From: a virus
Virus record (IMG/VR): IMGVR_UViG_3300037087_000771
Span: 1-54,439 of that record
DNA: 54,439 nt
Direction: 5' to 3' (one strand)
In this document: positions 1-54,439 of the stretch, in pieces
Position numbering within the stretch: position 1 is the stretch's first letter
Layout of the letters: every line of letters begins with the position of its first letter
Notes under the pieces: generated by a model
Databases searched by the model: none
Seen by the model: the letters and a program-made list of their open reading frames with translations, nothing else
What the model was told of the DNA's origin: nothing
Translations under genes and position numbers: made by a program

Positions 1-354
1 TCAAGGCAAGGGAGGATACCCCATAGTAGAAAAGCGAGCGCGAATCTCAGAATTCGACTGAGGCCTGGCGACGTTTGCGTATTCATCTTTCAACTCCTGT
101 AATTTCTTTATGATGACCTTATATTTCTGGTCTGATACGGCCAGCCGGTTCGTCAGTTCCTTGATCTTGGAATCTCGGGCCTTGATCTCCTGATCGTATT
201 GCGCCATCAACTGCGCCCGCATGTCCGCTATGATCTGCTGGGAATTGTCCGGCTTGCTCTGGGTGTAACTTAGGATCAGGATCGCTGCGAGGCTGACCAC
301 CAGGAGCACAATCACTGTATTCCGCCAGCCCCAGCTACCAATAATAGTACCCAT
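1..354 (-). CDS. Inner-membrane spanin-like protein
   Basis: From ATG 354 (AAAGGA four bases upstream) the product is MGTIIGSWGWRNTVIVLLVV, a single N-terminal membrane helix (about 12-28), then a long charged coiled coil (QLMAQYDQEIKARDSKIKEL, SDQKYKVIIKKLQELKDEYA) and a short Pro-rich end. A single N-terminal helix plus periplasmic coiled coil is the i-spanin (Rz) layout, which bridges inner and outer membrane in the last step of lysis. ATG 381 is an alternative start with AAGGTGG. The stop codon occupies bases 3-1, so any outer-membrane partner would lie outside the window. An embedded o-spanin is not evident. Confidence 0.7.
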   Translation of the reverse strand: MGTIIGSWGWRNTVIVLLVVSLAAILILSYTQSKPDNSQQIIADMRAQLMAQYDQEIKARDSKIKELTNRLAVSDQKYKVIIKKLQELKDEYANVARPQSNSEIRARFSTMGYPPLP

Positions 355-915
355 CTTTTCCTTTACGGTATTGATTCCCATATTTTTCCACCTTCTTGGA
401 ATAATCATAATTGACGGTGCAGAGATCCAGAACGCCCCATTTCATCTTGATCTTCTTCCGCTGGCAGGACAGCTTCATCAACCCCCAGTCCGTCAGCCCG
501 GCCCGCTGGTGCTCTTTGTACAGGGCTCCCCTTCCCCCGTTGTAAATCTGGTACGAAATCCAGAGCCGGTCCGTCCAGTTCTCCAGACGGTGAATCCGGT
601 TCATGTAAAACGCCTGCATTCTGATGGCGTGCCGAGGGTTATATGGGTCCAGGGCCTCTCCCATAAGGGACTGGATATACTGAGAGGTCTTCGGCATGAA
701 CTGAGCGATCCCCTGCCCCGCATCAACCGCGGTGACGTTTGTGCGACAGGCCGACTCCGCTTGAGCTGCCCGATGCCATACCAGTACGGGAACTGAATCC
801 CGAAATACTTCGTGTGCTCGACCCGGACATCCTTGACGTGCGCCTCGCACCGATCAAGGGCGTGCGCAGGTACGGCGACAAGGAGAAGGATCAGCCACCA
901 ACAGCGAAAGCCCAT
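335..915 (-). pseudogene. Lytic transglycosylase with a frameshift at the catalytic motif
   Basis: One reading frame begins at 915 with a signal peptide (MGFRCWWLILLLVAVPAHAL) and runs through FGIQFPYWYGIGQLK. The match then jumps to the -1 frame at about 760 as AESACRTNVTAVDAGQGIAQ, then FMPKTSQYIQ, AFYMNRIHRLENW and ISYQIYNGGRGALY, ending at 335. This is a soluble-lytic-transglycosylase/lysozyme-like enzyme of about 193 residues; Glu in ESAC is the expected catalytic acid. Adding one base in AAGCGGAG would give QLKQESAC, the usual family motif. So the gene is either broken by a one-base loss, or the base was missed in sequencing; a programmed -1 shift is less likely because no slippery heptamer is present. 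Confidence 0.75.
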
Positions 916-1184
916 ATCACCACCCCGTAATAGGCAGTCAAGAACGCCACGCCTCCCCAGTGATGCTCTGTGATGAGGCCCTCCATGTCGAGATAGGGGA
1001 ACAGGAACTTCCGGGAGGCATGGGCATAAAGAACGCCCATCGTCACAAACATCCCCTTCGTGATGAAGAGCCCCAGGAGCCCAAGCCGGGCCTCCGGGGG
1101 GATGAACGCAATCGCGATTGCCAGCACCAAAAGCAGGGTCAGCTCTGTCCTGATCCGCTTGACCTTTCCCAAAAAGGTTATCAT
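891..1184 (-). CDS. Multi-helix membrane protein, 97 aa
   Basis: Short charged start (MITFLGKVKRIRTELTLLLV) then about three hydrophobic segments: LTLLLVLAIAIAFI (15-28), LGLLGLFITKGMFVTMGVLY (about 34-53) and VAFLTAYYGVVIWAFAV (about 79-95). AAAGGAGGGG precedes the ATG. Adjacent to another three-helix protein and upstream of the transglycosylase; the pair might be a holin/antiholin set, which is inference only. Confidence 0.7.
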   Translation of the reverse strand: MITFLGKVKRIRTELTLLLVLAIAIAFIPPEARLGLLGLFITKGMFVTMGVLYAHASRKFLFPYLDMEGLITEHHWGGVAFLTAYYGVVIWAFAVGG

Positions 1185-1194
1185 AGCCCCTCCT

Positions 1195-1551
1195 TTAATC
1201 AGTTTCCCGCCTGTTTTCCCCCGCGGGCAACTTGCGAAAGGCCCGGTAACTCATGTGAATCACGATAAAGGCAAGCGCCAGTATCGTTACCAGTTTCCTC
1301 GTAGGCCAGAGGGCGCACGACGTAAATGCTTCGTGGGCGGACTGTCCGCACCCGATCCGGAGCACTCGGGCGTACAGGGACATACCCGACTCCATGATTT
1401 CCCCCAGGAAGATGAAGGTGACATAGGCGAAAAACGATGAGGCTGCCCCCTTCTTTATCCACCACCAGGAAAACAGACCGGCCCCGTAGGTGGCAATCAA
1501 CAACGTGACGAGATACACCCATATCGTGGGGTCGCTGAGATAATCAGCCAT
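1195..1551 (-). CDS. Multi-helix membrane protein, 118 aa
   Basis: Three predicted membrane segments: IWVYLVTLLIATYGAGLFSW (about 10-30), SFFAYVTFIFLGEIMESGMS (about 38-57) and LVTILALAFIVIHM (about 87-101), with a charged C-terminal tail. Size and shape suit a class I holin or another small phage membrane protein. AAGGAGG precedes the ATG by nine bases. Eight bases overlap with the CxxC gene. Confidence 0.7.
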   Translation of the reverse strand: MADYLSDPTIWVYLVTLLIATYGAGLFSWWWIKKGAASSFFAYVTFIFLGEIMESGMSLYARVLRIGCGQSAHEAFTSCALWPTRKLVTILALAFIVIHMSYRAFRKLPAGENRRETD

Positions 1552-1753
1552 GGTTGCAGTCCTCCTTCGACTTCTGCAAGGTTAAAAACCAACGCTCTTC
1601 GCCGTTCATGGATGCCGCTTCCAACGACGCCTCCATCCGCTCTATCCGCTGCCTTGCCCGGCGATGCTCTTCCTTTAAGGCTTCCATCTTCTCCTTGCAG
1701 GGCGAGCAAGGGGTCTCCCCGCGAAAGGGAAACAGTTTTTTAAGGATTCCCAT
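1544..1753 (-). CDS. Small CxxC protein, 69 aa
   Basis: Starts MGILKKLFPFRGETPCSPCK. A basic/hydrophobic N-terminus is followed by a CSPC pair and then a long charged helix (KEEHRRARQRIERMEASLEA). The two cysteines could bind metal or form a disulfide; only one pair is present. GGGAGGGA lies before the ATG, which overlaps the preceding gene by 14 bases. Unknown function within the lysis-like cluster. Confidence 0.65.
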   Translation of the reverse strand: MGILKKLFPFRGETPCSPCKEKMEALKEEHRRARQRIERMEASLEAASMNGEERWFLTLQKSKEDCNHG

Positions 1754-1970
1754 TTCGATCCCTCCCGTAAACAAGCACTTCTACCAAGGTTACAAGTTTC
1801 GTGATGGTCTTGTTGACCTCCGACATATTGGTGTCGATACAGTCATGGAGTTCCTTGATGTTTTTCTCCTTTTTGATCAGGAGGTAGAACAACCCCGCCA
1901 GCACGACGAAGGCCATGATCAAGAACGGATCTTTCAAGTCTTTGACGATGGCAGTCAGGAGCTCGATCAT
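1740..1970 (-). CDS. Small membrane protein, one helix (candidate holin/antiholin)
   Basis: 76 residues, beginning MIELLTAIVKDLKDPFLIMA. A single hydrophobic helix (about 16-33, LIMAFVVLAGLFYLLI) is followed by KK and a charged helix with heptads (NKTITKLVTLVEVL). The ATG at 1970 overlaps the giant-gene stop by four bases, so it is coupled to that gene. This N-terminal helix plus coiled-coil shape is seen among small phage lysis proteins. Function is inferred from position in a membrane-protein cluster. Confidence 0.7.
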   Translation of the reverse strand: MIELLTAIVKDLKDPFLIMAFVVLAGLFYLLIKKEKNIKELHDCIDTNMSEVNKTITKLVTLVEVLVYGRDRNGNP

Positions 1971-2990
1971 TGCGACATCCTCATCCTTTGTTCTCTGTAA
2001 GTATCGACATAATGCTTCTTGTACCATGCGGTCGCCACGGATAGCGTCTCCTGCTGCTCCGGCGACAGGGACGCTTTGAACTTGTACCGGTCGGCCAACC
2101 TCAAAGACGCCAGTGGGTGAACCCGCCTGATGCTCCCCTGGACATCGTGCAGCTTCCCGCCCATGTCCTGGTACTTTTTGAGATACTTCTCCGCTGCGTC
2201 AAAATCACCGAATTTCAACGCCTGCTTGTAATAGTAGAGGGAATTGCTCCGGTTTGTCGGCATGGCCGCGGGTTTTTCCTTCCCCTGCTTATCCAGCCAG
2301 TCGAAGATATATTTCCGGCTGGTATAGTACGCCTGCTCGCCCGGATCTGCTTCGTTGAGGGCCAGACTTTGGATGTCCCGGTACATCTGAGTCGCCCAGG
2401 TGCCGCCCTGTTTTGGTTTCCCCGACACCTGGTTGTAGATCCGGTCCAGAGAGAAAGTCCGAAGGATATGCTCCGCCGTGTCGCGGATCGGTCGCGGGTG
2501 CAGGGGATCCGGGAAGAAACTCTGTCCGGACAGAGTCTCATATAGGAGCTTCGGCTCCGGCCTGAATCCCTGGAAGAGCCTCAGTGGTGCGGCCTTGACT
2601 GCGTCCTTCGCCAGGTCGCCGACACCCTTTGTTCCACTTGCGACCTTCTTGACCTGTTCGACGGGGTTGCTCATCCCGAACCACGAGAGGGCATCCGACA
2701 GAGCGCCCTGGAATCTGAGGGTGATGATGGAGCCGTCAGTCCGCCGCCCCAGGATCATGTGAAGCTGCTCTCGCCCGGCCTCTTGCAGCTCATCCTCTTC
2801 ATCGGGGAAGAACGCCGCGTTCCACAACATGACCAGCCCCATGAGGGCGGAGGCTTTGACGGCAAGTTTTGTCGTCTTCCAGGCCAGGACACCACCCATG
2901 GCACCAATACCGCCACCTTCATCCTTCAGATTTCTGAACAGCCGGACATAACGGGGCGCGTTGATCTCAAGCCAGGAGTAGAAGGGGATC
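1967..2990 (-). other. Domain: LPD38-like C-terminus of the giant protein
   Basis: WLEINAPRYVRLFRNLKDEG, a hydrophobic stretch LAVKASALMGLVMLWNAAFF, then LGRRTDGSIITLRFQGALSD and DRIYNQVSGKPKQGGTWATQ. This ending is typical of large polyvalent-protein domain 38, found at the end of giant phage proteins, and is often thought to link them to the virion or membrane. The call is from remembered family pattern. Confidence 0.6.
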
Positions 2991-5900
2991 ATCCGCTCCC
3001 GGATGTACTGGCCGGCATGGCTGATATTACCGTAGTCGCCGATCAGTTCCCGCGCCAGCTTTGCGGCCTTGTCTTCTCGGTTCGCAATGGCGTCAACCTC
3101 TTCCTTGCGCGAGGCTCCATAGATGATCTCTCCCCTTCCCAGTCGGTCCAGGAAATACCGATTCGCCGCCAGCCGCAGGATGTTTTCCCGCAAGGTCGAA
3201 AGCTTCTTGCTCATCGTCCACCACCGGGACAGGGCGTTCTTGCTCTTGCCGTCGAAGAAGTCCACGAGGCCCTTGACAGATTTGACATCTCCCAGTTCGG
3301 GGATGTCCATCGCCGTCATGCCGGACCCGACAACGCCGCGCTTAGTCAGCCCGGACAATTCGTCCATCAGGGTCTCGGATGCGTTCCCCCTGGATGCCGC
3401 CCATAGGTCCTTGAAGGCTTGTGTGAAATAATCCGTGATGATCTTCGGGTCGTAGGCGAGGGCGATGTCGAGGTCGCCCGACATATTGTTGATGTTGTAT
3501 TTGATGACCCGGAAGGGGTTCATAAGAATCCACTGTTTCCAAGCCGTCAGCATATTTTTCGACATCTTCGCCGGCAGGGAGTCCGTCAGGGCGGGCCGAA
3601 ACTCGTTGAGGGTCTTGGAGATCCCTTCCTTCACAACCCACTCTTCATCGCGGCCCCGCGCCAGGACTTGCCGCACGGCGTCCGGAAGGTTCTTGTGTCC
3701 GGCCAACACCTGGGCGAGCGCCTGGTCTGCAATGCTGTTTGTGAAATAGAACGTGCTCCCGGTTTCCGGTTTATGGGCAACGTACCCTTCGGGGATCATA
3801 TCGCGGTATGTGACCCAATCCTTGCCGACGACCTGCTTGATGAAGGCGTTCCTCGCCGCGATCGCCTTGAAAATCATGGCAGCGGGCATAGAGCCCGGCC
3901 CCTCGTGGTTGATCAGGTAGTTCAGCAGGGCGAACATCCGGGGATGAGGAACGGGGTCGAACTCGATCTCATCTTCTTTTGCCGCCCGGCGCTGCTCCTC
4001 CTGGTCAACGATGTGCTCGATGACATCGTCGAACTCCATCGGCAAGGAGCCCATGTCGTTCTCGGAAGTGAACAGTTTCGCGAGTTTCTGGAATCCCATC
4101 GCAATCTTCACCCGGAAGGGCAGAAGCGGGTCCGGATGGTCCGCCAGTGGGTCTCCGCCCTCCTCGTTGGTCTTCCGGTAGAAGGTCGCCATGTTCTGGT
4201 CTTTGGCCTCGGCCTCCAGTTGCGGCTTGATGTCAGCCAGGCGCTCGATCTCTTTCAGAGACTTGACCGTCTCGATCTGAGTCAATGCCTGGGAAATGAT
4301 CTCGAACTCGGATTCGACGTACTCGGTGTTGTAATCAAGCTGGGAGCCCTTCCGCCCGACCTGCCAGCCCTTTCGGTGGGTACGAACGTCCTGTGAAGAC
4401 ATCCCCCAATTCGGATTCTCCTTGTAATTCATGTAGGCGAGGACCTGGTGATGGAAGTAGGCCGCCGGGTCGTTGGCGACCTCCTTCTTCAGGAGTTTGT
4501 GTTGAATGAGCTGGTCGGTCAACGAGACCATGAAGGCGTTCCGCCTATCAAGGGCTTCCATTATTGCTGTGCTCCCCTCGGCGATGGCCCTGAAATGGTC
4601 GTAATCCTGCTGCACCTGATCCCCGTTCTTGTACCCGAACGGGAGCTCGGCCTCATCTTCGACGCCCAGGGTGCCGTTTTCGATGTCCCGGATCATGTCC
4701 GGCAAAAGAATGTTCATCGTGAACACGTCCCGGCCCTGGGGAGAGAGTCGTCCGATGAAGCCGGACAACTGCCGAACGGTTTCATCCTTCGCCCACGCGG
4801 GAACGTCCTGGAACTTGCGGAAGACATCGATGACCGCGCCGTCTGTTTCCGGTTCAAGGTGCTGGAAGTGCCGGGTGAAATGCTCCCAGCCGGTGACGAG
4901 GGCATCCTTAGCCCGGTCCTTGAGGGAGGCGTACTTGACCCCCTTGGCAGCCTTCAGGCGTTCGTTGACTTCGGGGAAAATGGAAGCGTTGTCGATGGCG
5001 TCCTTCTGGACGGAATAGAAAACCTTTCTCTCCTTACTATTTCTTACAGCCCCCCAAAGTTCCTTAATCTTTTCGTAGTGGTCTCCAGCCCTGTCTCGGA
5101 CAGTCGTGAACTCAAGCTGTGTGTTTTTCGCGAAGGAAAGCAGATTGTCAATATCAGCCTTCGTTAATGTCTTTTCGGCGTTATAGATCATGAAGTCTAC
5201 GGCGTTTCTCTTTTCCGCTTCACGAAGGATTTCCGTATGAATGGGTCGGAGTTTTGAGTAGTCGTCGATGGCGATTATTGCTACGGGTTGACGCTGTGCA
5301 GAAATCAGAACCATCCCCCCTTCTTTCATATACAAACGGCCAAACTCCTCAAATTCATTCTGGCTTCCGATGCTTTCGAGACCTTCCGGTGACTGGTCAA
5401 ATTTTCTCCCCAGTAGAGGTATTTCGTGAATTGCGGGTTCTCTCGGCGGAAGAGGTTCGCTTGACCACGTGTTATCGGAATATCTGGACGGCGTGATCGC
5501 AATAATCGGCATACTTTCGATCCCGGCGTCCGCGATAAGATCGCCGATGTTGGAGCTTACGCTCAGGTCGGCCTCGGACAATTTTGCTTGTCCGGAAGGG
5601 TGATTATGGACAGTCCATACCTTAGAAGCGCCCTCGATATTTAATATCTGTCCGGCGGCAAAATAAGCGTAGACTTGACTCTGGTTAGGGGCTCCGGTGG
5701 CGTGTAGGTTGACGGCAAGGATCTTTCCGGATTTGTCGGTAACGATTGTAACAAAGACTTCCTGTGCATCACGGAACAGGTTGTCGCGGGCAATAACGGC
5801 GGCGTCTTCCAGACTGGTTATTTTTCTGCGGGAGGATTTCCAGGTTCCGATGGGTTCACTTTTGACGGTGGGGAGAGTACCCCGTTCGGGAACATAGGGA

Positions 5901-8900
5901 AGCACCCTTCCTCCAGGGGCGGATATTTCCCGTTTATCATCGGTCCCCTGTCCGGCGGCATGGGCATTGTCAGCCCGCACCACCGCGGTTCCGGATACTT
6001 CTTGTCCATTGGATACCTCTTGATTATTGTTAAGCACTCTGCGGGGCTTTCTTGTCAACCCCTTTTCCGTAATCGCGAAAACCGGGAGATGTTCGTAGAC
6101 GGCAAGTCCTTGCTTCGCGCGGGGCTCCCCGTATACTTCATCAGGGGCCAGCTCCTTCTCTAAGGCGGATGCCAACTTCTTCTCGGTTGGAGCATCCTGC
6201 GGAATGTCTTCGCTCGGGACCTCCCCCTCGGTAATCCGATACGGCCTGTCGAGGCTTTCGTTCTTTGCGAAACGTTTCGCCCAGGCTTCACGCGAAGCCG
6301 CGTATCCGTCCCCGTCGATCATGCCCCCGTCCAGTTCAAAGCCGTAGTGCTCTGCCTGCCAGGTCCCGTCTTCGAGCTGCCCTTCGATGGTGATGATCTT
6401 GCCAGTCGGCTCGATCCGTTTCAAGGCCCTGGCAAGCACCCTGCAGCCGCCGTCGAGTGGCCCAGACTGGATAGGTCCGGCATCGGTGAGAATCGAGGCG
6501 ACCGCATCCTTCCTGAAAGCCTGCTTGATCTTGTCGCCGAGCCGCTTTGGTAATTCCAGGTCCGCGGTTCCAATGGCATACTTTTCACCTTTCGGATTAG
6601 ATTTTGCGTAGACCAGCCCTTTGCCGCCGCCGACCGCATCACGCGCTGCCCGGATCGTTGCTCCCGAAGAAATCACATTATCAACGAAAAAGACGTTATC
6701 CCCGTCGAGTGTTTCCGTACTGACCATACCGAACTCGACGGGTTTCATGGTGCGCCGCCCAGCTACGCGAGCATCCCGCTGACTTTGTCCAGCCTGCCGC
6801 TTGAGTACGTCTGCCACCCTGCTGCCCGTGATCGCTGCAATCCGTTCCGCGAGGGCGACGTTCGCTGCCGTATCCCCGGTATGTCCGGGTATCGGGACCA
6901 GTATCGCCGACTTTCTCGCCTCCTTGGGGATGAGTGCCGCCATTTCTTTGGCGACGCTATCCAACACGATCGGGTCCATTCCTTTGACTCCATAGGCATT
7001 GTCCCGGATAGTCTTTTCTTTGGCGCTGAGAGACGGCTTCACCCGCGGAGAGATATATGCATGGGCGGAAAGTGCCTCGTCATACGCCGTTACAGAAGGC
7101 TTTTCCTCACCTGCGCGTATCCAGTCAACGGGCACTGCTCCCCTCACCTTCGCGCCGTGTCCGATTGCAATGCTTTCGGCAAGGGTATCGCCCAAGTCCG
7201 TCCGGCCTCCAAAGTGCCGCTTGTTCCTGAGCTGGTCATTGTCAGGGACAAGGTTTTTCACCAGGACATCGACCGGGTAAATCGCGATCTCTTTCCCAGC
7301 GTAGGCCAGTCTACCGAACTGATGGGCCATGCCGGGGAAGAGGGAGAGAGAGACGGTCCCGTGAGACGATTGCAGAGACTTGGCAGTCCTGGCGCTGGTC
7401 GGCTTCAGCCCTTCCTTCATGACCGGGATGCTGGCGTCGGTCCCGTGATACATCCTGATCGTGGCGTATTTATTTTCCTTCAGCCAGGCATTGAGCCGGG
7501 CAATAGCCTTCTTTGTGGGCTCCCGGTAGGCGATGTCATGCCATGCCTCGTCTTCGCTGAAGTCAGTGATGGCGGTGTCCCCGAAATTGTCATATTTCCC
7601 GGTGCCGTACGCCTCGCCTCCCAGGCTTGAGTCCTGGATCTCCCTCTCGAATATCTTCCCGGACTGGAGTTCCCGCCCGATCATGCCCGCCGTCCTGATC
7701 CTCACGACCCGGTTGATGAAGTCCTGGATCTTCTGCCAAATCTGCGCGAGGACCGTCTGATTCGGCTGCGGCCCCTTTGCGAAATCCGCAAGCCAGTTTG
7801 CCCGGTTCTCTTCGTGGCTCAGGTCTCTATTCCATTTCCCTTCTTTCTGGATGCGGGCATTCAAGGTCGCCTTGTCCATTTCGGAAATGACACCCAGCTT
7901 TTCAAGCCAGTGAACAGATTCGTGGGAAACGGTCCATGGGGCGTTCGCGTTGTCCCGGACGATCCGGATGACTCCCCTACCCTGCGCGTCAAGGCCGTCG
8001 AACGCTCCGGCGATAAACTGGCCGGCGGCCAACCCCTTTTTGTATCCCGCATTCAGGGAGACGGTGTTCGGGGTGATCTCGGCAACACCGTAGATGTTTG
8101 CCTGCGCACCGCTCTTCAGGGTGACAGTGAAATTGTCGCCGTCCGGCGCGACCTGCTGCCCAGGGAAGATGGACTGGATCATCTCCATGTCCATCGTGCG
8201 TCTTCCGGTTCCGCCTTCCTTGCCAACGGAGTATTTTTCCTGTCCCGTCGGCGGGGATGCGCCCTTCATGGCCTTTTCATCGATGTCCTTGACGCCCTGG
8301 GGCACATAGGATTCCTGTTTCGCGTTGATAAATGCGTCCCTCTCCCCCGTCTCGGTAACGTGGATCAGGAACCTCTCGCCCATACCCCGAGCCTCATAAT
8401 GCCACGCCCCCCCCTTCCCGATTATCCTTTGCAGGAGGTTCCACTCAACCGGATCAACGGTCACAAAGGTTGCTCCGGCGGGCACCCAAAACTTCGTTAC
8501 GTTGTCGATCACGGTATAGGCTATCGGCTTCGTTTCGGGCGACTGGGGCTTCCCTCCGTCCAGAGCATTCAGGGCGTCGGGAGCGTTGTAGCTGGATGCT
8601 ATGCTGGGTTTGAGCTTACCGCTTTTTAGAAAACGGCTGAGGTCGGTCTTGGCACGGACGCCGATCGTCGTATCCTGGTGTGGGTAAACGATCCCGTCAT
8701 GAAACGACCACCCGTCTTTATCCGCCACATCTTCAAGGACGGGGACAACACCCTTATACTTATCGATTGGAATCCCGGTGGTGGGATCTCCGACAGATAC
8801 CCCTCGTGCGGCCATTTGCGCCTCGACTTCGCGCAGCTCTTTGTCGTTGGTCGCGAGCTCGTCCACTTTCGCCCAAGGGGTGTCTATGACACTCTGTAAT

Positions 8901-11900
8901 TTCGGCGCGTTGCTCTTGAGTTCCGCTATGGCGCCCTTTGCTGACTCCTCGCTGTGGTTCAGGTAGGAAAGGTATTCTGTCACAGTCCGGGAGACATTGG
9001 CCTTGATATCGACCGTGGTAACGATTCCATCTTTCCCTTGTTTTGCCTGGATGTCGGCCAAATTCCGGTCGCTGCTGAGGATGCTTCCGGATATCAAGAG
9101 CCGTCGCCCATAGGGGTCTCTTTCTTTTCCCGTGATATCGGCCTTGGCTGGGAGCGGGACAAAGGTGTATTTCTTAACCTTCTTTTCCTTTTTCTCCCCG
9201 TCCTTCCCTTCTACCTCTTCGGTAACTTCCGTCTCCGTGTGGCTGCCGAATACCAACAAGGCAGCCTTTTTGTTCTCTGTCCACGAATGGGTGTCCACCA
9301 TGACTGCCTTTTCAAGCGCCTCGGAGATCTCCTTCCCGTGCTTCTCCAGCACCAGGGTCCGGTCGTCGCCAATGAACCGTACCGCCGTCACCTTGCCCAT
9401 AACGCTGCGACTGCGCTGGTAATCGGCGATACATTTCTCCAGGGCTTCAATCCGCCCGGGGATAGCGGCCAGATCCATTCTCGATCGACGGACAACGTCG
9501 AGATGGGCGGCCTGCTCGAACCGAAGCCCCTGCACCTTCTGAAGAAGTGTCGCCTGGGTGGACATAAGCGGATCGCCGGATGCTTCAGCCGCCATCATCT
9601 TCGCGCTCATGGTCTCGTCGCTGATGTCCTCGATCACGTCGAGGTTGACGTCTCCACCCAGCACGGCATTCAGGACCTTTCCCTTGGCAAATACCTTGTC
9701 CCATCGGGTAGCGTCCACCGTTGTCTCGGTGACGTAATTCCAGATGTAGGTCCCCGGCATCCCGTCTCTGGCATAGAGATTCCCGGCCCGGATGCCACGC
9801 CCGTTGCGCTGCTCCCACGCCGAGTAGTTCCACCATACGTCAAGGTGATGGATGTCCGACACGCGGCCCTGGATGTTGACCCCCGTGCCCGCCTTGCTCG
9901 TGGACCCGATCAGAACGCGAATGTCGCCGGCATTGACCTTCTTGAAGAGGGATCGCAGGTTGGCCGCCTTCTTTTCCTTGTTGCTATGGTCGGCGTCGTG
10001 AATGAAGGCGATCTGATTTTCAGGAATCCCCAGTTTGACCAATTCCTTCTTCAACCCTTCGTATGTATTGAACCCGGCAGACGCGCTTTCGTGCTCAAAC
10101 ATCTCTTCATTGTAAATCGCCAGATCTTCCGGGGCCAACTGAGAGGTTTCATCTTCAGTCTTATACTTGAATTTATCCGAATATTTGCCGGGGATACCCA
10201 GGTCCGCAAAGACAAGCTGAACGCCCTTGTGCTTTGCCTCTTCTTGCCACCGCCGATACATGATCTTCGACGCGGTGGCGATCTTTGAATCCTGCTGCAT
10301 CTCCGTGTTGGCATAGCGGCGATCGAGGCGCTGGTCGATAGCCACCTTGCTCATGTTCGAGATGATCCTGAGCATGTTGTCGGGAACACCCTCAAATTCT
10401 GCGTTTTTCGGGTCGGCTTCTATTGCGGCGCATCGCTCCAAGATGATTTTTTTGTAGTCCTCGACATACTGGTTGGGCTGCACCTTTACCCGTTGCGGTT
10501 CACCCCCACGGATGATCGGCCTTTTAACAGGCGTGTCCTTCGCCCGGACGCTATCGACATTCTGATATGCCGTCGCCAGGAGCCGCCCGGCATTGACGAT
10601 CCGGCGGTTCGTTGTGATGACCTTGTACTGCCCGCGGGCGCCGTCCCATTCCAACTGAGACCCCATGTCGCCATAGTTGGCAATCCAACGGTCGAATGAC
10701 CACACCCCTTGCCTCTTTACCTCCTGGGGCTGAAGCATCCGCTGAATGTTGTACATCTCCGCGATGGAGTTCGACAAAGCCGTACCGGACGCCAGGACGA
10801 TCCCGTCTTTCTTGGGGAACTGGGCATTCAGGTACTGCGTCTTGCGGAAGAAGTCCTTCGCCGTCGGGCTTCCCGTCGGGTTCAAGCCGGTAATGCGGGT
10901 CAACCGGGTGGCATACGGGATGTTCTTGTATTTGTGCGCTTCGTCCACGATCATGAGGTCGATCCCCAGGTCGTCGAAGAAAAGGTTCTTTCTCTTCGCT
11001 TCGTCATGTACACCCGGCGCACTGAGCTTTGCCTCCAAGGCGTGAATTTGGACCTGGATGTCCTGCTCCAGAATTCGCGCCCCCTCCTTCTTGGCCTCTT
11101 CGAGAATTTCCCGCAGCTCCAGGAGCTCCTCTTCGATGAACACCCGCTCCGACTCCGGCGACAGGCCGATCCGGTCAAGGTCCTGCTGCCTCATGATCGC
11201 TATGTCGAAATCATTCAGGGCGATCTTCTGAAGCGACCGCTGCTTGCGCTGCTCATTGGTAGAAACGCGCACAGGCAAGATGTTTGCCATCGGGTAGAGG
11301 TTCTTGATCTCCTGAACCGCCTGTCCCATAGTGGAATCGTTCAAGGTAACATAGAGGACCTTCTTCTTTCCGCGAAGCCTTTTAGCCTCCATGGCGATCA
11401 AGCCCATAGTCACGGTCTTGCCCGTCCCGACTTCATGCCCAAGGTACAGGTTCCCGTTTTTCAGGTATTTCCATGTTGCGTTCATCTGGTGCGGGTAAAA
11501 TGTCAGCGCGTCAGTGACCCCAAGGGCTTCCTTTTCTTTTGGCGTCAACATCCACATTCCCTTGCCCGGAAAGGTAAGGTGGGAGCCGTCTGCATTCATC
11601 GGGACGGACGTATTGATGAGATCGTTGAAGCGCTTGACGGCCTCATCCGACCGTCCTGCTTCAGCAAACAGCCATCGCCCAAATTCCGACTGGATGTCCT
11701 GGAGCTTTACTTCGGCGGCCTGGGTCGCAACCTCGTCAAGGTACTGTTTTCTATCAACGGTAAAGGTGACCTGCGGACGCTTCCCCATCAAGGCGCACTT
11801 CATGAGCTCAAAGAAGTCCATGCGCTGGGTGCCCCACACCGTCGTCGCCTCAATACTCCGCTTCGCCGCGGCTATCATCCGTTGCGTTTCGGCCTTGTTT

Positions 11901-14900
11901 TCTGAAAAGCCCCGGTGTCCCTTCGTTTTTCTGTACTCCTCTTCCCCTTTGAACGTCATGGACCATTCGTTACTTACCGGATTGAAATTGAACACTGTGT
12001 GGAGGTCGTTCCTCATATTCATCTTGGCCCGCACAAAATCCGCCAGGTGCGCGGGATCGATCCACGACGCGCCAATGCGAGCAGTGATTCTGTGCTGGGG
12101 GATCTCCGCCGGCTGCGCCGCCTCAAGCAGAGCCACGTTGCGGGCATATTCAGGGTTGGACGTTGCCATCTCCCGTGCGACGGCCAGCTTCCGCTTCACG
12201 TTGCCGGACAGGTATTCGTCTATCGTTTCAAGGAAGCCGGTTTCTGGGTTTTCGACGATCTTGTCGGCAACCCCGAGCCTGACAGACTCGACATCCGAGC
12301 TCCGCAGCCTCGCCATGTATTCGAGGTTGGGATATCCGAATTCGTCGAGGGCCATCGCCAGGGCGTCATGATCGGTGTCCGCCCTGTCAGGCCGGGCGGC
12401 AAAGGCTGTTATGTTTTTGGTGAATATGTCCGAGAGTTTGGTGACTTTGTTTGTGTCTGGATCGTGCTCTTCCAGTGCCAATACCCACGCGGAGTCGGTG
12501 TACTCATTGTACATTGCGGAGTTCTTTATGGCGTTTACAGGGCCGTATGTCTTGACAAACAGGTCATACCATTTTTTGAGTTTGACCTGCTCTTCCTTGA
12601 TGACCTTGGCGTCCGTCTCGGTCTTCTGCGCCCTAAGCAGTGTCCGGATTTGATCCAGAATACGAACATAGAGGCGTACGATCTCGGCCTTTTTCTGTTC
12701 GCCGGCCGTCGCGACAGGCAGTTTCTCCTCCTCGCCATCTAACTTCTCGCAAACCTCGCCCTTATCATTGATGTATGCCCCCCCCTCTTTGATGGTTCCG
12801 GGTGCGGAGATGATGTCATCGATCGACTTGGCTTCCTTGACGGCCTCGCGCTCGACGATCTTGTCCGGAAAGGAGGCGGCAAGCCTTTCCAGGTTGGACT
12901 GCAAATCGCCTTCGCCGACCACCCGCAGGCTCTCGTTTCCGTACCTGCCGGTGATCTTTTCCAACTTTCCAGCAACCATCTCTGGGTGCTTGAGGAAATA
13001 ATTGTTGATGGTCAACCCGGTCGATTCATGCGTTCCCGTGGTCGTCCATTCCTCGGCGGGGACTCCCACGAACTTCCCCCCCTCGATATTCTTGCGGAAC
13101 ACCAGGATATCGGTCGCTACCTGCGTGGAACTGTAAATCCCAGAGGGAAGCCGGATCGCACCCACGAGTTGAGCCTTCCCAGCAAATTCTGCCAGGTGGG
13201 GGCCGACGGCATCCAGGGTATTTGACGTGGTGATCATCATGCTCAACGCGCCAGGTGCTGTAAGGTTGAGCATCTTGTTGATGAAATAGTTATGGAGACG
13301 ATACCCGCCCTTGTTGTGCTTCAGGTCCGTAGGGGAGAAGTTCTCGAACGGGACATTGGTGATGGTCAGATCGAACCGGTTATTCGGTTTCTTCACGTCC
13401 TGGAATGGCTTGGTCTCGATGGAGGCCAGCCCGTAGAGTAGCGTTGCAATGCGGGCGCTCACCCCGTCCATTTCGATCCCCTGCAACGCTGTCCCCTGGG
13501 CGAGGTCGCTCGGCATGGTTCCCAGAAAGAGACCATTCGCTCCAGTTGCGGGGTCAAGCACGACCCCATTCGTGAAACCAAGGCGCTGCGCCAGCTTCCA
13601 CATGAATGTGCCAATGGGTACGGGGGTATAATAGGCTGATGTTGAAGACGACGCTGCGTCACGGACCTCATCATCGTTGAGTTCCGCCTTGAGCAGTTCG
13701 GCCTTGCCCGCCCATGCCGCGGTGGGTTCGTAGGCAAACAGTTCCGACATGCCTCCCCAGCCGCTATACTGAGCCAGGATGTCTTTTTCGTTTATCGATG
13801 GTTGTATCGTCCGCTGGTTATCAGGAACCTTATCGGCCTCTGTCCAGCCGCCAGGAGGGGCTTCCCCGAACGAGACTGTTCCGGACGAAGCCAGCCTGTT
13901 TTCTGATTCTATGAGATTGAGTAATTTGACAGCAGCTAAATTGAGACTGAACCGAACGGGAACAGATTTCGGGTCGTTCAGGGTGGGATCTGTTATTTGG
14001 TAGTTTCCGGCGGGAGAAGGATATACTCCTTCAGCACTTCCTCCCTCGACGCCGCCCACTGGCCCCCTCTGCTTACCAGGACCGCGAGCTCCTCCGACGC
14101 CATCTGCGCTGCCTGCTCCGTCTCCTTCTCGAACGTCCCCTCCTTCATCAGGGCTGCCGTCAGGGCGGGCAGGTACTTCTTCCAGTGGTTCTGCGCCATC
14201 CTCTTGAAGACTCCCATTGATACCACCTCTTTCTTTGGAGATATAAGTCGGGTTTTCACCCTCATACTGAATGTTTGACAGCTTATAATCTAATATATCA
14301 TCGGGATGGAGCTGTGTCAAATAGGCAACTGCGCCCGTTCCGTTCTGCCCTTCCGATGTATATCCCTTATCATGACCGGCATACCCGTCCGGCTGCATCA
14401 TCGGCCCAAAGGATGTCGCGTCGTAGCGATACCAGTAATAGCCGTCATTGGATGGGTCGGACGCCCAGATCGCATTATATCGATCCTCTACCTCCGCCAG
14501 CAGTTCCTTTAGCTTGGTTTGTAACAGCAATTCGTTGGCTGTTTTAATGGAAACGTACTCGTCCTTGAGGGACGGGTGCCCGTTCTCATCCCACTCCAAT
14601 CCATCCAGGAAGTATTTGATGGTCTCGTTGAACGTCTCGCGTTCCTTTCCCGCGGGATATACCAGTTTTGCCCCGACACCTGCCTTCCCGCCTACCCTTC
14701 CGGCGGACACGAAGTCGTTGACCAGGTAGTTGTTTTTCCCCGGCAGCGTATCGTAGATGTACGCCTCGAACGCCCTCGCCCACATCTCGTGAGACCGTGC
14801 GGTATAGTCCGCGTCCATCTGCTGCGCGGTGCTGTAATAGTCTGTCTCTTTTCTGACCGCCTGCTCAAATAGTTCCGAAACGTATTCCTTTACCGCTGCA

Positions 14901-17900
14901 ATTCGATTCTGTTTTTTGTTCGATACTATCCGCTTGAGAAACGTGGAGTCCTTCCCGAGGATGTCATTTACCAGCCGGGAGCCAGCTCCGAAGTCGTAGA
15001 TATGAAAGAAAGTAAAGATGACCTGTTCAATTTCGTCTTTCGCCCTCTGGGAGGCCAGGTCCTGCAACCCATGGCCCCACTCATGGGCCATAGTCCCGTC
15101 GCCGTTGTCCCTGGTGAAGTTGATCGTTTTGACAGTGGGGAAGTATGCCGCTGCGGCCCCCTTCGCCTTGTGCCCCAGATTGGCAAATTGTACGGCCAGT
15201 TGTCTCCCCAGGCTCATGCCGATGTTGGGAGCGCCGATGGTTGCAGCCAGGTCCATGAAGGCATCGAACGCAGCCGGGATAACGCGGTTCCGCTCCTCCT
15301 GGTTGATCCAGCCCTCCTCGCCAAACCCGACGCCATTGAAACCGAACGGAGCCTGAAAGTCCTCTGTCTTTTTAAGTTCAACGCCCTTACGGTAATCGGC
15401 AAGGCCGGAACGTACCACTTCCTTGTTCCGCCCGCGCTTGTTGACGTTGATCTCCGACAGCAGGATATCGTTCTCGTCGGCAAGGAGATTCTGCCAGGAA
15501 TCGGTCAGGAAGTTGTAAAGGCCATTCGGTTTATCGACAATATCATGGTTGGCTATAATTCCGACGAGGCTGCGCCTCACTTCCATGTACGGCTCATATC
15601 TCCCGGTTTCATCTCGTAATCCATGGAGCACGGTGTCCTGTAACCGACCGATGATGTTCGTGATGGAGATCTGGCCATCGAAGGCGTCAACGATGGGCTG
15701 CATGGTTCTGCCGTACTCACTCGCCCATTCCTTGAGTTTATCGATAGAACCATCTCGGAAATTCAGCCAATGTTCGATCTTGTCCTCGATGGACTTCCCC
15801 GACATGTAACGCAACCGGTCCCGATTGCTGAGAAGGTGCTCCTTGAACGTCAAGAAATACTTCTGCACCATCTCTTTCGTCCGGGGGACACCCGGGGTCG
15901 CCCCTTCAGGATAATCGACCCCCCATATTTTCCCAGGGACCATCTCGTCGAGGATGATCTTCGCCGCGGACTTTGGTGACTTATCCTTGATCTTCTGGTT
16001 CAACTTCTCCGGGTCATAGACATAGCCGACGTTCTGGAATTCTCCCATCCCGGCTTTCTTCTCTTTGCGCTCCGCCGCCGCAGCCGCCTTTTGCTCTTTC
16101 TCCGCCTTCTCCTGATCGGTCAGCTTTCGGCGGGTCCGCGCTCCCCCCTCCCCTTTCCCCGTGTTCTCGTCGAGGTTGATCACTTCACCCTCTTCCGCCA
16201 TGTTTTCCGGAAGGATATTTCCTTCGTGTCTTACAGACCCCACACCATCCCATGAGTATTTCCAGCCTTCTTCCGGGATAGACACCGTCCCGCCTTCTTC
16301 CCATTCCGGGTGCTCTCTTGCAGCCTTGTTCCATGCGGCGTTTCGAGATTGCTGGTCTGCTTTAACGGGTTCGTCCATAGACGCCCGGTCATATCTGAGA
16401 GAAGATTCCGGCACACGCACTCTGAGGACAACAGGCGCCCCCCCGTGCTCGTCAACAGCCTCTTTTGCATAGTATTGGGCAAGCTCTCTCGTTTTTGCGA
16501 GGTAGGGGTTATTCAGCCCGTTCTTCCTTATGTCATCTAATAGGTTAGAACTCGTCCCGTGATAGGCTTCACGGATTGGGTGATCGATCTCTTTTTTATC
16601 CCTCTTTTCCTGAATGAACTGCTTGAGGTAAGGCCGGATTGCATCGCCGAATTGCGCGATCATCGTCGAGGCGAATTCCCAGAGCCCCTTCCCGACTTCG
16701 ATGAAGTGCGTGAACGCCGCCTCGAAATGGGGCTTCGCTTTCGCGTAGGTATCCTCGTCGATGCCGCCGGGGAGGGACTTCAGCGACGACCCTCCAAACA
16801 GTTCATAAAGACCCTTCAGGGCTTCGCCTGCCCCCAACACCCCCTCCTTGGCCACAGCGGACAGGATGTCATCGAGAGCCTTTGCCGGTTTTGCCGAGGG
16901 GATCTTTCCCGCAGCGCGATCCCTGGCAGCAGCAAATATGTTCTTGACAGCTTCATTTGTCGTCTTCGGCGCAGTTTCTTTCTTTTCCGGCATGTCGAGC
17001 AGTGCGTCGAGGTCTTCATTGGAAATCTCGGAGATCTCTTTCATGATGTCGGCCTTAGCGGCTTCTGGTTTCGTCAATTCTGTCAGTTCGGGATATTTGT
17101 CAAGTATGGCCTGTCGTGCTTTTGGATCATCGCCGGGGGCAGCATCGAGGTCGGATAGAAATCTCTTCGCATCCTCCTGCGAAAATTTCTCAGCCTGCGA
17201 AACCTTGTCCGCATCCTCCAAAAGGGCCGTGCGTTTTTTCTGGTATTCAAACTCAGCTTCTCGCGCATTCTCCGCCCTGAGCCGGTCACTTATTTCGGCC
17301 TGTTCGTTGCTCCTCTTGTCCACGGAGGTTTCCTTTTCCTCCACGGGTGGTTCTTTCCCCTCTGATTTTGAGCCTCTTACTCCGCCAGTTCCCGCCGCCT
17401 TGATATCCCCCGCGGGGGCTTCTCCGTCCTTCACGGGGGTTTCTTTCGTGGCCTTCCCCTCGAACATCTCTTTCGCAAGGCCGGGGTAATACTCTCTGAT
17501 GGTTTTTTCTAACGCCGGCCCTTGCTCTTCCAGCCCTCGGATTTCCTTCTTGATCTCCATTATCCGGGCCGCCAGATCATTGTACGTCGGGGTTCTCCCG
17601 AACCATGAATCCCGCCATGCTTCAGGACCGGCGTCTTCTGCATTCGACGTGGCCTTCGCGTCTTCTCCGAGCTGCTTGAGGGTGATCTCCTTGGCATCGA
17701 CCTTGCGCTGGATCTCCTGATATTTGGCGAGCCGCGCCTTGGTAGCCTCGATCTCTGCCGGGATTCCTTCGTATCTGGCCTTCCACTCATTCCTTTTCGC
17801 CCAGTAATCAGCGACCTCCGCCTCTGCCTCCTTGGTGATCAGATCCGTGGGCTTGCCCGTGCGTTTGTCGGAGTGCTGGGGGAGACGATTCAGCGCCGCC

Positions 17901-20900
17901 GTCACCTTCAGCTTCGAGACGTTCTTCTTGAATTTCTCCAAGTGTTCCACATCGTTCACGATCACAAACTTCCCGTCCATGGGAACGTCGATGATAACGT
18001 GGTTGGGTCCAGCGTCTTCAGTCTTGTTGTTCTCGTAGGCTGTCCGGGCGGCAAGGGCCTCATCGATATGTTCGAGCAGATACTTCTTGACGACCTTGGA
18101 CTTGGCCTCTTCTTCTTTGGTCTTTACCTCCGCCGAGGAAGGGGCTGGTTTCTCTTCCTTCTTCGCTTCCGATGCCTTGGTGGCTTCTTTCGTGGCCTTC
18201 GGGGCTCTCGCGCCGCCGGTTCCGGCTGCCTTGATGTCGGTTTTCTCCTCAGCTTTTGCAGGTGCGTCAGGATAGCTACCCTGGCCCCCGTGTTCTTTTT
18301 CCAGGAGGACTTCCCAGTATGCCTCTGCCGCGTCTATATCCGCGATAAGCGATTGCAACTTCTTGCCAAGTACGGGATTCTTTGCCGTCACGTTCGTGAC
18401 AATCGCCTTCTTTTCTTTCAGGGTGAGCGTGCTATACCCGCGTCCCCCCATACCGCTTCCACCCTTCCCAATCGAATGTTCGAGCCCGGCTTCCCGCTCG
18501 ATTGATGCGAATTCTTCTTCGTATTGGCTGATTAAATTCCTTCCTTCATCGGCGGTTCCCGCGTTCTTCATTTTTTCCGCGTAGGCTTCCGATGTTGGCT
18601 CAGGAGCGATGATCTCGGTGGGGGACAATACGTTGGTCGTCTCGAACGCCGCCAGGTCCTTCAGGGCGGCTATCCCTTTCAGGTCGTCGCCTTTGGTGCG
18701 GCTCCTTATTGCTTCAATCCCTGCCTTGATCGCCTCTTCTCGGGTATTGAATTCCGGACCATCGATAGCCGGGGCATGTCCACTGCCATCGTAGTCGCCA
18801 TACTTTTTCGAGATATGGACACCTATCCGGAATTTCCCATCGGGACCTTCCGCGATGTCGATACTCCCTGTCCGCCCAGATGCCTTCCCAAAAGGAATGG
18901 TTATCTTTTCCGGTTCAGTATAGACGCCATGGTCGTTGATATTGTGCCCTGCATCCCGGTATTTCTTGACATCGTCATCCAGTTCCTGCCTGGCCCTATT
19001 TCGTTTATCCGTAGGTTCATCGACCGCCGCCGGCCCCCTCTTCCCGCCAGTGCCCGCGGCTTTGATGTCAGTGGTGCCTTCGTCGGGCTGAATCATCTCG
19101 AAGATCGGCTTAGTGTCCCCAAAGAGATACTGGTGCATCGCCTCCTTGTCGCCCTGTGAAAGTTTCTTCGCGTTGGTCCCCTCGAACTGGAGAAGGTTAA
19201 ACTCGTCATTTTTTGCCGTCGCCTCGTTGATCGCCTCATCACGCAGCCAGGAGTCGGCGGCGGTGGCATCTTTTATCGCCAGGCGATTCGTCTCCGTGCG
19301 GATTCCGGGGGGCGTAAGGACGCGTCCGGTCAGGGTGGTAAGACCTTCGGACGCGGGGGTTGTCGGAGTTTCCCCTGCAGCGGACTTTTTGGCAGCCTTG
19401 AATTCATCTACAACCTGCTGAAGAATCGGATGATCCCATCCGCGCTCGTTTTGCTGCACATCTGAAAGCACAGACGCCAACTCGTAGATGTCGTCTTGGT
19501 CTTTCTCCGATACCTCAATCCCTTCTTTCTTCAGAAGTTCGACCGCTTTTAATCCAAGTTTCTCCTGTGCAGAAGCAAATGCGGTTTCGGCGTGGTGCAT
19601 GGCAAACCCTGATTCGGATCCCAGGATGTCCATTTCTTCGTCGATCTGTTTCTTTCGCGCCCGCGAAACGGCGTCCTTGGCGCTTTTCAGTTTATTTCTT
19701 TCCTCGATCAGCGCATCCATTTTTGGTTTATTTTTCGTGTCTATATCGTCTTTGACTGAATAGAGGTCATCCCACAAATTGCTGATATTCATAGGGGTAT
19801 AACTTTCGGGGAATTCAAAGTCTTCGGATATTTCTCCCCGCGAAATCTTCCCAATAAGATTGGCTATTTCACCTTCGTCAGCAGCGCCCTGCCCCACCGT
19901 TTCACCATGTTGAACCTCCACGGGGGTTTCTTTTGATCCCACGGAGGTTTTGTCCAATATCCCGAGCCGATACCGGGCGTAGGCACTCACGGTATCTTCC
20001 CCAGTGTATTCCCCAAGGACCGCAGCCTCCCCTCCTTCGGCAAATAACTTTTCAACCTTCGCCCGCACGAACTGCGGGGTTCCGGTCACCTGGGTGTCCC
20101 AGAGGTCGAACCTCTTTTTGTCCTCCGCCTTGACCTCTGCCGTGATGTCCAGGACCTTTCCCGAAGTTTCCCCGGTCACATTCAGCGGTCCTCTCGCGCC
20201 GCCCGTTCCCGCTATCTCCAATTTCTTGTCGATGCCCGCTAGGGCCTCGGGGGTGAGATCATCTTCGGTCTGGATGTTGACATCTCCCTCCGTCAAGATG
20301 TCCGTCGCCGTCAGGTTCTTCCGCTTTGCTGCCGGCTCGTCTCCCAGGAGAATGTCCCTCGCCGCACTCTTGGCTGGCTGCGGGGGCTTTCTGACCACGT
20401 CTCCCTTTGCAACGCCGCCGGTAGATTCGATATTTTCCGGGTCGAACCCGAAGGTAGTGGCCCTGGAGGCAACCGCGTTGGCCAGCCGGTTGAACTCTTT
20501 CCGCTGGGGCTCCGTCGCCTTGCCCGTCTCGATGAGTTTTTGTATCCCGACGGCTTTGTTGATGTCCTCCTGGTAGGTCAAATACTGCTGGTAGAGATCC
20601 GGGCTGATGTTCTTTTCATTGAATTCGTCCCTCAGAGAGACCCATCTTGCCACGTCTTCGCCTGTGGCGTCCTCCGTCTTTACCGCCGCGTCCAGCTTCA
20701 GGTATTCCTTGAACTTGCTCGTCATGTCGAAGTCTATGCCGCGCTTGTCCATCTCAGTCGCGAAGGCGTCCCTTGCCGTGGCCAGGTCCTTATCCTTCGG
20801 CCTCTGGTCCGACAGTTCCTGGGCGTGCTCGTGCATGGCCGGGAGGAATTCATTGGGGATCGAGCCGAACTTGTTTTCAGCGACAACGTCCTTCACGAGC

Positions 20901-22000
20901 TGGGCCGATGCCTTTGTGGCCATCTTGTCTTGGATGTGTCCCCCCACGAGTCCGGCACCGCCCATGCCCATAGTAAGAAGAAGGATGTCGGCAAAGATTT
21001 CCTTATGGGACTGCCGGAGGTCGTCGAAACTGGTCCATGAACGTTTTGTATCACCCGGAGAAAGCCCCATTTCCAGATCAAGATTGTGTTGCCACTGCTG
21101 CGAAACCATTTCCGTGGACTGTTCCGTCGCTTGTTCTGCCAGAAGTTTCCCAGCCGCTGACGCACCGTATTTGTCGAGTGTCTTCCCGATAACCGTCTTC
21201 GCGAGCTGTTTGCCGAATACGTTCTTGGCCGCTCCAAAAAACAACTCGAATCCGACCAGGTTTCCGATTGCCTCGGGGAGCGCCTCGGAAATACCCTGCT
21301 CGACCAGGAGTCCCTCGTTTTTGTCGTAGGCGGTTTTCCATTCTTCCGGGGACAGCACTCGCCCCACCGTCTTCATGCTGGTTTCATTGAGTTTTTGGTA
21401 TAACTGTTGGGCGGACATATCCTTTTGCATCCGGTATCCTGCCGCACCGCCTGCGGCCATCACTGCCGCGCCTCCGACAACTGGTGCCGCTGGACCCACT
21501 GCGAGACCCGCGGCGAGACTGGCCACCATCGACGCCCCCGAAAATCCTGCCTGTTGGGGGGCTCGTGTGATCGTTTGCGTGTCGATATCGGAAGGAAGGC
21601 CGAGCTTCGTAAGTGGTGCAATGACCACCTTATTGTCGGCGTATTTCTTCTGGAAATCCTCTGAATCCTGATTGGCCCTGTCGATGATCCTGGTCAGGAA
21701 AGAGTCCTTGTCGGCCACGGCCTCCCGTGAACCGCCACGGATCATACTCGCGGTTGCACCGGCAATCTGCAAGGGGGTTCTGATCACAGCCTCGCCGACC
21801 GCGCCGACAGTTTCGGCGATCTCCCCCGGCGACGCCAGCTCGTAACGAGCCGGAGCCGTGGATGCTTGTTTTATCTCGACCGGTTTCGAGATAGTGTCGA
21901 AGAAATCCTTCGAGACAGGAGAGGGAATGTCCTTCGTAATGTCATCGTAAAAGGACTTTGACAGCGACAGAGGACTTCTTACGGACGGATTCAGCTCCAT
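1967..22000 (-). CDS. Giant polyvalent (DarB-like) multidomain virion protein, 6,677 aa
   Basis: About 37% of the window. Domains in order (approximate residues): Gly/Ala-rich hydrophobic segment 147-190 and another at 333-353; helical region with AGTGG-type linkers 590-1540; helical module 1755-1800 then ADP-ribosyltransferase-like YHGT 1811-1935; LPD1-type zincin HEWGH 2305; N6-adenine methyltransferase 2680-3050 (DPATGANG, NVPF); SNF2 helicase 3500-4110; second zincin HESVH 4692; second YHGT module 4849; phosphoribosyltransferase VDNVISSGAT 5101; Cys-His-Asp module 5184-5240; RadC/JAMM HNHPSG 5463; helical C-terminus with LPD38-like end 6340-6677. Related proteins in P1 (DarB) and Bcep22-like phages are packaged and injected. 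AAGGAG precedes the ATG. Expected role: protect incoming DNA and remodel host processes; this is inference from the families. Confidence 0.9.
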   Translation of the reverse strand: MELNPSVRSPLSLSKSFYDDITKDIPSPVSKDFFDTISKPVEIKQASTAPARYELASPGEIAETVGAVGEAVIRTPLQIAGATASMIRGGSREAVADKDSFLTRIIDRANQDSEDFQKKYADNKVVIAPLTKLGLPSDIDTQTITRAPQQAGFSGASMVASLAAGLAVGPAAPVVGGAAVMAAGGAAGYRMQKDMSAQQLYQKLNETSMKTVGRVLSPEEWKTAYDKNEGLLVEQGISEALPEAIGNLVGFELFFGAAKNVFGKQLAKTVIGKTLDKYGASAAGKLLAEQATEQSTEMVSQQWQHNLDLEMGLSPGDTKRSWTSFDDLRQSHKEIFADILLLTMGMGGAGLVGGHIQDKMATKASAQLVKDVVAENKFGSIPNEFLPAMHEHAQELSDQRPKDKDLATARDAFATEMDKRGIDFDMTSKFKEYLKLDAAVKTEDATGEDVARWVSLRDEFNEKNISPDLYQQYLTYQEDINKAVGIQKLIETGKATEPQRKEFNRLANAVASRATTFGFDPENIESTGGVAKGDVVRKPPQPAKSAARDILLGDEPAAKRKNLTATDILTEGDVNIQTEDDLTPEALAGIDKKLEIAGTGGARGPLNVTGETSGKVLDITAEVKAEDKKRFDLWDTQVTGTPQFVRAKVEKLFAEGGEAAVLGEYTGEDTVSAYARYRLGILDKTSVGSKETPVEVQHGETVGQGAADEGEIANLIGKISRGEISEDFEFPESYTPMNISNLWDDLYSVKDDIDTKNKPKMDALIEERNKLKSAKDAVSRARKKQIDEEMDILGSESGFAMHHAETAFASAQEKLGLKAVELLKKEGIEVSEKDQDDIYELASVLSDVQQNERGWDHPILQQVVDEFKAAKKSAAGETPTTPASEGLTTLTGRVLTPPGIRTETNRLAIKDATAADSWLRDEAINEATAKNDEFNLLQFEGTNAKKLSQGDKEAMHQYLFGDTKPIFEMIQPDEGTTDIKAAGTGGKRGPAAVDEPTDKRNRARQELDDDVKKYRDAGHNINDHGVYTEPEKITIPFGKASGRTGSIDIAEGPDGKFRIGVHISKKYGDYDGSGHAPAIDGPEFNTREEAIKAGIEAIRSRTKGDDLKGIAALKDLAAFETTNVLSPTEIIAPEPTSEAYAEKMKNAGTADEGRNLISQYEEEFASIEREAGLEHSIGKGGSGMGGRGYSTLTLKEKKAIVTNVTAKNPVLGKKLQSLIADIDAAEAYWEVLLEKEHGGQGSYPDAPAKAEEKTDIKAAGTGGARAPKATKEATKASEAKKEEKPAPSSAEVKTKEEEAKSKVVKKYLLEHIDEALAARTAYENNKTEDAGPNHVIIDVPMDGKFVIVNDVEHLEKFKKNVSKLKVTAALNRLPQHSDKRTGKPTDLITKEAEAEVADYWAKRNEWKARYEGIPAEIEATKARLAKYQEIQRKVDAKEITLKQLGEDAKATSNAEDAGPEAWRDSWFGRTPTYNDLAARIMEIKKEIRGLEEQGPALEKTIREYYPGLAKEMFEGKATKETPVKDGEAPAGDIKAAGTGGVRGSKSEGKEPPVEEKETSVDKRSNEQAEISDRLRAENAREAEFEYQKKRTALLEDADKVSQAEKFSQEDAKRFLSDLDAAPGDDPKARQAILDKYPELTELTKPEAAKADIMKEISEISNEDLDALLDMPEKKETAPKTTNEAVKNIFAAARDRAAGKIPSAKPAKALDDILSAVAKEGVLGAGEALKGLYELFGGSSLKSLPGGIDEDTYAKAKPHFEAAFTHFIEVGKGLWEFASTMIAQFGDAIRPYLKQFIQEKRDKKEIDHPIREAYHGTSSNLLDDIRKNGLNNPYLAKTRELAQYYAKEAVDEHGGAPVVLRVRVPESSLRYDRASMDEPVKADQQSRNAAWNKAAREHPEWEEGGTVSIPEEGWKYSWDGVGSVRHEGNILPENMAEEGEVINLDENTGKGEGGARTRRKLTDQEKAEKEQKAAAAAERKEKKAGMGEFQNVGYVYDPEKLNQKIKDKSPKSAAKIILDEMVPGKIWGVDYPEGATPGVPRTKEMVQKYFLTFKEHLLSNRDRLRYMSGKSIEDKIEHWLNFRDGSIDKLKEWASEYGRTMQPIVDAFDGQISITNIIGRLQDTVLHGLRDETGRYEPYMEVRRSLVGIIANHDIVDKPNGLYNFLTDSWQNLLADENDILLSEINVNKRGRNKEVVRSGLADYRKGVELKKTEDFQAPFGFNGVGFGEEGWINQEERNRVIPAAFDAFMDLAATIGAPNIGMSLGRQLAVQFANLGHKAKGAAAAYFPTVKTINFTRDNGDGTMAHEWGHGLQDLASQRAKDEIEQVIFTFFHIYDFGAGSRLVNDILGKDSTFLKRIVSNKKQNRIAAVKEYVSELFEQAVRKETDYYSTAQQMDADYTARSHEMWARAFEAYIYDTLPGKNNYLVNDFVSAGRVGGKAGVGAKLVYPAGKERETFNETIKYFLDGLEWDENGHPSLKDEYVSIKTANELLLQTKLKELLAEVEDRYNAIWASDPSNDGYYWYRYDATSFGPMMQPDGYAGHDKGYTSEGQNGTGAVAYLTQLHPDDILDYKLSNIQYEGENPTYISKERGGINGSLQEDGAEPLEEVPARPDGSPDEGGDVREGDGAGSADGVGGARGPGKQRGPVGGVEGGSAEGVYPSPAGNYQITDPTLNDPKSVPVRFSLNLAAVKLLNLIESENRLASSGTVSFGEAPPGGWTEADKVPDNQRTIQPSINEKDILAQYSGWGGMSELFAYEPTAAWAGKAELLKAELNDDEVRDAASSSTSAYYTPVPIGTFMWKLAQRLGFTNGVVLDPATGANGLFLGTMPSDLAQGTALQGIEMDGVSARIATLLYGLASIETKPFQDVKKPNNRFDLTITNVPFENFSPTDLKHNKGGYRLHNYFINKMLNLTAPGALSMMITTSNTLDAVGPHLAEFAGKAQLVGAIRLPSGIYSSTQVATDILVFRKNIEGGKFVGVPAEEWTTTGTHESTGLTINNYFLKHPEMVAGKLEKITGRYGNESLRVVGEGDLQSNLERLAASFPDKIVEREAVKEAKSIDDIISAPGTIKEGGAYINDKGEVCEKLDGEEEKLPVATAGEQKKAEIVRLYVRILDQIRTLLRAQKTETDAKVIKEEQVKLKKWYDLFVKTYGPVNAIKNSAMYNEYTDSAWVLALEEHDPDTNKVTKLSDIFTKNITAFAARPDRADTDHDALAMALDEFGYPNLEYMARLRSSDVESVRLGVADKIVENPETGFLETIDEYLSGNVKRKLAVAREMATSNPEYARNVALLEAAQPAEIPQHRITARIGASWIDPAHLADFVRAKMNMRNDLHTVFNFNPVSNEWSMTFKGEEEYRKTKGHRGFSENKAETQRMIAAAKRSIEATTVWGTQRMDFFELMKCALMGKRPQVTFTVDRKQYLDEVATQAAEVKLQDIQSEFGRWLFAEAGRSDEAVKRFNDLINTSVPMNADGSHLTFPGKGMWMLTPKEKEALGVTDALTFYPHQMNATWKYLKNGNLYLGHEVGTGKTVTMGLIAMEAKRLRGKKKVLYVTLNDSTMGQAVQEIKNLYPMANILPVRVSTNEQRKQRSLQKIALNDFDIAIMRQQDLDRIGLSPESERVFIEEELLELREILEEAKKEGARILEQDIQVQIHALEAKLSAPGVHDEAKRKNLFFDDLGIDLMIVDEAHKYKNIPYATRLTRITGLNPTGSPTAKDFFRKTQYLNAQFPKKDGIVLASGTALSNSIAEMYNIQRMLQPQEVKRQGVWSFDRWIANYGDMGSQLEWDGARGQYKVITTNRRIVNAGRLLATAYQNVDSVRAKDTPVKRPIIRGGEPQRVKVQPNQYVEDYKKIILERCAAIEADPKNAEFEGVPDNMLRIISNMSKVAIDQRLDRRYANTEMQQDSKIATASKIMYRRWQEEAKHKGVQLVFADLGIPGKYSDKFKYKTEDETSQLAPEDLAIYNEEMFEHESASAGFNTYEGLKKELVKLGIPENQIAFIHDADHSNKEKKAANLRSLFKKVNAGDIRVLIGSTSKAGTGVNIQGRVSDIHHLDVWWNYSAWEQRNGRGIRAGNLYARDGMPGTYIWNYVTETTVDATRWDKVFAKGKVLNAVLGGDVNLDVIEDISDETMSAKMMAAEASGDPLMSTQATLLQKVQGLRFEQAAHLDVVRRSRMDLAAIPGRIEALEKCIADYQRSRSVMGKVTAVRFIGDDRTLVLEKHGKEISEALEKAVMVDTHSWTENKKAALLVFGSHTETEVTEEVEGKDGEKKEKKVKKYTFVPLPAKADITGKERDPYGRRLLISGSILSSDRNLADIQAKQGKDGIVTTVDIKANVSRTVTEYLSYLNHSEESAKGAIAELKSNAPKLQSVIDTPWAKVDELATNDKELREVEAQMAARGVSVGDPTTGIPIDKYKGVVPVLEDVADKDGWSFHDGIVYPHQDTTIGVRAKTDLSRFLKSGKLKPSIASSYNAPDALNALDGGKPQSPETKPIAYTVIDNVTKFWVPAGATFVTVDPVEWNLLQRIIGKGGAWHYEARGMGERFLIHVTETGERDAFINAKQESYVPQGVKDIDEKAMKGASPPTGQEKYSVGKEGGTGRRTMDMEMIQSIFPGQQVAPDGDNFTVTLKSGAQANIYGVAEITPNTVSLNAGYKKGLAAGQFIAGAFDGLDAQGRGVIRIVRDNANAPWTVSHESVHWLEKLGVISEMDKATLNARIQKEGKWNRDLSHEENRANWLADFAKGPQPNQTVLAQIWQKIQDFINRVVRIRTAGMIGRELQSGKIFEREIQDSSLGGEAYGTGKYDNFGDTAITDFSEDEAWHDIAYREPTKKAIARLNAWLKENKYATIRMYHGTDASIPVMKEGLKPTSARTAKSLQSSHGTVSLSLFPGMAHQFGRLAYAGKEIAIYPVDVLVKNLVPDNDQLRNKRHFGGRTDLGDTLAESIAIGHGAKVRGAVPVDWIRAGEEKPSVTAYDEALSAHAYISPRVKPSLSAKEKTIRDNAYGVKGMDPIVLDSVAKEMAALIPKEARKSAILVPIPGHTGDTAANVALAERIAAITGSRVADVLKRQAGQSQRDARVAGRRTMKPVEFGMVSTETLDGDNVFFVDNVISSGATIRAARDAVGGGKGLVYAKSNPKGEKYAIGTADLELPKRLGDKIKQAFRKDAVASILTDAGPIQSGPLDGGCRVLARALKRIEPTGKIITIEGQLEDGTWQAEHYGFELDGGMIDGDGYAASREAWAKRFAKNESLDRPYRITEGEVPSEDIPQDAPTEKKLASALEKELAPDEVYGEPRAKQGLAVYEHLPVFAITEKGLTRKPRRVLNNNQEVSNGQEVSGTAVVRADNAHAAGQGTDDKREISAPGGRVLPYVPERGTLPTVKSEPIGTWKSSRRKITSLEDAAVIARDNLFRDAQEVFVTIVTDKSGKILAVNLHATGAPNQSQVYAYFAAGQILNIEGASKVWTVHNHPSGQAKLSEADLSVSSNIGDLIADAGIESMPIIAITPSRYSDNTWSSEPLPPREPAIHEIPLLGRKFDQSPEGLESIGSQNEFEEFGRLYMKEGGMVLISAQRQPVAIIAIDDYSKLRPIHTEILREAEKRNAVDFMIYNAEKTLTKADIDNLLSFAKNTQLEFTTVRDRAGDHYEKIKELWGAVRNSKERKVFYSVQKDAIDNASIFPEVNERLKAAKGVKYASLKDRAKDALVTGWEHFTRHFQHLEPETDGAVIDVFRKFQDVPAWAKDETVRQLSGFIGRLSPQGRDVFTMNILLPDMIRDIENGTLGVEDEAELPFGYKNGDQVQQDYDHFRAIAEGSTAIMEALDRRNAFMVSLTDQLIQHKLLKKEVANDPAAYFHHQVLAYMNYKENPNWGMSSQDVRTHRKGWQVGRKGSQLDYNTEYVESEFEIISQALTQIETVKSLKEIERLADIKPQLEAEAKDQNMATFYRKTNEEGGDPLADHPDPLLPFRVKIAMGFQKLAKLFTSENDMGSLPMEFDDVIEHIVDQEEQRRAAKEDEIEFDPVPHPRMFALLNYLINHEGPGSMPAAMIFKAIAARNAFIKQVVGKDWVTYRDMIPEGYVAHKPETGSTFYFTNSIADQALAQVLAGHKNLPDAVRQVLARGRDEEWVVKEGISKTLNEFRPALTDSLPAKMSKNMLTAWKQWILMNPFRVIKYNINNMSGDLDIALAYDPKIITDYFTQAFKDLWAASRGNASETLMDELSGLTKRGVVGSGMTAMDIPELGDVKSVKGLVDFFDGKSKNALSRWWTMSKKLSTLRENILRLAANRYFLDRLGRGEIIYGASRKEEVDAIANREDKAAKLARELIGDYGNISHAGQYIRERMIPFYSWLEINAPRYVRLFRNLKDEGGGIGAMGGVLAWKTTKLAVKASALMGLVMLWNAAFFPDEEDELQEAGREQLHMILGRRTDGSIITLRFQGALSDALSWFGMSNPVEQVKKVASGTKGVGDLAKDAVKAAPLRLFQGFRPEPKLLYETLSGQSFFPDPLHPRPIRDTAEHILRTFSLDRIYNQVSGKPKQGGTWATQMYRDIQSLALNEADPGEQAYYTSRKYIFDWLDKQGKEKPAAMPTNRSNSLYYYKQALKFGDFDAAEKYLKKYQDMGGKLHDVQGSIRRVHPLASLRLADRYKFKASLSPEQQETLSVATAWYKKHYVDTYREQRMRMSQ
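5450..5850 (-). other. Domain: RadC/JAMM metal-binding module of the giant protein
   Basis: TVHNHPSGQAKLSEADLSVS fits the JAMM rule HxH-x7-S-x2-D exactly, preceded by DAAVIARDNLFRDAQEVFVT and a strand ILAVNLHATG, as in RadC proteins. JAMM domains bind zinc and can be peptidases or deubiquitinase-like; in phage polyvalent proteins the substrate is unknown. Confidence 0.85.
6270..6475 (-). other. Domain: possible papain-like Cys-His-Asp module of the giant protein
   Basis: LDGGCRVLARALKRI, then AEHYGFELDGGMIDGDGY. A Cys at the start of a helix, a His beginning a strand, and an Asp after a turn is the order of papain-like thiol enzymes, and small stand-alone phage proteins share it. This is a pattern match only. 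Confidence 0.4.
6560..7470 (-). other. Domains: second ART-like module and phosphoribosyltransferase of the giant protein
   Basis: TIRMYHGTDASIPVMKEGLK starts an ART-like module (near 7452) ending AKVRGAVPVDWIR. It is followed by a type I phosphoribosyltransferase with SAILVPIPGHTGDTAANVAL and the PRPP loop VFFVDNVISSGATIRAA (near 6698). PRTases occur in polyvalent proteins, where nucleotide or NAD-linked chemistry is suspected but unproven. Confidence 0.72.
7650..8150 (-). other. Domain: second zincin of the giant protein
   Basis: ANIYGVAEITPNTVSLNAGY, GVIRIVRDNANAPWTVSHES and then VHWLEKLG carry HESVH (near 7925), an HExxH zinc site. A likely third ligand is Glu in LSHEENRANWLADFA about 40 residues later. 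It is a different subfamily from the HEWGH domain. It precedes the second YHGT module. Confidence 0.7.
9680..11515 (-). other. Domain: SNF2-family helicase of the giant protein
   Basis: Motif Q-like FYPHQMNATWKYL, Walker A HEVGTGKT (near 11436), Walker B DEAH (near 10946), motif III ASGTALSN, motif V STSKAGTGVNIQGR and motif VI EQRNGRGIRAG (near 9815). All helicase motifs look intact, so ATP-driven movement on DNA is expected. Between Walker A and B is a long charged helix (EELLELREILEEAKKEGARI). Confidence 0.88.
12840..13960 (-). other. Domain: N6-adenine methyltransferase of the giant protein
   Basis: SGWGGMSELF, then a conserved SAYYTPVPIGTFMW, SAM-binding motif I LDPATGANGLFLG (near 13556) and a motif IV-type NVPFENF (near 13358). 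The usual catalytic motif is NPPY/F; here it is NVPF. The same order and motifs occur in DarB-like phage and plasmid proteins, where this domain is joined to an SNF2 helicase. Confidence 0.8.
14700..15480 (-). other. Domain: LPD1-type zinc metallopeptidase of the giant protein
   Basis: FGFNGVGFGEEGW, a helix AFDAFMDLAATIG, AVQFANLGHKAKGAAAAYFP, TVKTINFTRDNGDGTMAHEW and then GHGLQDLA. HEWGH (about 15069-15085) is the HExxH zinc motif; a third ligand is likely Glu in SHEMWARAFEAY about 100 residues later. The whole series is the LPD1 signature of polyvalent proteins. Expected to cleave a protein target, possibly a host defence factor or the giant protein itself. Confidence 0.75.
16190..16580 (-). 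other. Domain: first ADP-ribosyltransferase-like module of the giant protein
   Basis: REAYHGTSSNLLDDIRKNGL opens a ~125-residue module with a helix, TRELAQYYAKEAV, a strand APVVLRVRVPESS, and a closing GSVRHEGNILPENM. The 'YHGT...I...GL' opening is typical of NAD-binding ART-fold domains in toxins and polyvalent proteins. It is preceded by AKAKPHFEAAFTHFIEVGKG...RPYLKQFIQE, a helical segment common before such domains. Catalytic Glu placement cannot be fixed by eye. Confidence 0.6.
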
Positions 22001-22022
22001 TTATGCTACTCCTTGCAGATGC

Positions 22023-23054
22023 TTAGAAACTTCCACCAACGGTAAGGCCCCTGGCTCGCCGTAATGCCCGGTTCTTTTCTTCCTCTTCCTTGCGCTGCTC
22101 AACGATTTTCGCGGCTTGCATCCCCCCTCTTTTCCATGCTTCCCCCAAGATACCGCCCGGTGTTCCGCCGAAAGCCGTCTTCCCGCCACTGTCAAGAGGG
22201 CCTGCAGCGGCAGTAAGGCTCTTTTCCGGAAGAACTGCTGGAGATGGTACGGCAGGTTGCACGATGGACCGTGAAGCGTCCATGACCGGTGGGACTGCGG
22301 GCGGCTGAACAACAGGAATAGGCGTTCTCGCTTCAGGGGCCGGAGTGCCGGCGGGCGACAATCCCGCCGCCGGAGTAGCTGCGTTCCCTGGGTTCAGGAG
22401 CGCCAGGGCGGCCTGCCTGGTGTCGGCGGGAAGGGCATTCAAATAGTTACGGGCGCTGTCAGGTGTCCCGGCTTTTTCGTGTTCTCTGAGAACCCCGACA
22501 GCGAATTCCGCTTCGCTGGCCACGTTCCTGGCTTGGGGCGTTGCGGCTGGCCTTGCGAGTCCGGTTTGCTCCATGAGTGACCTTGCCGCGTTCCCGACCT
22601 CTGATGTCGGCTTTTTCGTCAGGGTTTTCCCTTCAGCATCCGTCTGACTGACTTCCTGTGCGTGCCCCAGGATGGTGCCGAGGGTTGTCAGGTAAGACTT
22701 CTGCTTCTCGGTGCGGTCAGTTTGATCTGCCCTGCGATTCAGCCCTTCCTCGACGATCTTCTGTTTATCCCTCTCATTGAGCCCTTCAAGGCGCTTGACA
22801 TCGAGAGTCCCGTTGTTCCTGAGCGTCTGAAGATCGTAATCGCCCTTGATCGCAGTGGTCAGTTTTTCCTTCTCCCACGTGAGTTTGTCCTTGTCTCCCG
22901 TGATCTGGGCTTCGAGTTTCCGATACTCCAGATCCACTTTGCGCTCCTCTGTCTTTTCCCGGAGCGACATCTCCCGTCCGGCCAGCTCCATCGAGAAGGC
23001 CATCTTTTGCTCAAACAGCGGGATCAACCTCCCCAAAAGATCATCGAAATTCAT
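22023..23054 (-). CDS. Putative internal virion (ejection) protein, 343 aa
   Basis: Residues 1-~110 form a charged helix (MNFDDLLGRLIPLFEQKMAF, RKVDLEYRKLEAQITGDKDK). The middle has SLMEQTGLARPAATPQ and AVGVLREHEKAGTPDSARNY, and residues ~220-290 are a Pro/Ala-rich linker (PIPVVQPPAVPPVMDASRSI). The end is basic and helical (AAKIVEQRKEEEEKNRALRR). A helix, flexible linker and small size, immediately upstream of a giant multidomain protein, are typical of podophage proteins ejected with the DNA. AAGGAGG precedes the start. Function is inferred from context. Confidence 0.65.
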   Translation of the reverse strand: MNFDDLLGRLIPLFEQKMAFSMELAGREMSLREKTEERKVDLEYRKLEAQITGDKDKLTWEKEKLTTAIKGDYDLQTLRNNGTLDVKRLEGLNERDKQKIVEEGLNRRADQTDRTEKQKSYLTTLGTILGHAQEVSQTDAEGKTLTKKPTSEVGNAARSLMEQTGLARPAATPQARNVASEAEFAVGVLREHEKAGTPDSARNYLNALPADTRQAALALLNPGNAATPAAGLSPAGTPAPEARTPIPVVQPPAVPPVMDASRSIVQPAVPSPAVLPEKSLTAAAGPLDSGGKTAFGGTPGGILGEAWKRGGMQAAKIVEQRKEEEEKNRALRRARGLTVGGSF

Positions 23055-24475
23055 GGCAACGCCTCCTTAGCTTTGTAAAATGACATCGGCAATATCATCA
23101 TGTTTGAATTGACGATATATGCCTCGTTGGAAGGCAGTTCCTTCGCCGCTTTCTCGCTGGCTATCAGGTCTACCATCTCTTTCCATTTGAAGTTTCCCCG
23201 CGTTTTATCCAGGAACCTGTCAAGATCTCCGATCCGCAAGATCGCTACGCGGTCCCCTACAACATAGCCGTAAAAATCAGAGGCTGCGATGCAGACCTCA
23301 ACTCCTCGGACGACGCACTTGTAAACCAAGCCGACTTTCCCTTCCAGGGGTGCCAGAATCTCGCTGATGATCCCGCTCGTATAATAGTTGGTCTCGAACC
23401 AGTTCCCCGCGTAAAGGAAGGGAGAGGTCTCCTGGAACCACCACACATGGGTCGGCCATGGCTTCGCGAGCAATCCGATGAACTCGCCCGGCAGCGGCCA
23501 TTTTGCATCCCGGCGCAGGTAGTATCGAAAAGAGGAGAATGGCTGGATCTTGTCGTACCCCGTAAACTCCGCTGCAGGATATTCAGCATCTCGGTTCATG
23601 ATTACATACCCGTGCTCTACCAGGTGGACCCCCGGACACATATCTTCCATGTCCGTCATAGGGGACATCAGCCCCTGGAGGACATCTATCCGGACACACT
23701 TCCAGCCCACGGGATTTGAGATCACCACGGCTTCATCTGCCGAGATAGGGACCTTTTCTTTCTCCCCAGGGTAAGCATCGATCATGTCTCCCATGCTCTC
23801 GGAGAACACGGATAGGGTCTCCATGACCCCCAGTGGCCCTATGGGAATCGACAGGAGCCCGCAATATAACTGCCCCAGACTTGTCTCCGGCTTCTTCGTG
23901 ACGCCTTCCTCTGACGAAGCCTTCGGCCCCGTGGATGGGAACTCCGTGTTGCGGTTGAGCATCCACATCTCGAAGCGCATCTCGCGGATGACATGGGGCA
24001 CACTGTCTGTTTCCCAAACCTTTGTAAACGTGGTCCAATCCATGTAGGTACTGAGGTCTGAGTATTTCTGGATGCTCTTCAACGGTTTGATGTTGTCAAG
24101 CCGCTCCAGGTATTTTGCAAGGAACCCGAGGATCTTCGCCGCGTTCTCCTGATAGTTATCCCCAGTGAAGGGGAGGATCGACGCGCAGATTGCCAGATAC
24201 CAGATGTCAGACGCAGCCGGCAGGGATGTCCCCACATCGTACCCATGTTCAAGCCCTTTTCTGGTGTTATCCCCGACATCTATTTTCAGCCACCGATTGA
24301 AGTCAAAATTCGGGATGATGAACTCCAGGTATCCCCGGAGACGTTTCTGCATCCCTTCAGTGACAGATCCGACCGAGGAACCGAGCTGGTTCAAACGAAT
24401 TGTCCGACTGACGGGGAACATCGCCTCGTATTTCGTCAGTAGGTCACTAAGGTCTGATAGATCCTTCTTGCTCAT
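23051..24475 (-). CDS. Hypothetical virion protein, 474 aa
   Basis: Unrecognised. Ordinary composition, no signal peptide or membrane helix. Notable stretches are YLEFIIPNFDFNRWLKIDVG, LPAASDIWYLAICASILPFT, GQLYCGLLSIPIGPLGVMET, and a Trp/aromatic segment AKPWPTHVWWFQETSPFLYA followed by GKVGLVYKCVVRGVEVCIAA. It looks like a folded globular domain, unlike its helical-repeat neighbours. Four-base overlaps on both sides (ATGA) couple it to them. Position just before the two ejection-type proteins suggests a tail or internal core component. Confidence 0.7.
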   Translation of the reverse strand: MSKKDLSDLSDLLTKYEAMFPVSRTIRLNQLGSSVGSVTEGMQKRLRGYLEFIIPNFDFNRWLKIDVGDNTRKGLEHGYDVGTSLPAASDIWYLAICASILPFTGDNYQENAAKILGFLAKYLERLDNIKPLKSIQKYSDLSTYMDWTTFTKVWETDSVPHVIREMRFEMWMLNRNTEFPSTGPKASSEEGVTKKPETSLGQLYCGLLSIPIGPLGVMETLSVFSESMGDMIDAYPGEKEKVPISADEAVVISNPVGWKCVRIDVLQGLMSPMTDMEDMCPGVHLVEHGYVIMNRDAEYPAAEFTGYDKIQPFSSFRYYLRRDAKWPLPGEFIGLLAKPWPTHVWWFQETSPFLYAGNWFETNYYTSGIISEILAPLEGKVGLVYKCVVRGVEVCIAASDFYGYVVGDRVAILRIGDLDRFLDKTRGNFKWKEMVDLIASEKAAKELPSNEAYIVNSNMMILPMSFYKAKEALP

Positions 24476-26085
24476 TTTGCCACCGGAGCCGCTCCAATCG
24501 CATGCGTCAATGTATTCACGACATCCGCTTCTGACATAGCCTTTGCCATATCTTCCGCTGCCTTGTACTCGCTCTTTCTTGCAGCCACACGGGCGTCATG
24601 AAGCGCCGCTCTGTTATCCTGATTCTCCTTGATCATTTCCCCTTCTGCGGTTTGAGCAGAGATCTCCAGGGCCTTGAGGGAGTCGGATACCGTTCCCTTT
24701 GACGTGAAAGCAGTTGCACGGTTGTTGTATTCAGAAACCTGGTGCTCGCTTCTCGCAGCCTGGGACTCAAGATCGGCTTCGCCCTCTTTTGTAATAGCCT
24801 CCCCAAGTTTTGGGATCGTCACCGTAATTTCGGTTTCCGCGTTCGTTACTCGTTGATCAAGGAGGGGTTCCTTTTCCTTCAGAAGATCCGTCTCTTCCTG
24901 GTACGCGAGGTTCTCGGCCTTGGCAACAGCCAGCTCCGACTCGATAAGGCCCTCCATTGCTTTCTGTGTCTTCAGGCGGACGGTATCGGCTTCGGTCTGC
25001 GAGACCCGAACATCGACCTCCTGTGTCTCAAGCTGAATGCGCCCGATCGCGGCCTCCACCTCTTGCTTTTTGATGGGAACTTCCGCAATATCGAAATCCA
25101 GGCGTTCTGCGTCGGCTTCGAGTATGGTCTTCTTCACAGAGATCTCTTTGATATCGAAGTCAATACGAGCGATGTCGGATTCGATTGTCCTCCTTTTCAC
25201 CACAACCTCGGAAGTATCCAGGTTGATCTGGGCTTTGTCTGCATTCAGACCAGCCTTCTTTACATCCACTTCCGCAGTCTCCAACTCAAGACGACCAATG
25301 TCTGCATCCAACCCCACCACGCGGACAGCAACTTCCGCGGTATCGAATTCAATGCGCTTGATGTCTGCCCCGAGCAGAGACTTCTTCGCCTCTACCTCTG
25401 CGGCGTCGAGATTTATCCTGCCGATATCGGCATTCAGATCGGCAACCCTTACCGAAACAGAGGCTAATCGGAAGGCGGCATCGGCAACCTGGGCCTGGAT
25501 CTCCAGCGCCCGGATACCGGTCTCAATGACATCGAGTTCGGCCTTCTGCGCGATCAACTGCTGCCGGGTGATTTCCGCCTCAACCTGGGCGCTTTCAAGC
25601 ACCTGCTCTTCTATTTTGGCTCCCAGTTCTACGATAACGGTGTTAGCCTTGGCTTGGGCTACGGTGAGTTCTGTGATCTTCGTCGCGAGCGCCTGCCGGT
25701 CGGATTCAAGTGCCTCAACCTTTGCATCAACCTCAGACGCCTTCTGGACAACCTTCCTCGTCTTGTTCAGCAGAGCCGCATCCTTCGCGGCAAGGGCCTG
25801 ATCTTCGATATACCGCTTCGCCGTGACATCGATGACCGAACGCTGCTCGTCAGCGGTCAACTCGGCCATAGCCTGGTCGTAGGAAAGAACCATCTGCGCG
25901 AGGGTTTCGTAGGTGATCTCTTTCAGGTAGTTGTACCCGTGGAGGTACGCCCCGGAATAGATACCGAACACGACAGCCCTGTCAGCAACGTGCACGGCCA
26001 GCATCCCAGGGATTTGATACTGGAAGACAGGCCATATCGACCGCCCCCGAACTAATCCCCTGTCCAAAACAGCCTGTCCCGTCAT
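24472..26085 (-). CDS. Coiled-coil virion protein with eight different 21-residue repeats
   Basis: 537 residues. A short mixed N-terminal part (SIWPVFQYQIPGMLAVHVAD, GIYSGAYLHGYNYLKEITYE) is followed by heptad-rich helix and then, at residues ~212-379, eight contiguous 21-residue units such as AKKSLLGADIKRIEFDTAEV and VKKTILEADAERLDFDIAEV (core: VKK-x-x-L-x-AD-I-x-R-I-x-x-D-x-AEV). A further helical part follows (AARSEHQVSEYNNRATAFTS). AAAGGAG precedes the start. The unit length equals that of the upstream neighbour, but the sequence is unrelated. Likely a rod-like tail or internal virion protein; the stop overlaps the next start. Confidence 0.72.
   Translation of the reverse strand: MTGQAVLDRGLVRGRSIWPVFQYQIPGMLAVHVADRAVVFGIYSGAYLHGYNYLKEITYETLAQMVLSYDQAMAELTADEQRSVIDVTAKRYIEDQALAAKDAALLNKTRKVVQKASEVDAKVEALESDRQALATKITELTVAQAKANTVIVELGAKIEEQVLESAQVEAEITRQQLIAQKAELDVIETGIRALEIQAQVADAAFRLASVSVRVADLNADIGRINLDAAEVEAKKSLLGADIKRIEFDTAEVAVRVVGLDADIGRLELETAEVDVKKAGLNADKAQINLDTSEVVVKRRTIESDIARIDFDIKEISVKKTILEADAERLDFDIAEVPIKKQEVEAAIGRIQLETQEVDVRVSQTEADTVRLKTQKAMEGLIESELAVAKAENLAYQEETDLLKEKEPLLDQRVTNAETEITVTIPKLGEAITKEGEADLESQAARSEHQVSEYNNRATAFTSKGTVSDSLKALEISAQTAEGEMIKENQDNRAALHDARVAARKSEYKAAEDMAKAMSEADVVNTLTHAIGAAPVAK
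24949..25452 (-). repeat. Tandem 63-base coding repeat, 8 copies (ADIxRI..AEV units)
   Basis: Eight in-frame 21-codon units, from VRVADLNADIGRINLDAAEV to VRVSQTEADTVRLKTQKAME (the last copy is degenerate). Alternate units begin VRV or VKK/AKK, hinting at an underlying 42-residue super-repeat in the first half. DNA copies are diverged, so amino-acid pattern and not recent duplication is what is conserved. Confidence 0.85.
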
Positions 26086-26097
26086 CGTTCTTCTCCT

Positions 26098-27747
26098 TTA
26101 CGCAAGCAAATGGATCAACTTCTCGGTCAACTTCACAGTCTTCGTGTTGTAGATCATGATATTGTTGTGCTCAGTGAGAGCAGTGGCAAGTCGATTTACT
26201 TCGCTGACTTGTCCCGCGAGATCCGCTCTCTCTGCAGCATACCTGGCAGCTTCGACCTTGGCGAGATGAGACTCCTTAATGGCCACTTCATTTCCACCTA
26301 TTTTGTTGATGTACTCAATCTCTTTTGTTGACTCAGTCTCCATCGCCGTCCTGATTAGCCCGAGTTGGAGCTGAAGGGCTGTGGCAACCGTCAGTCGTGC
26401 CGTTGCCCTTTGAAGTTCCAGCTCCGCTCGGTCTCTTTCGATGGTGATCTTTTTCCCTTCCAGGGTGATCTCCTTTCCCATCAGCACCAGATCCTCGGTA
26501 AGTCGTAAAATCTTCTTCTCGGACATCGTTACCTTTTCCTGGGCAAGCGCTATGTGGTTTGCGAGTTGCGCCATCATCTCGTCGGCGAGTTCTTGGCTGG
26601 CCAGGGCCTTCCGGGTCATCGGTTCGAGGAGCTTCAGTAATTCTTTGGTGAGCAGTTCACTCTCGGCAGCCTTGCGAGACATAGGGTCCAGCAGTTTGTT
26701 CAGCTCCGTCGTCAGCTCCTTGGTCTTATTGGCCTTATCGGTCATCGGCTGCAACAGCGTGGCCTGTTCCGTCGTGAACTCGTCGGTCTTGTCGGCCTTG
26801 TTGGTCATGGGCTCGATCAGTGTGCCCAACTCCGTAGTCAGAGCTTCCGTGGCGGCTACTTTATTCAGCATGGGTTGCAGCAGTTCGTGTTGCCTGCCGG
26901 TCAGTGTGGTTATCGCCGCCGCCTTACCGGTCATCGGCTGCAGCAAGTCAACCATCCTATCGGCCAGGGCCAGTGTCTTATTGGCCTTCTCGATCGTGGG
27001 GGCCAGAAGTTCTGCTTGCGCTGCAGTGTTGGCTCCCGTCGTCGCCGCCTTCACTTCCATCGCAGGAAGGACCTCGGCAGTCGTTCTGTCAGCAACCTCC
27101 TTTTCATAGTTTGCCTTCTCTTCCCGTGCGGGCATGATAACCGTTGCTTCCGCATCGAGAACAGCGCTTTGTGCCGCCAGGGCGGCCATGATATAGGGGA
27201 TCACATCCAACTTCCGCCGAGCCGCCGCCAGCTTTGCCGCAGCCAACTGCTCTTCCAGGGGAAGAGGGAGAAGCTCAACCTCTTCCTTCTGCCGTTTGAT
27301 ATCTTCGATCTGGACCTCGATAGCGACCTTGGACAGGAGTACCGCTATTTCCCGGAACTCCTGATCGATCATCAGACCGTCAATTGCTTCGCCCCTCAGC
27401 GACCGGATCAGCTCCTTGTCGGCGAATTCAGTCTGCAGATCCGAGAAGAGCTGCATCTTTTCGAGTTCCCAGGCCATGACGGCCTGCTTCAGGGAAATGT
27501 CGTTCTCCAATCCCAGAGCCTTCAGTTCGCGGTCGATCGCCTCGCCCATGATCTTCTGGTTGTACTCGGTCAACTTAATCTTGCTGTCGATCTCGACATC
27601 GGTGAGCGCCTCAACCGCAAAACCCGGCATCGCTGAGAAGTTCCTGGATGCCACGGCAGAGAGAATCGCTGCAGTGCTCTTTTTGAATTCCCGGAAGACC
27701 TCGCTCTTTCCCTTGTACCAAAGGCTATTCTCGGATGTGGTCCCCAT
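26098..27747 (-). CDS. Coiled-coil virion protein with seven 21-residue repeats
   Basis: 549 residues, nearly all helical and Ala/Glu/Lys/Leu-rich. Residues ~247-393 are seven consecutive 21-residue units of the form LL-x-PM-x-x-KA-x-x-t-x-x-L-t-x-e (for example LLQPMTDKANKTKELTTELN; LLEPMTRKALASQELADEMM). Three heptads equal 21 residues, so a regular coiled coil interrupted by a Pro at position 4 of each unit is likely. Flanking regions are also heptad-like (ELELQRATARLTVATALQLQ). A GAGGT site precedes the start. Its downstream neighbour has a different 21-residue repeat. A tail rod, tape-measure-like or internal virion protein are possible; no family recognised. Confidence 0.72.
   Translation of the reverse strand: MGTTSENSLWYKGKSEVFREFKKSTAAILSAVASRNFSAMPGFAVEALTDVEIDSKIKLTEYNQKIMGEAIDRELKALGLENDISLKQAVMAWELEKMQLFSDLQTEFADKELIRSLRGEAIDGLMIDQEFREIAVLLSKVAIEVQIEDIKRQKEEVELLPLPLEEQLAAAKLAAARRKLDVIPYIMAALAAQSAVLDAEATVIMPAREEKANYEKEVADRTTAEVLPAMEVKAATTGANTAAQAELLAPTIEKANKTLALADRMVDLLQPMTGKAAAITTLTGRQHELLQPMLNKVAATEALTTELGTLIEPMTNKADKTDEFTTEQATLLQPMTDKANKTKELTTELNKLLDPMSRKAAESELLTKELLKLLEPMTRKALASQELADEMMAQLANHIALAQEKVTMSEKKILRLTEDLVLMGKEITLEGKKITIERDRAELELQRATARLTVATALQLQLGLIRTAMETESTKEIEYINKIGGNEVAIKESHLAKVEAARYAAERADLAGQVSEVNRLATALTEHNNIMIYNTKTVKLTEKLIHLLA
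26569..27009 (-). repeat. Tandem 63-base coding repeat, 7 copies (LLxPM units)
   Basis: Seven in-frame 21-codon units without gaps, from LLAPTIEKANKTLALADRMV to LLEPMTRKALASQELADEMM. Protein conservation is strong at the Leu-Leu-x-Pro-Met core and the Lys at position 8, while DNA copies have diverged. This implies old duplications held by structural selection. Confidence 0.85.
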
Positions 27748-27750
27748 CGT

Positions 27751-28293
27751 TTACCTCGTCAATACTATCGGGAACAGCTCTGTCTGCCCCAGCTCGTCAA
27801 ACTCTGCCACCAGGAATGTCCATTTCGTCCCCATTAGACTCCTGGGGAAAAACGCCTTGGAACGCAGGATCGGGATGCTACTTCCGACGCTGCCAACTTC
27901 CGCCCGGACTATGGGCGCGGCTCCCGTGACATCAAATACACCTGCCCGAAAACGCTTCCGGTTGTTCGTCCCGAATATGGATGGCGATAGAACGACGCCG
28001 TCATGGATGTCCGCCCCGGCATCCGTTGTCCCTTCTAAAATGTAGATCCCTTCTTCCCGTGCTGCATAAGCTATTCCTTCATCAACAGCGTAAGAGTTGA
28101 ACGAAAACCCACTGTAGACGGACGGCTCGAATGTCTTCCCGTTGAACGCCCATGCCTCCCATACGTCGCCGCTTACCGCGCCCAGGTCCTCCAGGAGAAG
28201 AGCTTCGAGGATCAGGGACCCAACAAGTCCCTGCTGGATCTCCTCGTCAGTGAGGATTATGGAAGAGACCAGGGTTTCATTGATTTCTAACAT
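27751..28293 (-). CDS. Acidic N-terminus virion protein, 180 aa
   Basis: The first ~45 residues (LEINETLVSSIILTDEEIQQ, LILEALLLEDLGAVSG) echo the acidic repeat style of the preceding gene. The rest is a compact, ordinary-composition domain (GFSFNSYAVDEGIAYAAREE, then RAEVGSVGSSIPILRSKAFF and TKWTFLVAEFDELGQTELFP). AGGTGAAGC precedes the start and only three bases separate its stop from the next start. Tail-region structural protein by context; no family recognised. Confidence 0.65.
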   Translation of the reverse strand: MLEINETLVSSIILTDEEIQQGLVGSLILEALLLEDLGAVSGDVWEAWAFNGKTFEPSVYSGFSFNSYAVDEGIAYAAREEGIYILEGTTDAGADIHDGVVLSPSIFGTNNRKRFRAGVFDVTGAAPIVRAEVGSVGSSIPILRSKAFFPRSLMGTKWTFLVAEFDELGQTELFPIVLTR

Positions 28294-28300
28294 GCTTCAC

Positions 28301-29539
28301 CTATCCTATGATGTCTCCAATGTCGCAGCCGCTTTCAACCAGAACCTCAAATACCCACCGCAGTAGCTCCACGTCTTCCAGGGCAAGTCCCTCCTCGATA
28401 ATAAGCCCTTGGATGTACGAATCGATATCCGCGAAGACCAGGGATTCGCTGGCCAATGCCACGAGGGACCCCACCGGGACCGCCACGTCGCTGGAATGGA
28501 CTCTCTCCGCAACCAACTCGTCGAAGGATAAGAATGATACCTCCCCGTCCGTCATATCCACGATCTCGTCCGCGAGACAGACATAATACCGCTCAGGGAT
28601 CGCATCGCTCTCTGCGTGGATCTCGTCAGCTACTGAGTGAGCAAGAATGACTCCGCTTTCAGAAACCTCCTGGACAGTCAGCTCCTCGTAGACCTCGCAG
28701 CCAAGAATTTCATAGAGGGCATCCGCAAAGGCGACCCCCTCCTCGATCGTATGCACAAAGTATTTCTCATGGGTCCCCTCGTCCCATACAAAGAACACTT
28801 CCTCAGTACAGGGATGGATCACGACTCCGGGGATCAGTTCAGTGTTGAAGAAGACATACTCATCCGCTAACTTTCCGATGATCTCCTGGAGGGTATCGGT
28901 ATCGACTAGGGATTCGACCACCAGGTGATCCCAGCCCCATACGATTCTTTCCCAGAAGAAGAACTCCTCCAGGCATTGAGAGATGAATAGGTACTCCTGC
29001 GTGACTTCGTGTCGCATGTTCACGAGGTCCGAGACAGTGAGATAGAGTCGTAGGTAAATCGGCAGGTATGGCTGCGGTTCCTCCATGCTGATATTAAAGG
29101 ACTCAAAGATACTATCCCAGTAATATGGGACAGCATTCGCATAGGAGGAGAGGATCTGAAGCTCGTCCGAGACCTCTTCCAGGTACACATCAGACCCGCT
29201 CATAACAACGTCAAGGTGCATGTGCGCGACCTTGATGGGCATGAGGGGCGCTGTGTAAACGACATTCAGGACCGATTGCTTTACCCGGATGGGAGCACCG
29301 CCGAAGATTTCAGCGAAGGCAATGGTGTCGCCAACACTCGGAAAGTGATAGGGCGTAAAGGCTTCCTGGATGCCGAGGGTTTCCTCGATCTGGTCTGTCC
29401 AGACAACATAAGCCTCGTGTCCAAGGTCGAAAGATTCTTCAACCAGGTCATCGAACACCAGCCCAGAGACATTCACGTTGCCCTGCTGATACTCGGTAAG
29501 CCACAGATATTCATCTACTGCGAGTTCGATGTCAGCCAT
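28301..29539 (-). CDS. Acidic virion protein of unknown function, 412 aa
   Basis: Extremely rich in Glu, Asp, Val, Leu and aromatic residues and almost free of Lys (for example LAVDEYLWLTEYQQGNVNVS, then LVFDDLVEESFDLGHEAYVV and ALASESLVFADIDSYIQGLI). Hydrophobic positions alternate with acidic ones in loosely repeated 'x-E-x-L-x-F-x-D' units over the whole length. The start shares one base with the upstream stop. The acidic half of the 712-aa protein and the next gene share this style. I do not recognise a family; the low pI suggests a charge-driven assembly partner or cation-binding stalk. Confidence 0.65.
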   Translation of the reverse strand: MADIELAVDEYLWLTEYQQGNVNVSGLVFDDLVEESFDLGHEAYVVWTDQIEETLGIQEAFTPYHFPSVGDTIAFAEIFGGAPIRVKQSVLNVVYTAPLMPIKVAHMHLDVVMSGSDVYLEEVSDELQILSSYANAVPYYWDSIFESFNISMEEPQPYLPIYLRLYLTVSDLVNMRHEVTQEYLFISQCLEEFFFWERIVWGWDHLVVESLVDTDTLQEIIGKLADEYVFFNTELIPGVVIHPCTEEVFFVWDEGTHEKYFVHTIEEGVAFADALYEILGCEVYEELTVQEVSESGVILAHSVADEIHAESDAIPERYYVCLADEIVDMTDGEVSFLSFDELVAERVHSSDVAVPVGSLVALASESLVFADIDSYIQGLIIEEGLALEDVELLRWVFEVLVESGCDIGDIIG

Positions 29540-30720
29540 TATTCGTCCATGACCTCATCTGCAATCCCAATATCGTCTAACAGCACGCCGGTCCATATCG
29601 ATTCTCTGAATATGAATCCGAACAGAGACTCGTCCAGAATCTGTTTTGTCCAGTCCACGGTCAGATCGGGGACCAGATTGTAATAAACATCCAAGAACTG
29701 ATAGGCCCATCCGGAAAACTTCTTTGCCAGGGAGTTCGTGACAACGGTGTCGTTCCCGGACGACTTGTAGAGCGGGATCAGCGCATTGGGAGGCGGCGTC
29801 CCCGGCGTGGCGACGCTACGCGCTGCGGTTCGATGGTTGACGGCAATGAGCGTCGATTCCACGGGGATGGCGGTATTGCCAAAAGACATCGTTTCCTGTG
29901 CAAGATCCTGCTCTGCTTGGATGTAGTCCGGCTCAACCGCGGGATCGAACACTGGGTCGTCAATCAGCGAAACCCGTGGAGTGTTATCAGGGGCGGCGAG
30001 CCCGTTGATGTATGGGGACCAATCGATCCTGTCGCCGTCGCCCACGGGGTAAATCGTCTTAACAAAGATGTCGCCCAGAAAATCATTATGATAACCTCCA
30101 TCGTCATCACAAATGTAAAGGGAGTCCAGCTTCAGGGTGGCATTGAATTGGACTCTGTTTATTTTTGCCCGTGGGTCGAAGGGGTTGTTCCCAAAGCCGG
30201 TCCCTGCCGCGGTCATGATCCCCGTGGCGGTGTGGACAACTTTCCCGTTCACGCCGCACTTCACCTGCCCGTTCGTGTAATCCGTGACATCAACCAATAT
30301 CTCGATAAAGGTAAAGGCTGACTGTATGAATGGGGCTGAGATGTAAGCCGAAGACGCAATCAACGGGTATCCGGTTCCTTCCCCCGTCCAGAACTGGAAT
30401 GTCAGCCCGCTGGTTGTCGGGACTACCCGAACGCGGAAATTCTCATAAGTCCCATACAAAAACTGGACATAAAAGGTTTTATCCCCGTAATAGTTTGCCT
30501 TCGGCAGAAGCGCGAAACCGACAACAATTCGGTCGCATGACCTCGCAAGCGTGAACGATGCTACGTTGGGACTATACGTGCCGTTGACATTGAGTTCCAG
30601 AAGACTCGTACCCCACCGGCCGGCCCCGGCAACGATCTGCCGGTTGGTGTCGGTATTCCAACCAAGGGCCATCAAAGCCGCTGCCGTCACATGGTCGAAT
30701 GATTCGCAGTATTTCAACAT
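29539..30720 (-). CDS. Lectin-like tail protein, paralogue of the preceding gene
   Basis: 393 residues. Opens MLKYCESFDHVTAAALMALG, with a beta-sandwich pattern (FTFIEILVDVTDYTNGQVKC, 'NGKVVHTATG') and the segment LYICDDDGGYHNDFLGDIFV, which lines up with VYICNDEGEFNNTFLGNIKI in the preceding protein. The two therefore appear to be duplicates sharing the N-terminal domain. The last 60 residues turn acidic and end in EVMDE. The start codon follows the preceding stop by two bases. The ribosome site is weak (GGGGAT), so translation may depend on coupling. Confidence 0.65.
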   Translation of the reverse strand: MLKYCESFDHVTAAALMALGWNTDTNRQIVAGAGRWGTSLLELNVNGTYSPNVASFTLARSCDRIVVGFALLPKANYYGDKTFYVQFLYGTYENFRVRVVPTTSGLTFQFWTGEGTGYPLIASSAYISAPFIQSAFTFIEILVDVTDYTNGQVKCGVNGKVVHTATGIMTAAGTGFGNNPFDPRAKINRVQFNATLKLDSLYICDDDGGYHNDFLGDIFVKTIYPVGDGDRIDWSPYINGLAAPDNTPRVSLIDDPVFDPAVEPDYIQAEQDLAQETMSFGNTAIPVESTLIAVNHRTAARSVATPGTPPPNALIPLYKSSGNDTVVTNSLAKKFSGWAYQFLDVYYNLVPDLTVDWTKQILDESLFGFIFRESIWTGVLLDDIGIADEVMDE

Positions 30721-30722
30721 AA

Positions 30723-32861
30723 TTAAGATCCCCAGGGGTTATCTCCGGTATGATCCCCATCATTGCCCGTCTGTTCAACCGGAGCTACCTGCCAACTATT
30801 CACGACCATCCCGAACATGGTTTCGTATCGCCAATGCTGCGTGTAGACATAATCCGCGAACAGGGTATAGTCACCAAACAGCTCAACCCAGAAGCCGTCA
30901 TGGGGGTCTTCGGCTATGCTGAACTCGTCTTCTGCAATCAAGCCGACCCCCTGAACCACTTCGTCATCAGGGTAGAGATACTCTTCAAGGAGCTCGTGGT
31001 TGTCCCACGGTTCGTCAGCGTCGATGGCGAATTCGTCTTCAATCAGTTCATGGTTGTCCCACAGGTAGGGCTCTTCAAGGCCGAATGTCTCTTCCAGGGC
31101 CATAAGGAAAGCAATGGCGGTCTCGTCTGTTGCCTCAAGGGTGTCCGTAAACAGCTCTTCCCAGAAGCCGTCCGCCCAGTCTGCGGCATCCAGTAATTCG
31201 TCGATCAGGTCAATATATTGCACAAAGATTTCATCGGCAAACCCGACGAACTCGCCTGCGAACAGGACTGTGTATGGCAGATATTCGGAGAACTCAAGGG
31301 TCTCATTCAGGAATCGATTTACGCCACGATTCCCCTCGGTAAGGGATTCAAACACGAGTGACTCATAGAACGCCCATACATACTCAAGCGTTGGATCGGC
31401 TGCGGCATCAAACCTGTCATCGACGAATTCTTCAAAATACCTGTGTGTAAAGTCCAGGAACGCAAGTTCTTCGCTCACCGTGTCATAAATCGTTAGGCTT
31501 ATGCGAACAATCGCCGGGTCGTATGTTTCCGGTTCGATTATCACGGGAGTCAGCTCAAGGCCCCACTCGGAGGCGTCAACTGCGGAGGCAGACCACCGAA
31601 GATACTGTTCGCCTGGTTCTATCGTCTCTTCGTTTTCCCAAACGAAATGCCGGGCCTCAAACTGTGCTCTCTTAATAAGAGGCGCATCCATCGGCTTGCT
31701 TTCGATCAGCTCAAACCCGAGCTTTCTGACGGCTGTAAGGGGGGCTTGCGGAGTATCCAAAAATAGCGGCTGCAGCAGTGTATGAAGGATGGCCCCGTAG
31801 ATTTTCGAGTACGTGCCCAGTGCGTTCAGGGAGTTGTAACGCATCAACTGGCGGTCGCCATGCTCTTCCAATGTGAAATAATTCCCGGCGAATGGTTCCC
31901 ACGGGATGAACAACGGGGTCGTTTCAGGGTCGGGAATCGGACTCGGAAGAGCATTGACGGTATCTATGAAGTCCTCATCGACGGTGCGAAACCTATACGT
32001 ATCTGCGAATGGGACGCTGTTGTTCTCTGACCCATCACCAGAAACCGCCACACACCTGATCTTGATATTTCCAAGAAAGGTGTTGTTGAACTCACCTTCG
32101 TCATTGCAGATGTAGACATCATCCATCCCTACGTTGGCGCTCTGGTACATAGAGTACCAGCTCAAACCCGAATGAATTCTTACGGCATCTATGAGATACG
32201 ATACATTCACCCCTGATTCGGGACCCGTCATGATGCTGCTTTTCAGCAAATTATTGGCCCCTCCCCGACTTCCCAGGCGGACCTCCGCCCAGGCTTGGGG
32301 CTGTGCGACGACGTTCCCCATGAGCGTCATCCCGGCCTGAATGTATCGCCAATCACCATTTAACAGGTTCGCCGTTGAGTTGATCCGACCCGTTTGCGTA
32401 AGGGGGCTGGTTCCTACAAAAGTCCAAGTGACATCGATATATGACGCTGAAATGCTCAGGGTGCAGGTGGCGACTAAAGCCCCGCCTGCATAACCCAGGT
32501 CCGAGATATATCCCACGCCAATAGTGGGAGGCGTCGCTTTATTGTAAGACACCCCTTTTACAAACTCTACGGTAATCAAGACAGTCCCCCCAACGGAGGC
32601 TTTACGAAACGCGAACCCCGTGAAGACCGTCCTGGACGGTTTGATGGGGGTCATGAGGGTGTACGACATCCCCTGTATTGCTCTGCCTTCCGGTCTCGTG
32701 GCGTATGCCTTGGCTGGGGTAAATGTTGTGTCAGGACCGTGCACAATCGAAGCCGGGATTGTACCTGAGCCATTATTTATTCCGTCAAAGGAAAAATAAC
32801 CCCATTTTCGCCAGAGGTCGTAAGGACTGAATGTTTCAAAGCCGTCTGCAAACAGTAGCAT
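30723..32861 (-). CDS. Tail protein with lectin-like N-terminus and acidic C-terminal half
   Basis: 712 residues in two contrasting parts. Residues 1-~290 (LLFADGFETFSPYDLWRKW, ... VSYLIDAVRIHSG..., GMDDVYICNDEGEFNNTFLG) look like a concanavalin-type beta-sandwich, with the 'DGFE' opening and 'D.vYiCndeG.fn..FLG.i' motif. A related motif is in the next gene (30720-29539). Residues ~430-712 are strikingly acidic and aromatic (FWEELFTDTLEATDETAIAF, WDNHELIEDEFAIDADEP followed by WDNHELLEEYLYPDDE, a direct local repeat). The second half resembles the acidic proteins encoded further on. Probably a fibre or adhesin component. Confidence 0.65.
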   Translation of the reverse strand: MLLFADGFETFSPYDLWRKWGYFSFDGINNGSGTIPASIVHGPDTTFTPAKAYATRPEGRAIQGMSYTLMTPIKPSRTVFTGFAFRKASVGGTVLITVEFVKGVSYNKATPPTIGVGYISDLGYAGGALVATCTLSISASYIDVTWTFVGTSPLTQTGRINSTANLLNGDWRYIQAGMTLMGNVVAQPQAWAEVRLGSRGGANNLLKSSIMTGPESGVNVSYLIDAVRIHSGLSWYSMYQSANVGMDDVYICNDEGEFNNTFLGNIKIRCVAVSGDGSENNSVPFADTYRFRTVDEDFIDTVNALPSPIPDPETTPLFIPWEPFAGNYFTLEEHGDRQLMRYNSLNALGTYSKIYGAILHTLLQPLFLDTPQAPLTAVRKLGFELIESKPMDAPLIKRAQFEARHFVWENEETIEPGEQYLRWSASAVDASEWGLELTPVIIEPETYDPAIVRISLTIYDTVSEELAFLDFTHRYFEEFVDDRFDAAADPTLEYVWAFYESLVFESLTEGNRGVNRFLNETLEFSEYLPYTVLFAGEFVGFADEIFVQYIDLIDELLDAADWADGFWEELFTDTLEATDETAIAFLMALEETFGLEEPYLWDNHELIEDEFAIDADEPWDNHELLEEYLYPDDEVVQGVGLIAEDEFSIAEDPHDGFWVELFGDYTLFADYVYTQHWRYETMFGMVVNSWQVAPVEQTGNDGDHTGDNPWGS

Positions 32862-32869
32862 GGCCTACC

Positions 32870-35836
32870 TCAGATTATCCTTGCCTCAAACTGGACCGCG
32901 GAGAAGTCCTTCACCCCCAGACCAGATCCGGAATAGTAAAGGGCAAACAGCTTTTGGATCTCGTATTCAAGGAGGCCCCGTCGAACCTGTTTTGTAGGAT
33001 TGCATGTTCCTCCGGATATCTCCTCCCCCGCAACAGGTTGTGTGCCGTCTGCTTTTTGCGTCTTCAGCGCCGAATACAGGTCACAGGACGCCATGATCTC
33101 CACTTCATTCCGGTTCGCCCGGAGAGCAGCAGGAGGAACATAATCTACCTCCCCTGGATATTTAGTGCGAACATACACGCGATCGGAAATCAGGGACTTC
33201 TTCTGCTCGGCGGTCAACGTGTAATAGTCATCGTTTTTAATCCCGTCGTCTGGTTGACCTTCGATATGAGCGGCCACGTACTTGATGATTTCCAGGGGGT
33301 GGAGGATGGCGTCTATCGATGCCTGGGTGGTGTTCTTGAGATCTTTGAAGGACCGATATGAGATGATCGCCGGGTCCTTTTCCAGTTCCTCCAACTCTGC
33401 CAGCAAGGTGGGATTCGTCACCGGGAGTTTCAGGTTGAGCACGTCCCATCGGGCGATCTTCTCAGCATCGATTTTCTTGATCTGGGCCGTCATATCCGTG
33501 ACGATCGCCTGGAGCGCATCCAATTCGATCTGGACTTCCGGAGGGATTACCGGCGTGAAGTGGTCGTAGATCCCCTTGTTCAATTCTTGCTTCATGAAGG
33601 TCCGTGCCGGATCCTCGAACATAGACAAGCCCTGCCTCTGCACGATGTAGATCTGAGCGATCACGCGCCGGGAATGCTTCGTCTGCCTGATAAACTGAGT
33701 GTTGATCGGAACGTCTTTTCTTGCCGTGATCGCGCCTGTCGAAAAGCTGAGCCCGCTCAAATACCACAGGGCCGCTTCCCAGGCGGGGGCTGCGTGCCAC
33801 ATGCTGCCGATCGGCGTGTCGATGAAGTCGGCCTTTATCTTCCACTGCATAGCCTCGCTCTTGAACCACGAGGTCCTGTCTACGCCCCAGGTGGCGTAAG
33901 AGTACGGAATGGAGTTCATCCAGTTATCGTAGCGATGCCATACGTCAATCGCTTCCGAGCGGGTATTCAAGGCGGTGATGACTGTCGGCTCCTTCTCTTC
34001 CCTCGGGATTTTGGCTTGCGTCATTCGCCATGATCCGATGCCCTGTGTCTTCAGCGCCGGGTGCGTTGTCCGATGAAACCCGCCGTCGTTTATCCGCTTC
34101 AGGGTGCCGTAGCTGAAGATGTTTGCGTCGTCAGCTTGCGTGATGTCGGCGGCAAGGAAAAGGGCGATGTCGCTCAGAGAGATTATGCTTTGCCTTGTGA
34201 GCCCCGCTGAGGCAAGATCCGCTTGCCCCATCAGACGCTCGGCGGCTGGATTCCCGATCTCGATGACCGGGGGGAGGGTACTGACTCGACCGAACTTCCA
34301 CATGGCATCGCAGGCATTTACCACCATCCCGGCATAGACGTTTTTCGCACACAGCCAGATCTCGTCTTCTCCGTAGGCAAACTGCATGTGATAAGAACTG
34401 CCCTTGAGGGTTTTCATGTCCTTGTCGTGGGCAATCTCCCAGGCGACGAACTCATTCTTGGCGAGGATGATGTCAACTTCCAGTTGTGCGGCAACTCTTA
34501 TGGCCTTGTATTTCAGGTATAGGACGATCGCTGCATCAAACGTAATGGCCACAAACTCAGCCTGCTCAACCTGATCTGTCAGCGGAAGTCTTGCGTATAA
34601 AGCCTCCCACCTGGAAATCATCGACGACGCGGACGAACCAGCAGAACCATAAGCGTTATATTTCAGGATTAACTGGCTCGTGTTGAGTCCAACATACTCA
34701 CTCTGCTCTGCTGGGGTACGTTCGGGGATCGCTCCGAGTATTTTCCACCTTTCTATTTTTGCGGTGTCGGCGATGCTATACACGATGGTTATTTTCCCAA
34801 TCAAGTCAGTCTGCTCCCCTATAAGTTTCTGGAGCTCTTGCAGGCGTTCCTGGACGCTGAGCGGCATCTCCCTTGTTGCGTCCGAGCCCTTTACGTCAAA
34901 ACTCCGGATATCTTCATTGAAGGCCAGGGGGCTCGCTTCCTTCCATTTTGAGATGAGGCCGTTCTCGACTCTTGCCGCATCGAACTTCGCCATCGACAGT
35001 TTGAAGGTCCCATCCGCGGCCCCTGCGCCATCCGTAGCAAGTGCCAGTTCTGTGTCGATCAGCAGGGATAATACCGGGTTCCCGGAGATGCTGTAGGTTG
35101 TCCACCAGGTATTCGGATTTGCCCCCGCCCTGATCAATTCCCCCTGAAAGTCAGACTTCCAGTCGGGGATGAATCCCGCCTCCTGGCTCTGTTCGTCGCC
35201 TTGAGAATCCAACGTGAATAGCTCTTCATCGCAGAACCGGAAAATGTCGAGCGCGGGCTTGAAGTCCTCGACGGTTACGGGGAAGACGTAGGGCAGTTTT
35301 GTCACTGGGTTGTAGACATTGGCCGGTGCACCCTTCTTCGCATCCCATACCGTGCAATACTCGGCAGCGTGTGACTCAGGGGTTCTTGCTACATAGGTGA
35401 GATTGTTCTCGACACGTATCCAGTCCCCATAAGGCGGGGCGTGCGGTAGCAAAGCAGTGGCGCTGATCCGGATGAACAGGAAATTATAGGTGCACGGCAC
35501 CGGGCCGTCCCTGTGCGCCACGACGTACACCTTTTCATACTCTTCACCCTTCCCTGGCGCGGACCCTATTTTCGCCATGAGGATGACCTTGTCACCGACA
35601 TCAAACCCTCGGCCACCATCGGCGACGGCTCCGTTCGTCCGCTCAATCCCTGTCGCCTGGCAGTGATATCGAACGGGCGCGTTATAGAACATCTTCTTGT
35701 TCTCGTACTCCACATCTGCCGTATCCCACAGCGCCTCGGCAATATCATCGTCCTCAAGGTAGATTTTTTTGATCGTCCCCTCAAGGTAGACGTACTTTTG
35801 AACGTCGCCGATAGTTTTGTGGTCAAAGAGACTCAT
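32870..35836 (-). CDS. Large virion protein, 988 aa, with degenerate repeats
   Basis: Unrecognised structural protein. The N-terminal ~190 residues are beta-rich (GFDVGDKVILMAKIG, YEKVYVVAHRDGPVP). The centre has a coiled-coil stretch (LQELQKLIGEQTDLIGKI). Three related ~37-residue units share an 'I-x-RW-x-x-L-...-P-x-T' core: IERWKILGAIPERTP (about 359), ISRWEALYARLPLTD (about 405) and IARWDVLNLKLPVTN (about 792). ATG 35836 is chosen with an AAGGC-type site seven bases upstream; the longer frame to 35965 lies inside the preceding small gene. It is the largest tail-region gene after the giant protein, so a tail tip or long-fibre core is a reasonable guess. Confidence 0.7.
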   Translation of the reverse strand: MSLFDHKTIGDVQKYVYLEGTIKKIYLEDDDIAEALWDTADVEYENKKMFYNAPVRYHCQATGIERTNGAVADGGRGFDVGDKVILMAKIGSAPGKGEEYEKVYVVAHRDGPVPCTYNFLFIRISATALLPHAPPYGDWIRVENNLTYVARTPESHAAEYCTVWDAKKGAPANVYNPVTKLPYVFPVTVEDFKPALDIFRFCDEELFTLDSQGDEQSQEAGFIPDWKSDFQGELIRAGANPNTWWTTYSISGNPVLSLLIDTELALATDGAGAADGTFKLSMAKFDAARVENGLISKWKEASPLAFNEDIRSFDVKGSDATREMPLSVQERLQELQKLIGEQTDLIGKITIVYSIADTAKIERWKILGAIPERTPAEQSEYVGLNTSQLILKYNAYGSAGSSASSMISRWEALYARLPLTDQVEQAEFVAITFDAAIVLYLKYKAIRVAAQLEVDIILAKNEFVAWEIAHDKDMKTLKGSSYHMQFAYGEDEIWLCAKNVYAGMVVNACDAMWKFGRVSTLPPVIEIGNPAAERLMGQADLASAGLTRQSIISLSDIALFLAADITQADDANIFSYGTLKRINDGGFHRTTHPALKTQGIGSWRMTQAKIPREEKEPTVITALNTRSEAIDVWHRYDNWMNSIPYSYATWGVDRTSWFKSEAMQWKIKADFIDTPIGSMWHAAPAWEAALWYLSGLSFSTGAITARKDVPINTQFIRQTKHSRRVIAQIYIVQRQGLSMFEDPARTFMKQELNKGIYDHFTPVIPPEVQIELDALQAIVTDMTAQIKKIDAEKIARWDVLNLKLPVTNPTLLAELEELEKDPAIISYRSFKDLKNTTQASIDAILHPLEIIKYVAAHIEGQPDDGIKNDDYYTLTAEQKKSLISDRVYVRTKYPGEVDYVPPAALRANRNEVEIMASCDLYSALKTQKADGTQPVAGEEISGGTCNPTKQVRRGLLEYEIQKLFALYYSGSGLGVKDFSAVQFEARII

Positions 35837-35852
35837 TCTTTTGCCTTTTCTT

Positions 35853-36059
35853 TCAAGACACCCATGCCGAAGACCCTCCAGACGCGACGGGAGCCGCACC
35901 GCCTTTGTCGAAAATATCCAACTGCTGTACGTGGTAATAGTTGATGAGATCCCAGGGCCAGTCACGAATGACCATCATAGGCCATGTGTGTTGAAGCGAA
36001 AAAAAAGATTCCACGCTTGCGGCAGGAAGGGGCGTAACCTGTTGTACCGTGAATGCCAT
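35853..36059 (-). CDS. Small hypothetical protein, 68 aa
   Basis: Short gene with an excellent AAGGAGGG four bases before its ATG, squeezed between two large tail genes. The product begins MAFTVQQVTPLPAASVESFF and has a Trp-rich centre (TWPMMVIRDWPWDLINYYHV), ending in Gly/Ala/Ser. No signal peptide or clear membrane helix. The downstream gene starts 17 bases after its stop. Likely a small tail component; family not recognised. Confidence 0.7.
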   Translation of the reverse strand: MAFTVQQVTPLPAASVESFFSLQHTWPMMVIRDWPWDLINYYHVQQLDIFDKGGAAPVASGGSSAWVS

Positions 36060-36069
36060 TTCTCCCTCC

Positions 36070-37680
36070 TTACGATGGGACGTTCGTGTGAGTGATCAAC
36101 ATTCCACAAGTGGAAAATGGGAAGATGGATAGGTATCTCCATACGTTGTCATAAACCCGGAACGTCGTTGTCGCATCCGGGTTTGTGTACCAAGGATAGT
36201 CAATGGTGATCGTGGTCCCATCATTGCTCGTGATCTTTCTGACCTGCCCGATCCCTGTTCCACCGACCAGAACGACAAACTTACCCACGAACTGGTTCGT
36301 GGTCCAACTCTTCGTGCTGTCCACGATAGTCAGGCTTGTCGCGGATGTCGCCAGAATGTTCGTGATGATGATCGACCCATCATTGTTTGAGACGAGACAA
36401 TCAAAATGGGTGGGAGCGCTGATAAAGAAAATCCCCTTGTCAATCCATCCAATAGAAGGCAACCCATTGCTGCCAAAGAAGAAAGGTGTCATTACCTGTT
36501 TGTTGTAGAAACCGTTCAAACTCCTCCAGTCGATAGTGGCTATCGCGTGACGGCCAGTCCCGACCGTCAGCCCTGCATCTGAGAAATAGGAAACAGGGAA
36601 CGGCGTCTGCAAATTATTGTTCGTGTAGACAGATGCCGAGAAGAAGGTGGAAGCCGGAAGTCCTATGGTGGCGCCCGAAGCGTAGTTTCTTGGGAGGGTT
36701 TCAACGATAATATGCGTAGCGTCTGGGATCGACGCAACCTTCAGTTTATCGCATCCTTCTCCCGCAACGCCAAGGATCTGAAAGAATCCTCCTGTGGATG
36801 GAACTTTCGAGGAGTCTGTCACCGGGATACTCACGTTGCTCCCCGCAACGATAGCATCGGTTGTCGTGATAAGATCCGGGAAGAATCTCTTCGGAACATG
36901 TCCAAAGCAAAACGCATACTGTTCAACCGTAGAGGTATAATTCGCATGGGGATTCACGTACACCATGTCCTTGTCACCAGCGATATAAGCCTCATAAGCA
37001 GTGCTAAATTGGTTTACGTACCAGAAGGAGCTGGGGTCATATTGCTTTCGCGTCCCGGTATGTGCTGTGGCATCCCAATACTGGTATGCGTCATAACGGA
37101 TGACGGTCGGCTCAATTCTGAGGTGGATATAGCCGTAAGGCTCCAGCCCCGACTCTCCTCTGGACTTCCAGACTGTGAAAGCCTCTGTCCCCCATACTTG
37201 GATTCCACTCCATGAAGACCAAGAGTTTGTGTCGTTATTGCTCGCAACATTTCCCGCACAACTCCCGGCTCCGGCTCTCCATTCGACTACAACAGTAGTG
37301 CTGGTGTAGGATGTGCACTCAAAAGTTGGATGAGCAGCCGCACATTTGTACTTGACCCCATTGTTGGTGCCGGGATCCGTACGGTTAATGGCCAACGCAA
37401 AATTTGCTAAAGAGGCGGCAAGATTTGCGCCAATCAGTACCTCCATGTCGGCTCCCGTAAGGGTTGCTTTCATTGTGTACACAATGCCGTCTAATGTTAT
37501 TGTCTCATTTGTCGAGAAATAATTCCCACCTGTAAACGTGTACTTGCACCTCTGTATCCCATACGAATCATGGAGTTCCCAGCCCTGTGCCGATAGAAAC
37601 GTCTTGAGATATTCGTAAAACTGGTGCGCGACACTTCCGTTTAGCGACGGGCACTTAAAGTGATATGATTTCCACGCCAT
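36070..37680 (-). CDS. Virion/tail protein, 536 aa
   Basis: Starts MAWKSYHFKCPSLNGSVAHQ and is rich in Thr, Ser, Asn and aromatic residues, as in extracellular phage proteins. It contains YTFTGGNYFSTNETITLDGI, an EPYGYIHLRIEP strand, and a late Ig- or SH3-like stretch (FVGKFVVLVGGTGIGQVRKI) followed by SNDGTTITIDYPW. That last motif, 'G..aG..r.I..ndgtt.Tld.pw', is common in phage tail and fibre proteins. AGGAGG lies seven bases before ATG 37680. It is probably a tail spike or receptor-contact component, but the exact role is unknown. Confidence 0.7.
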   Translation of the reverse strand: MAWKSYHFKCPSLNGSVAHQFYEYLKTFLSAQGWELHDSYGIQRCKYTFTGGNYFSTNETITLDGIVYTMKATLTGADMEVLIGANLAASLANFALAINRTDPGTNNGVKYKCAAAHPTFECTSYTSTTVVVEWRAGAGSCAGNVASNNDTNSWSSWSGIQVWGTEAFTVWKSRGESGLEPYGYIHLRIEPTVIRYDAYQYWDATAHTGTRKQYDPSSFWYVNQFSTAYEAYIAGDKDMVYVNPHANYTSTVEQYAFCFGHVPKRFFPDLITTTDAIVAGSNVSIPVTDSSKVPSTGGFFQILGVAGEGCDKLKVASIPDATHIIVETLPRNYASGATIGLPASTFFSASVYTNNNLQTPFPVSYFSDAGLTVGTGRHAIATIDWRSLNGFYNKQVMTPFFFGSNGLPSIGWIDKGIFFISAPTHFDCLVSNNDGSIIITNILATSATSLTIVDSTKSWTTNQFVGKFVVLVGGTGIGQVRKITSNDGTTITIDYPWYTNPDATTTFRVYDNVWRYLSIFPFSTCGMLITHTNVPS

Positions 37681-37691
37681 GATCAGACCTC

Positions 37692-38714
37692 CTACTTCAA
37701 TACTGATATTGCCAGCGTGAGTTTCTGGCACAGCAAGCAAGAATCGACATTAAACACAATCACGTCGCCAGCCGTGACATTCTTGATCCACGATGCCACG
37801 GTTCCACTGTTCACCGTTGCGCCGGCAAGGGACGGCTTTTCCGTCCCGGTGATGCTATCGGTAACGGTGGGAATTGCACCCGCCGCTTTCCAAACGTCCA
37901 TGACAACATCTCCGGCTGGACTGCCGACAATGCTCCATCCCGTGATTGTGCAGGCGAAGGGGATGACCACTGCTTGCTTTGCCCCTGGGGTTATTACTGT
38001 TCCGGCCCCATCAATCGAGCACCCAAAACTTCCAGCGACGCTCCCCATCGGGCCGGTCTCGCCCTGATCTCCCTTGTCCCCTTTGAGCCCTTGAATTCCT
38101 TGAATCCCCTGGTCTCCCTGGGGGCCGGGGACGATAGACGCATCTCCCTGGTCTCCTTTGAGCCCCTGGATTCCCTGGATTCCCTGAATCCCCTGGTCTC
38201 CCTGGTCTCCTTTGTCGCCTTTGATCCCCTGAATACCTTGAATACCCTGGTCGCCTTTGTCGCCTTTGAGCCCCGCTTCCAACTCAAAGTTGAAGACGGC
38301 TTCCTGGGGAGATCCAGCGTTTACGACGGTCGGCGGGGTTCCTGACGGAACGGCGGCGACGGTGCCTAAAGCGACCGTGGCTGCTTCCCCCTGGATGCCC
38401 TGAATGCCTTGATCGCCTTTGATGCTGTTCCCTTGGGGACCCTGGATACCTTGGTCGCCCTGGTCCCCTTTCTCGCCCTTGGGGCCGGGAATTATTGAGG
38501 CGGCACCTGTATCGCCCTTATCCCCCTTGTCGCCTTTGTCGCCCTTGTCGCCCTTCCTGTTGGAATAGATCAGATCATTCCAGGCGGTCGCGCCGTCGCC
38601 GATCTTGAACTGATTGGTATCGAGTTCTACACCGATTTCGCCTTCTGCAAGGACCGGGTTCCTGCTTGTCCACTCGGCTGCATCATCGTGCCTAAATTGG
38701 ATTACGACCGCCAT
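37692..38714 (-). CDS. Collagen-like tail fibre with Mtd-like N-terminus
   Basis: 340 residues. Residues 1-48 (MAVVIQFRHDDAAEWTSRNP, EGEIGVELDTNQFKIGDGAT) match the trimerising tail-attachment module found at the start of Bordetella phage Mtd-type and many other fibres. Two collagen-like Gly-X-Y blocks follow (about 52-110 and 150-225, rich in GDKGDKGDQGIQGIQG), separated by a compact insert with AVPSGTPPTVVNAGSPQEAV. The last ~110 residues form a probable beta-sandwich tip (ITGWSIVGSPAGDVVMDVWK, DVIVFNVDSCLLCQKLTLAI) likely to contact the host. ATG 38714 has GGAGGAG upstream; a longer frame to 38870 is not supported. The repeated codons make this region prone to length variation. Confidence 0.85.
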   Translation of the reverse strand: MAVVIQFRHDDAAEWTSRNPVLAEGEIGVELDTNQFKIGDGATAWNDLIYSNRKGDKGDKGDKGDKGDTGAASIIPGPKGEKGDQGDQGIQGPQGNSIKGDQGIQGIQGEAATVALGTVAAVPSGTPPTVVNAGSPQEAVFNFELEAGLKGDKGDQGIQGIQGIKGDKGDQGDQGIQGIQGIQGLKGDQGDASIVPGPQGDQGIQGIQGLKGDKGDQGETGPMGSVAGSFGCSIDGAGTVITPGAKQAVVIPFACTITGWSIVGSPAGDVVMDVWKAAGAIPTVTDSITGTEKPSLAGATVNSGTVASWIKNVTAGDVIVFNVDSCLLCQKLTLAISVLK

Positions 38715-38943
38715 CGGCTGCTCCTCCACCATCAAGAACGGGTAAGTCGCCATAGTGCGTGCCTGCGCGACCACCGTCGTAATTGATGATCCCCCGGAAA
38801 TTGTTCCAGTTACCTCCGCTCCCGGATGCCGCGATGATACGCGAAACTGGGTTCTCGGCCTGGATGACAACAGCAGGAGATTCAGCTACCGCGATGACGC
38901 GGCTCGCAGGCTCCTGTGCGATAATGACAGTCGCTTCGCTCAT
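38692..38943 (-). CDS. Small hypothetical protein, 83 aa, between tail genes
   Basis: Begins MSEATVIIAQEPASRVIAVA and contains an internal near-repeat: EPASRVIAVAESPAVVIQAENPVSRIIAAS holds two copies of a '(E/N)P(A/V)SR(V/I)IA' unit about 22 residues apart. The second half is Gly/Asp-rich (NYDGGRAGTHYGDLPVLDGG) and looks flexible. Start overlaps the upstream stop by four bases and the stop lies 23 bases inside the fibre gene. Likely a small fibre or baseplate component; no family recognised. Confidence 0.65.
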   Translation of the reverse strand: MSEATVIIAQEPASRVIAVAESPAVVIQAENPVSRIIAASGSGGNWNNFRGIINYDGGRAGTHYGDLPVLDGGGAADGGRNPI

Positions 38944-39335
38944 GTCTCTACCGGCCTCGTGACTGCGGGATTGATTACGATCTTTCCCTTTTGCTGCAGC
39001 CCTGCATCGTCCAGTCCGGAAGGCGCATAGAAGAAGAGGTCATAGACCAGAGTCCGCTTTGCGTGGTCCGGGCATTTACCCTCCGTAATGGACGGGGGGA
39101 TGGAAACCGCGTATCCCCCTGCGCTTTCAGGAGAGAGGAGAATGATCCCCCCGTTCTCTGTAGTGAGGTCGATCACGACCGTTTCCTCTTCGAGGCTGTC
39201 CCTGGCCTGCAGCGCCGCCGTAAAACCGGTGAGATCGACGGGCGCTTCCGGAGTACCCACCACCCAGGTGAATTCTCGGTAGAAAGTCGCCCCCTCCCAG
39301 ATCTCAAGATCTATTATTTCATGTGAGCTGATCAT
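38940..39335 (-). CDS. Tail-associated beta-sandwich protein (BppU-N-like)
   Basis: 131 residues with the pattern seen in N-terminal domains of baseplate upper and tail proteins: EIWEGATFYREFTWVV, PVDLTGFTAALQARDSLEEE, TTENGGIILLSPESAGGYAV, then RTLVYDLFFYAPSG and a closing KGKIVINPAVTRPVE. The 'VDLTG...A.lq.Rd...Y.l......G...v.p.VTR' signature is common in phage fibre-attachment proteins. A good AGGAGAG lies before the ATG and the stop overlaps the next start (ATGA). It probably joins the fibre encoded two genes downstream to the tail. Confidence 0.65.
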   Translation of the reverse strand: MISSHEIIDLEIWEGATFYREFTWVVGTPEAPVDLTGFTAALQARDSLEEETVVIDLTTENGGIILLSPESAGGYAVSIPPSITEGKCPDHAKRTLVYDLFFYAPSGLDDAGLQQKGKIVINPAVTRPVET

Positions 39336-39353
39336 CGTTCTCTCCTACGGCTT

Positions 39354-40040
39354 TCAGTCTGGGGTATAACGCCCGTAAACTTTGTATCGATCCCCCCGCT
39401 CCTTCGACCAGGTATTTAATTGAGTGGGCGTGGGACTCCTGAGATCATATTCAGGGTCGATCAGATTCAGGTACTTCCCGCGCTCACTACAGAAGTCGAA
39501 AGACCGCAGGTTGATTGCTTCGATCCCCAGCAGTTCCCCGAACATCCCTGGAACATCATAGAGGGTGCGATACCAAGGTTTCTTCAGATCGATCAGGACA
39601 GCACTGATCAAGATATCCCTCTCCTTGTCCGTCCAATTCGGGTTGTGGACAAACTTCAGCGTGTCACCAGTGAAGTGATCCACCGTAAACAGGCGGAAGT
39701 AGAACCACTGAGAGGCAAAAGTGTCCGGAGCGATCATCCACATGAAGTGACCATAGCTCCCCTTCGTCTTGATCTTCACTCCCAGGCTGAATAGCCCCCG
39801 GATATTGTCGCAAAAGACCATGAAGGGGTACGCGCCGGGAGGTATGGTCCTTATATCGTCAATGGTCAGATAGCGTTCATACTCCCGCGCAGGAACGGGC
39901 GGAATGTTCCCATCAGGCTGCGCCGGAGATATGAGGCCGGACTTATCTGTCTTTATCCCCGGAACAGGTTTCACCGCTGGCTCTGAGGCGGGAATAATCG
40001 CTTCCATTATTGCTTTCACGGTCTTTTTCTTCGTAACCAT
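39354..40040 (-). CDS. Possible YiiX/NlpC-P60-like cysteine hydrolase, 228 aa
   Basis: After a ~60-residue Lys/Pro-rich tail comes a folded part: TIPPGAYPFMVFCDNIRGLF, then GVKIKTKGSYGHFMWMI, a region with YRTLYDVPGMFGELLGIEAI and then FDFCSERGKYLNLI. A His after a 'G-S-x-G-H' strand followed late by a Cys in an 'F-C-S-E' helix start is the order of circularly permuted papain-like (YiiX-type) enzymes, where His precedes Cys. The catalytic pair would be His in GHFMW and Cys in FCSER. I chose ATG 40040; the longer frame to 40094 would read through the hairpin. The family call is by pattern only; it may be a virion-associated cell-wall or amidase enzyme. Confidence 0.6.
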   Translation of the reverse strand: MVTKKKTVKAIMEAIIPASEPAVKPVPGIKTDKSGLISPAQPDGNIPPVPAREYERYLTIDDIRTIPPGAYPFMVFCDNIRGLFSLGVKIKTKGSYGHFMWMIAPDTFASQWFYFRLFTVDHFTGDTLKFVHNPNWTDKERDILISAVLIDLKKPWYRTLYDVPGMFGELLGIEAINLRSFDFCSERGKYLNLIDPEYDLRSPTPTQLNTWSKERGDRYKVYGRYTPD

Positions 40041-40052
40041 AATAATTATGCC

Positions 40053-40094
40053 TCCAAAGTCCCCCCGGATTGCTCCGGGGGGGGCTTTGATCAT
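40053..40094 (-). other. Strong GC-rich hairpin upstream of the 228-aa gene
   Basis: Minus strand CAAAG, a run of C ending CCGGA, loop GCAA, then TCCGG and a run of G ending in CTTTG: a long stem capped by a GNRA-type tetraloop. GGAGGC, the ribosome site of the next gene, follows immediately, and there is no T-run. On the plus strand a T-run lies a few bases beyond the stem, so it could instead stop antisense transcription. Confidence 0.5.
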
Positions 40095-40102
40095 TTTTCT
40101 GA

Positions 40103-40309
40103 CTACGCAGCGGGCGTGTTGGCCACAACTGCTTCGGCCAGATTGTCTGCCGACGCTTTCAGGGTGTCCGAAAGCGCCTGAAGGGCGACGGGGTCCGTCT
40201 TTGCCGCGGCGATCTGATCCGCGAGACCTTTCAACAGGACAATGGCGGACTGCTCCGCATCGGTGTTTGCCTGGACCTGAAGGGTCAAGGCATCCAATTC
40301 CTTACTCAT
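40103..40309 (-). CDS. Nested in-frame small gene (68 aa)
   Basis: This is the C-terminal part of the overlapping 150-residue frame, translated from its own ATG. On the minus strand GAAAGGAGGAAGCC precedes the ATG, a better ribosome site than that of many genes here. The product is a short helical protein (ALTLQVQANTDAEQSAIVLL, then AAKTDPVALQALSDTLKASA) of a type commonly annotated as a small hypothetical phage protein. I list it separately because the signal is strong, but independent translation has not been shown. Confidence 0.45.
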   Translation of the reverse strand: MSKELDALTLQVQANTDAEQSAIVLLKGLADQIAAAKTDPVALQALSDTLKASADNLAEAVVANTPAA

Positions 40310-40555
40310 GGCTTCCTCCTTTCTCTGGATATCCTTCACTATTCCGAGGATTTGATCCAGTTTTCGTATGATCTCCACAGGGAGCGGAAAATGATTTCCT
40401 TCTCTTTTCTCGTTGCCTGGAACTTTCGCTGCCTCAGTTATCGCCGCCTGGTATTCCTTCTTCTGCTCCGGCGTCATACTTGACCAGCGAACTATCAGGG
40501 CCTTGAGCGCGCTTGTGGCTATGGACAGGAGAATCTTGATCACCGTTGGGCTCAT
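40103..40555 (-). CDS. Hypothetical protein with probable internal start at 40309
   Basis: 150 residues in two parts. The N-terminal part (MSPTVIKILLSIATSALKAL, then SSMTPEQKKEYQAAITEAAK) has an amphipathic or hydrophobic helix and a charged region. From residue 83 the sequence MSKELDALTLQVQANTDAEQ resembles stand-alone ~70-residue phage proteins, with helical heptads and the ending LAEAVVANTPAA. The internal ATG at 40309 has a perfect AAGGAGG five bases upstream, inside the reading frame. This suggests two products, full-length and C-terminal only, or a fusion of two formerly separate genes. Function unknown; the neighbours are lysis-related. Confidence 0.65.
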   Translation of the reverse strand: MSPTVIKILLSIATSALKALIVRWSSMTPEQKKEYQAAITEAAKVPGNEKREGNHFPLPVEIIRKLDQILGIVKDIQRKEEAMSKELDALTLQVQANTDAEQSAIVLLKGLADQIAAAKTDPVALQALSDTLKASADNLAEAVVANTPAA

Positions 40556-40565
40556 GGTTTCCCCC

Positions 40566-40952
40566 TTACATCTTGGCCAGCACTATCAACCGGTCAACCT
40601 TTGCAATAATGCCCGCCTTGTAAGACCCCAGCATCGGCAGGACAGTTTCGGAAAGCGGCTTGTCTGTGTTGATGTATCCGACTAATATTACATAGATATA
40701 AGCGTATTTTCCTTCAAACTGTTTTGCCAGCATGATGATCAGGTCGTCATAGGTGACGCTGCCATCAAGGAATGTCTTGACGGTGTTCAGTCCAGCAAGC
40801 ACCACCGGCTTGTAGCAGGGGTTATTCTGCATCGCCATGACAAAGGCCGTGTCGGTGGCTACGTTCATCGCCACGTTAGCGTTCAACCCCGTGCATCCGG
40901 TACATCCGGTAAGCACGATCAACATAAGAATTCCTGCCAGTAACTTTTTCAT
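40566..40952 (-). CDS. Small lipoprotein
   Basis: 128 residues beginning MKKLLAGILMLIVLTGCTGC: two lysines, a hydrophobic run and a lipobox LTGC, so lipidation at Cys17 after signal peptidase II cleavage is expected. The coding DNA around the cysteine is a short TGC/TG-rich repeat, giving CTGCTG. The mature part has NPCYKPVVLAGLNTVKTFLD and a hydrophobic EGKYAYIYVILVGYI. I chose ATG 40952 (AAGGAGG six bases upstream) over the in-frame ATG at 40970, which lies inside the endolysin gene. An outer-membrane spanin or a superinfection-exclusion lipoprotein are both possible; nothing decides between them. Confidence 0.78.
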   Translation of the reverse strand: MKKLLAGILMLIVLTGCTGCTGLNANVAMNVATDTAFVMAMQNNPCYKPVVLAGLNTVKTFLDGSVTYDDLIIMLAKQFEGKYAYIYVILVGYINTDKPLSETVLPMLGSYKAGIIAKVDRLIVLAKM

Positions 40953-40962
40953 TGTATCCTCC

Positions 40963-41355
40963 TTAATCAATCAATTCGTAGTGAGGGCCGTCTTGGAAGG
41001 TCTGATCGTTGAGATCAGTATCTCCGTCCCAATCTTTTCCCCAACGAAGTTTGATCCCCATCGCTAGGGCCGTAGACATCACGAACCCGGCGAAGTAGCA
41101 GATCCGGTTGATGTCGTTCCAGTCAATCGGCCAGGGCATTGCGTCAACCGCCATGGACGGGAGTTTGTTGTGCTCTCCATTCGGCCAGTCCAGTTTGCTC
41201 TTGCCCTGTCTGAAATACAGGTGCTGCAGAGTCTCTCCCCGGTGCCCCTCGATTATCTTGCAGTCGAAGACCTTGATAACCCCGCTGAATACACGCTGTA
41301 TCCGAGTCTCACAGGTCGCAAGCTGCTCGTTTGATAACAGTGAGAATTTTGACAT
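40963..41355 (-). CDS. Endolysin, M15-type peptidoglycan peptidase
   Basis: A zinc peptidase that cuts peptide bonds in peptidoglycan (D-Ala-D-Ala carboxypeptidase or L-Ala-D-Glu endopeptidase type). In 130 residues I see EGHRGETLQ (36-44), a QGKSK...EHNKLPSMAVDAMP block carrying probable zinc ligands His62 and Asp71, IKLRWGKDWDGD (101-112) and a final DGPHYELI with zinc ligand His125. Order and spacing fit the M15 family endolysins of phages. There is no signal peptide, so a holin would be needed for export; the preceding two-helix protein is the obvious candidate. The lipoprotein gene follows 10 bases downstream. Confidence 0.88.
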   Translation of the reverse strand: MSKFSLLSNEQLATCETRIQRVFSGVIKVFDCKIIEGHRGETLQHLYFRQGKSKLDWPNGEHNKLPSMAVDAMPWPIDWNDINRICYFAGFVMSTALAMGIKLRWGKDWDGDTDLNDQTFQDGPHYELID

Positions 41356-41525
41356 CAGCCTCCACCCCTAAACGCTCCCACCAGCCACAAGACAAGCAGG
41401 ATTATCAGTACCAGCCCGAGGTCACTACTATGATAGTATCCCCACGCCTGGCTATGCGGCCAGACGGGAAGCACTCCGACGAGCGCAAGAACCAAAATGA
41501 TGAGTGATACCGCTCCTAAACTCAT
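41355..41525 (-). CDS. DUF3309-like micro-membrane protein (candidate holin)
   Basis: A 56-residue gene. It starts MSLGAVSLIILVLALVGVLP and continues WPHSQAWGYY, then LGLVLIILLVLWLVGAFRGGG: two hydrophobic helices (about 6-20 and 36-52) around a short WPHS...WGY loop. The MSLG...LP.WPHS..WGY pattern matches the DUF3309 family of small bacterial proteins of unknown function. GGAGG lies five bases before the ATG, and the stop shares one base with the start of the endolysin gene, so the two are coupled. In a phage, two short helices next to an endolysin make a holin plausible; that is inference. Confidence 0.8.
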   Translation of the reverse strand: MSLGAVSLIILVLALVGVLPVWPHSQAWGYYHSSDLGLVLIILLVLWLVGAFRGGG

Positions 41526-41534
41526 GACAGCCTC

Positions 41535-42068
41535 CTATTTCGTCATAGCCATTTGAATCAAAAAAACGATGATCCCACCAGCCAGAGCCGCGATCAGCAT
41601 CAGGAGTGGAGAAGTCACACCGCTTTTCCCCTTGGTTTCGTACTGAGCCTTCTCAAGCAAACCCAGCCGATCCGTCAACTGCGTTTGAAGTTGTGACAAA
41701 CTCGTCGCCACTGCGGTAGCGGTTGATGCCACGAGCGTCCGGAGTGTTTCCGCCGAAGCCACAACCTGATTGGCGAGCACTGCCGCCTGCGCTGTCGCCC
41801 TTTCGCTCGCTACGGCTACCGCTGCCACGTCCACCGCCCGAATGGCGTCGATCCGCTTCGCCTCAGCCATCGAAAGTTTGTCCACATATTCGGCCCGAAG
41901 TGCCATGAGGTCGTCGGATCGTTTTGTTGCCGCCGCTACCAGATCGTCCTGGCGTCTATTTTCCACCAGGCGAAGATCGTCAAGGCGTTTGACAGCGGCC
42001 TCTACCAGTGACAGCACGTTCGCCGTAGGGTCGATAGTTTTTGAGTTATCCGGTTTGGCACCCGTCAT
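41535..42068 (-). CDS. Coiled-coil protein with C-terminal membrane anchor
   Basis: 177 residues. From about 15 to 140 the sequence is an almost continuous helix with heptad-like spacing (VLSLVEAAVKRLDDLRLVEN, AAVAVASERATAQAAVLANQ, LQTQLTDRLGLLEKAQYETK). A single hydrophobic helix near residues 152-173 (PLLMLIAALAGGIIVFLIQM) is followed by a short cytosolic-type tail. This small-protein type recurs next to lysis genes in environmental phages. Given its place before a micro-membrane protein, an endolysin and a lipoprotein, a lysis role (holin- or spanin-related) is possible, but a virion or membrane-associated role is not excluded. AAGGAGGG precedes the ATG. Confidence 0.75.
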   Translation of the reverse strand: MTGAKPDNSKTIDPTANVLSLVEAAVKRLDDLRLVENRRQDDLVAAATKRSDDLMALRAEYVDKLSMAEAKRIDAIRAVDVAAVAVASERATAQAAVLANQVVASAETLRTLVASTATAVATSLSQLQTQLTDRLGLLEKAQYETKGKSGVTSPLLMLIAALAGGIIVFLIQMAMTK

Positions 42069-42089
42069 CTCGCCCTCCTTGAAGTGTCC

Positions 42090-42118
42090 CCCGCGGGGCC
42101 TGTCAAGAACCCCACGGG
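42090..42118 (-). other. Nine-base-pair intercistronic hairpin without T-run
   Basis: Minus strand CCCGTGGGG (42118-42110) pairs with CCCCGCGGG (42098-42090) across a loop of 11 bases. It sits between the 198-aa structural gene and the ribosome site of the next gene (start 42068). GGACACTTC follows instead of T residues, so it is more likely a processing or stability hairpin than a terminator. Confidence 0.45.
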
Positions 42119-42134
42119 TAACTTAGTGAGCCGC

Positions 42135-42731
42135 TTAGCTCGTGGTGCAGGTGATCTGGTACGTCACGTAGATCTCGTCGTCTGCAATGACAGCGCGCGG
42201 GGTCCCGAACCGTTTGGCGCACATCAGGGTGCCCGCTGCGCTGGTCTTCGCCGCCGTGTCGGCCAGGAAGGCCCCGTAAACGGTGATCGACGCATTCATA
42301 ACGAAATGCGCCTTGGCATTGACGTTCGTGATGACCGCCGTGGACGTGTCTTCCGTGGTGTACGCGGGCCGGTTGGTCAGCGGGTTATCGTAGTCCGCGT
42401 CCTGGCATTCGCCGTAGGCGTTGCCCGAGCCCAATTTCGCTGCCGTGTCAGCCAGCGCCGGGGTGATGTTGTTCTTGAAGATGCCGACGTACCAGATGTG
42501 CGCCGCGGCCTTGGAGATGTCATGAAACATGATGTTCAGGAGCTTGGCCATACCCTCAGTCGTGAAGGTATTCGTCCCGGTTTCCGTAAAGAGCAGGACG
42601 CCGTTGCGCCAATGCTCAAACGTTACCTTGCCCTCGAAGATGATGTCATCCCATGCCCCCTTTTTCAGCCTCAGATAGAGAGCCGTTACCATGAGCCGTA
42701 CCATTGCCAAAATCTCTTTGAATCGTTTCAT
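42135..42731 (-). CDS. Virion structural protein, 198 aa
   Basis: The sequence begins MKRFKEILAMVRLMVTALYL, a basic amphipathic stretch. It continues with a beta-rich body (IIFEGKVTFEHWRNGVLLFT, FTTEGMAKLLNIMFHD, HIWYVGIFKNNITPALAD) and ends in a strand-rich segment with ITVYGAFLADTAAKTSAAGT and IYVTYQITCTTS. This '...AFLADTAAKT...LMCAKRF...DDEIYVTYQI' ending is common in small phage tail or baseplate proteins, but I cannot name a family. ATG 42731 is preceded by AAGGAGG at good spacing; a longer frame to 42809 would cross the terminator and is unlikely. Confidence 0.7.
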   Translation of the reverse strand: MKRFKEILAMVRLMVTALYLRLKKGAWDDIIFEGKVTFEHWRNGVLLFTETGTNTFTTEGMAKLLNIMFHDISKAAAHIWYVGIFKNNITPALADTAAKLGSGNAYGECQDADYDNPLTNRPAYTTEDTSTAVITNVNAKAHFVMNASITVYGAFLADTAAKTSAAGTLMCAKRFGTPRAVIADDEIYVTYQITCTTS

Positions 42732-42774
42732 TGCGTGTTCCTCCTTGTTGTGTGGTTGTTGTTCGTGGGGCAAT

Positions 42775-42816
42775 AAAAAAGGGGCACGTCGATGTGTCGG
42801 CACCGACATGCCCCTT
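42775..42816 (-). terminator. Intrinsic terminator/attenuator after the beta-propeller gene
   Basis: Minus strand GGGGCATGTCGGTG (42814-42801) pairs with CATCGACGTGCCCC (42794-42781) almost perfectly, then six T residues and ATTGCCC. Only about 43 bases lie between the T-run and the next ATG (42731), and they include the ribosome site, so this looks like an attenuator rather than an operon end with its own downstream promoter. Confidence 0.82.
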
Positions 42817-42865
42817 GATTATTCTTGCCTTCCCGTCCGGGTGGCCACCCTTCAGGGAAACCCCA
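42815..42865 (-). ncRNA. Conserved structured leader element C, upstream of the 198-aa structural gene
   Basis: Minus strand GGGTTTCCC, TGAA, the palindromic hairpin GGGT-GGCC-ACCC (42850-42839), GGAC, then GGGAAG and GCAAGAATAATCAAGG. TTCCC (42859-42855) pairs with GGGAA (42834-42830). The layout matches element A at 48436-48482: same flanking GGGTTYCCC, same inner hairpin position and the same GCAAGAAnAAnCAAGG tail, but with compensatory base-pair changes. It runs directly into the terminator at 42775-42816. Confidence 0.55.
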
Positions 42866-42876
42866 ACTACTAATGA

Positions 42877-44118
42877 TTAAAGAACTTTCCCGTTTCTTAC
42901 TACCTCGCAAGTTGCGGAGTCACCAAAGCCGACCCCACTCCCGCGGGGGCGCTCCTGCTTGAAACTGGTCAAAAACTGATCCTGGCCATTGACGATCCGG
43001 GACACCGCGGCCCCTTCCCGCCCTGCCGGGAATTGTACTCTTCCTGCTGTGATATTGACGAGCGCACCACTATGGCTGCCCGCCACAAGACCGTCTTTCG
43101 ACACCCAGACCGGGACATTGTTGCCCAGATCCGGCACGTTGTTGCAATAGGCGAGGATATCTCGCGCCACCCCTGCCCCGACATGTGCCTCCCGCATCCC
43201 GCTCGGTTCTGTTCCGGGAAGGAAGATGGTCCTGTCATCGAACCCGACGAAAATTCCACCGTCCACAAACGCAACGAGAAGGATATCATTGGAGAATGAG
43301 AAAATGTTCGTGGATTTATAGAGGTCGTACCGATAGGGTTCGCTGTAACGTAGGGTGCTGTCCACCGCGCCCCACAGGCGACCGAACGCTCGACGAATGA
43401 ACCTCATGGGGTTGGGAGGACTACACAGAAAGGTTGGTAGAGGCTCCATCGTGTCGATGTCGGTGATCTCTGCCTTCTCATACGCGGCCCGGTAGAAGGT
43501 GCTCCCGTTCGGGTCGGTCGCCCATGCTATGGCGTCGGATGGTTTGTTGAGAATTGAAATCATAGAGTTGTCGGCCAGAACGTCGATCTCGGCGATCATC
43601 CCGTTGCCGCCGACCTGCCCGTTGACCACGTTCGTGTAGCAGACCTGATACCGCCCAGCAGTCAGCGCTCCGGTCCCGCTGTATTGAAGAAGGACCGGCT
43701 GCTCCGGGATCGGGATCCCCCATGAACTCACCGTGTTTTGTACTGGATCGAAGATTCCCATCCAGTGGCGGCTTGAAATGTAAATCTTGTCGTCCACCGC
43801 GGCATAGAAGAGTTTCTCCTCGAAGGGGCCGGACAGGGCGCAAAGGTTGACCTTTGACCCATCAGGATAGAACCGGTAGAGTCGGCCTTCCGCCGCAGCA
43901 AGCAAGACATGCCTGGCGCCCCAGGCGCTATGTGCGTTGGGAAGACTGGCCAGGAGCCGAAAACCGCCCCGCTTCTTCAGCCTTTCCTCTGCCGTGACAT
44001 CGGCGTTCAGAATGACCTTCGGGATCGCTGTCATCGTCCCATCCTCATGGCCCGAAAATCCGCCCTCTTCGAGTACGTTATTCATGCCTTTGAATCCCCT
44101 GATCGTTAAAGGTTTCAT
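42877..44118 (-). CDS. Beta-propeller-like tail hub/stopper protein
   Basis: 413 residues with repeated four-strand blade-like segments: LLAAAEGRLYRFYPDGSKVN, then KLFYAAVDDKIYISSRHWMG, GRLWGAVDSTLRYSEPYRYD, LLVAFVDGGIFVGFDDRTIF and VWVSKDGLVAGSHSGALVNI. This pattern resembles P22 gp10-like packaged-DNA stabilisation proteins and similar podophage tail hubs, which seal the portal after packaging and anchor later tail parts. It shares one base with the upstream stop. Structured element C and an intrinsic terminator follow, closing the head/neck gene block. The propeller assignment is by eye; a structure prediction would settle it. Confidence 0.65.
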   Translation of the reverse strand: MKPLTIRGFKGMNNVLEEGGFSGHEDGTMTAIPKVILNADVTAEERLKKRGGFRLLASLPNAHSAWGARHVLLAAAEGRLYRFYPDGSKVNLCALSGPFEEKLFYAAVDDKIYISSRHWMGIFDPVQNTVSSWGIPIPEQPVLLQYSGTGALTAGRYQVCYTNVVNGQVGGNGMIAEIDVLADNSMISILNKPSDAIAWATDPNGSTFYRAAYEKAEITDIDTMEPLPTFLCSPPNPMRFIRRAFGRLWGAVDSTLRYSEPYRYDLYKSTNIFSFSNDILLVAFVDGGIFVGFDDRTIFLPGTEPSGMREAHVGAGVARDILAYCNNVPDLGNNVPVWVSKDGLVAGSHSGALVNITAGRVQFPAGREGAAVSRIVNGQDQFLTSFKQERPRGSGVGFGDSATCEVVRNGKVL

Positions 44119-44756
44119 TAGAAATCCAGCCTTGTCCGTTGGACATCCGCTCTCGCCTTGGGCGCGTTCGGGTAGAAAGCGACCAGAGAGGCAATTCCGT
44201 TTGCGGCCAGACCGCCATACTTCTGCGTGTTCGGCATCACTCCGTCGAGCCCGTCCTCGATCTGAAGGTAGGCTTCCTTGAGGGCGTAATTCTGGAAGAT
44301 CTCCTTGTGAAGAATCTCCGGGATGTAGTCGGGAAACACGTCCCCGGCTGCCAGCTCCTTCGGTTTTCCGTAGAAATGAAGCGTCATATTCTCGGCATCT
44401 TCCGGGATGGGCCTGAAGTTCAGGATCTTCCCGTCAAGGCAGATGATCTGCACGGGGCCGGTCCGTGTGTCATTGGAATTCGCCTTCAATTCTTTGATGT
44501 TCGGGGCAATCAGAATGCCCTGTGGGTACGTCGGTGTCGTCACGAGGTAGAGGTCATGCAGGTAGGTCTTCGGAAGGGCCGCTGTTATTGCCGCTGCTGT
44601 CGCCTCTACAACTGCGGTCGTCTGAAGGCCAGGGATTCGGCACATCGTAGCCAGTAGGAGCAGGGCCTCGTTGAACTTTCCGATGATCCAGGTCTCGTCG
44701 TAAGTCGTGTCCTGGACTACTTTCTCAACCTCTGTCACGATTGCATCTACTTCCAT
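44118..44756 (-). CDS. Putative head-tail adaptor protein
   Basis: 212 residues. The opening helices (MEVDAIVTEVEKVVQDTTYD, then WIIGKFNEALLLLATMCRIP) and the late segment IPEILHKEIFQNYALKEAYL resemble the helical connector subunits that dock under the portal in podophages (T7 gp11 and P22 gp4 type). The middle is beta-rich. Position between capsid genes and a beta-propeller tail protein supports this. The real start is the ATG at 44756, sharing one base with the upstream stop; the TTG just before it is less likely. I rate the functional call as moderate to low. Confidence 0.6.
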   Translation of the reverse strand: MEVDAIVTEVEKVVQDTTYDETWIIGKFNEALLLLATMCRIPGLQTTAVVEATAAAITAALPKTYLHDLYLVTTPTYPQGILIAPNIKELKANSNDTRTGPVQIICLDGKILNFRPIPEDAENMTLHFYGKPKELAAGDVFPDYIPEILHKEIFQNYALKEAYLQIEDGLDGVMPNTQKYGGLAANGIASLVAFYPNAPKARADVQRTRLDF

Positions 44757-45178
44757 CAACTTTTCCTCTTCTGCGGTCTCTTTGATCCTTTTTGGGGATA
44801 GGCCGGGCGATCCGGTTCATCACTCTTGTCTATCTGCCCAACATGGGGCGCGTAAGCGTCTTTACCGACCTGTTCATGCACGGGCATCTCGTTCCCGAAA
44901 TGGGCCGACATGCGGCTCTCGGCAGTCTCCGGGACAGCTTCGGGTGAGTCCGAAACAGGCGCCACTTCAGCGACCACTTCTTCGGTGATCTTCTTCAGGA
45001 CGCTGTATTCCTTGAACGCGGTGCTGTGGAACGGGTCCAAGATCCTTTTGATGTGCTCCTGGTCCGTGATATCACTGACAAGGTGCCCATGATCGTTTCG
45101 CTTGAACTTGTAGGCCGTCCCCGCCAGGTTGACGATGCACTCGTTCTGGTCTCTCTCGACCAGCAATTGAATCTGCAT
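44756..45178 (-). CDS. Hypothetical head-region protein, 140 aa
   Basis: The N-terminal ~55 residues look folded (IQLLVERDQNECIVNLAGTA, then YKFKRNDHGHLVSDI), a small beta-rich domain with ITDQEHIKRILD. The C-terminal half is Pro/Glu/Lys-rich and probably disordered, ending in KGSKRPQKRKS, so the protein has an acidic linker and a basic tail. I chose ATG 45178 because GGAGGAG lies four bases upstream; a longer frame to 45241 runs through a strong hairpin. Location between a capsid-associated protein and a putative adaptor suggests a head-completion role. I do not recognise the family. Confidence 0.65.
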   Translation of the reverse strand: MQIQLLVERDQNECIVNLAGTAYKFKRNDHGHLVSDITDQEHIKRILDPFHSTAFKEYSVLKKITEEVVAEVAPVSDSPEAVPETAESRMSAHFGNEMPVHEQVGKDAYAPHVGQIDKSDEPDRPAYPQKGSKRPQKRKS

Positions 45179-45188
45179 AACTCCTCCG

Positions 45189-45251
45189 ATGTTTGTAGGC
45201 CGTGACGGTGGAGCGAGAAGAGGGGGCGCCCCCACCGCCACGCCTACGGGG
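45189..45251 (-). other. Compound GC-rich intercistronic hairpin
   Basis: Minus strand GTAGGC...GCCTAC flanks an arm GTGGCGGTGG pairing with CCACCGTCAC, and the interior contains the palindrome GGGGGCGCCCCC. There is no T-run, and the structure ends about ten bases before the GGAGGAG ribosome site of the next gene (start 45178). It could be an RNA-processing or stability element. Confidence 0.4.
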
Positions 45252-45266
45252 TTGTGTGGACCCTTT

Positions 45267-45710
45267 TTAGCCGCCGTACTCCGCGGCGCGGTACGTCAGA
45301 ATCCCACGAATGGTCCCTGCTGCGGCTGTTCCCGCTGCCGTGGTGATGTGCATACCAAACAGGGTCTCCGTCTCGACGGGGGCCACCATCGGAAACAGCG
45401 TCGAACGGGCAACCCCGCCCGCCTGTGCCACGGTAGACGCGGAGATCATGATCTGATCAACCGCGTCCTCCGCCGCATTGATTCCGCCGCCATCCACGAC
45501 GATTGCAGGGCTACCGGAATCGAGGTCGTCCACAATCAGGGTGAAATCCAGGGGGATGCACCCAGCCGGGAGCGAGCACAGTGCGATGGTCTGCTCGTCC
45601 ACGTTCAGAGCGGCGGTGATTTCATACGAGCCGTCGCTCACCAGAACCTTGCCAGCCTCGTCCGGGTAAACCGCAGGACGGGCGCCTGCTACATTTGCCG
45701 ATTTCAACAT
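45267..45710 (-). CDS. Small capsid-associated protein (possible head decoration)
   Basis: 147 residues, Ala/Gly/Val-rich, with no signal peptide or membrane segment. It looks like a beta-rich structural protein: alternating hydrophobic stretches such as LDFTLIVDDLDSGSPAIVVD, then TLFGMHITTAAGTAAAGTIR near the end. Position immediately after the major capsid gene is where head decoration or stabilising proteins often lie. I do not recognise a specific family, so the role is a context inference. AAAGGAG precedes the ATG at a good distance. Confidence 0.7.
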   Translation of the reverse strand: MLKSANVAGARPAVYPDEAGKVLVSDGSYEITAALNVDEQTIALCSLPAGCIPLDFTLIVDDLDSGSPAIVVDGGGINAAEDAVDQIMISASTVAQAGGVARSTLFPMVAPVETETLFGMHITTAAGTAAAGTIRGILTYRAAEYGG

Positions 45711-45737
45711 AGTCGTGTCTCCTTTTCCTTCACTGAA

Positions 45738-45757
45738 GGGGGAGATCCGTCTCCCCC
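45738..45757 (-). terminator. Short perfect hairpin after the major capsid gene
   Basis: Minus strand GGGGGAGA-CGGA-TCTCCCCC forms an eight-base-pair stem with a four-base loop, 24 bases past the capsid stop. It lacks a proper T-run (TTCAGTG follows), so it may be a weak terminator or an mRNA-stabilising 3' hairpin rather than an efficient stop. Confidence 0.45.
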
Positions 45758-45780
45758 GTTGTCATTCCTGTGATCCCCTG

Positions 45781-46884
45781 TTACCCGACCGGCTGCTTGG
45801 CTGCCGTGTCGATTGCCATGATCCCGAAGTCCTTGGCGTTGAACTGCACCTTGGAGATTCCGAAGATCGAGTGCGTGCTGATTACGACCTGGTTTCCGCT
45901 GTCCCTCTCCTCTTCGTACCAGCCGAAGCGGAGACCGTTGCCCTTGGAGCCGAAGGCGATCACTGCCGCCTGGACGCCCATGAACAGAGCCCGCGCCGCC
46001 TCAACGGTCGCGGGGTTGCCGTAGTCGGCCATACGGATTACGGCCTGGTGCTCATGCAGGACCACGTTGTTATACATGCCGAGCCCGCCCTGGAAGATCG
46101 GGTTCTTGCGGCCCTCTGCCGCTGCCGCCGCCTTCTGTATGTCCAGCCAGCCAGAGCCGCCCGTGGTCTGCCGAAGGTCGTACACCTGCCACGGGTTCAT
46201 CAAGAGGACGAAGTGCTTCTCGCCGTTGATGAGGATCGGCTGGATCTTGGGGGTCCCCCCTGTTCCGCCTCCCATCATCGAGGCCATAGCCACAGCCTTG
46301 TCGATGAGCCCCAGGGTGATCGTGTCGCCCGCGGCAATGGTCGTCTTGATCTTCGTGCCCGGCATGAGCAAGTGCTCGGTGTCGGGGGCGTTGAAGGCGT
46401 TCCCTGCAAATCCCGCGTAACTGGTCGGGAAGATGTAGTCCGCATTGGACCCGCGGAGCCCGGACAGGTACATGAAGAAGAGCTCGTCGAATACCCGGCT
46501 CCACCATTCCGACTGCCGTACCCGTGCGATCTCGCGGAGCTGGTGTATCGTCCGCTTCTGGGTCATCCTGCCGCCCGTGTTCACCCCGCCGCGCATCTGA
46601 TTGATCAGGATGTCGTCGGAGTAGAACTTCAGGTCCTCTTCTTTCCCGGTCAAAGGGGTGTCCCCTTCCACAGGTTGCATTTTCAACTGCATGACAAGGT
46701 CGAAGGAAACCTTGTCTCCCGCCGTGCTTTCGAGGTCTTTCACGACCTGGATGGGCATGGAGCTGCCCTCAGCGCCCATGAACTTGCGTGAGAAATAGGA
46801 ATCCCGCGCCACGTCTACCGCAAGGAATGCCGAATACTTCTTGACGGCCTTGGGGTCGTTTACACCGATGATTGTCTGTCCCAT
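45781..46884 (-). CDS. Major capsid protein, N4-gp56 family
   Basis: Builds the icosahedral shell with an HK97-type fold. The 367-residue sequence shows family traits: an N-terminal VDVARDSYFSRKFMGAE segment, the GDKVSFDLVMQLKMQPVEGD strand, LKFYSDDILINQMRGGVNTG, then EIARVRQSEWWSRVFDELFF. It ends with a domain carrying ILINGEKHFVLLMNPWQVYD and HEHQAVIRM. Length is normal for the N4-gp56 family. It follows the scaffold/Com pair after a terminator and long leader, and a strong AGGAGG site precedes the start. A GC-rich hairpin follows the stop. Confidence 0.93.
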   Translation of the reverse strand: MGQTIIGVNDPKAVKKYSAFLAVDVARDSYFSRKFMGAEGSSMPIQVVKDLESTAGDKVSFDLVMQLKMQPVEGDTPLTGKEEDLKFYSDDILINQMRGGVNTGGRMTQKRTIHQLREIARVRQSEWWSRVFDELFFMYLSGLRGSNADYIFPTSYAGFAGNAFNAPDTEHLLMPGTKIKTTIAAGDTITLGLIDKAVAMASMMGGGTGGTPKIQPILINGEKHFVLLMNPWQVYDLRQTTGGSGWLDIQKAAAAAEGRKNPIFQGGLGMYNNVVLHEHQAVIRMADYGNPATVEAARALFMGVQAAVIAFGSKGNGLRFGWYEEERDSGNQVVISTHSIFGISKVQFNAKDFGIMAIDTAAKQPVG

Positions 46885-47033
46885 TGCGTATCCTCCTAAA
46901 AGTGATAGAAAATGTTTTTGTGCTTCACCGTCTCTCCATTTCCCCCATCACTTCCCGGTCATCGGGCTGGCTATGTTTGAACCAGAACGTGGGACACTAC
47001 TCTTCTGTCTTCATGCCCCGTGGGGCGGGTAAC
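46885..47033 (-). promoter_or_regulatory. 149-base leader of the major capsid gene
   Basis: The longest untranslated stretch before a start codon in the window. On the minus strand it opens with a GCCCC-GT-GGGGC palindrome (47026-47015) and contains a second small CCCG/CGGG hairpin. It ends in TTTTAGGAGGATACGC before the ATG, one of the strongest Shine-Dalgarno sequences here, as expected for the most abundant virion protein. I could not identify a convincing -35/-10 pair, so a promoter is possible but not shown. It is a reasonable candidate target for the Com-like protein encoded just upstream. Confidence 0.4.
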
Positions 47034-47066
47034 AAAAAAGCCAGCCAGGATTTCTCCCTGACTGGC
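47034..47066 (-). terminator. Intrinsic terminator between com-like and major capsid genes
   Basis: Minus-strand stem GCCAGTCAGG (47066-47057) pairs with CCTGGCTGGC (47049-47040) with one mismatch, loop of seven, followed by six T residues and GTTACCC. The tail is nearly identical to those of the terminators at 48386 and 42775. A short hairpin GCGGT-TCG-ACTGC precedes it (about 47103-47091), but the conserved leader seen at the other two sites is only vaguely present here. Confidence 0.85.
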
Positions 47067-47105
47067 CTTCGTAAGGCTCTATTGCTTATTGGCAGTCGAA
47101 CCGCT

Positions 47106-47279
47106 CTAAGCTGCTTTAATCGCTATGGTTCCGAACTTCTCCCCGTCATACCGTAAAACGCCCAACATGTGCGTGAGAATCAGGTTCAAATAACCGCATT
47201 TCGGACACTTGATTTCAGCGTGAACGCTTTCAGCTTTCATCAGTAACCGGTTGCATTTCTTGCAGCGGATTTCGGTCAT
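47106..47279 (-). CDS. com: Com-like zinc-finger protein (phage Mu Com family)
   Basis: A 57-residue gene, short and easily missed. It begins MTEIRCKKCNRLLMKAES, with a second cysteine pair in IKCPKCGYLNL, giving the four-cysteine CxxC...CxxC zinc site (Cys6, Cys9, Cys25, Cys28). The RCKKCNRLL and IKCPKCG segments match the Mu Com family closely. In Mu, Com binds the mom mRNA leader and switches on its translation, leading to DNA modification. This version has a ~25-residue C-terminal extension beyond the usual finger. GGGGGAGG precedes the ATG by two bases. No mom-like gene is visible in the window. It lies just upstream of a terminator and the capsid-gene leader, so an RNA-binding role on a neighbouring transcript is possible but unproven. 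Confidence 0.85.
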   Translation of the reverse strand: MTEIRCKKCNRLLMKAESVHAEIKCPKCGYLNLILTHMLGVLRYDGEKFGTIAIKAA

Positions 47280-47291
47280 ATCCTCCCCCTT

Positions 47292-48350
47292 TTACGAGCG
47301 GGCTGCGTAGATAGCCCGCTCTGCATCACTCATCTTGGCGACTGCGTTCTCGTAGGCTTCCCCCGTGAGCTTATCAATCGCGTCATACTTGTCGTCTCCC
47401 TGATTCCCTTCCGATACCGGGACCTTGGCAAGCGTCTTGACCCCCGCGGCCCTCTCGGCCTCCGCCTTCTTCGCTGCTTCGATAGCCTTGCGCTTCTCCT
47501 CGGCGGCCTCAATAGCCTTGCGCTTCTCTTCGATGGACACGACATTGTCATCGTCCGCCTTGGGTGGTACTTCCGGGTGGAAAACCGCGTCGCATTCTTT
47601 CTTTGCGGCTGCGAAAATCTGTGCGTCGGTCATCTTCTTCGACTCGTCAGTGGCCAGGAGCCGGTTGACGGCGTCCACAAAGGCCACATTCTTGATCCGC
47701 TCTGCGGAATACTCAGGGTTGCTGCTGAAAAAATCGCCTTGGGCGTCCTTCCATCCCTTTTCGGCTGCCGCCTTCTGGACCTGGGCGTTGATCTTGTCGA
47801 ACATCTTCATCTCGGTAAGCGATTCGACGTATTCGGCGCGTTCCTTGTTGTATGCGGCCAGGGTGATGTCTCCATCCTCGAACTTCGTGTCGAGCGCCGA
47901 CATCTTGGCTTCGATTTCCTCCCTGGTTCCGTGCTTTTTCTCGGCCTCCAGGATGAAAACAGGTTCGTTTTTGGGTGCAATGACGGTCACTGCCGCGGCG
48001 GCCTCTTCCGCCTTCTGCGCTGCCTCCAGGTCTGCCGCCTCTTTGGCCGCCTGGACTGCCGCTGCCGCCTCTGCGTCTGCTGCCGCCTTGGCTTTGGCCT
48101 CTTCTTCGAGCTTCTCCGCTTCGAGCTTCTCTGCTTCCGCTTCCGCTGCCTCTGCCGTCTTCTCCTCCACCGTCTTCTTCTCGACCTTCCGCTTCGCTTC
48201 CCCTGCCCCCTCTTCCTTCGCCTTGGCGGCTTCGGCGGCCTCTTCTTCAGCCTTGATTTCCTCCGTGCTTTTGTTCTCCGTTTCCCCATCAAGGGCCTCT
48301 CGCTCTTCGGGGCTCAGCATCGCCAACTCGTCTTCCGTGATCTTTCCCAT
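47292..48350 (-). CDS. Scaffold-like head assembly protein
   Basis: A 352-residue, very charged Ala/Glu/Lys-rich protein. Residues ~20-125 are a long low-complexity helical stretch (repeated EAEKLEAEKLEEEAK-type runs). A more complex region follows (about 130-270), with KHGTREEIEAKMSALDTKFE and GWKDAQGDFFSSNPEYSAER, then a second Lys/Ala/Glu helix. Composition, length and position between portal and major capsid protein match internal scaffolding proteins, which form the inner core of the procapsid and leave before or during packaging. I chose the ATG at 48350 because GGGAGGA lies 5 bases upstream; an ORF extension to 48419 would run through the terminator. Function is inferred from context and composition. 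Confidence 0.75.
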   Translation of the reverse strand: MGKITEDELAMLSPEEREALDGETENKSTEEIKAEEEAAEAAKAKEEGAGEAKRKVEKKTVEEKTAEAAEAEAEKLEAEKLEEEAKAKAAADAEAAAAVQAAKEAADLEAAQKAEEAAAAVTVIAPKNEPVFILEAEKKHGTREEIEAKMSALDTKFEDGDITLAAYNKERAEYVESLTEMKMFDKINAQVQKAAAEKGWKDAQGDFFSSNPEYSAERIKNVAFVDAVNRLLATDESKKMTDAQIFAAAKKECDAVFHPEVPPKADDDNVVSIEEKRKAIEAAEEKRKAIEAAKKAEAERAAGVKTLAKVPVSEGNQGDDKYDAIDKLTGEAYENAVAKMSDAERAIYAARS

Positions 48351-48385
48351 AATGTCCTCCCTCTCTCGGTTGAGTATCGGGCAAC

Positions 48386-48431
48386 AAAAAAGGACGGAAG
48401 CGTGAGAGTGTGGTCCCACACGACCGTCCTT
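48386..48431 (-). terminator. Intrinsic terminator/attenuator between portal and scaffold genes
   Basis: On the minus strand AAGGACGG (48431-48424) pairs with CCGTCCTT (48397-48390), with a nested GTGTG/CACAC hairpin inside the loop. The stem runs straight into six T residues and then GTTGCCC. Only about 35 bases separate the T-run from the scaffold ATG at 48350, which leaves almost no room for a promoter, so partial read-through or regulated antitermination is likely. Confidence 0.8.
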
Positions 48432-48435
48432 GTTT

Positions 48436-48482
48436 GTTCTTGCGTCCCCTTTCGGTATGCCTACCGTCCGGGGAACCCTGAT
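48436..48482 (-). ncRNA. Conserved structured leader element A, upstream of scaffold gene
   Basis: Read on the minus strand after the portal stop, TCCCC (48474-48470) pairs with GGGGA (48449-48445) around an inner hairpin CGGTA-GGCA-TACCG (48466-48453). A GCAAGAACAAACAAGG tail then leads straight into the terminator. The same arrangement recurs at 42815-42865 with different stem bases that still pair (TTCCC with GGGAA; GGGT-GGCC-ACCC). Such compensatory differences support a real RNA structure. I could not match it to a riboswitch or ribozyme family I know. Confidence 0.55.
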
Positions 48483-48498
48483 TTTTTAATTACTGCCC

Positions 48499-50826
48499 TT
48501 ACTTCTTATGGTTGTTGCTCTTCAGTCCCCTTTCGACTGACCCGTTCGGTTTGTCCTTCGCCTTAACCAACGTCTCGTCAATGTTCATCTTCCGATCCAT
48601 CATCGTTCGACCATGCTCACCCTGTTCGATGGTGTGCAATGTGCTGGCCTTTTCCATCCGGAGCTTTTCCTTGTCATAATCGACACCCGCGGCGCTCACC
48701 TGCTGGTTGACGGACTCGGTCTTGATCTTCGCGGCGATAAGCTGGGCTTCTTGTTCGAGCTTCTTGACCTTCGCCTGTTCGGCTGCGAGCTGCGTCTGAA
48801 GGATCTGGTTTTGTGTCTCTGCCACCTGCGTCGCTGCGTCTACCTTGGCCTGATCTGCCGCCTTATCTTCGGGAGTGGCCGCACCTTCAGTCCCCCGTTG
48901 GCCAGTGATTGCCCTGAACCGATCGACAAACTTCTCTTTGCCGGGTAAATCGGACAACTCGAACCATAGATCAATAACTTGTATTGCTGCTTCGGGCTGC
49001 AAGGTCTTGAGGATCTCGGTCATTGACTCGAACATGGCCTCGCGGATCGTCGCGGAGTAATCCTGCTCGGAAATGACGAAATCTGCCTGGCTTGCCGTGA
49101 TGTCACCGATGATCTCGTCCGTCTCCGGGTTGTATTTGTTGATCTCAAGGAACTCGGGCGTCTTGCCGTTCTCGCCCCCGGTGATCCGGATCTTTTTTTC
49201 CTCGGTGTAGAGCTGTTCGATCATCGATAGAATGATCTCGCCGGACAGCTTGAAGGCCAGCCGATTGTTATCGAAGAATGCCGTCGTTACAACACCGCCC
49301 TGCTCCTGCCGTGCCCTGATCGCCTTCCCCGACACTGCATTCGTGTCCCGGCCCATCAGCTCGTCCGTCACGCCTGACGCGCTCTGGATGTACTTCTCGT
49401 CCTGGGTCATCAGCATGACGTGCTCTTCAGCCATCTTGGTCTCGTTCTGGATCTCGACCCCGCGTTGACTCTTTGGGTTGACCTTGATCAAACCATCGGG
49501 CCTGTTTGCTTCCTGGACGATATCGTCCCAACTCTGGTCCGTATCTTTTATCGCGTCGTCATCAGCCACTACCCGGTTGGCTGACAACAGGTAGAGAGCC
49601 TTTGACCGGCGCTTGTTCAGGTCTTTCTGCGGGTCTCTGAGATTCCGGACGATGCCGTAGGGCGTCCCGTCCTTCTTCCGTTTGAAGCCCCAGATCGGCA
49701 CCAGACTGAAGCGTTTGTGCCGGTACGGGCTCTCCCCGTCCTGCAATACCGAGTCGCCGGTGAAAATTATCTGACGCATCTCCATCACGGTTGACTCGAC
49801 CGGCTGCCCGATTCCCAGCTCCACCAGTTTCTGATGCTTCCCCTCATCGAACGTGATCCCCTGAAGCGTTCCCAGTTCCTTGCCGCGCAACAGCTTCTTT
49901 CTTGCCGGGGTCCGATACTGACACTCGACCAGAAAGACACGATCCCGCGGCTCAACAGAGGTCTGGGTGCCGATGTACCCGAAAAACCCGGTGTACTGCG
50001 GCGTAAAGCCAGTACTGCTGTGCGGCATCCCGCCCGCCATCTTTGGATCGAAGGCAGGATCAAGCATTTCCGCAAAGGTCTCGTACCCGAACCCCTGATC
50101 CCCGCTGATAACAGAAGCATGGATAACGTCCGCCCTGTCCGGGAACATGGCACAGGCAACGTCTTCATCCACCCACTTGCCCCTGAAAACGTAACGGGCG
50201 TCGGAGAGGTCGTCCTCGACGGCCAGCGTGTCCCACCAGATGTATCGCCAATCCTCGTATGAGACGACAAGGGGCTCGTTGTCCGGGTCCGCGTTGATCC
50301 CGTGATCGATCCACCCTACCCCGGCCAGCACGGCATCGGCGAATGACTTCGACCGCTTGAATCCCGCGTTGTTCGCGTCGGAGACGTATTTGAAGAGCTT
50401 CGTCTTCATCTCCGCGCTCTTCGCGTCCTCTTCACCCCTGGGTAGAACGCGATAGTCAACCCGGATCTTCTTTTCAGTCCCGAGCACCCAATCGACCGTT
50501 GGCTTGACCTGGTTGAAGGTGATCGGCACCTGGGTCCGTTTGGCCAGGATCGCCTTCTCTTCCTGCGTCCACTGTCCCGGCCCGTCATAGAACTCATGGT
50601 CTACCATCGACTCACAGCGGAAATCAGCCTGCCGGACCCTTTCCTGGGCGAACCAGGACGACACCTTCGTGAAGCGCTTGCGGACATCCTCCCTGTCGAG
50701 CGGATGAACTCCTTTGGGAGGCTTTTCGAGCCCCAGATCATCCAGGTGTTCGTCAACGTCGAACTCGCGAGGGGTGTATTCCTCGATGCTCCTTACGTTC
50801 TCGGTTCTTTGAGTTCGCTCGCTCAT
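48499..50826 (-). CDS. Portal protein (P22-like)
   Basis: Forms the dodecameric ring at the head vertex through which DNA enters and leaves, and nucleates head assembly. At 775 aa it matches the long P22-type portals. Recognisable segments are RVRQADFRCESMVDHEFYDG, then ITFNQVKPTVDWVLGTEKK, followed by a membrane-free alpha/beta body. The C-terminal ~150 residues are Gln/Ala/Lys-rich and helical (QNQILQTQLAAEQAKVKKLE), likely the barrel helices. It sits directly between the terminase block and the scaffold, the usual order. Immediately downstream is a structured element and an intrinsic terminator. I identify it from family resemblance and gene order. Confidence 0.9.
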   Translation of the reverse strand: MSERTQRTENVRSIEEYTPREFDVDEHLDDLGLEKPPKGVHPLDREDVRKRFTKVSSWFAQERVRQADFRCESMVDHEFYDGPGQWTQEEKAILAKRTQVPITFNQVKPTVDWVLGTEKKIRVDYRVLPRGEEDAKSAEMKTKLFKYVSDANNAGFKRSKSFADAVLAGVGWIDHGINADPDNEPLVVSYEDWRYIWWDTLAVEDDLSDARYVFRGKWVDEDVACAMFPDRADVIHASVISGDQGFGYETFAEMLDPAFDPKMAGGMPHSSTGFTPQYTGFFGYIGTQTSVEPRDRVFLVECQYRTPARKKLLRGKELGTLQGITFDEGKHQKLVELGIGQPVESTVMEMRQIIFTGDSVLQDGESPYRHKRFSLVPIWGFKRKKDGTPYGIVRNLRDPQKDLNKRRSKALYLLSANRVVADDDAIKDTDQSWDDIVQEANRPDGLIKVNPKSQRGVEIQNETKMAEEHVMLMTQDEKYIQSASGVTDELMGRDTNAVSGKAIRARQEQGGVVTTAFFDNNRLAFKLSGEIILSMIEQLYTEEKKIRITGGENGKTPEFLEINKYNPETDEIIGDITASQADFVISEQDYSATIREAMFESMTEILKTLQPEAAIQVIDLWFELSDLPGKEKFVDRFRAITGQRGTEGAATPEDKAADQAKVDAATQVAETQNQILQTQLAAEQAKVKKLEQEAQLIAAKIKTESVNQQVSAAGVDYDKEKLRMEKASTLHTIEQGEHGRTMMDRKMNIDETLVKAKDKPNGSVERGLKSNNHKK

Positions 50827-51206
50827 CAGTGCATCATCCCCACTTTAATATCGGGCCTGTCACTCGCCGGCTGCATGTCGATCACCGTGTTCGGGTCGTC
50901 GTACCCTGCCCTGAACGGCGGCATCTTCACGAGGTCGTCTATCCCATCCATGATCGTGTCTGTTATTGAAGACATCACCTGCACGAACTGACGCTTGCGC
51001 GTCGGTACCTCAATGTCAAACAACTTGCAGATTTGCAGCACCTTACCTGTTATGAACCCCCCGAACTCATCATTGTGCGTGTCGCTGTACTTCCAGAGGT
51101 CATCCAGTGTGATGATGAAGCGCTTCTTATTGTCCCGCTGCGCCCCGTTCAGGATCATAACTGGGTTACCCTTGAAGTATCCGTAGTCCCTCTCGATTAC
51201 TCTCAT
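50826..51206 (-). CDS. Hypothetical protein, 126 aa, between methyltransferase and portal
   Basis: I do not recognise this family. The 126-residue product is soluble-looking, with no signal peptide or membrane segment. It opens with [20 protein letters not shown] and has a central predicted helical segment ([15 protein letters not shown]). The tail is acidic and Pro/Met-rich. The start ATG overlaps the methyltransferase stop by four bases and its stop overlaps the portal start by one base, so it is embedded in a coupled packaging operon. Position suggests a role in packaging or head assembly, but that rests on context only. Confidence 0.8.
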
Positions 51207-52396
51207 GCTGTCACCGCGAATAAGAGAGGCTGCACGTTGTTGATCCGCTTCTCTGCCATTTTTGCATACTCAGGATTTAACTCGATACCGACGAAATTAC
51301 GGCCTAACTTCTCGGCCACCAGCCCCGTTGTTCCGGCGCCGGAGAAGGGATCAAGGACGACGCAGGGAGCAGGTTCGTGGTTGTGGGTGCAGGTCGGTCG
51401 CCAATCATTTGTTGCTATCCGTTGTGGCGTATATGTTGCGCCACTGAGCGACCTAATCCCTGAAGGATTTCCACCTTTATCTGGGAAATAATCTCCAACA
51501 TCTTTTCGCGCCCTATCGTTCGTAGCACCCGTTTTCTCCACCATCCTCACCCACGGACTCCCGCACTCGGGGCAGCACCCCTTCTCACTCGTTCCGGCCT
51601 TAATACATGGCGTCACAAGGGCTTCGGGGAATGTGGCAAAATGGGCTCCAGGGAATGGCTGGGTGGGAATAGTCCAGACGGAACGACAGTTGCGGCCAGC
51701 AGGATGACCAACGCTACGTTTCTGGCCGATTTTAGTTGCAGAACTGGCTTTACTAAATGGGTCTATTAAATCCTTATGTTTTCCGCCGATACGGTCTCGG
51801 CTCTCCTGCATTTTCTTAATATCAGATGGCCCGCTTTGACAAGATTCCTTGATTGCCTCCGCGTCGTAGTAATACCGCTGGCTCTTAACCAGTAAGAACA
51901 AATACTCATGACTCTTTGTCGGTCTGTCCGTTACACTCTCTGGCATGGGGTTCGGCTTGTGCCAGATAATGTCGGAACGTAACCACCATCCGTCAGCTTG
52001 AAGGGCAAATGCCACGCGCCAGGGGATACCAATCAGGTCTTTGGGTTTCAATGATTTAATATTGACAGGCATACCGAATCGTGATTTTTCTTTTGATGGC
52101 TTACCAAACTCAGTATGTTTTTCTTGATATTCTGGGTTGCTTCCTGCTTTCCCACTGCCATTATACGAATCTCCCAAATTCAACCACACCGTCCCGTCAT
52201 CCCGCAGCACCCTTTTGATCTCCCGAAACACGGACACCAGCTTTTCAACGTAAATTTCCGGTGTGGCCTCCAAACCAATCTGGCCATCTACCCCGTAATC
52301 CCGGAGCCCGAAATAGGGTGGGGAAGTGCAAACCATCTGAGCTGATTCGACTTCAAGCGTTGACATAATGTCCAGGCAATCACCTTGATAAATCAT
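51203..52396 (-). CDS. Beta-class DNA methyltransferase (N4-cytosine or N6-adenine) with zinc-ribbon insert
   Basis: Transfers a methyl group from S-adenosylmethionine to an exocyclic amino group in DNA. The catalytic motif IV TSPPY (residues 24-28) comes before the SAM-binding motif I DPFSGAG (about 349-355), the permuted order of the beta class (N6_N4_Mtase). TSPPY rather than DPPY is more common in N4-cytosine enzymes, but the base cannot be decided from sequence. Between them is a candidate zinc-binding region, CCPECGSPW then [10 protein letters not shown]. The ATG at 52396 overlaps the terL stop by four bases; a GTG at 52405 is an alternative start. No restriction endonuclease is adjacent, so it looks like a solitary phage methylase, either protecting DNA from host restriction or marking packaging sites. 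Confidence 0.9.
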
Positions 52397-53730
52397 GCCG
52401 CCCACCCTGAAACGACCTGCCTGTTGGAAGATTTATTGATCCGCTTCGCCTTGTACCCGACCGCAAAGGTCCTGAACGAATCTGCCCCGTGTGAGCAGTG
52501 GTCATGCAACGGCGTCCTCTTGAGTATTTTCTTTTCTTCGTCGTATTCGGCCCTGTAGCCTTCCAATGCCGATATACCCAGGGAGCACTTGCGTTCGTCA
52601 AACCAACACGAGCCAAGGGCGTTTCGGACGGCCTCGATGCCGTTCATGACGGCGTCCGTGTTCCGGGGGCGCTCAACGACGATGATGGGCTTGATCCCCA
52701 GCTCCTCGGCGACCTCGACCCTGGACTTTGCATGCTCGCCGGCAGACATCTCTCGTACCGCTGCGTCATGGGGCATGTAGTGATCACCATAGACGTAGGG
52801 CTTATCCTTCAGGATCTTGGCGTAGTGAGCCAGACCCATGCCGCTGTTCTCGTAATAATCGATGCACCTGGTCTCCTTGCCGATGAACTGCGCGAACCAG
52901 ATCGTCATGGAGTCGTCCACACCCAGATCCCAAAAGGTGTAGACCTCGGCGCCTGTCTCATGGGGTACGCTCGTGATCCGGCCTTCCTTGCGAGCCAGCG
53001 CCATTTGTTTTGCGTAGTACGCGCCCATCACTGCGCCCTGGAACGAGCAGAAATACTCCTGCTGGAACATGGCCTCGCCCATCTCTTCGCCGAACGTGCC
53101 TATCAACTCGGCCCGGATCTCCTCCAGCTTCATCTTCGTGAAGACCGGCGTATCGTCTGCGGTCAGGACTTGCGCGAACCAGCCGGGCGTAATCCGGGCG
53201 AAATCCAGCATCTTCTTCAGGTGATTGTCGCCGCGGGATGTGCTGATGAACGCGGCCCAACCAGCGTTCTCTTCAAGGATGGGAGAAAGGTAAGCCCATG
53301 ACCGGGGATCACTGAGGGCGTACTCGGAAAAGACGATGCCGATCGGCGGGCTGCCGACCAGGGCATTGTAATTGTCGGAGCCCACAAGCTGCCAGGAAGA
53401 ACCGCCCACGAGGCCAATATACATATCGGTGCTTCTCGTACTGGTCCTCATCTCCATCGGGAAAGCCTCGTCGATCCTTTTCATGCCGGTGCGGGGGTTT
53501 ACGGCTTCCCAGATCGCCTTCCGGCACTGATTGAACTGCGGGAGCATGTGCCAGTAGTTCCCGACACGCTCCTGCGATGCCGTCGCGGTGAAGTGAAGGG
53601 CGATATCATCCTTCCCCCAACGACGATGGGCTACCTCGACGGCGCGCTTGCCGCCGTTCTCCAGGTAATCCCATAGGGACATCTGATCGTCGCGGGGTTC
53701 CCACCCGTTATGAGGTAGCTCCACTCCCAT
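52393..53730 (-). CDS. terL: Terminase large subunit (packaging ATPase/nuclease)
   Basis: Motor ATPase and headful or end-generating nuclease that pumps DNA through the portal. A Walker A variant HRRWGKDD is at residues 35-42, a Walker B-like IVFSEYA at about 132-138, and a coupling-motif candidate STSRGDNH at about 163-170. The RNase H-like nuclease begins at [11 protein letters not shown] (about 265-275), where the Asp residues are metal-ligand candidates; [14 protein letters not shown] follows. Length (445 aa) is normal. I chose the ATG at 53730, not the longer in-frame start at 53799, because GAAGGA sits 5-6 bases upstream and the extra residues are Arg/Ser-rich low complexity lying inside terS. 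The stop overlaps the next ATG in an ATGA arrangement, suggesting translational coupling. Confidence 0.93.
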
Positions 53731-54439
53731 CGGTATCCTTCGCCGCCTTCCGGCTGCAGAACTTCTTGATCGTAATCTGGACCGGCTGCTTGAGATCAAC
53801 CTCAGTCTTGTCGTGCAGGAGACCCAAGTGCCGGGCCAACAGCTCCAAGGACTTCACCTTGTCGCAGAGCTCGAACTCGAACGTCGCGTCGAGGATCTGA
53901 TCACCATCCGGGTTTGACTCGGTGCCCTTGGTACTGCGGATGACGCGCTTTTCTTTGACCTTCTTGATGATCCGGCTCTTCCCTTCGGCCAGGGTTTCCA
54001 GGGGTAATGCCCTGATCGTGCCGCCCTCATCGATCTCGACGAAATCCTTCATGTCTGCGAAGCCGACACGGGCGAGCTCTTCCAGAACCTGATCGGCAGT
54101 AAAGGTGATCCGCGCCTTCTGCTTTTCAATCTCGGTGTCGATTGCGGCTTTTATGACTGGTTTTGACAGGTTCTCGGTTGCTATCTTGCGAGCAGTGCGA
54201 ACGCTGTAACCGGCCCGAATCGCGGCCTGTGTAGCGTTTTTGTCCACCAAAAATTCAAGGATAAAAAGTTGCTGCTTTGCAGATAACGTCGGGTTTGATA
54301 CAGGTTTCGACAGATTTGAGGCAGATTTTGACAGGTTTGGTACAGGTTTGGAACTGGTCTTGGTAGTATTAGCGCATATCTTGGCCCTCCCCTTCGGTTT
54401 GGTCTTTTGGCGGGTGGGTTTTGATTTCAATGGTTTCAT
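53708..54439 (-). CDS. terS: Terminase small subunit
   Basis: The DNA-recognition subunit of the packaging motor, which binds viral DNA and hands it to the large subunit. The first ~55 residues are a Lys/Ser/Pro-rich tail with a short degenerate repeat around NLSKP. The Terminase_2-type core follows, with LSAKQQLFILEF, a helix-turn-helix candidate NATQAAIRAGYSVRTARKIA (about 65-85), then ADQVLEELARVGFADMKDF. This order (recognition motif, HTH, 'RVGFADMKDF' segment) is typical of phage and prophage small terminases. It lies directly upstream of terL, which it overlaps by 23 bases. The start codon is the last three bases of the window, so its ribosome-binding site is not visible and an upstream extension cannot be excluded. 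Residue numbers are approximate. Confidence 0.85.
   Translation of the reverse strand: MKPLKSKPTRQKTKPKGRAKICANTTKTSSKPVPNLSKSASNLSKPVSNPTLSAKQQLFILEFLVDKNATQAAIRAGYSVRTARKIATENLSKPVIKAAIDTEIEKQKARITFTADQVLEELARVGFADMKDFVEIDEGGTIRALPLETLAEGKSRIIKKVKEKRVIRSTKGTESNPDGDQILDATFEFELCDKVKSLELLARHLGLLHDKTEVDLKQPVQITIKKFCSRKAAKDTDGSGATS

What the first reader, a model, noticed from the sequence alone, without database searches (positions are those of the whole stretch)
1967..22000. A single 6,677-residue phage protein with nine or more enzymatic or enzyme-like modules
The reading frame is uninterrupted over 20 kb and joins ART-like (x2), zincin (x2), N6-adenine methyltransferase, SNF2 helicase, phosphoribosyltransferase, possible papain-like and RadC/JAMM modules. 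P1 DarB and the giant Bcep22-type proteins are known relatives, but those I recall are much shorter (a few thousand residues at most). This looks like an extreme injected effector, combining DNA methylation/remodelling with protein and nucleotide chemistry. Catalytic motifs of the helicase, both zincins and the JAMM domain look intact, which argues against decay.
Basis: partly seen in the sequence, partly recalled or inferred. Interest (0 to 1): 0.9.

Follow-up and report, generated by a model that had tools for sequence, protein, structure and literature searches.

The report
Giant modular phage takeover protein
A bacterial virus carries one 6,677-amino-acid gene that strings together DNA-protecting and other enzyme modules, belongs to an already known class of proteins thought to be injected with viral DNA, and contains a repeated short linker signal and an unnamed end domain shared with dozens of related viruses.

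Summary
Window 1967-22000 (-) is one ATG-started frame of 6,677 aa; three other contigs carry orthologous frames of 6,813, 6,506 and 5,581 aa, so it is not an assembly join. Most modules are under purifying selection. It is of a known kind: phage polyvalent proteins (Iyer 2017) with the DarB methyltransferase/SNF2 pair, in a Bcep22-like late cluster. The nine cultured relatives measured reach 4,985 aa; 7,694 aa (huge phages) and 12,242 aa (a plasmid) are published, so size alone is not new. MTase, SNF2 and RadC are firm; two zincins well supported; PRTase moderate (DN, not DD); both ARTs and the papain-like module unconfirmed. Best reading: a capsid-packaged, injected chain of effectors; cutting at the linkers is inferred, untested.

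The parts
1967..22000 (-). Giant polyvalent protein gene, 6,677 aa
   Evidence: orthologues; dN/dS; SD
20231..22000 (-). N-terminal region aa 1-590, conserved in the orthologues; weak similarity (27%, E 2e-5) to the Klebsiella phage LASTA DarB-like protein; holds the only two 19-mers of the protein with Kyte-Doolittle >= 1.6 (aa 158-176, 335-353)
20186..20212 (-). Linker motif copy 1, AGTGGARGP (aa 597-605)
19031..19069 (-). Linker motif copy 2, DIKAAGTGGKRGP (aa 978-990)
18200..18238 (-). Linker motif copy 3, DIKAAGTGGARAP (aa 1255-1267)
17369..17407 (-). Linker motif copy 4, DIKAAGTGGVRGS (aa 1532-1544)
14078..14107 (-). Degenerate motif-like stretch ADGVGGARGP (aa 2632-2641) in the linker before the MTase; not found in the other three orthologues by the same patterns
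16181..16618 (-). Putative ART 1 (aa 1795-1940); profile support weak; present in G002, absent from G001 and G003
14831..15433 (-). Zincin 1 (aa 2190-2390), HEWGH at aa 2306, conserved in G001-G003
   Evidence: with LPD1, NCBIfam CLCA_X 7.1e-23 below cut-off
14600..14824 (-). LPD1 domain (aa 2393-2467)
   Evidence: Pfam PF18796 4.5e-11, above cut-off
12851..13783 (-). N6-adenine methyltransferase (aa 2740-3050), motif NVPF
   Evidence: Pfam N6_Mtase 1.6e-7 above cut-off; phrog_10089
9251..11653 (-). SNF2/SF2 ATPase (aa 3450-4250): GTGKT, DEAH, QRNGRGIR
7601..8188 (-). Zincin 2 (aa 4605-4800), HESVH at aa 4693
7106..7573 (-). Putative ART 2 (aa 4810-4965), YHGT motif only; no profile hit; absent from G001 and G003
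6551..7048 (-). PRTase-like module (aa 4985-5150), VDNVISSGAT
   Evidence: NCBIfam PyrR 2.6e-4, below cut-off
6206..6523 (-). Possible Cys-His-Asp (papain-like) module (aa 5160-5265), unconfirmed
5396..5827 (-). RadC/JAB (JAMM) domain (aa 5392-5535), HNHPSG...S..D
   Evidence: Pfam RadC 2.2e-11 above cut-off; predicted fold matches 2qlc
1970..4903 (-). Conserved C-terminal domain 'CT' (aa 5700-6677), mostly helical in the model

Best explanation
It is a phage polyvalent protein: a late-expressed, capsid-packaged chain of effector modules, ejected with the DNA of a Bcep22-like phage. Proposed steps: (1) the chain is made with the structural proteins, and its constant C-terminal domain and/or N-terminal region put it in the capsid (inferred). 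(2) It leaves through the tail as a string of small folded units, as proposed for N4 virion RNA polymerase (analogy). (3) In the host, the methyltransferase-SNF2 pair tracks on the entering DNA and modifies or shields it against type I/III restriction, as proposed for DarB (family knowledge). (4) The zincins cut flexible linkers to free the other modules (RadC, PRTase-like and uncharacterised ones); the repeated AAGTGG(A/K)RGP linker motif is the best candidate recognition site (inferred, untested; about 0.4 on its own). (5) Between phages, modules are swapped as cassettes while the C-terminal domain stays (shown). The stated confidence is for the packaged-and-injected antirestriction core, not for step 4.
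For: Late-gene context: portal, MCP (53% to Itty13/Pavtok), terminases, tail fibre and head closure. phrog_10089 (DarB-like) matches the MTase-SNF2 core; 79 of 50,697 phage records match its helicase part. The DarB-like gp69 of Bcep22-like JC1 is in virions, 51 unique peptides (PMC9144972, passages); P1 DarB is packaged by an N-terminal signal (PMC9024508, abstract and passages). Window-G002 dN/dS: SNF2 0.03, CT 0.07, MTase 0.08. Modularity: among 54 proteins collected by their CT, HMMs built from the window clade find MTase in 9, RadC in 15, PRTase-like in 3 and the ART-like modules in 2; module gain/loss and unequal dS between modules. Motif: 4 AGTGGxR against 0.0015 expected in block shuffles of the window protein; of 14 hits to the looser GxGGxRG in the four orthologues 13 are AGTGG; Arg follows in 15 of 15 AGTGG copies, with varied codons; low-order surroundings in the four orthologues; AGTGG occurs in no other frame of the four contigs; a further giant gene with a mostly unrelated N-terminus (L089) carries it too.
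Against: No virion proteomics for this phage; it is uncultured. No cleavage evidence. The motif is confined to one small clade: of the other 38 proteins of at least 1,500 aa, 36 show no 5-mer three times and 2 show one, as shuffles do, although several have zincins. In L089 two of three copies are not in notably low-order windows (percentiles 0.26, 0.19) and one copy reads AGTKG. Host and targets are unknown. CT fails the LPD38 sequence profile (positive control) and has no significant PDB fold match.
Confidence: 0.8

Rival explanations
1. Packaged and injected as proposed, but not proteolytically separated: the repeated motif is a binding or spacer element (for example an AT-hook-like DNA contact through K-R-G-P, or a docking site for a capsid protein), and the zincins act on host proteins. 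The AT-hook likeness is recalled, not tested.
For: The motif is basic and Gly-rich and mostly sits in low-order linkers. Relatives with zincins lack it. N4 virion RNAP carries an MPTase yet is packaged uncleaved (Iyer 2017 section 8).
Against: The strong likeness among copies within each protein and their place between separable modules is also what cutting sites would show.
Confidence: 0.4
2. The protein acts in the cell that makes it (superinfection exclusion or assembly), not after injection.
For: Late-gene position fits action during assembly too.
Against: Virion presence of the homologous JC1 gp69 and of P1 DarB (PMC9144972, PMC9024508, passages); the MTase-SNF2 pair is a known antirestriction module.
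Confidence: 0.1
3. Assembly error or decaying fusion of several genes.
For: None found. Some regions have raised dN/dS in single comparisons (0.33-0.81), explained below.
Against: Orthologous single frames in three other contigs, a segment 100% identical to G002 in a further metagenome record (L093), purifying selection.
Confidence: 0.01
4. The repeated linker motif is a DNA-level recombination site that lets modules be exchanged.
For: It lies next to exchanged segments.
Against: Codons within the motif vary: all four Ala, Gly and Thr codons are used among 15 copies, so protein rather than DNA appears to be conserved.
Confidence: 0.1

Closest known systems
Phage polyvalent proteins (Iyer et al. 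2017, PMC5512222)
   Same: Many disparate enzyme modules in one chain in a late gene cluster; zincin MPTases, MTase-SNF2 pair, PRTase-like module, LPD1
   Different: RadC in a phage protein (section 33 of the survey lists RadC only for conjugative elements, though section 16 mentions prophages); unnamed C-terminal domain; repeated linker motif
DarB-like proteins of Bcep22-like phages (JC1 gp69, SopranoGao, LASTA, Atu_ph08, PEp14, Mwe-JY07, POI1126, PBC5)
   Same: MTase - intermediate segment - SNF2 core at about 30% identity; related capsid protein in those listed; LASTA also has weak N-terminal similarity
   Different: 2,849-4,985 aa as annotated; by my HMMs 8 of 8 share only the MTase-SNF2 core; a single PLxRFG motif in 7 of 8; no repeated linker motif
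P1 DarB
   Same: MTase-SNF2 antirestriction protein carried in the virion (PMC9024508; Iyer 2017 section 14)
   Different: About 250 kDa; sequence not compared here
N4 virion RNA polymerase gp50 (PMC12633501, passages)
   Same: Giant ejected chain with a large C-terminal domain, proposed beads-on-a-string passage
   Different: RNA polymerase payload; similarity of the C-terminal domains only suggestive (VIA Z 4.6, below the best hit, an unrelated Cas12m2 at Z 6.0)
LPD38 (PF18857)
   Same: Lies near the C-terminus of JC1 gp69 (4195-4401 of 4,515, table passage); Foldseek hits include one LPD38-named protein (E 6e-7)
   Different: Pfam LPD38 profile matches 0 of 27 records of this clade and its relatives, though it matches JC1

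Membership tests
Phage polyvalent proteins (Iyer 2017) | Several biochemically disparate domains in one polypeptide | tested here: met
   N6_Mtase, RadC, LPD1, ResIII and Helicase_C above Pfam cut-off
Phage polyvalent proteins (Iyer 2017) | Encoded near late virion genes | tested here: met
Phage polyvalent proteins (Iyer 2017) | Zincin-like MPTase domain(s) | tested here: met
   By motif only: two HExxH modules conserved in relatives; no MPTase profile above cut-off and no fold shown
Phage polyvalent proteins (Iyer 2017) | Delivered in the virion | not testable with these tools
   Only homologous JC1 gp69 has MS data
DarB-like antirestriction proteins | MTase fused to SNF2 ATPase | tested here: met
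   phrog_10089 6.5e-134 and 1.4e-208 on the two halves
DarB-like antirestriction proteins | LPD36 domain before the MTase (Iyer 2017 section 14) | tested here: inconclusive
   No LPD36 hit in the Pfam scan of that half; the presence of an LPD36 model in the library was not checked
DarB-like antirestriction proteins | Protects incoming DNA from type I restriction | not testable with these tools
   no experiment
DarB-like antirestriction proteins | NPP(Y/F) adenine MTase motif | tested here: inconclusive
   Motif is NVPF, the same in the three orthologues and in L042
RadC-like JAB | Pfam RadC profile, HxHPxG..S..D motif, RadC fold | tested here: met
   2.2e-11 above cut-off; VHNHPSGQAKLSEAD; 2qlc TMt 0.81 for the RadC part of a model that is poor elsewhere
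ART-PolyVal / ADP-ribosyltransferases | ART-PolyVal profile | tested here: not met
   0 of 4 records at E <= 10; the same profile hits 3 of 16 payloads of relatives
ART-PolyVal / ADP-ribosyltransferases | Other ART/PARP profile | tested here: inconclusive
   ART1 PARP E 0.011 below cut-off; ART2 none
PRTase superfamily | PRTase profile | tested here: inconclusive
   PyrR models 2.6e-4 and 0.022, below their cut-offs; Pfam 0.04; tblastn to an annotated PRTase E 7e-3
PRTase superfamily | Catalytic DD motif | tested here: not met
   VDNVISSGAT in window, L002 and L003
Papain-like peptidase | Profile or fold match | tested here: inconclusive
   YunG-like E 0.089 below cut-off; poor model there
LPD38 | Pfam PF18857 match | tested here: not met
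   0 of 27 records at E <= 10; positive control JC1 8.1e-37, the other 4 of 5 cultured records negative
LPD38 | Same fold | tested here: inconclusive
   46 BFVD hits at E <= 1e-3, TM at most 0.52; 11 of the 46 named as large polyvalent protein associated domain, one of these LPD38

The most novel reading that the evidence does not exclude
The chain is a self-processing polyprotein with its own punctuation: AAGTGG(A/K)RGP is the cut site of a resident metallopeptidase (zincin 1, or the JAMM/RadC domain cutting after Gly-Gly), so that a phage delivers many separate effectors as one packaged polypeptide and gains new ones by inserting 'motif-module' cassettes upstream of a constant C-terminal packaging domain.
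Probability: 0.25. Interest if true: 0.8.

Novelty: new variant of a known kind. Interest (0 to 1): 0.5.

Why it matters
Polyvalent proteins have been predicted since 2017 to be cut into working parts by their own metallopeptidases. A conserved, repeated 12-13-residue motif placed between modules gives a concrete site to test. The C-terminal domain, found on 54 proteins with different payloads, offers a handle to find many more such carriers and, if it is a packaging signal, a way to load proteins into phage heads. Payloads attached to it include RadC, GGDEF, Strawberry-notch helicase, zeta toxin and anti-CBASS Acb1, suggesting counter-defence delivered at the moment of entry.

Tried and rejected
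Rejected: assembly join (orthologous frames in other contigs). Rejected: decay (dN/dS). Judged unlikely: DNA-level recombination signal as the reason for motif conservation (varied codons). Tried without result: viral-contig scan with aa 1-1667, none confirmed, although one search then found this region in 3 of 6 related records, so that scan misses relatives; C-terminal region against 50,697 phage records, none at E <= 0.01; phmmer against PDB with ART1, ART2, the PRTase-like and papain-like regions and MTase-SNF2: no useful hit; MTase-SNF2 gave 0 at E <= 0.01, so this route misses true relatives; viral-contig scans with ART2 and ART1 confirmed only G002; ART1 against ART2 by BLASTP, E 0.09; search for CT in G041 and G042, none, both without the 3' end of the gene.

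Structure: the model of aa 4600-5540 was poor (mean pLDDT 43.9), so ART2, PRTase-like and papain-like folds could not be judged; only its RadC part gave matches at E <= 0.001. The C-terminal model (pLDDT 74.9) had no PDB Foldseek hit at E <= 0.001. VIA's best row is Cas12m2 (Z 6.0, 97 residues); N4 gp50 (Z 4.6, 165 residues) and DEV ejection protein gp72 (Z 3.7) are also below the level that the tool calls meaningful. hhalign of CT with C-termini of cultured DarB-like proteins hit the same CT block (about 550-795) in three comparisons, E 0.023, 0.058 and 0.1, which share sequences and are not independent; eight N-terminal controls gave 0.24 or worse and the other six C-termini 0.17-0.44: suggestive only. 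A test for membrane helices was weak: 2 of 4 orthologues have a Kyte-Doolittle segment in the N-terminal region; 6 of 37 complete proteins of at least 1,500 aa do.

Dropped rows: L026 and L051 as duplicates of L007 and L050 before counting. L030 and L033 have stops within the matched region and were kept. L041 and L046 have the same RadC coordinates and may be one phage; both were counted. Twelve of the 54 proteins were left out of the structure alignment A2: L005, L030, L031, L033, L046, L050, L054, L057, L060, L066, L068 and L070. Of the 54, payloads of 16 were scanned with Pfam, chosen to fit the tool's size limit; five of these 16 (L036, L038, L040, L064, L065) were cut at the start of the locus.

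Full report
The frame. The finding's coordinates are exact: 1967..22000 on the minus strand, 6,677 aa, ATG, no internal stop, with AAGGAG 8 nt upstream. The window is a 54,439-base IMG/VR record classed linear. Scanning 2.9 million viral contigs with the C-terminal 978 aa found six relatives. Three carry the same giant gene as one frame: 6,813 aa (G001/L002, 69 kb), 6,506 aa (G002/L003, 83 kb) and 5,581 aa (G003/L004, 64 kb). Another contig, L093, is 100% identical to G002 over 7.5 kb. An assembly artefact is thus excluded in practice.

Selection. Nei-Gojobori dN/dS on the codon alignment, window against G002, is 0.03 (SNF2), 0.07 (CT), 0.08 (MTase), 0.15 (zincin 1) and 0.22 (zincin 2); 20 of 22 measurable regions lie at 0.03-0.25, the exceptions being ART1 (0.33, with dS only 0.09) and aa 5265-5390 (0.59). 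Against G001, zincin 2 gives 0.42, aa 5265-5390 0.28 and aa 1150-1255 0.81 (there the segments are hardly alignable); against G003 three short, gapped matches give 0.37-0.46. Some dS values are saturated, three beyond measure. The pattern argues against decay. dS differs sharply by module (window-G002: ART1 0.09, ART2 and PRTase-like 0.14, SNF2 0.18, N-terminus 0.70, zincin 1 0.88), so the gene is a mosaic.

Modules. Pfam: LPD1, N6_Mtase, RadC, ResIII and Helicase_C above cut-off, DEAD at it, SNF2-rel_dom below it. PHROG 10089 (DarB-like antirestriction, 4,647 positions) matches the MTase-SNF2 core with E 6.5e-134 and 1.4e-208 in the two halves searched. The two HExxH motifs (aa 2306, 4693) are kept in the three orthologues, and the second in 8 of 8 rows of A3 that cover it. 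The zincin 1-LPD1 region also matches 19 phage records at E <= 0.01. RadC keeps HNHPSG...S..D, and its part of an otherwise poor model matches 2qlc with TM 0.81 of the target. The PRTase-like module rests on PyrR models (2.6e-4, below cut-off) and an annotated PRTase in tblastn (E 7e-3); its motif reads VDN, not VDD. Neither ART is confirmed, nor the papain-like module. In pairwise alignment, both ART-like modules are present in G002 and missing from G001 and G003; PRTase-like, papain-like and RadC modules are missing from G003.

Context. Upstream on the same strand lie large unknown genes, then tail fibre, head closure, major capsid protein, portal and terminases; downstream lies an endolysin-like gene. 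The capsid protein is 50-53% identical to those of Itty13, Pavtok, PEp14, DC1, LASTA and JC1. I looked at the giant gene in 10 of the 79 phage records that match the helicase part. Annotated lengths: PBC5 2,849, VvAW1 3,640, SopranoGao 4,369, LASTA 4,433, JC1 4,515, POI1126 4,841, Atu_ph08 4,877, PEp14 4,914, Mwe-JY07 4,985 aa; Itty13 has an unannotated frame of at least 4,109 aa. In SopranoGao, PEp14 and JC1 it is followed by lysis genes. By my HMMs, 8 of 8 tested cultured proteins share only the MTase-segment-SNF2 core with the window, although tblastn also finds a weak N-terminal match in LASTA. JC1 gp69 was found in CsCl-purified virions with 51 unique peptides (PMC9144972, passages). P1 DarB is directed into the head by its N-terminal 30 residues (PMC9024508, abstract and passages).

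The repeated linker motif. Reading the chain showed a motif, consensus (D/E)IKAAGTGG(A/K)RGP, with AGTGG at aa 597, 982, 1259 and 1536. The orthologues have it at 600, 996, 1210, 1583 (G001), 604, 1000, 1133, 1402 (G002) and 598, 953, 1294 (G003). The 15 copies were picked by AGTGG, so those five letters are alike by construction; not by construction are Arg two residues on (15 of 15), Pro (14), Gly (13) and the upstream Lys (13), and third codon positions use all four Ala, Gly and Thr options. Conservation drops outside a 12-13-residue core. A looser pattern, GxGGxRG, hits 14 places in the four proteins, 13 of them AGTGG, the other being aa 2634 of the window. Many copies are orthologous to each other and so not independent. 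Block shuffles of the window protein give 0.0015 copies of AGTGGxR against 4 observed. Copies in the four proteins sit in stretches poor in order-promoting residues (permutation P 0.004-0.03). The modules between the copies differ among phages: the segment that follows copy 2 in the window precedes copy 2 in the other three, and one segment has no match in G003. AGTGG occurs in no other frame of the four contigs as held; looser patterns gave two chance-like hits. In the viral collection a back-translated KAAGTGGxRGP pattern hit only five contigs: three known, L093, and L089. L089 lies in a further giant frame of 4,030 aa that runs off its contig, with three copies (one AGTKG) and HEWGH, although most of its N-terminal region is unrelated; two of its three copies are not in notably low-order windows. 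The same repeat test finds no such repeat in the other 38 proteins of at least 1,500 aa: 36 give no 5-mer three times and two give a single one, as shuffles do. I read the motif as a protein-level signal of one phage clade that separates modules. Cleavage by zincin 1, present in all five clade members seen (window, L002, L003, L004, L089), is my favoured use; binding is the alternative. The Gly-Gly and the JAMM domain make RadC a second candidate, but G003 lacks RadC and keeps the motif.

The C-terminal domain. An alignment of seven relatives (A1) recovered 46 viral loci, six of them known, and 9 genome loci; the named hosts or bins are Desulfobacula (two), Magnetominusculus, another Nitrospirae bin, Denitrovibrio, Geobacteraceae, Desulfuromonadaceae, a Bacteroidetes and a Flavobacteriales bin. 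After removing two duplicates and adding the window, 54 proteins remain; 41 are complete, 451-6,813 aa, median 3,633. All 54 carry the domain by construction of the search; what is informative is that in the 51 whose 3' end is seen it ends within 144 aa of the C-terminus, whereas upstream content varies. HMMs from the window clade find MTase in 9, zincin 1 in 9, zincin 2 in 11, RadC in 15, PRTase-like in 3 and ART-like modules in 2 of 54; more distant versions would be missed. Pfam at E <= 1e-4 on 16 payloads lists RadC 7, Strawberry-notch helicase 4, GGDEF 4, SNF2 4, LPD1 3, ART-PolyVal 3, 2'-5' RNA ligase 2, and Pribosyltran, InPase, ddrB-ParB, zeta toxin and Acb1 one each. For the domain itself, Pfam scans of seven members gave nothing convincing apart from the intein of L005 (best other E 0.0032); no PHROG or NCBIfam hit lies in it, and there is no match in 50,697 phage records at E <= 0.01. 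Its AlphaFold model (pLDDT 74.9) matches 46 viral predicted structures at E <= 1e-3, 11 of them named 'large polyvalent protein associated domain', one of these LPD38, yet the LPD38 sequence profile matches 0 of 27 records while it works on JC1. I call it an LPD38-like but unnamed domain, probably for packaging or ejection (inferred). In 297 genomes of the phylum of the Desulfobacula bin, 2 matched, the bin itself among them: it is rare in genomes.

Literature. Iyer et al. 2017 (abstract, outline, sections 8, 9, 14, 16, 24, 31, 32, 33 and passages read) define the class, report 2-15 domains, a 12,242-aa plasmid member, and propose that MPTases process the chain. [quoted passage not shown] the present phages are an exception to section 33. 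Al-Shayeb et al. 2020 mention phage proteins up to 7,694 aa (passage). The N4 gp50 preprint PMC12633501 (passages) proposes beads-on-a-string ejection. Passages of PMC9503650 repeat that ARTs are common in virion-embedded polyvalent proteins. My ten paper searches showed me no report of the linker motif or this C-terminal domain; the library is open-access only, I opened six papers in part, and no search was aimed at the motif's letters.

Verdict. The protein is real, intact and unusually long, but of a known kind. What is new is the repeated linker signal, the delimitation of a constant C-terminal domain with exchangeable payloads, and RadC in phage members.

Noticed in passing
L005 locus 10001-13834 (alignment A1, about columns 711-1024): Intein-like insert of about 315 aa inside the conserved C-terminal domain of the 3,222-aa relative; one member of A1 hits LAGLIDADG_3 (7.2e-5) and Hint (0.028), by the insert's place this one.
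   Followed up: partly
G030:C1:22254-22535 (record of L067; L099) and G011:C1:12283-12546 (record of L038): Anti-CBASS Acb1-like domain above the Pfam cut-off inside giant frames of 3,839 and 5,357 aa; a paper search for Acb1 with 'polyvalent protein' gave 0 papers.
   Followed up: partly
window 51203-52405 (-): DNA methyltransferase-like gene (phrog_67) between the large terminase and portal genes.
   Followed up: no
Pseudomonas phage Itty13 MW460249.1, L087 5041-17367 (+): An unannotated frame of at least 4,109 aa covering the DarB-like match; the record annotates antisense frames there instead.
   Followed up: partly
Sinorhizobium phage PBC5 AF448724.1, L088 9454-19086 (+): The frame of the annotated 2,849-aa DNA methylase extends upstream to 3,210 aa, next to another long frame of 2,185 aa; the giant gene may be split in this older record.
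   Followed up: no
window 22023-37740 (-): Ten genes upstream of the giant gene, seven of ten without any PHROG hit at E <= 0.001, one of them 1,031 aa long; possible further virion or ejected proteins.
   Followed up: no
A4 payloads (16 loci): GGDEF domains in 4 of 16 payloads and Strawberry-notch helicases in 4 of 16: second-messenger chemistry may be a common cargo.
   Followed up: no

Follow-up and report, generated by a model that had tools for sequence, protein, structure and literature searches.

Locked lengths of two adjacent repeat proteins across about 20 related viruses suggest one rod or tube of two components

The gene cluster

The window, i.e. the whole stretch of 54,439 nucleotides that was analysed (54.4-kb IMG/VR record IMGVR_UViG_3300037087_000771), carries nearly all of its genes on the minus strand, where terminase, portal, major head protein, neck and tail genes are followed by a pair of genes for putative rod proteins, here termed A and B, and then by C, D and a giant gene. 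Gene A (26098..27747, minus strand) encodes 549 aa and has homologues in 20 or more loci; gene B (24472..26085, minus strand; 537 aa) lies downstream of A at a spacing of 12 nt, with both genes in one frame. Gene C (23051..24475, minus strand; 474 aa), which sits downstream of B in the relatives throughout, served us as a length control. Gene D (22023..23054, minus strand) encodes 343 aa with a charged helical part and a Pro/Ala-rich part, and immediately precedes the giant gene (1967..22000, minus strand), whose 6677-aa product is homologous to the DarB-like protein of podophage BcepIL02 (E 1.8e-142). This giant open reading frame is uninterrupted, makes up 37% of the window and is about 2000 aa longer than its BcepIL02 counterpart. 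The order A-B-C-D-giant, on a single strand and with tiny gaps, is kept in the relatives; judged from this layout in the sequence, A and B have the position expected of ejection proteins, beside a giant injected protein and in one putative transcription unit with it.

Upstream, A adjoins a gene for a 180-aa virion-structural-like protein (27751..28293, minus strand), relatives of which occupy the equivalent place in Methanosarcina virus MetMV and in Pseudomonas phage F116. Further upstream, a tail-fibre-like gene (37692-38870, minus strand) contains collagen-like 9-nt repeats (Gly-x-y) at 38143-38555 of the window. The virus appears to be of the podovirus type: its portal is ∼39% identical to the portals of Bcep22-like podophages, portal and major head protein are common to Bcep22-like and F116-like short-tailed phages, a head-closure Hc3 protein is present, and the neck genes match those of F116 and MetMV. 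No tail-tube protein was recognised in the window by these searches, which a very divergent one would escape.

Repeats and conserved motifs

Self-comparison delineated tandem arrays in both proteins. In A, seven units of the LLxPM type cover residues 247-393 (26569..27009, minus strand); they start at residues 247, 268, 289, 310, 331, 352 and 373, are each exactly 21 aa long and carry, in this order, the motifs LLAPT, LLQPM, LLQPM, LIEPM, LLQPM, LLDPM and LLEPM. In B, eight units of the type VKKxxLxADIxRI...AEV occupy residues 211 to about 378 in register (24952..25455, minus strand), again of 21 aa each and free of indels. Over all lags, lag 21 came out top in both proteins (mean BLOSUM62 score +0.23 for A and +0.25 for B, against −0.20 and −0.23 for the best lag across 100 shuffles), while lags 42, 63, 84 and 7 also ranked high, the last of these as expected for heptads. 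The seven and eight units described in the earlier note are thus real and far above chance. The equal period was likewise correctly seen, but it is less telling than the note had assumed: 21 residues amount to three heptads, so that on its own a common period says little about pairing of A with B, and we rejected it as proof thereof. The equality of the 21-residue period may in itself still be a coincidence of coiled-coil arithmetic between heptad-built proteins.

The proline at a fixed position of every LLxPM unit, previously singled out as unusual for a coiled coil, belongs to a longer ladder in A that places a Pro about every 21 residues between residues 163 and 376 (26620..27261, minus strand), with a regularity that none of 100,000 random Pro placements reached. 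The proline is thus not peculiar to the seven units, and the ladder recurs throughout the family: rungs lie near +70, +91, +112, +133 and +154 from a conserved Trp of A, the +91 rung being present in all 20 A members examined. In the A protein of the window the ladder runs on to +283 at a spacing of 21-22, and given its presence across the family, the LLxPM array is best described as an extension of an old pattern, ancestral in origin and longer here. Equal spacing would line up the Pro kinks along the same side of a heptad helix and could yield a regularly curved or supercoiled rod.

Both proteins end in a conserved motif found by alignment, of the type xITxxLxHLI in A (26101..26175, minus strand) and, weakly similar to it, xIxxTLTHxI in B (24490..24564, minus strand). 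The final 25 residues of A and B can be aligned with each other (hhalign E 4.5e-4, probability 33%). The two proteins, which had been taken to be unrelated, are mostly so, with the exception of this common motif in their C-terminal 25 residues.

Relatives of A and B

In the phage collection, MetMV (MK170447) was the only match, and the A and B genes are adjacent there. Scans of viral and genome contigs added further loci, some of them in metagenome-assembled genomes (MAGs), two labelled Syntrophaceae and others labelled delta-proteobacterium or Methanoperedens. B came after A wherever the contig was long enough, in the order A-B in every complete locus, and downstream of the pair came C, usually D, and then the giant gene. 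Between clades of A/B viruses, pairwise identity is near 25%. At locus L015, two genes separate A from B; the intervening segment (7590-9555 of L015) holds two or three additional ORFs (105, 451 and 93 aa) and leaves both A and B undisrupted, and it is possibly a mobile element.

Length coupling

Lengths were measured between internal anchors, namely from the Trp of AWELEK to the His of the C-terminal HLI in A and from the Arg of KRY to the His of LTHxI in B, which makes them independent of start-codon choice. The 20 pairs obtained in this way comprised short ones (A/B, in aa: 304/290, 306/290, 304/291, 304/289 in several cases, 305/290 and 305/289), longer ones (319/303, 326/311, 374/359 twice, 442/418, 439/418 and 453/437 three times) and the pair 388/356 of L038, which has an assembly gap in B. 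Ten members are near-constant (A 304-306, B 289-291) despite belonging to very divergent lineages. Among the 19 pairs with intact frames and without an assembly gap, A exceeded B by 13-16 residues in 17, which puts these pairs no more than some 3 residues away from the family offset; the difference was 21 in L015 and 24 in L011, a deviation of 6-9 residues from the usual 15. L010 and L040 were left out because of frame breaks, in A (5983-7145 of L010) and in B (6542-7703 of L040), respectively, and L038 was kept out of the main correlation on account of a 109-base N run in B; all sequences were used uncorrected. On the broken side, the anchor distance in L010 and L040 is 16-20 residues short, so that these two loci are either misassembled or genuinely depart from the length rule.

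The raw correlation between the lengths of A and B was r 0.9995. Independent contrasts on a tree built from the N-terminal parts only, which are free of repeats, gave r 0.9994 with a slope of 1.03 (n = 18), and r = 0.995 when the gapped L038 was included. The length of the downstream gene C, in contrast, did not follow that of A (r = 0.04), and D showed no obvious length trend with A/B. The tree requires at least five independent length shifts, or six once L038 is added to the six length classes (5-7 overall); their number is small, yet each of them is matched in A and B. Many of the shifts in A (15, 22, 70, 84 and 149 residues relative to 304) come near a multiple of 7, as would be required of a coiled coil, though their number does not suffice for a statistical test. 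The earlier note had named independent variation of copy number in relatives as an observation that would speak against its reading, and we looked for such variation and found instead that the lengths co-vary with a slope of about 1.

These contrasts bear on the most trivial explanation, according to which A and B are merely heptad-built proteins whose lengths match because the gene pair descends from common ancestors and is transferred together. The two genes are indeed adjacent and co-inherited, and 21 is three heptads. However, contrasts strip off shared ancestry, and co-inheritance does not make two proteins change equally on the same branches, as they do here with r 0.999 over at least five shifts. 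For the lengths, this explanation is refuted, and as an account of the whole we consider it scarcely credible.

The closest comparison is with L008, the nearest shorter relative of the window virus, at 62% identity to the A protein of the window in the best tblastn segment and 51-54% over whole A and B alignments. The A protein of L008 has two LxPxM-like units versus eight in the window clade (the seven described above and a degenerate one before them), and its B protein has two units versus eight, so that each protein is six units shorter, by 127 (A) and 126 (B) aa. Other lineages have arrived at matched lengths by other routes. Compared with its kin, the A protein of L038 contains two direct duplications of exactly 42 aa, a gain of 84 aa, and in its B protein there is a related duplication, which extends into the N gap; L011 and L015 display dispersed insertions. 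Most relatives have no obvious tandem arrays, yet the A/B length match is kept.

In A, best-fit insertion points are about 174-199 residues away from the C-terminal anchor in all lineages apart from L011, whose fit is ambiguous; in B, the corresponding distance is 98-174 residues. Insertion at the same axial level, tried as proof of lateral packing, was not general across lineages. As insertions in A and B do not share one axial level in all lineages, matched total length is established and local side-by-side register is not; of the original proposal that A and B lie packed next to one another or follow a common ruler, the predicted match in copy number stands, and side-by-side packing in local register is a possibility.

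Predicted structure and similarity searches

AlphaFold2 monomer models, informed by 18-19 homologues, predict helix nearly throughout A and B, albeit at low confidence (pLDDT 66 and pTM 0.21 for A, 68 and 0.34 for B). Hydrophobic residues recur with a period of about 3.5 in A, and the heptad signal is clear in A and weak in B. A long heptad/hendecad helix of the kind found in the DNA pilot protein H of phiX174 is accordingly seen in both low-confidence models, more clearly for A than for B. In B, the model forms a long helical hairpin (low confidence) with its turn inside the repeats, a region in which the alignment draws on just three close homologues; we give this hairpin no weight.

Searches of PHROGs returned no match for A or B of either the window or MetMV, and Foldseek against BFVD gave none below 1e-3 for A and matched mixed coiled coils for B. 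Below-cutoff Pfam matches (ATP-synt_DE, Flagellin_C) were taken as noise from helix composition; PDB sequence matches for B (the PARP1 helical domain and others, E 0.03 and worse) and VIA-align matches (chemoreceptors, SMC arms, dynein stalks; Z up to 14.5) were set aside as generic long helices. Likewise, no sequence relation of A or B to the ejection proteins of T7, P22 or DEV emerged from PHROGs, Pfam or PDB sequences. Podovirus ejection proteins are known to diverge beyond recognition.

The Bcep22-like podophages (BcepIL02, Skulduggery, Parlo) share with the window the portal (about 39% identity), the major head protein and the giant DarB-like protein, but profile searches of BcepIL02 and Skulduggery found no A/B relatives (best E 0.03); the best matches of F116, Skulduggery and BcepIL02 to A/B-family profiles were dismissed as high-bias, short or weak. 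In F116-like phages, the place between a relative of the 180-aa protein and the giant gene is taken by one structural protein of 630 aa (Epa33 gp59, phrog_10969), part of which, an R-N-F-x-x-P-P-G stretch, can be aligned with the N-terminal domain of A and is followed by a long helical part. Unlike A/B, gp59 is a single gene and not a pair, and its similarity to A is weak (hhalign E 0.0013, probability 18%); in the PHROGs search, none of the 19 A proteins matched the phrog_10969 family profile.

Discussion

The lengths of A and B are locked across about 20 related viruses, which suggests one rod or tube made of two components. That the two proteins physically co-assemble we regard as quite probable. 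The more specific reading, in which they are parts of one long helical assembly of a podovirus, a hetero-oligomeric rod or helical tube with coincident ends, has in our view an even chance; both the end-to-end matching and the presence of A and B in the virion are deduced rather than observed. In such an assembly, the conserved N-terminal domains would meet at one end and the shared short C-terminal motifs at the other, and a length change in A would be selected together with an equal change in B, through the gain or loss of heptad multiples (21-aa units in the window virus). The AlphaFold2 hairpin of B speaks against a single rod, as it would fold the rod back on itself, although it is of low confidence.

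Instead of touching each other, A and B might each be fitted to a third object of variable length, such as a tail tube, the cell envelope or the capsid interior. What the data establish is matched total length and not insertion at one level, and tandem arrays, 42-aa duplications and dispersed insertions all reach the same match, as such an outside fit would allow. On the other hand, the A-B offset is kept to about one residue in most pairs, which is tighter than a loose outside fit needs, the shared C-terminal motif and the adjacency of the genes favour a common assembly, and no other neighbouring gene follows (C does not, and D has no obvious trend). We therefore deem a third object unlikely. 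Still less plausible is a two-protein tape measure for a tail tube: A and B are helical, constrained in length and encoded in a late structural position, and their length classes resemble tape-measure scaling, but the head and neck genes of the window are of podovirus type and no tail-tube protein was recognised there by searches that a very divergent one could escape.

As to the role of a co-assembled A/B rod or tube, be it conduit, external stalk or internal core, we lean towards the ejection apparatus, for which the case is about evenly balanced and derives from gene order, since C, D and the gene of the giant DarB-like protein follow the pair directly. Adjacency to a giant protein speaks for an ejection role, as in phage DEV (PMC10925440). 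A straight helix of 304-453 residues would measure ∼45-67 nm (1.5 Å per residue), hard to accommodate inside a capsid for about 60 kb and easy outside, which speaks for a location outside the capsid or for assembly only on ejection. The same dimension would suit an external adsorption fibre or tail stalk, in which a hetero coiled-coil shaft of A and B links tail and adhesin and is length-matched for that reason, and A/B do directly follow fibre-like genes (27751-38870 of the window). Yet a beta-rich or fast-varying tip is lacking from A and B alike, whose C-termini are short conserved helices, and the pair lies on the giant-protein side of the cluster; an external stalk thus seems improbable to us. 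As part of an ejection apparatus, the A/B rod or tube might extend the short tail through the host envelope, with a length fitted to the envelope crossed.

Known ejection devices offer partial parallels. The DNA pilot protein H of phiX174 forms a decameric helical tube 170 Å long, whose assembly only on ejection has been proposed (PMC7354561). Like A/B, it is a long helix of heptads and hendecads, and it builds an envelope-crossing rod or tube, for which length matters; it differs in being one protein with a helix of about 120 residues from an ssDNA microvirus, in having no sequence relation, and in being a published tube, whereas A/B are known from sequences and low-confidence monomer models. 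In DEV and T7-type phages, the genes for ejection proteins adjoin that of a giant injected protein (PMC10925440, PMC8954989). T7 gp14/15/16 (PMC8954989) and DEV gp73/gp72 with the giant vRNAP gp71 (PMC10925440) resemble A/B in being helical and encoded in an operon beside a giant; there, two different proteins form one channel. Unlike A/B, their components are there described as stacked or taped together and show no sequence match to A/B, and in the open-access portions of this literature we did not find matched length variation described.

In phage machines, length control has mostly been described where one protein sets the length, as in tape measures and pilot tubes. In the present family, a pair of distinct proteins holds an equal reach in very divergent viruses while the absolute length varies by half. 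A parallel for the stepwise change may be found in the chemoreceptors, whose rods, packed in arrays, have one length class and are altered by heptad multiples (heptad indels). These are mutually homologous membrane receptors, unlike A/B, and the likeness is one of analogy only. It is conceivable, if somewhat short of an even chance, that A and B constitute a two-component molecular ruler, with the podovirus family tuning both repeat numbers and its reach evolving in discrete heptad steps, which possibly fit host envelopes of different depth. This raises the question of whether rod length tracks the depth of the host envelope. As an in-silico signature of a hetero-oligomeric rod, the matched lengths are strong and were obtained from lengths alone, and co-variation of coil length between neighbouring genes could provide a cheap screen for obligate partner proteins in viral dark matter.

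Two observations concern the comparison viruses. MetMV was assigned to Methanosarcina by spacer, abundance and tetramer evidence (PMC7164591). Its relatives in our set (L037-L040) stem from the MAGs filed as Syntrophaceae, delta-proteobacterium and Methanoperedens, and the MetMV group has neck genes in common with F116; given these labels and shared genes, the archaeal host of MetMV merits a recheck. In the F116 record (L074, 43834-45724), a p57-type structural protein is split by a frame change that is absent from Epa33 and others and is probably a sequencing error in this old record.
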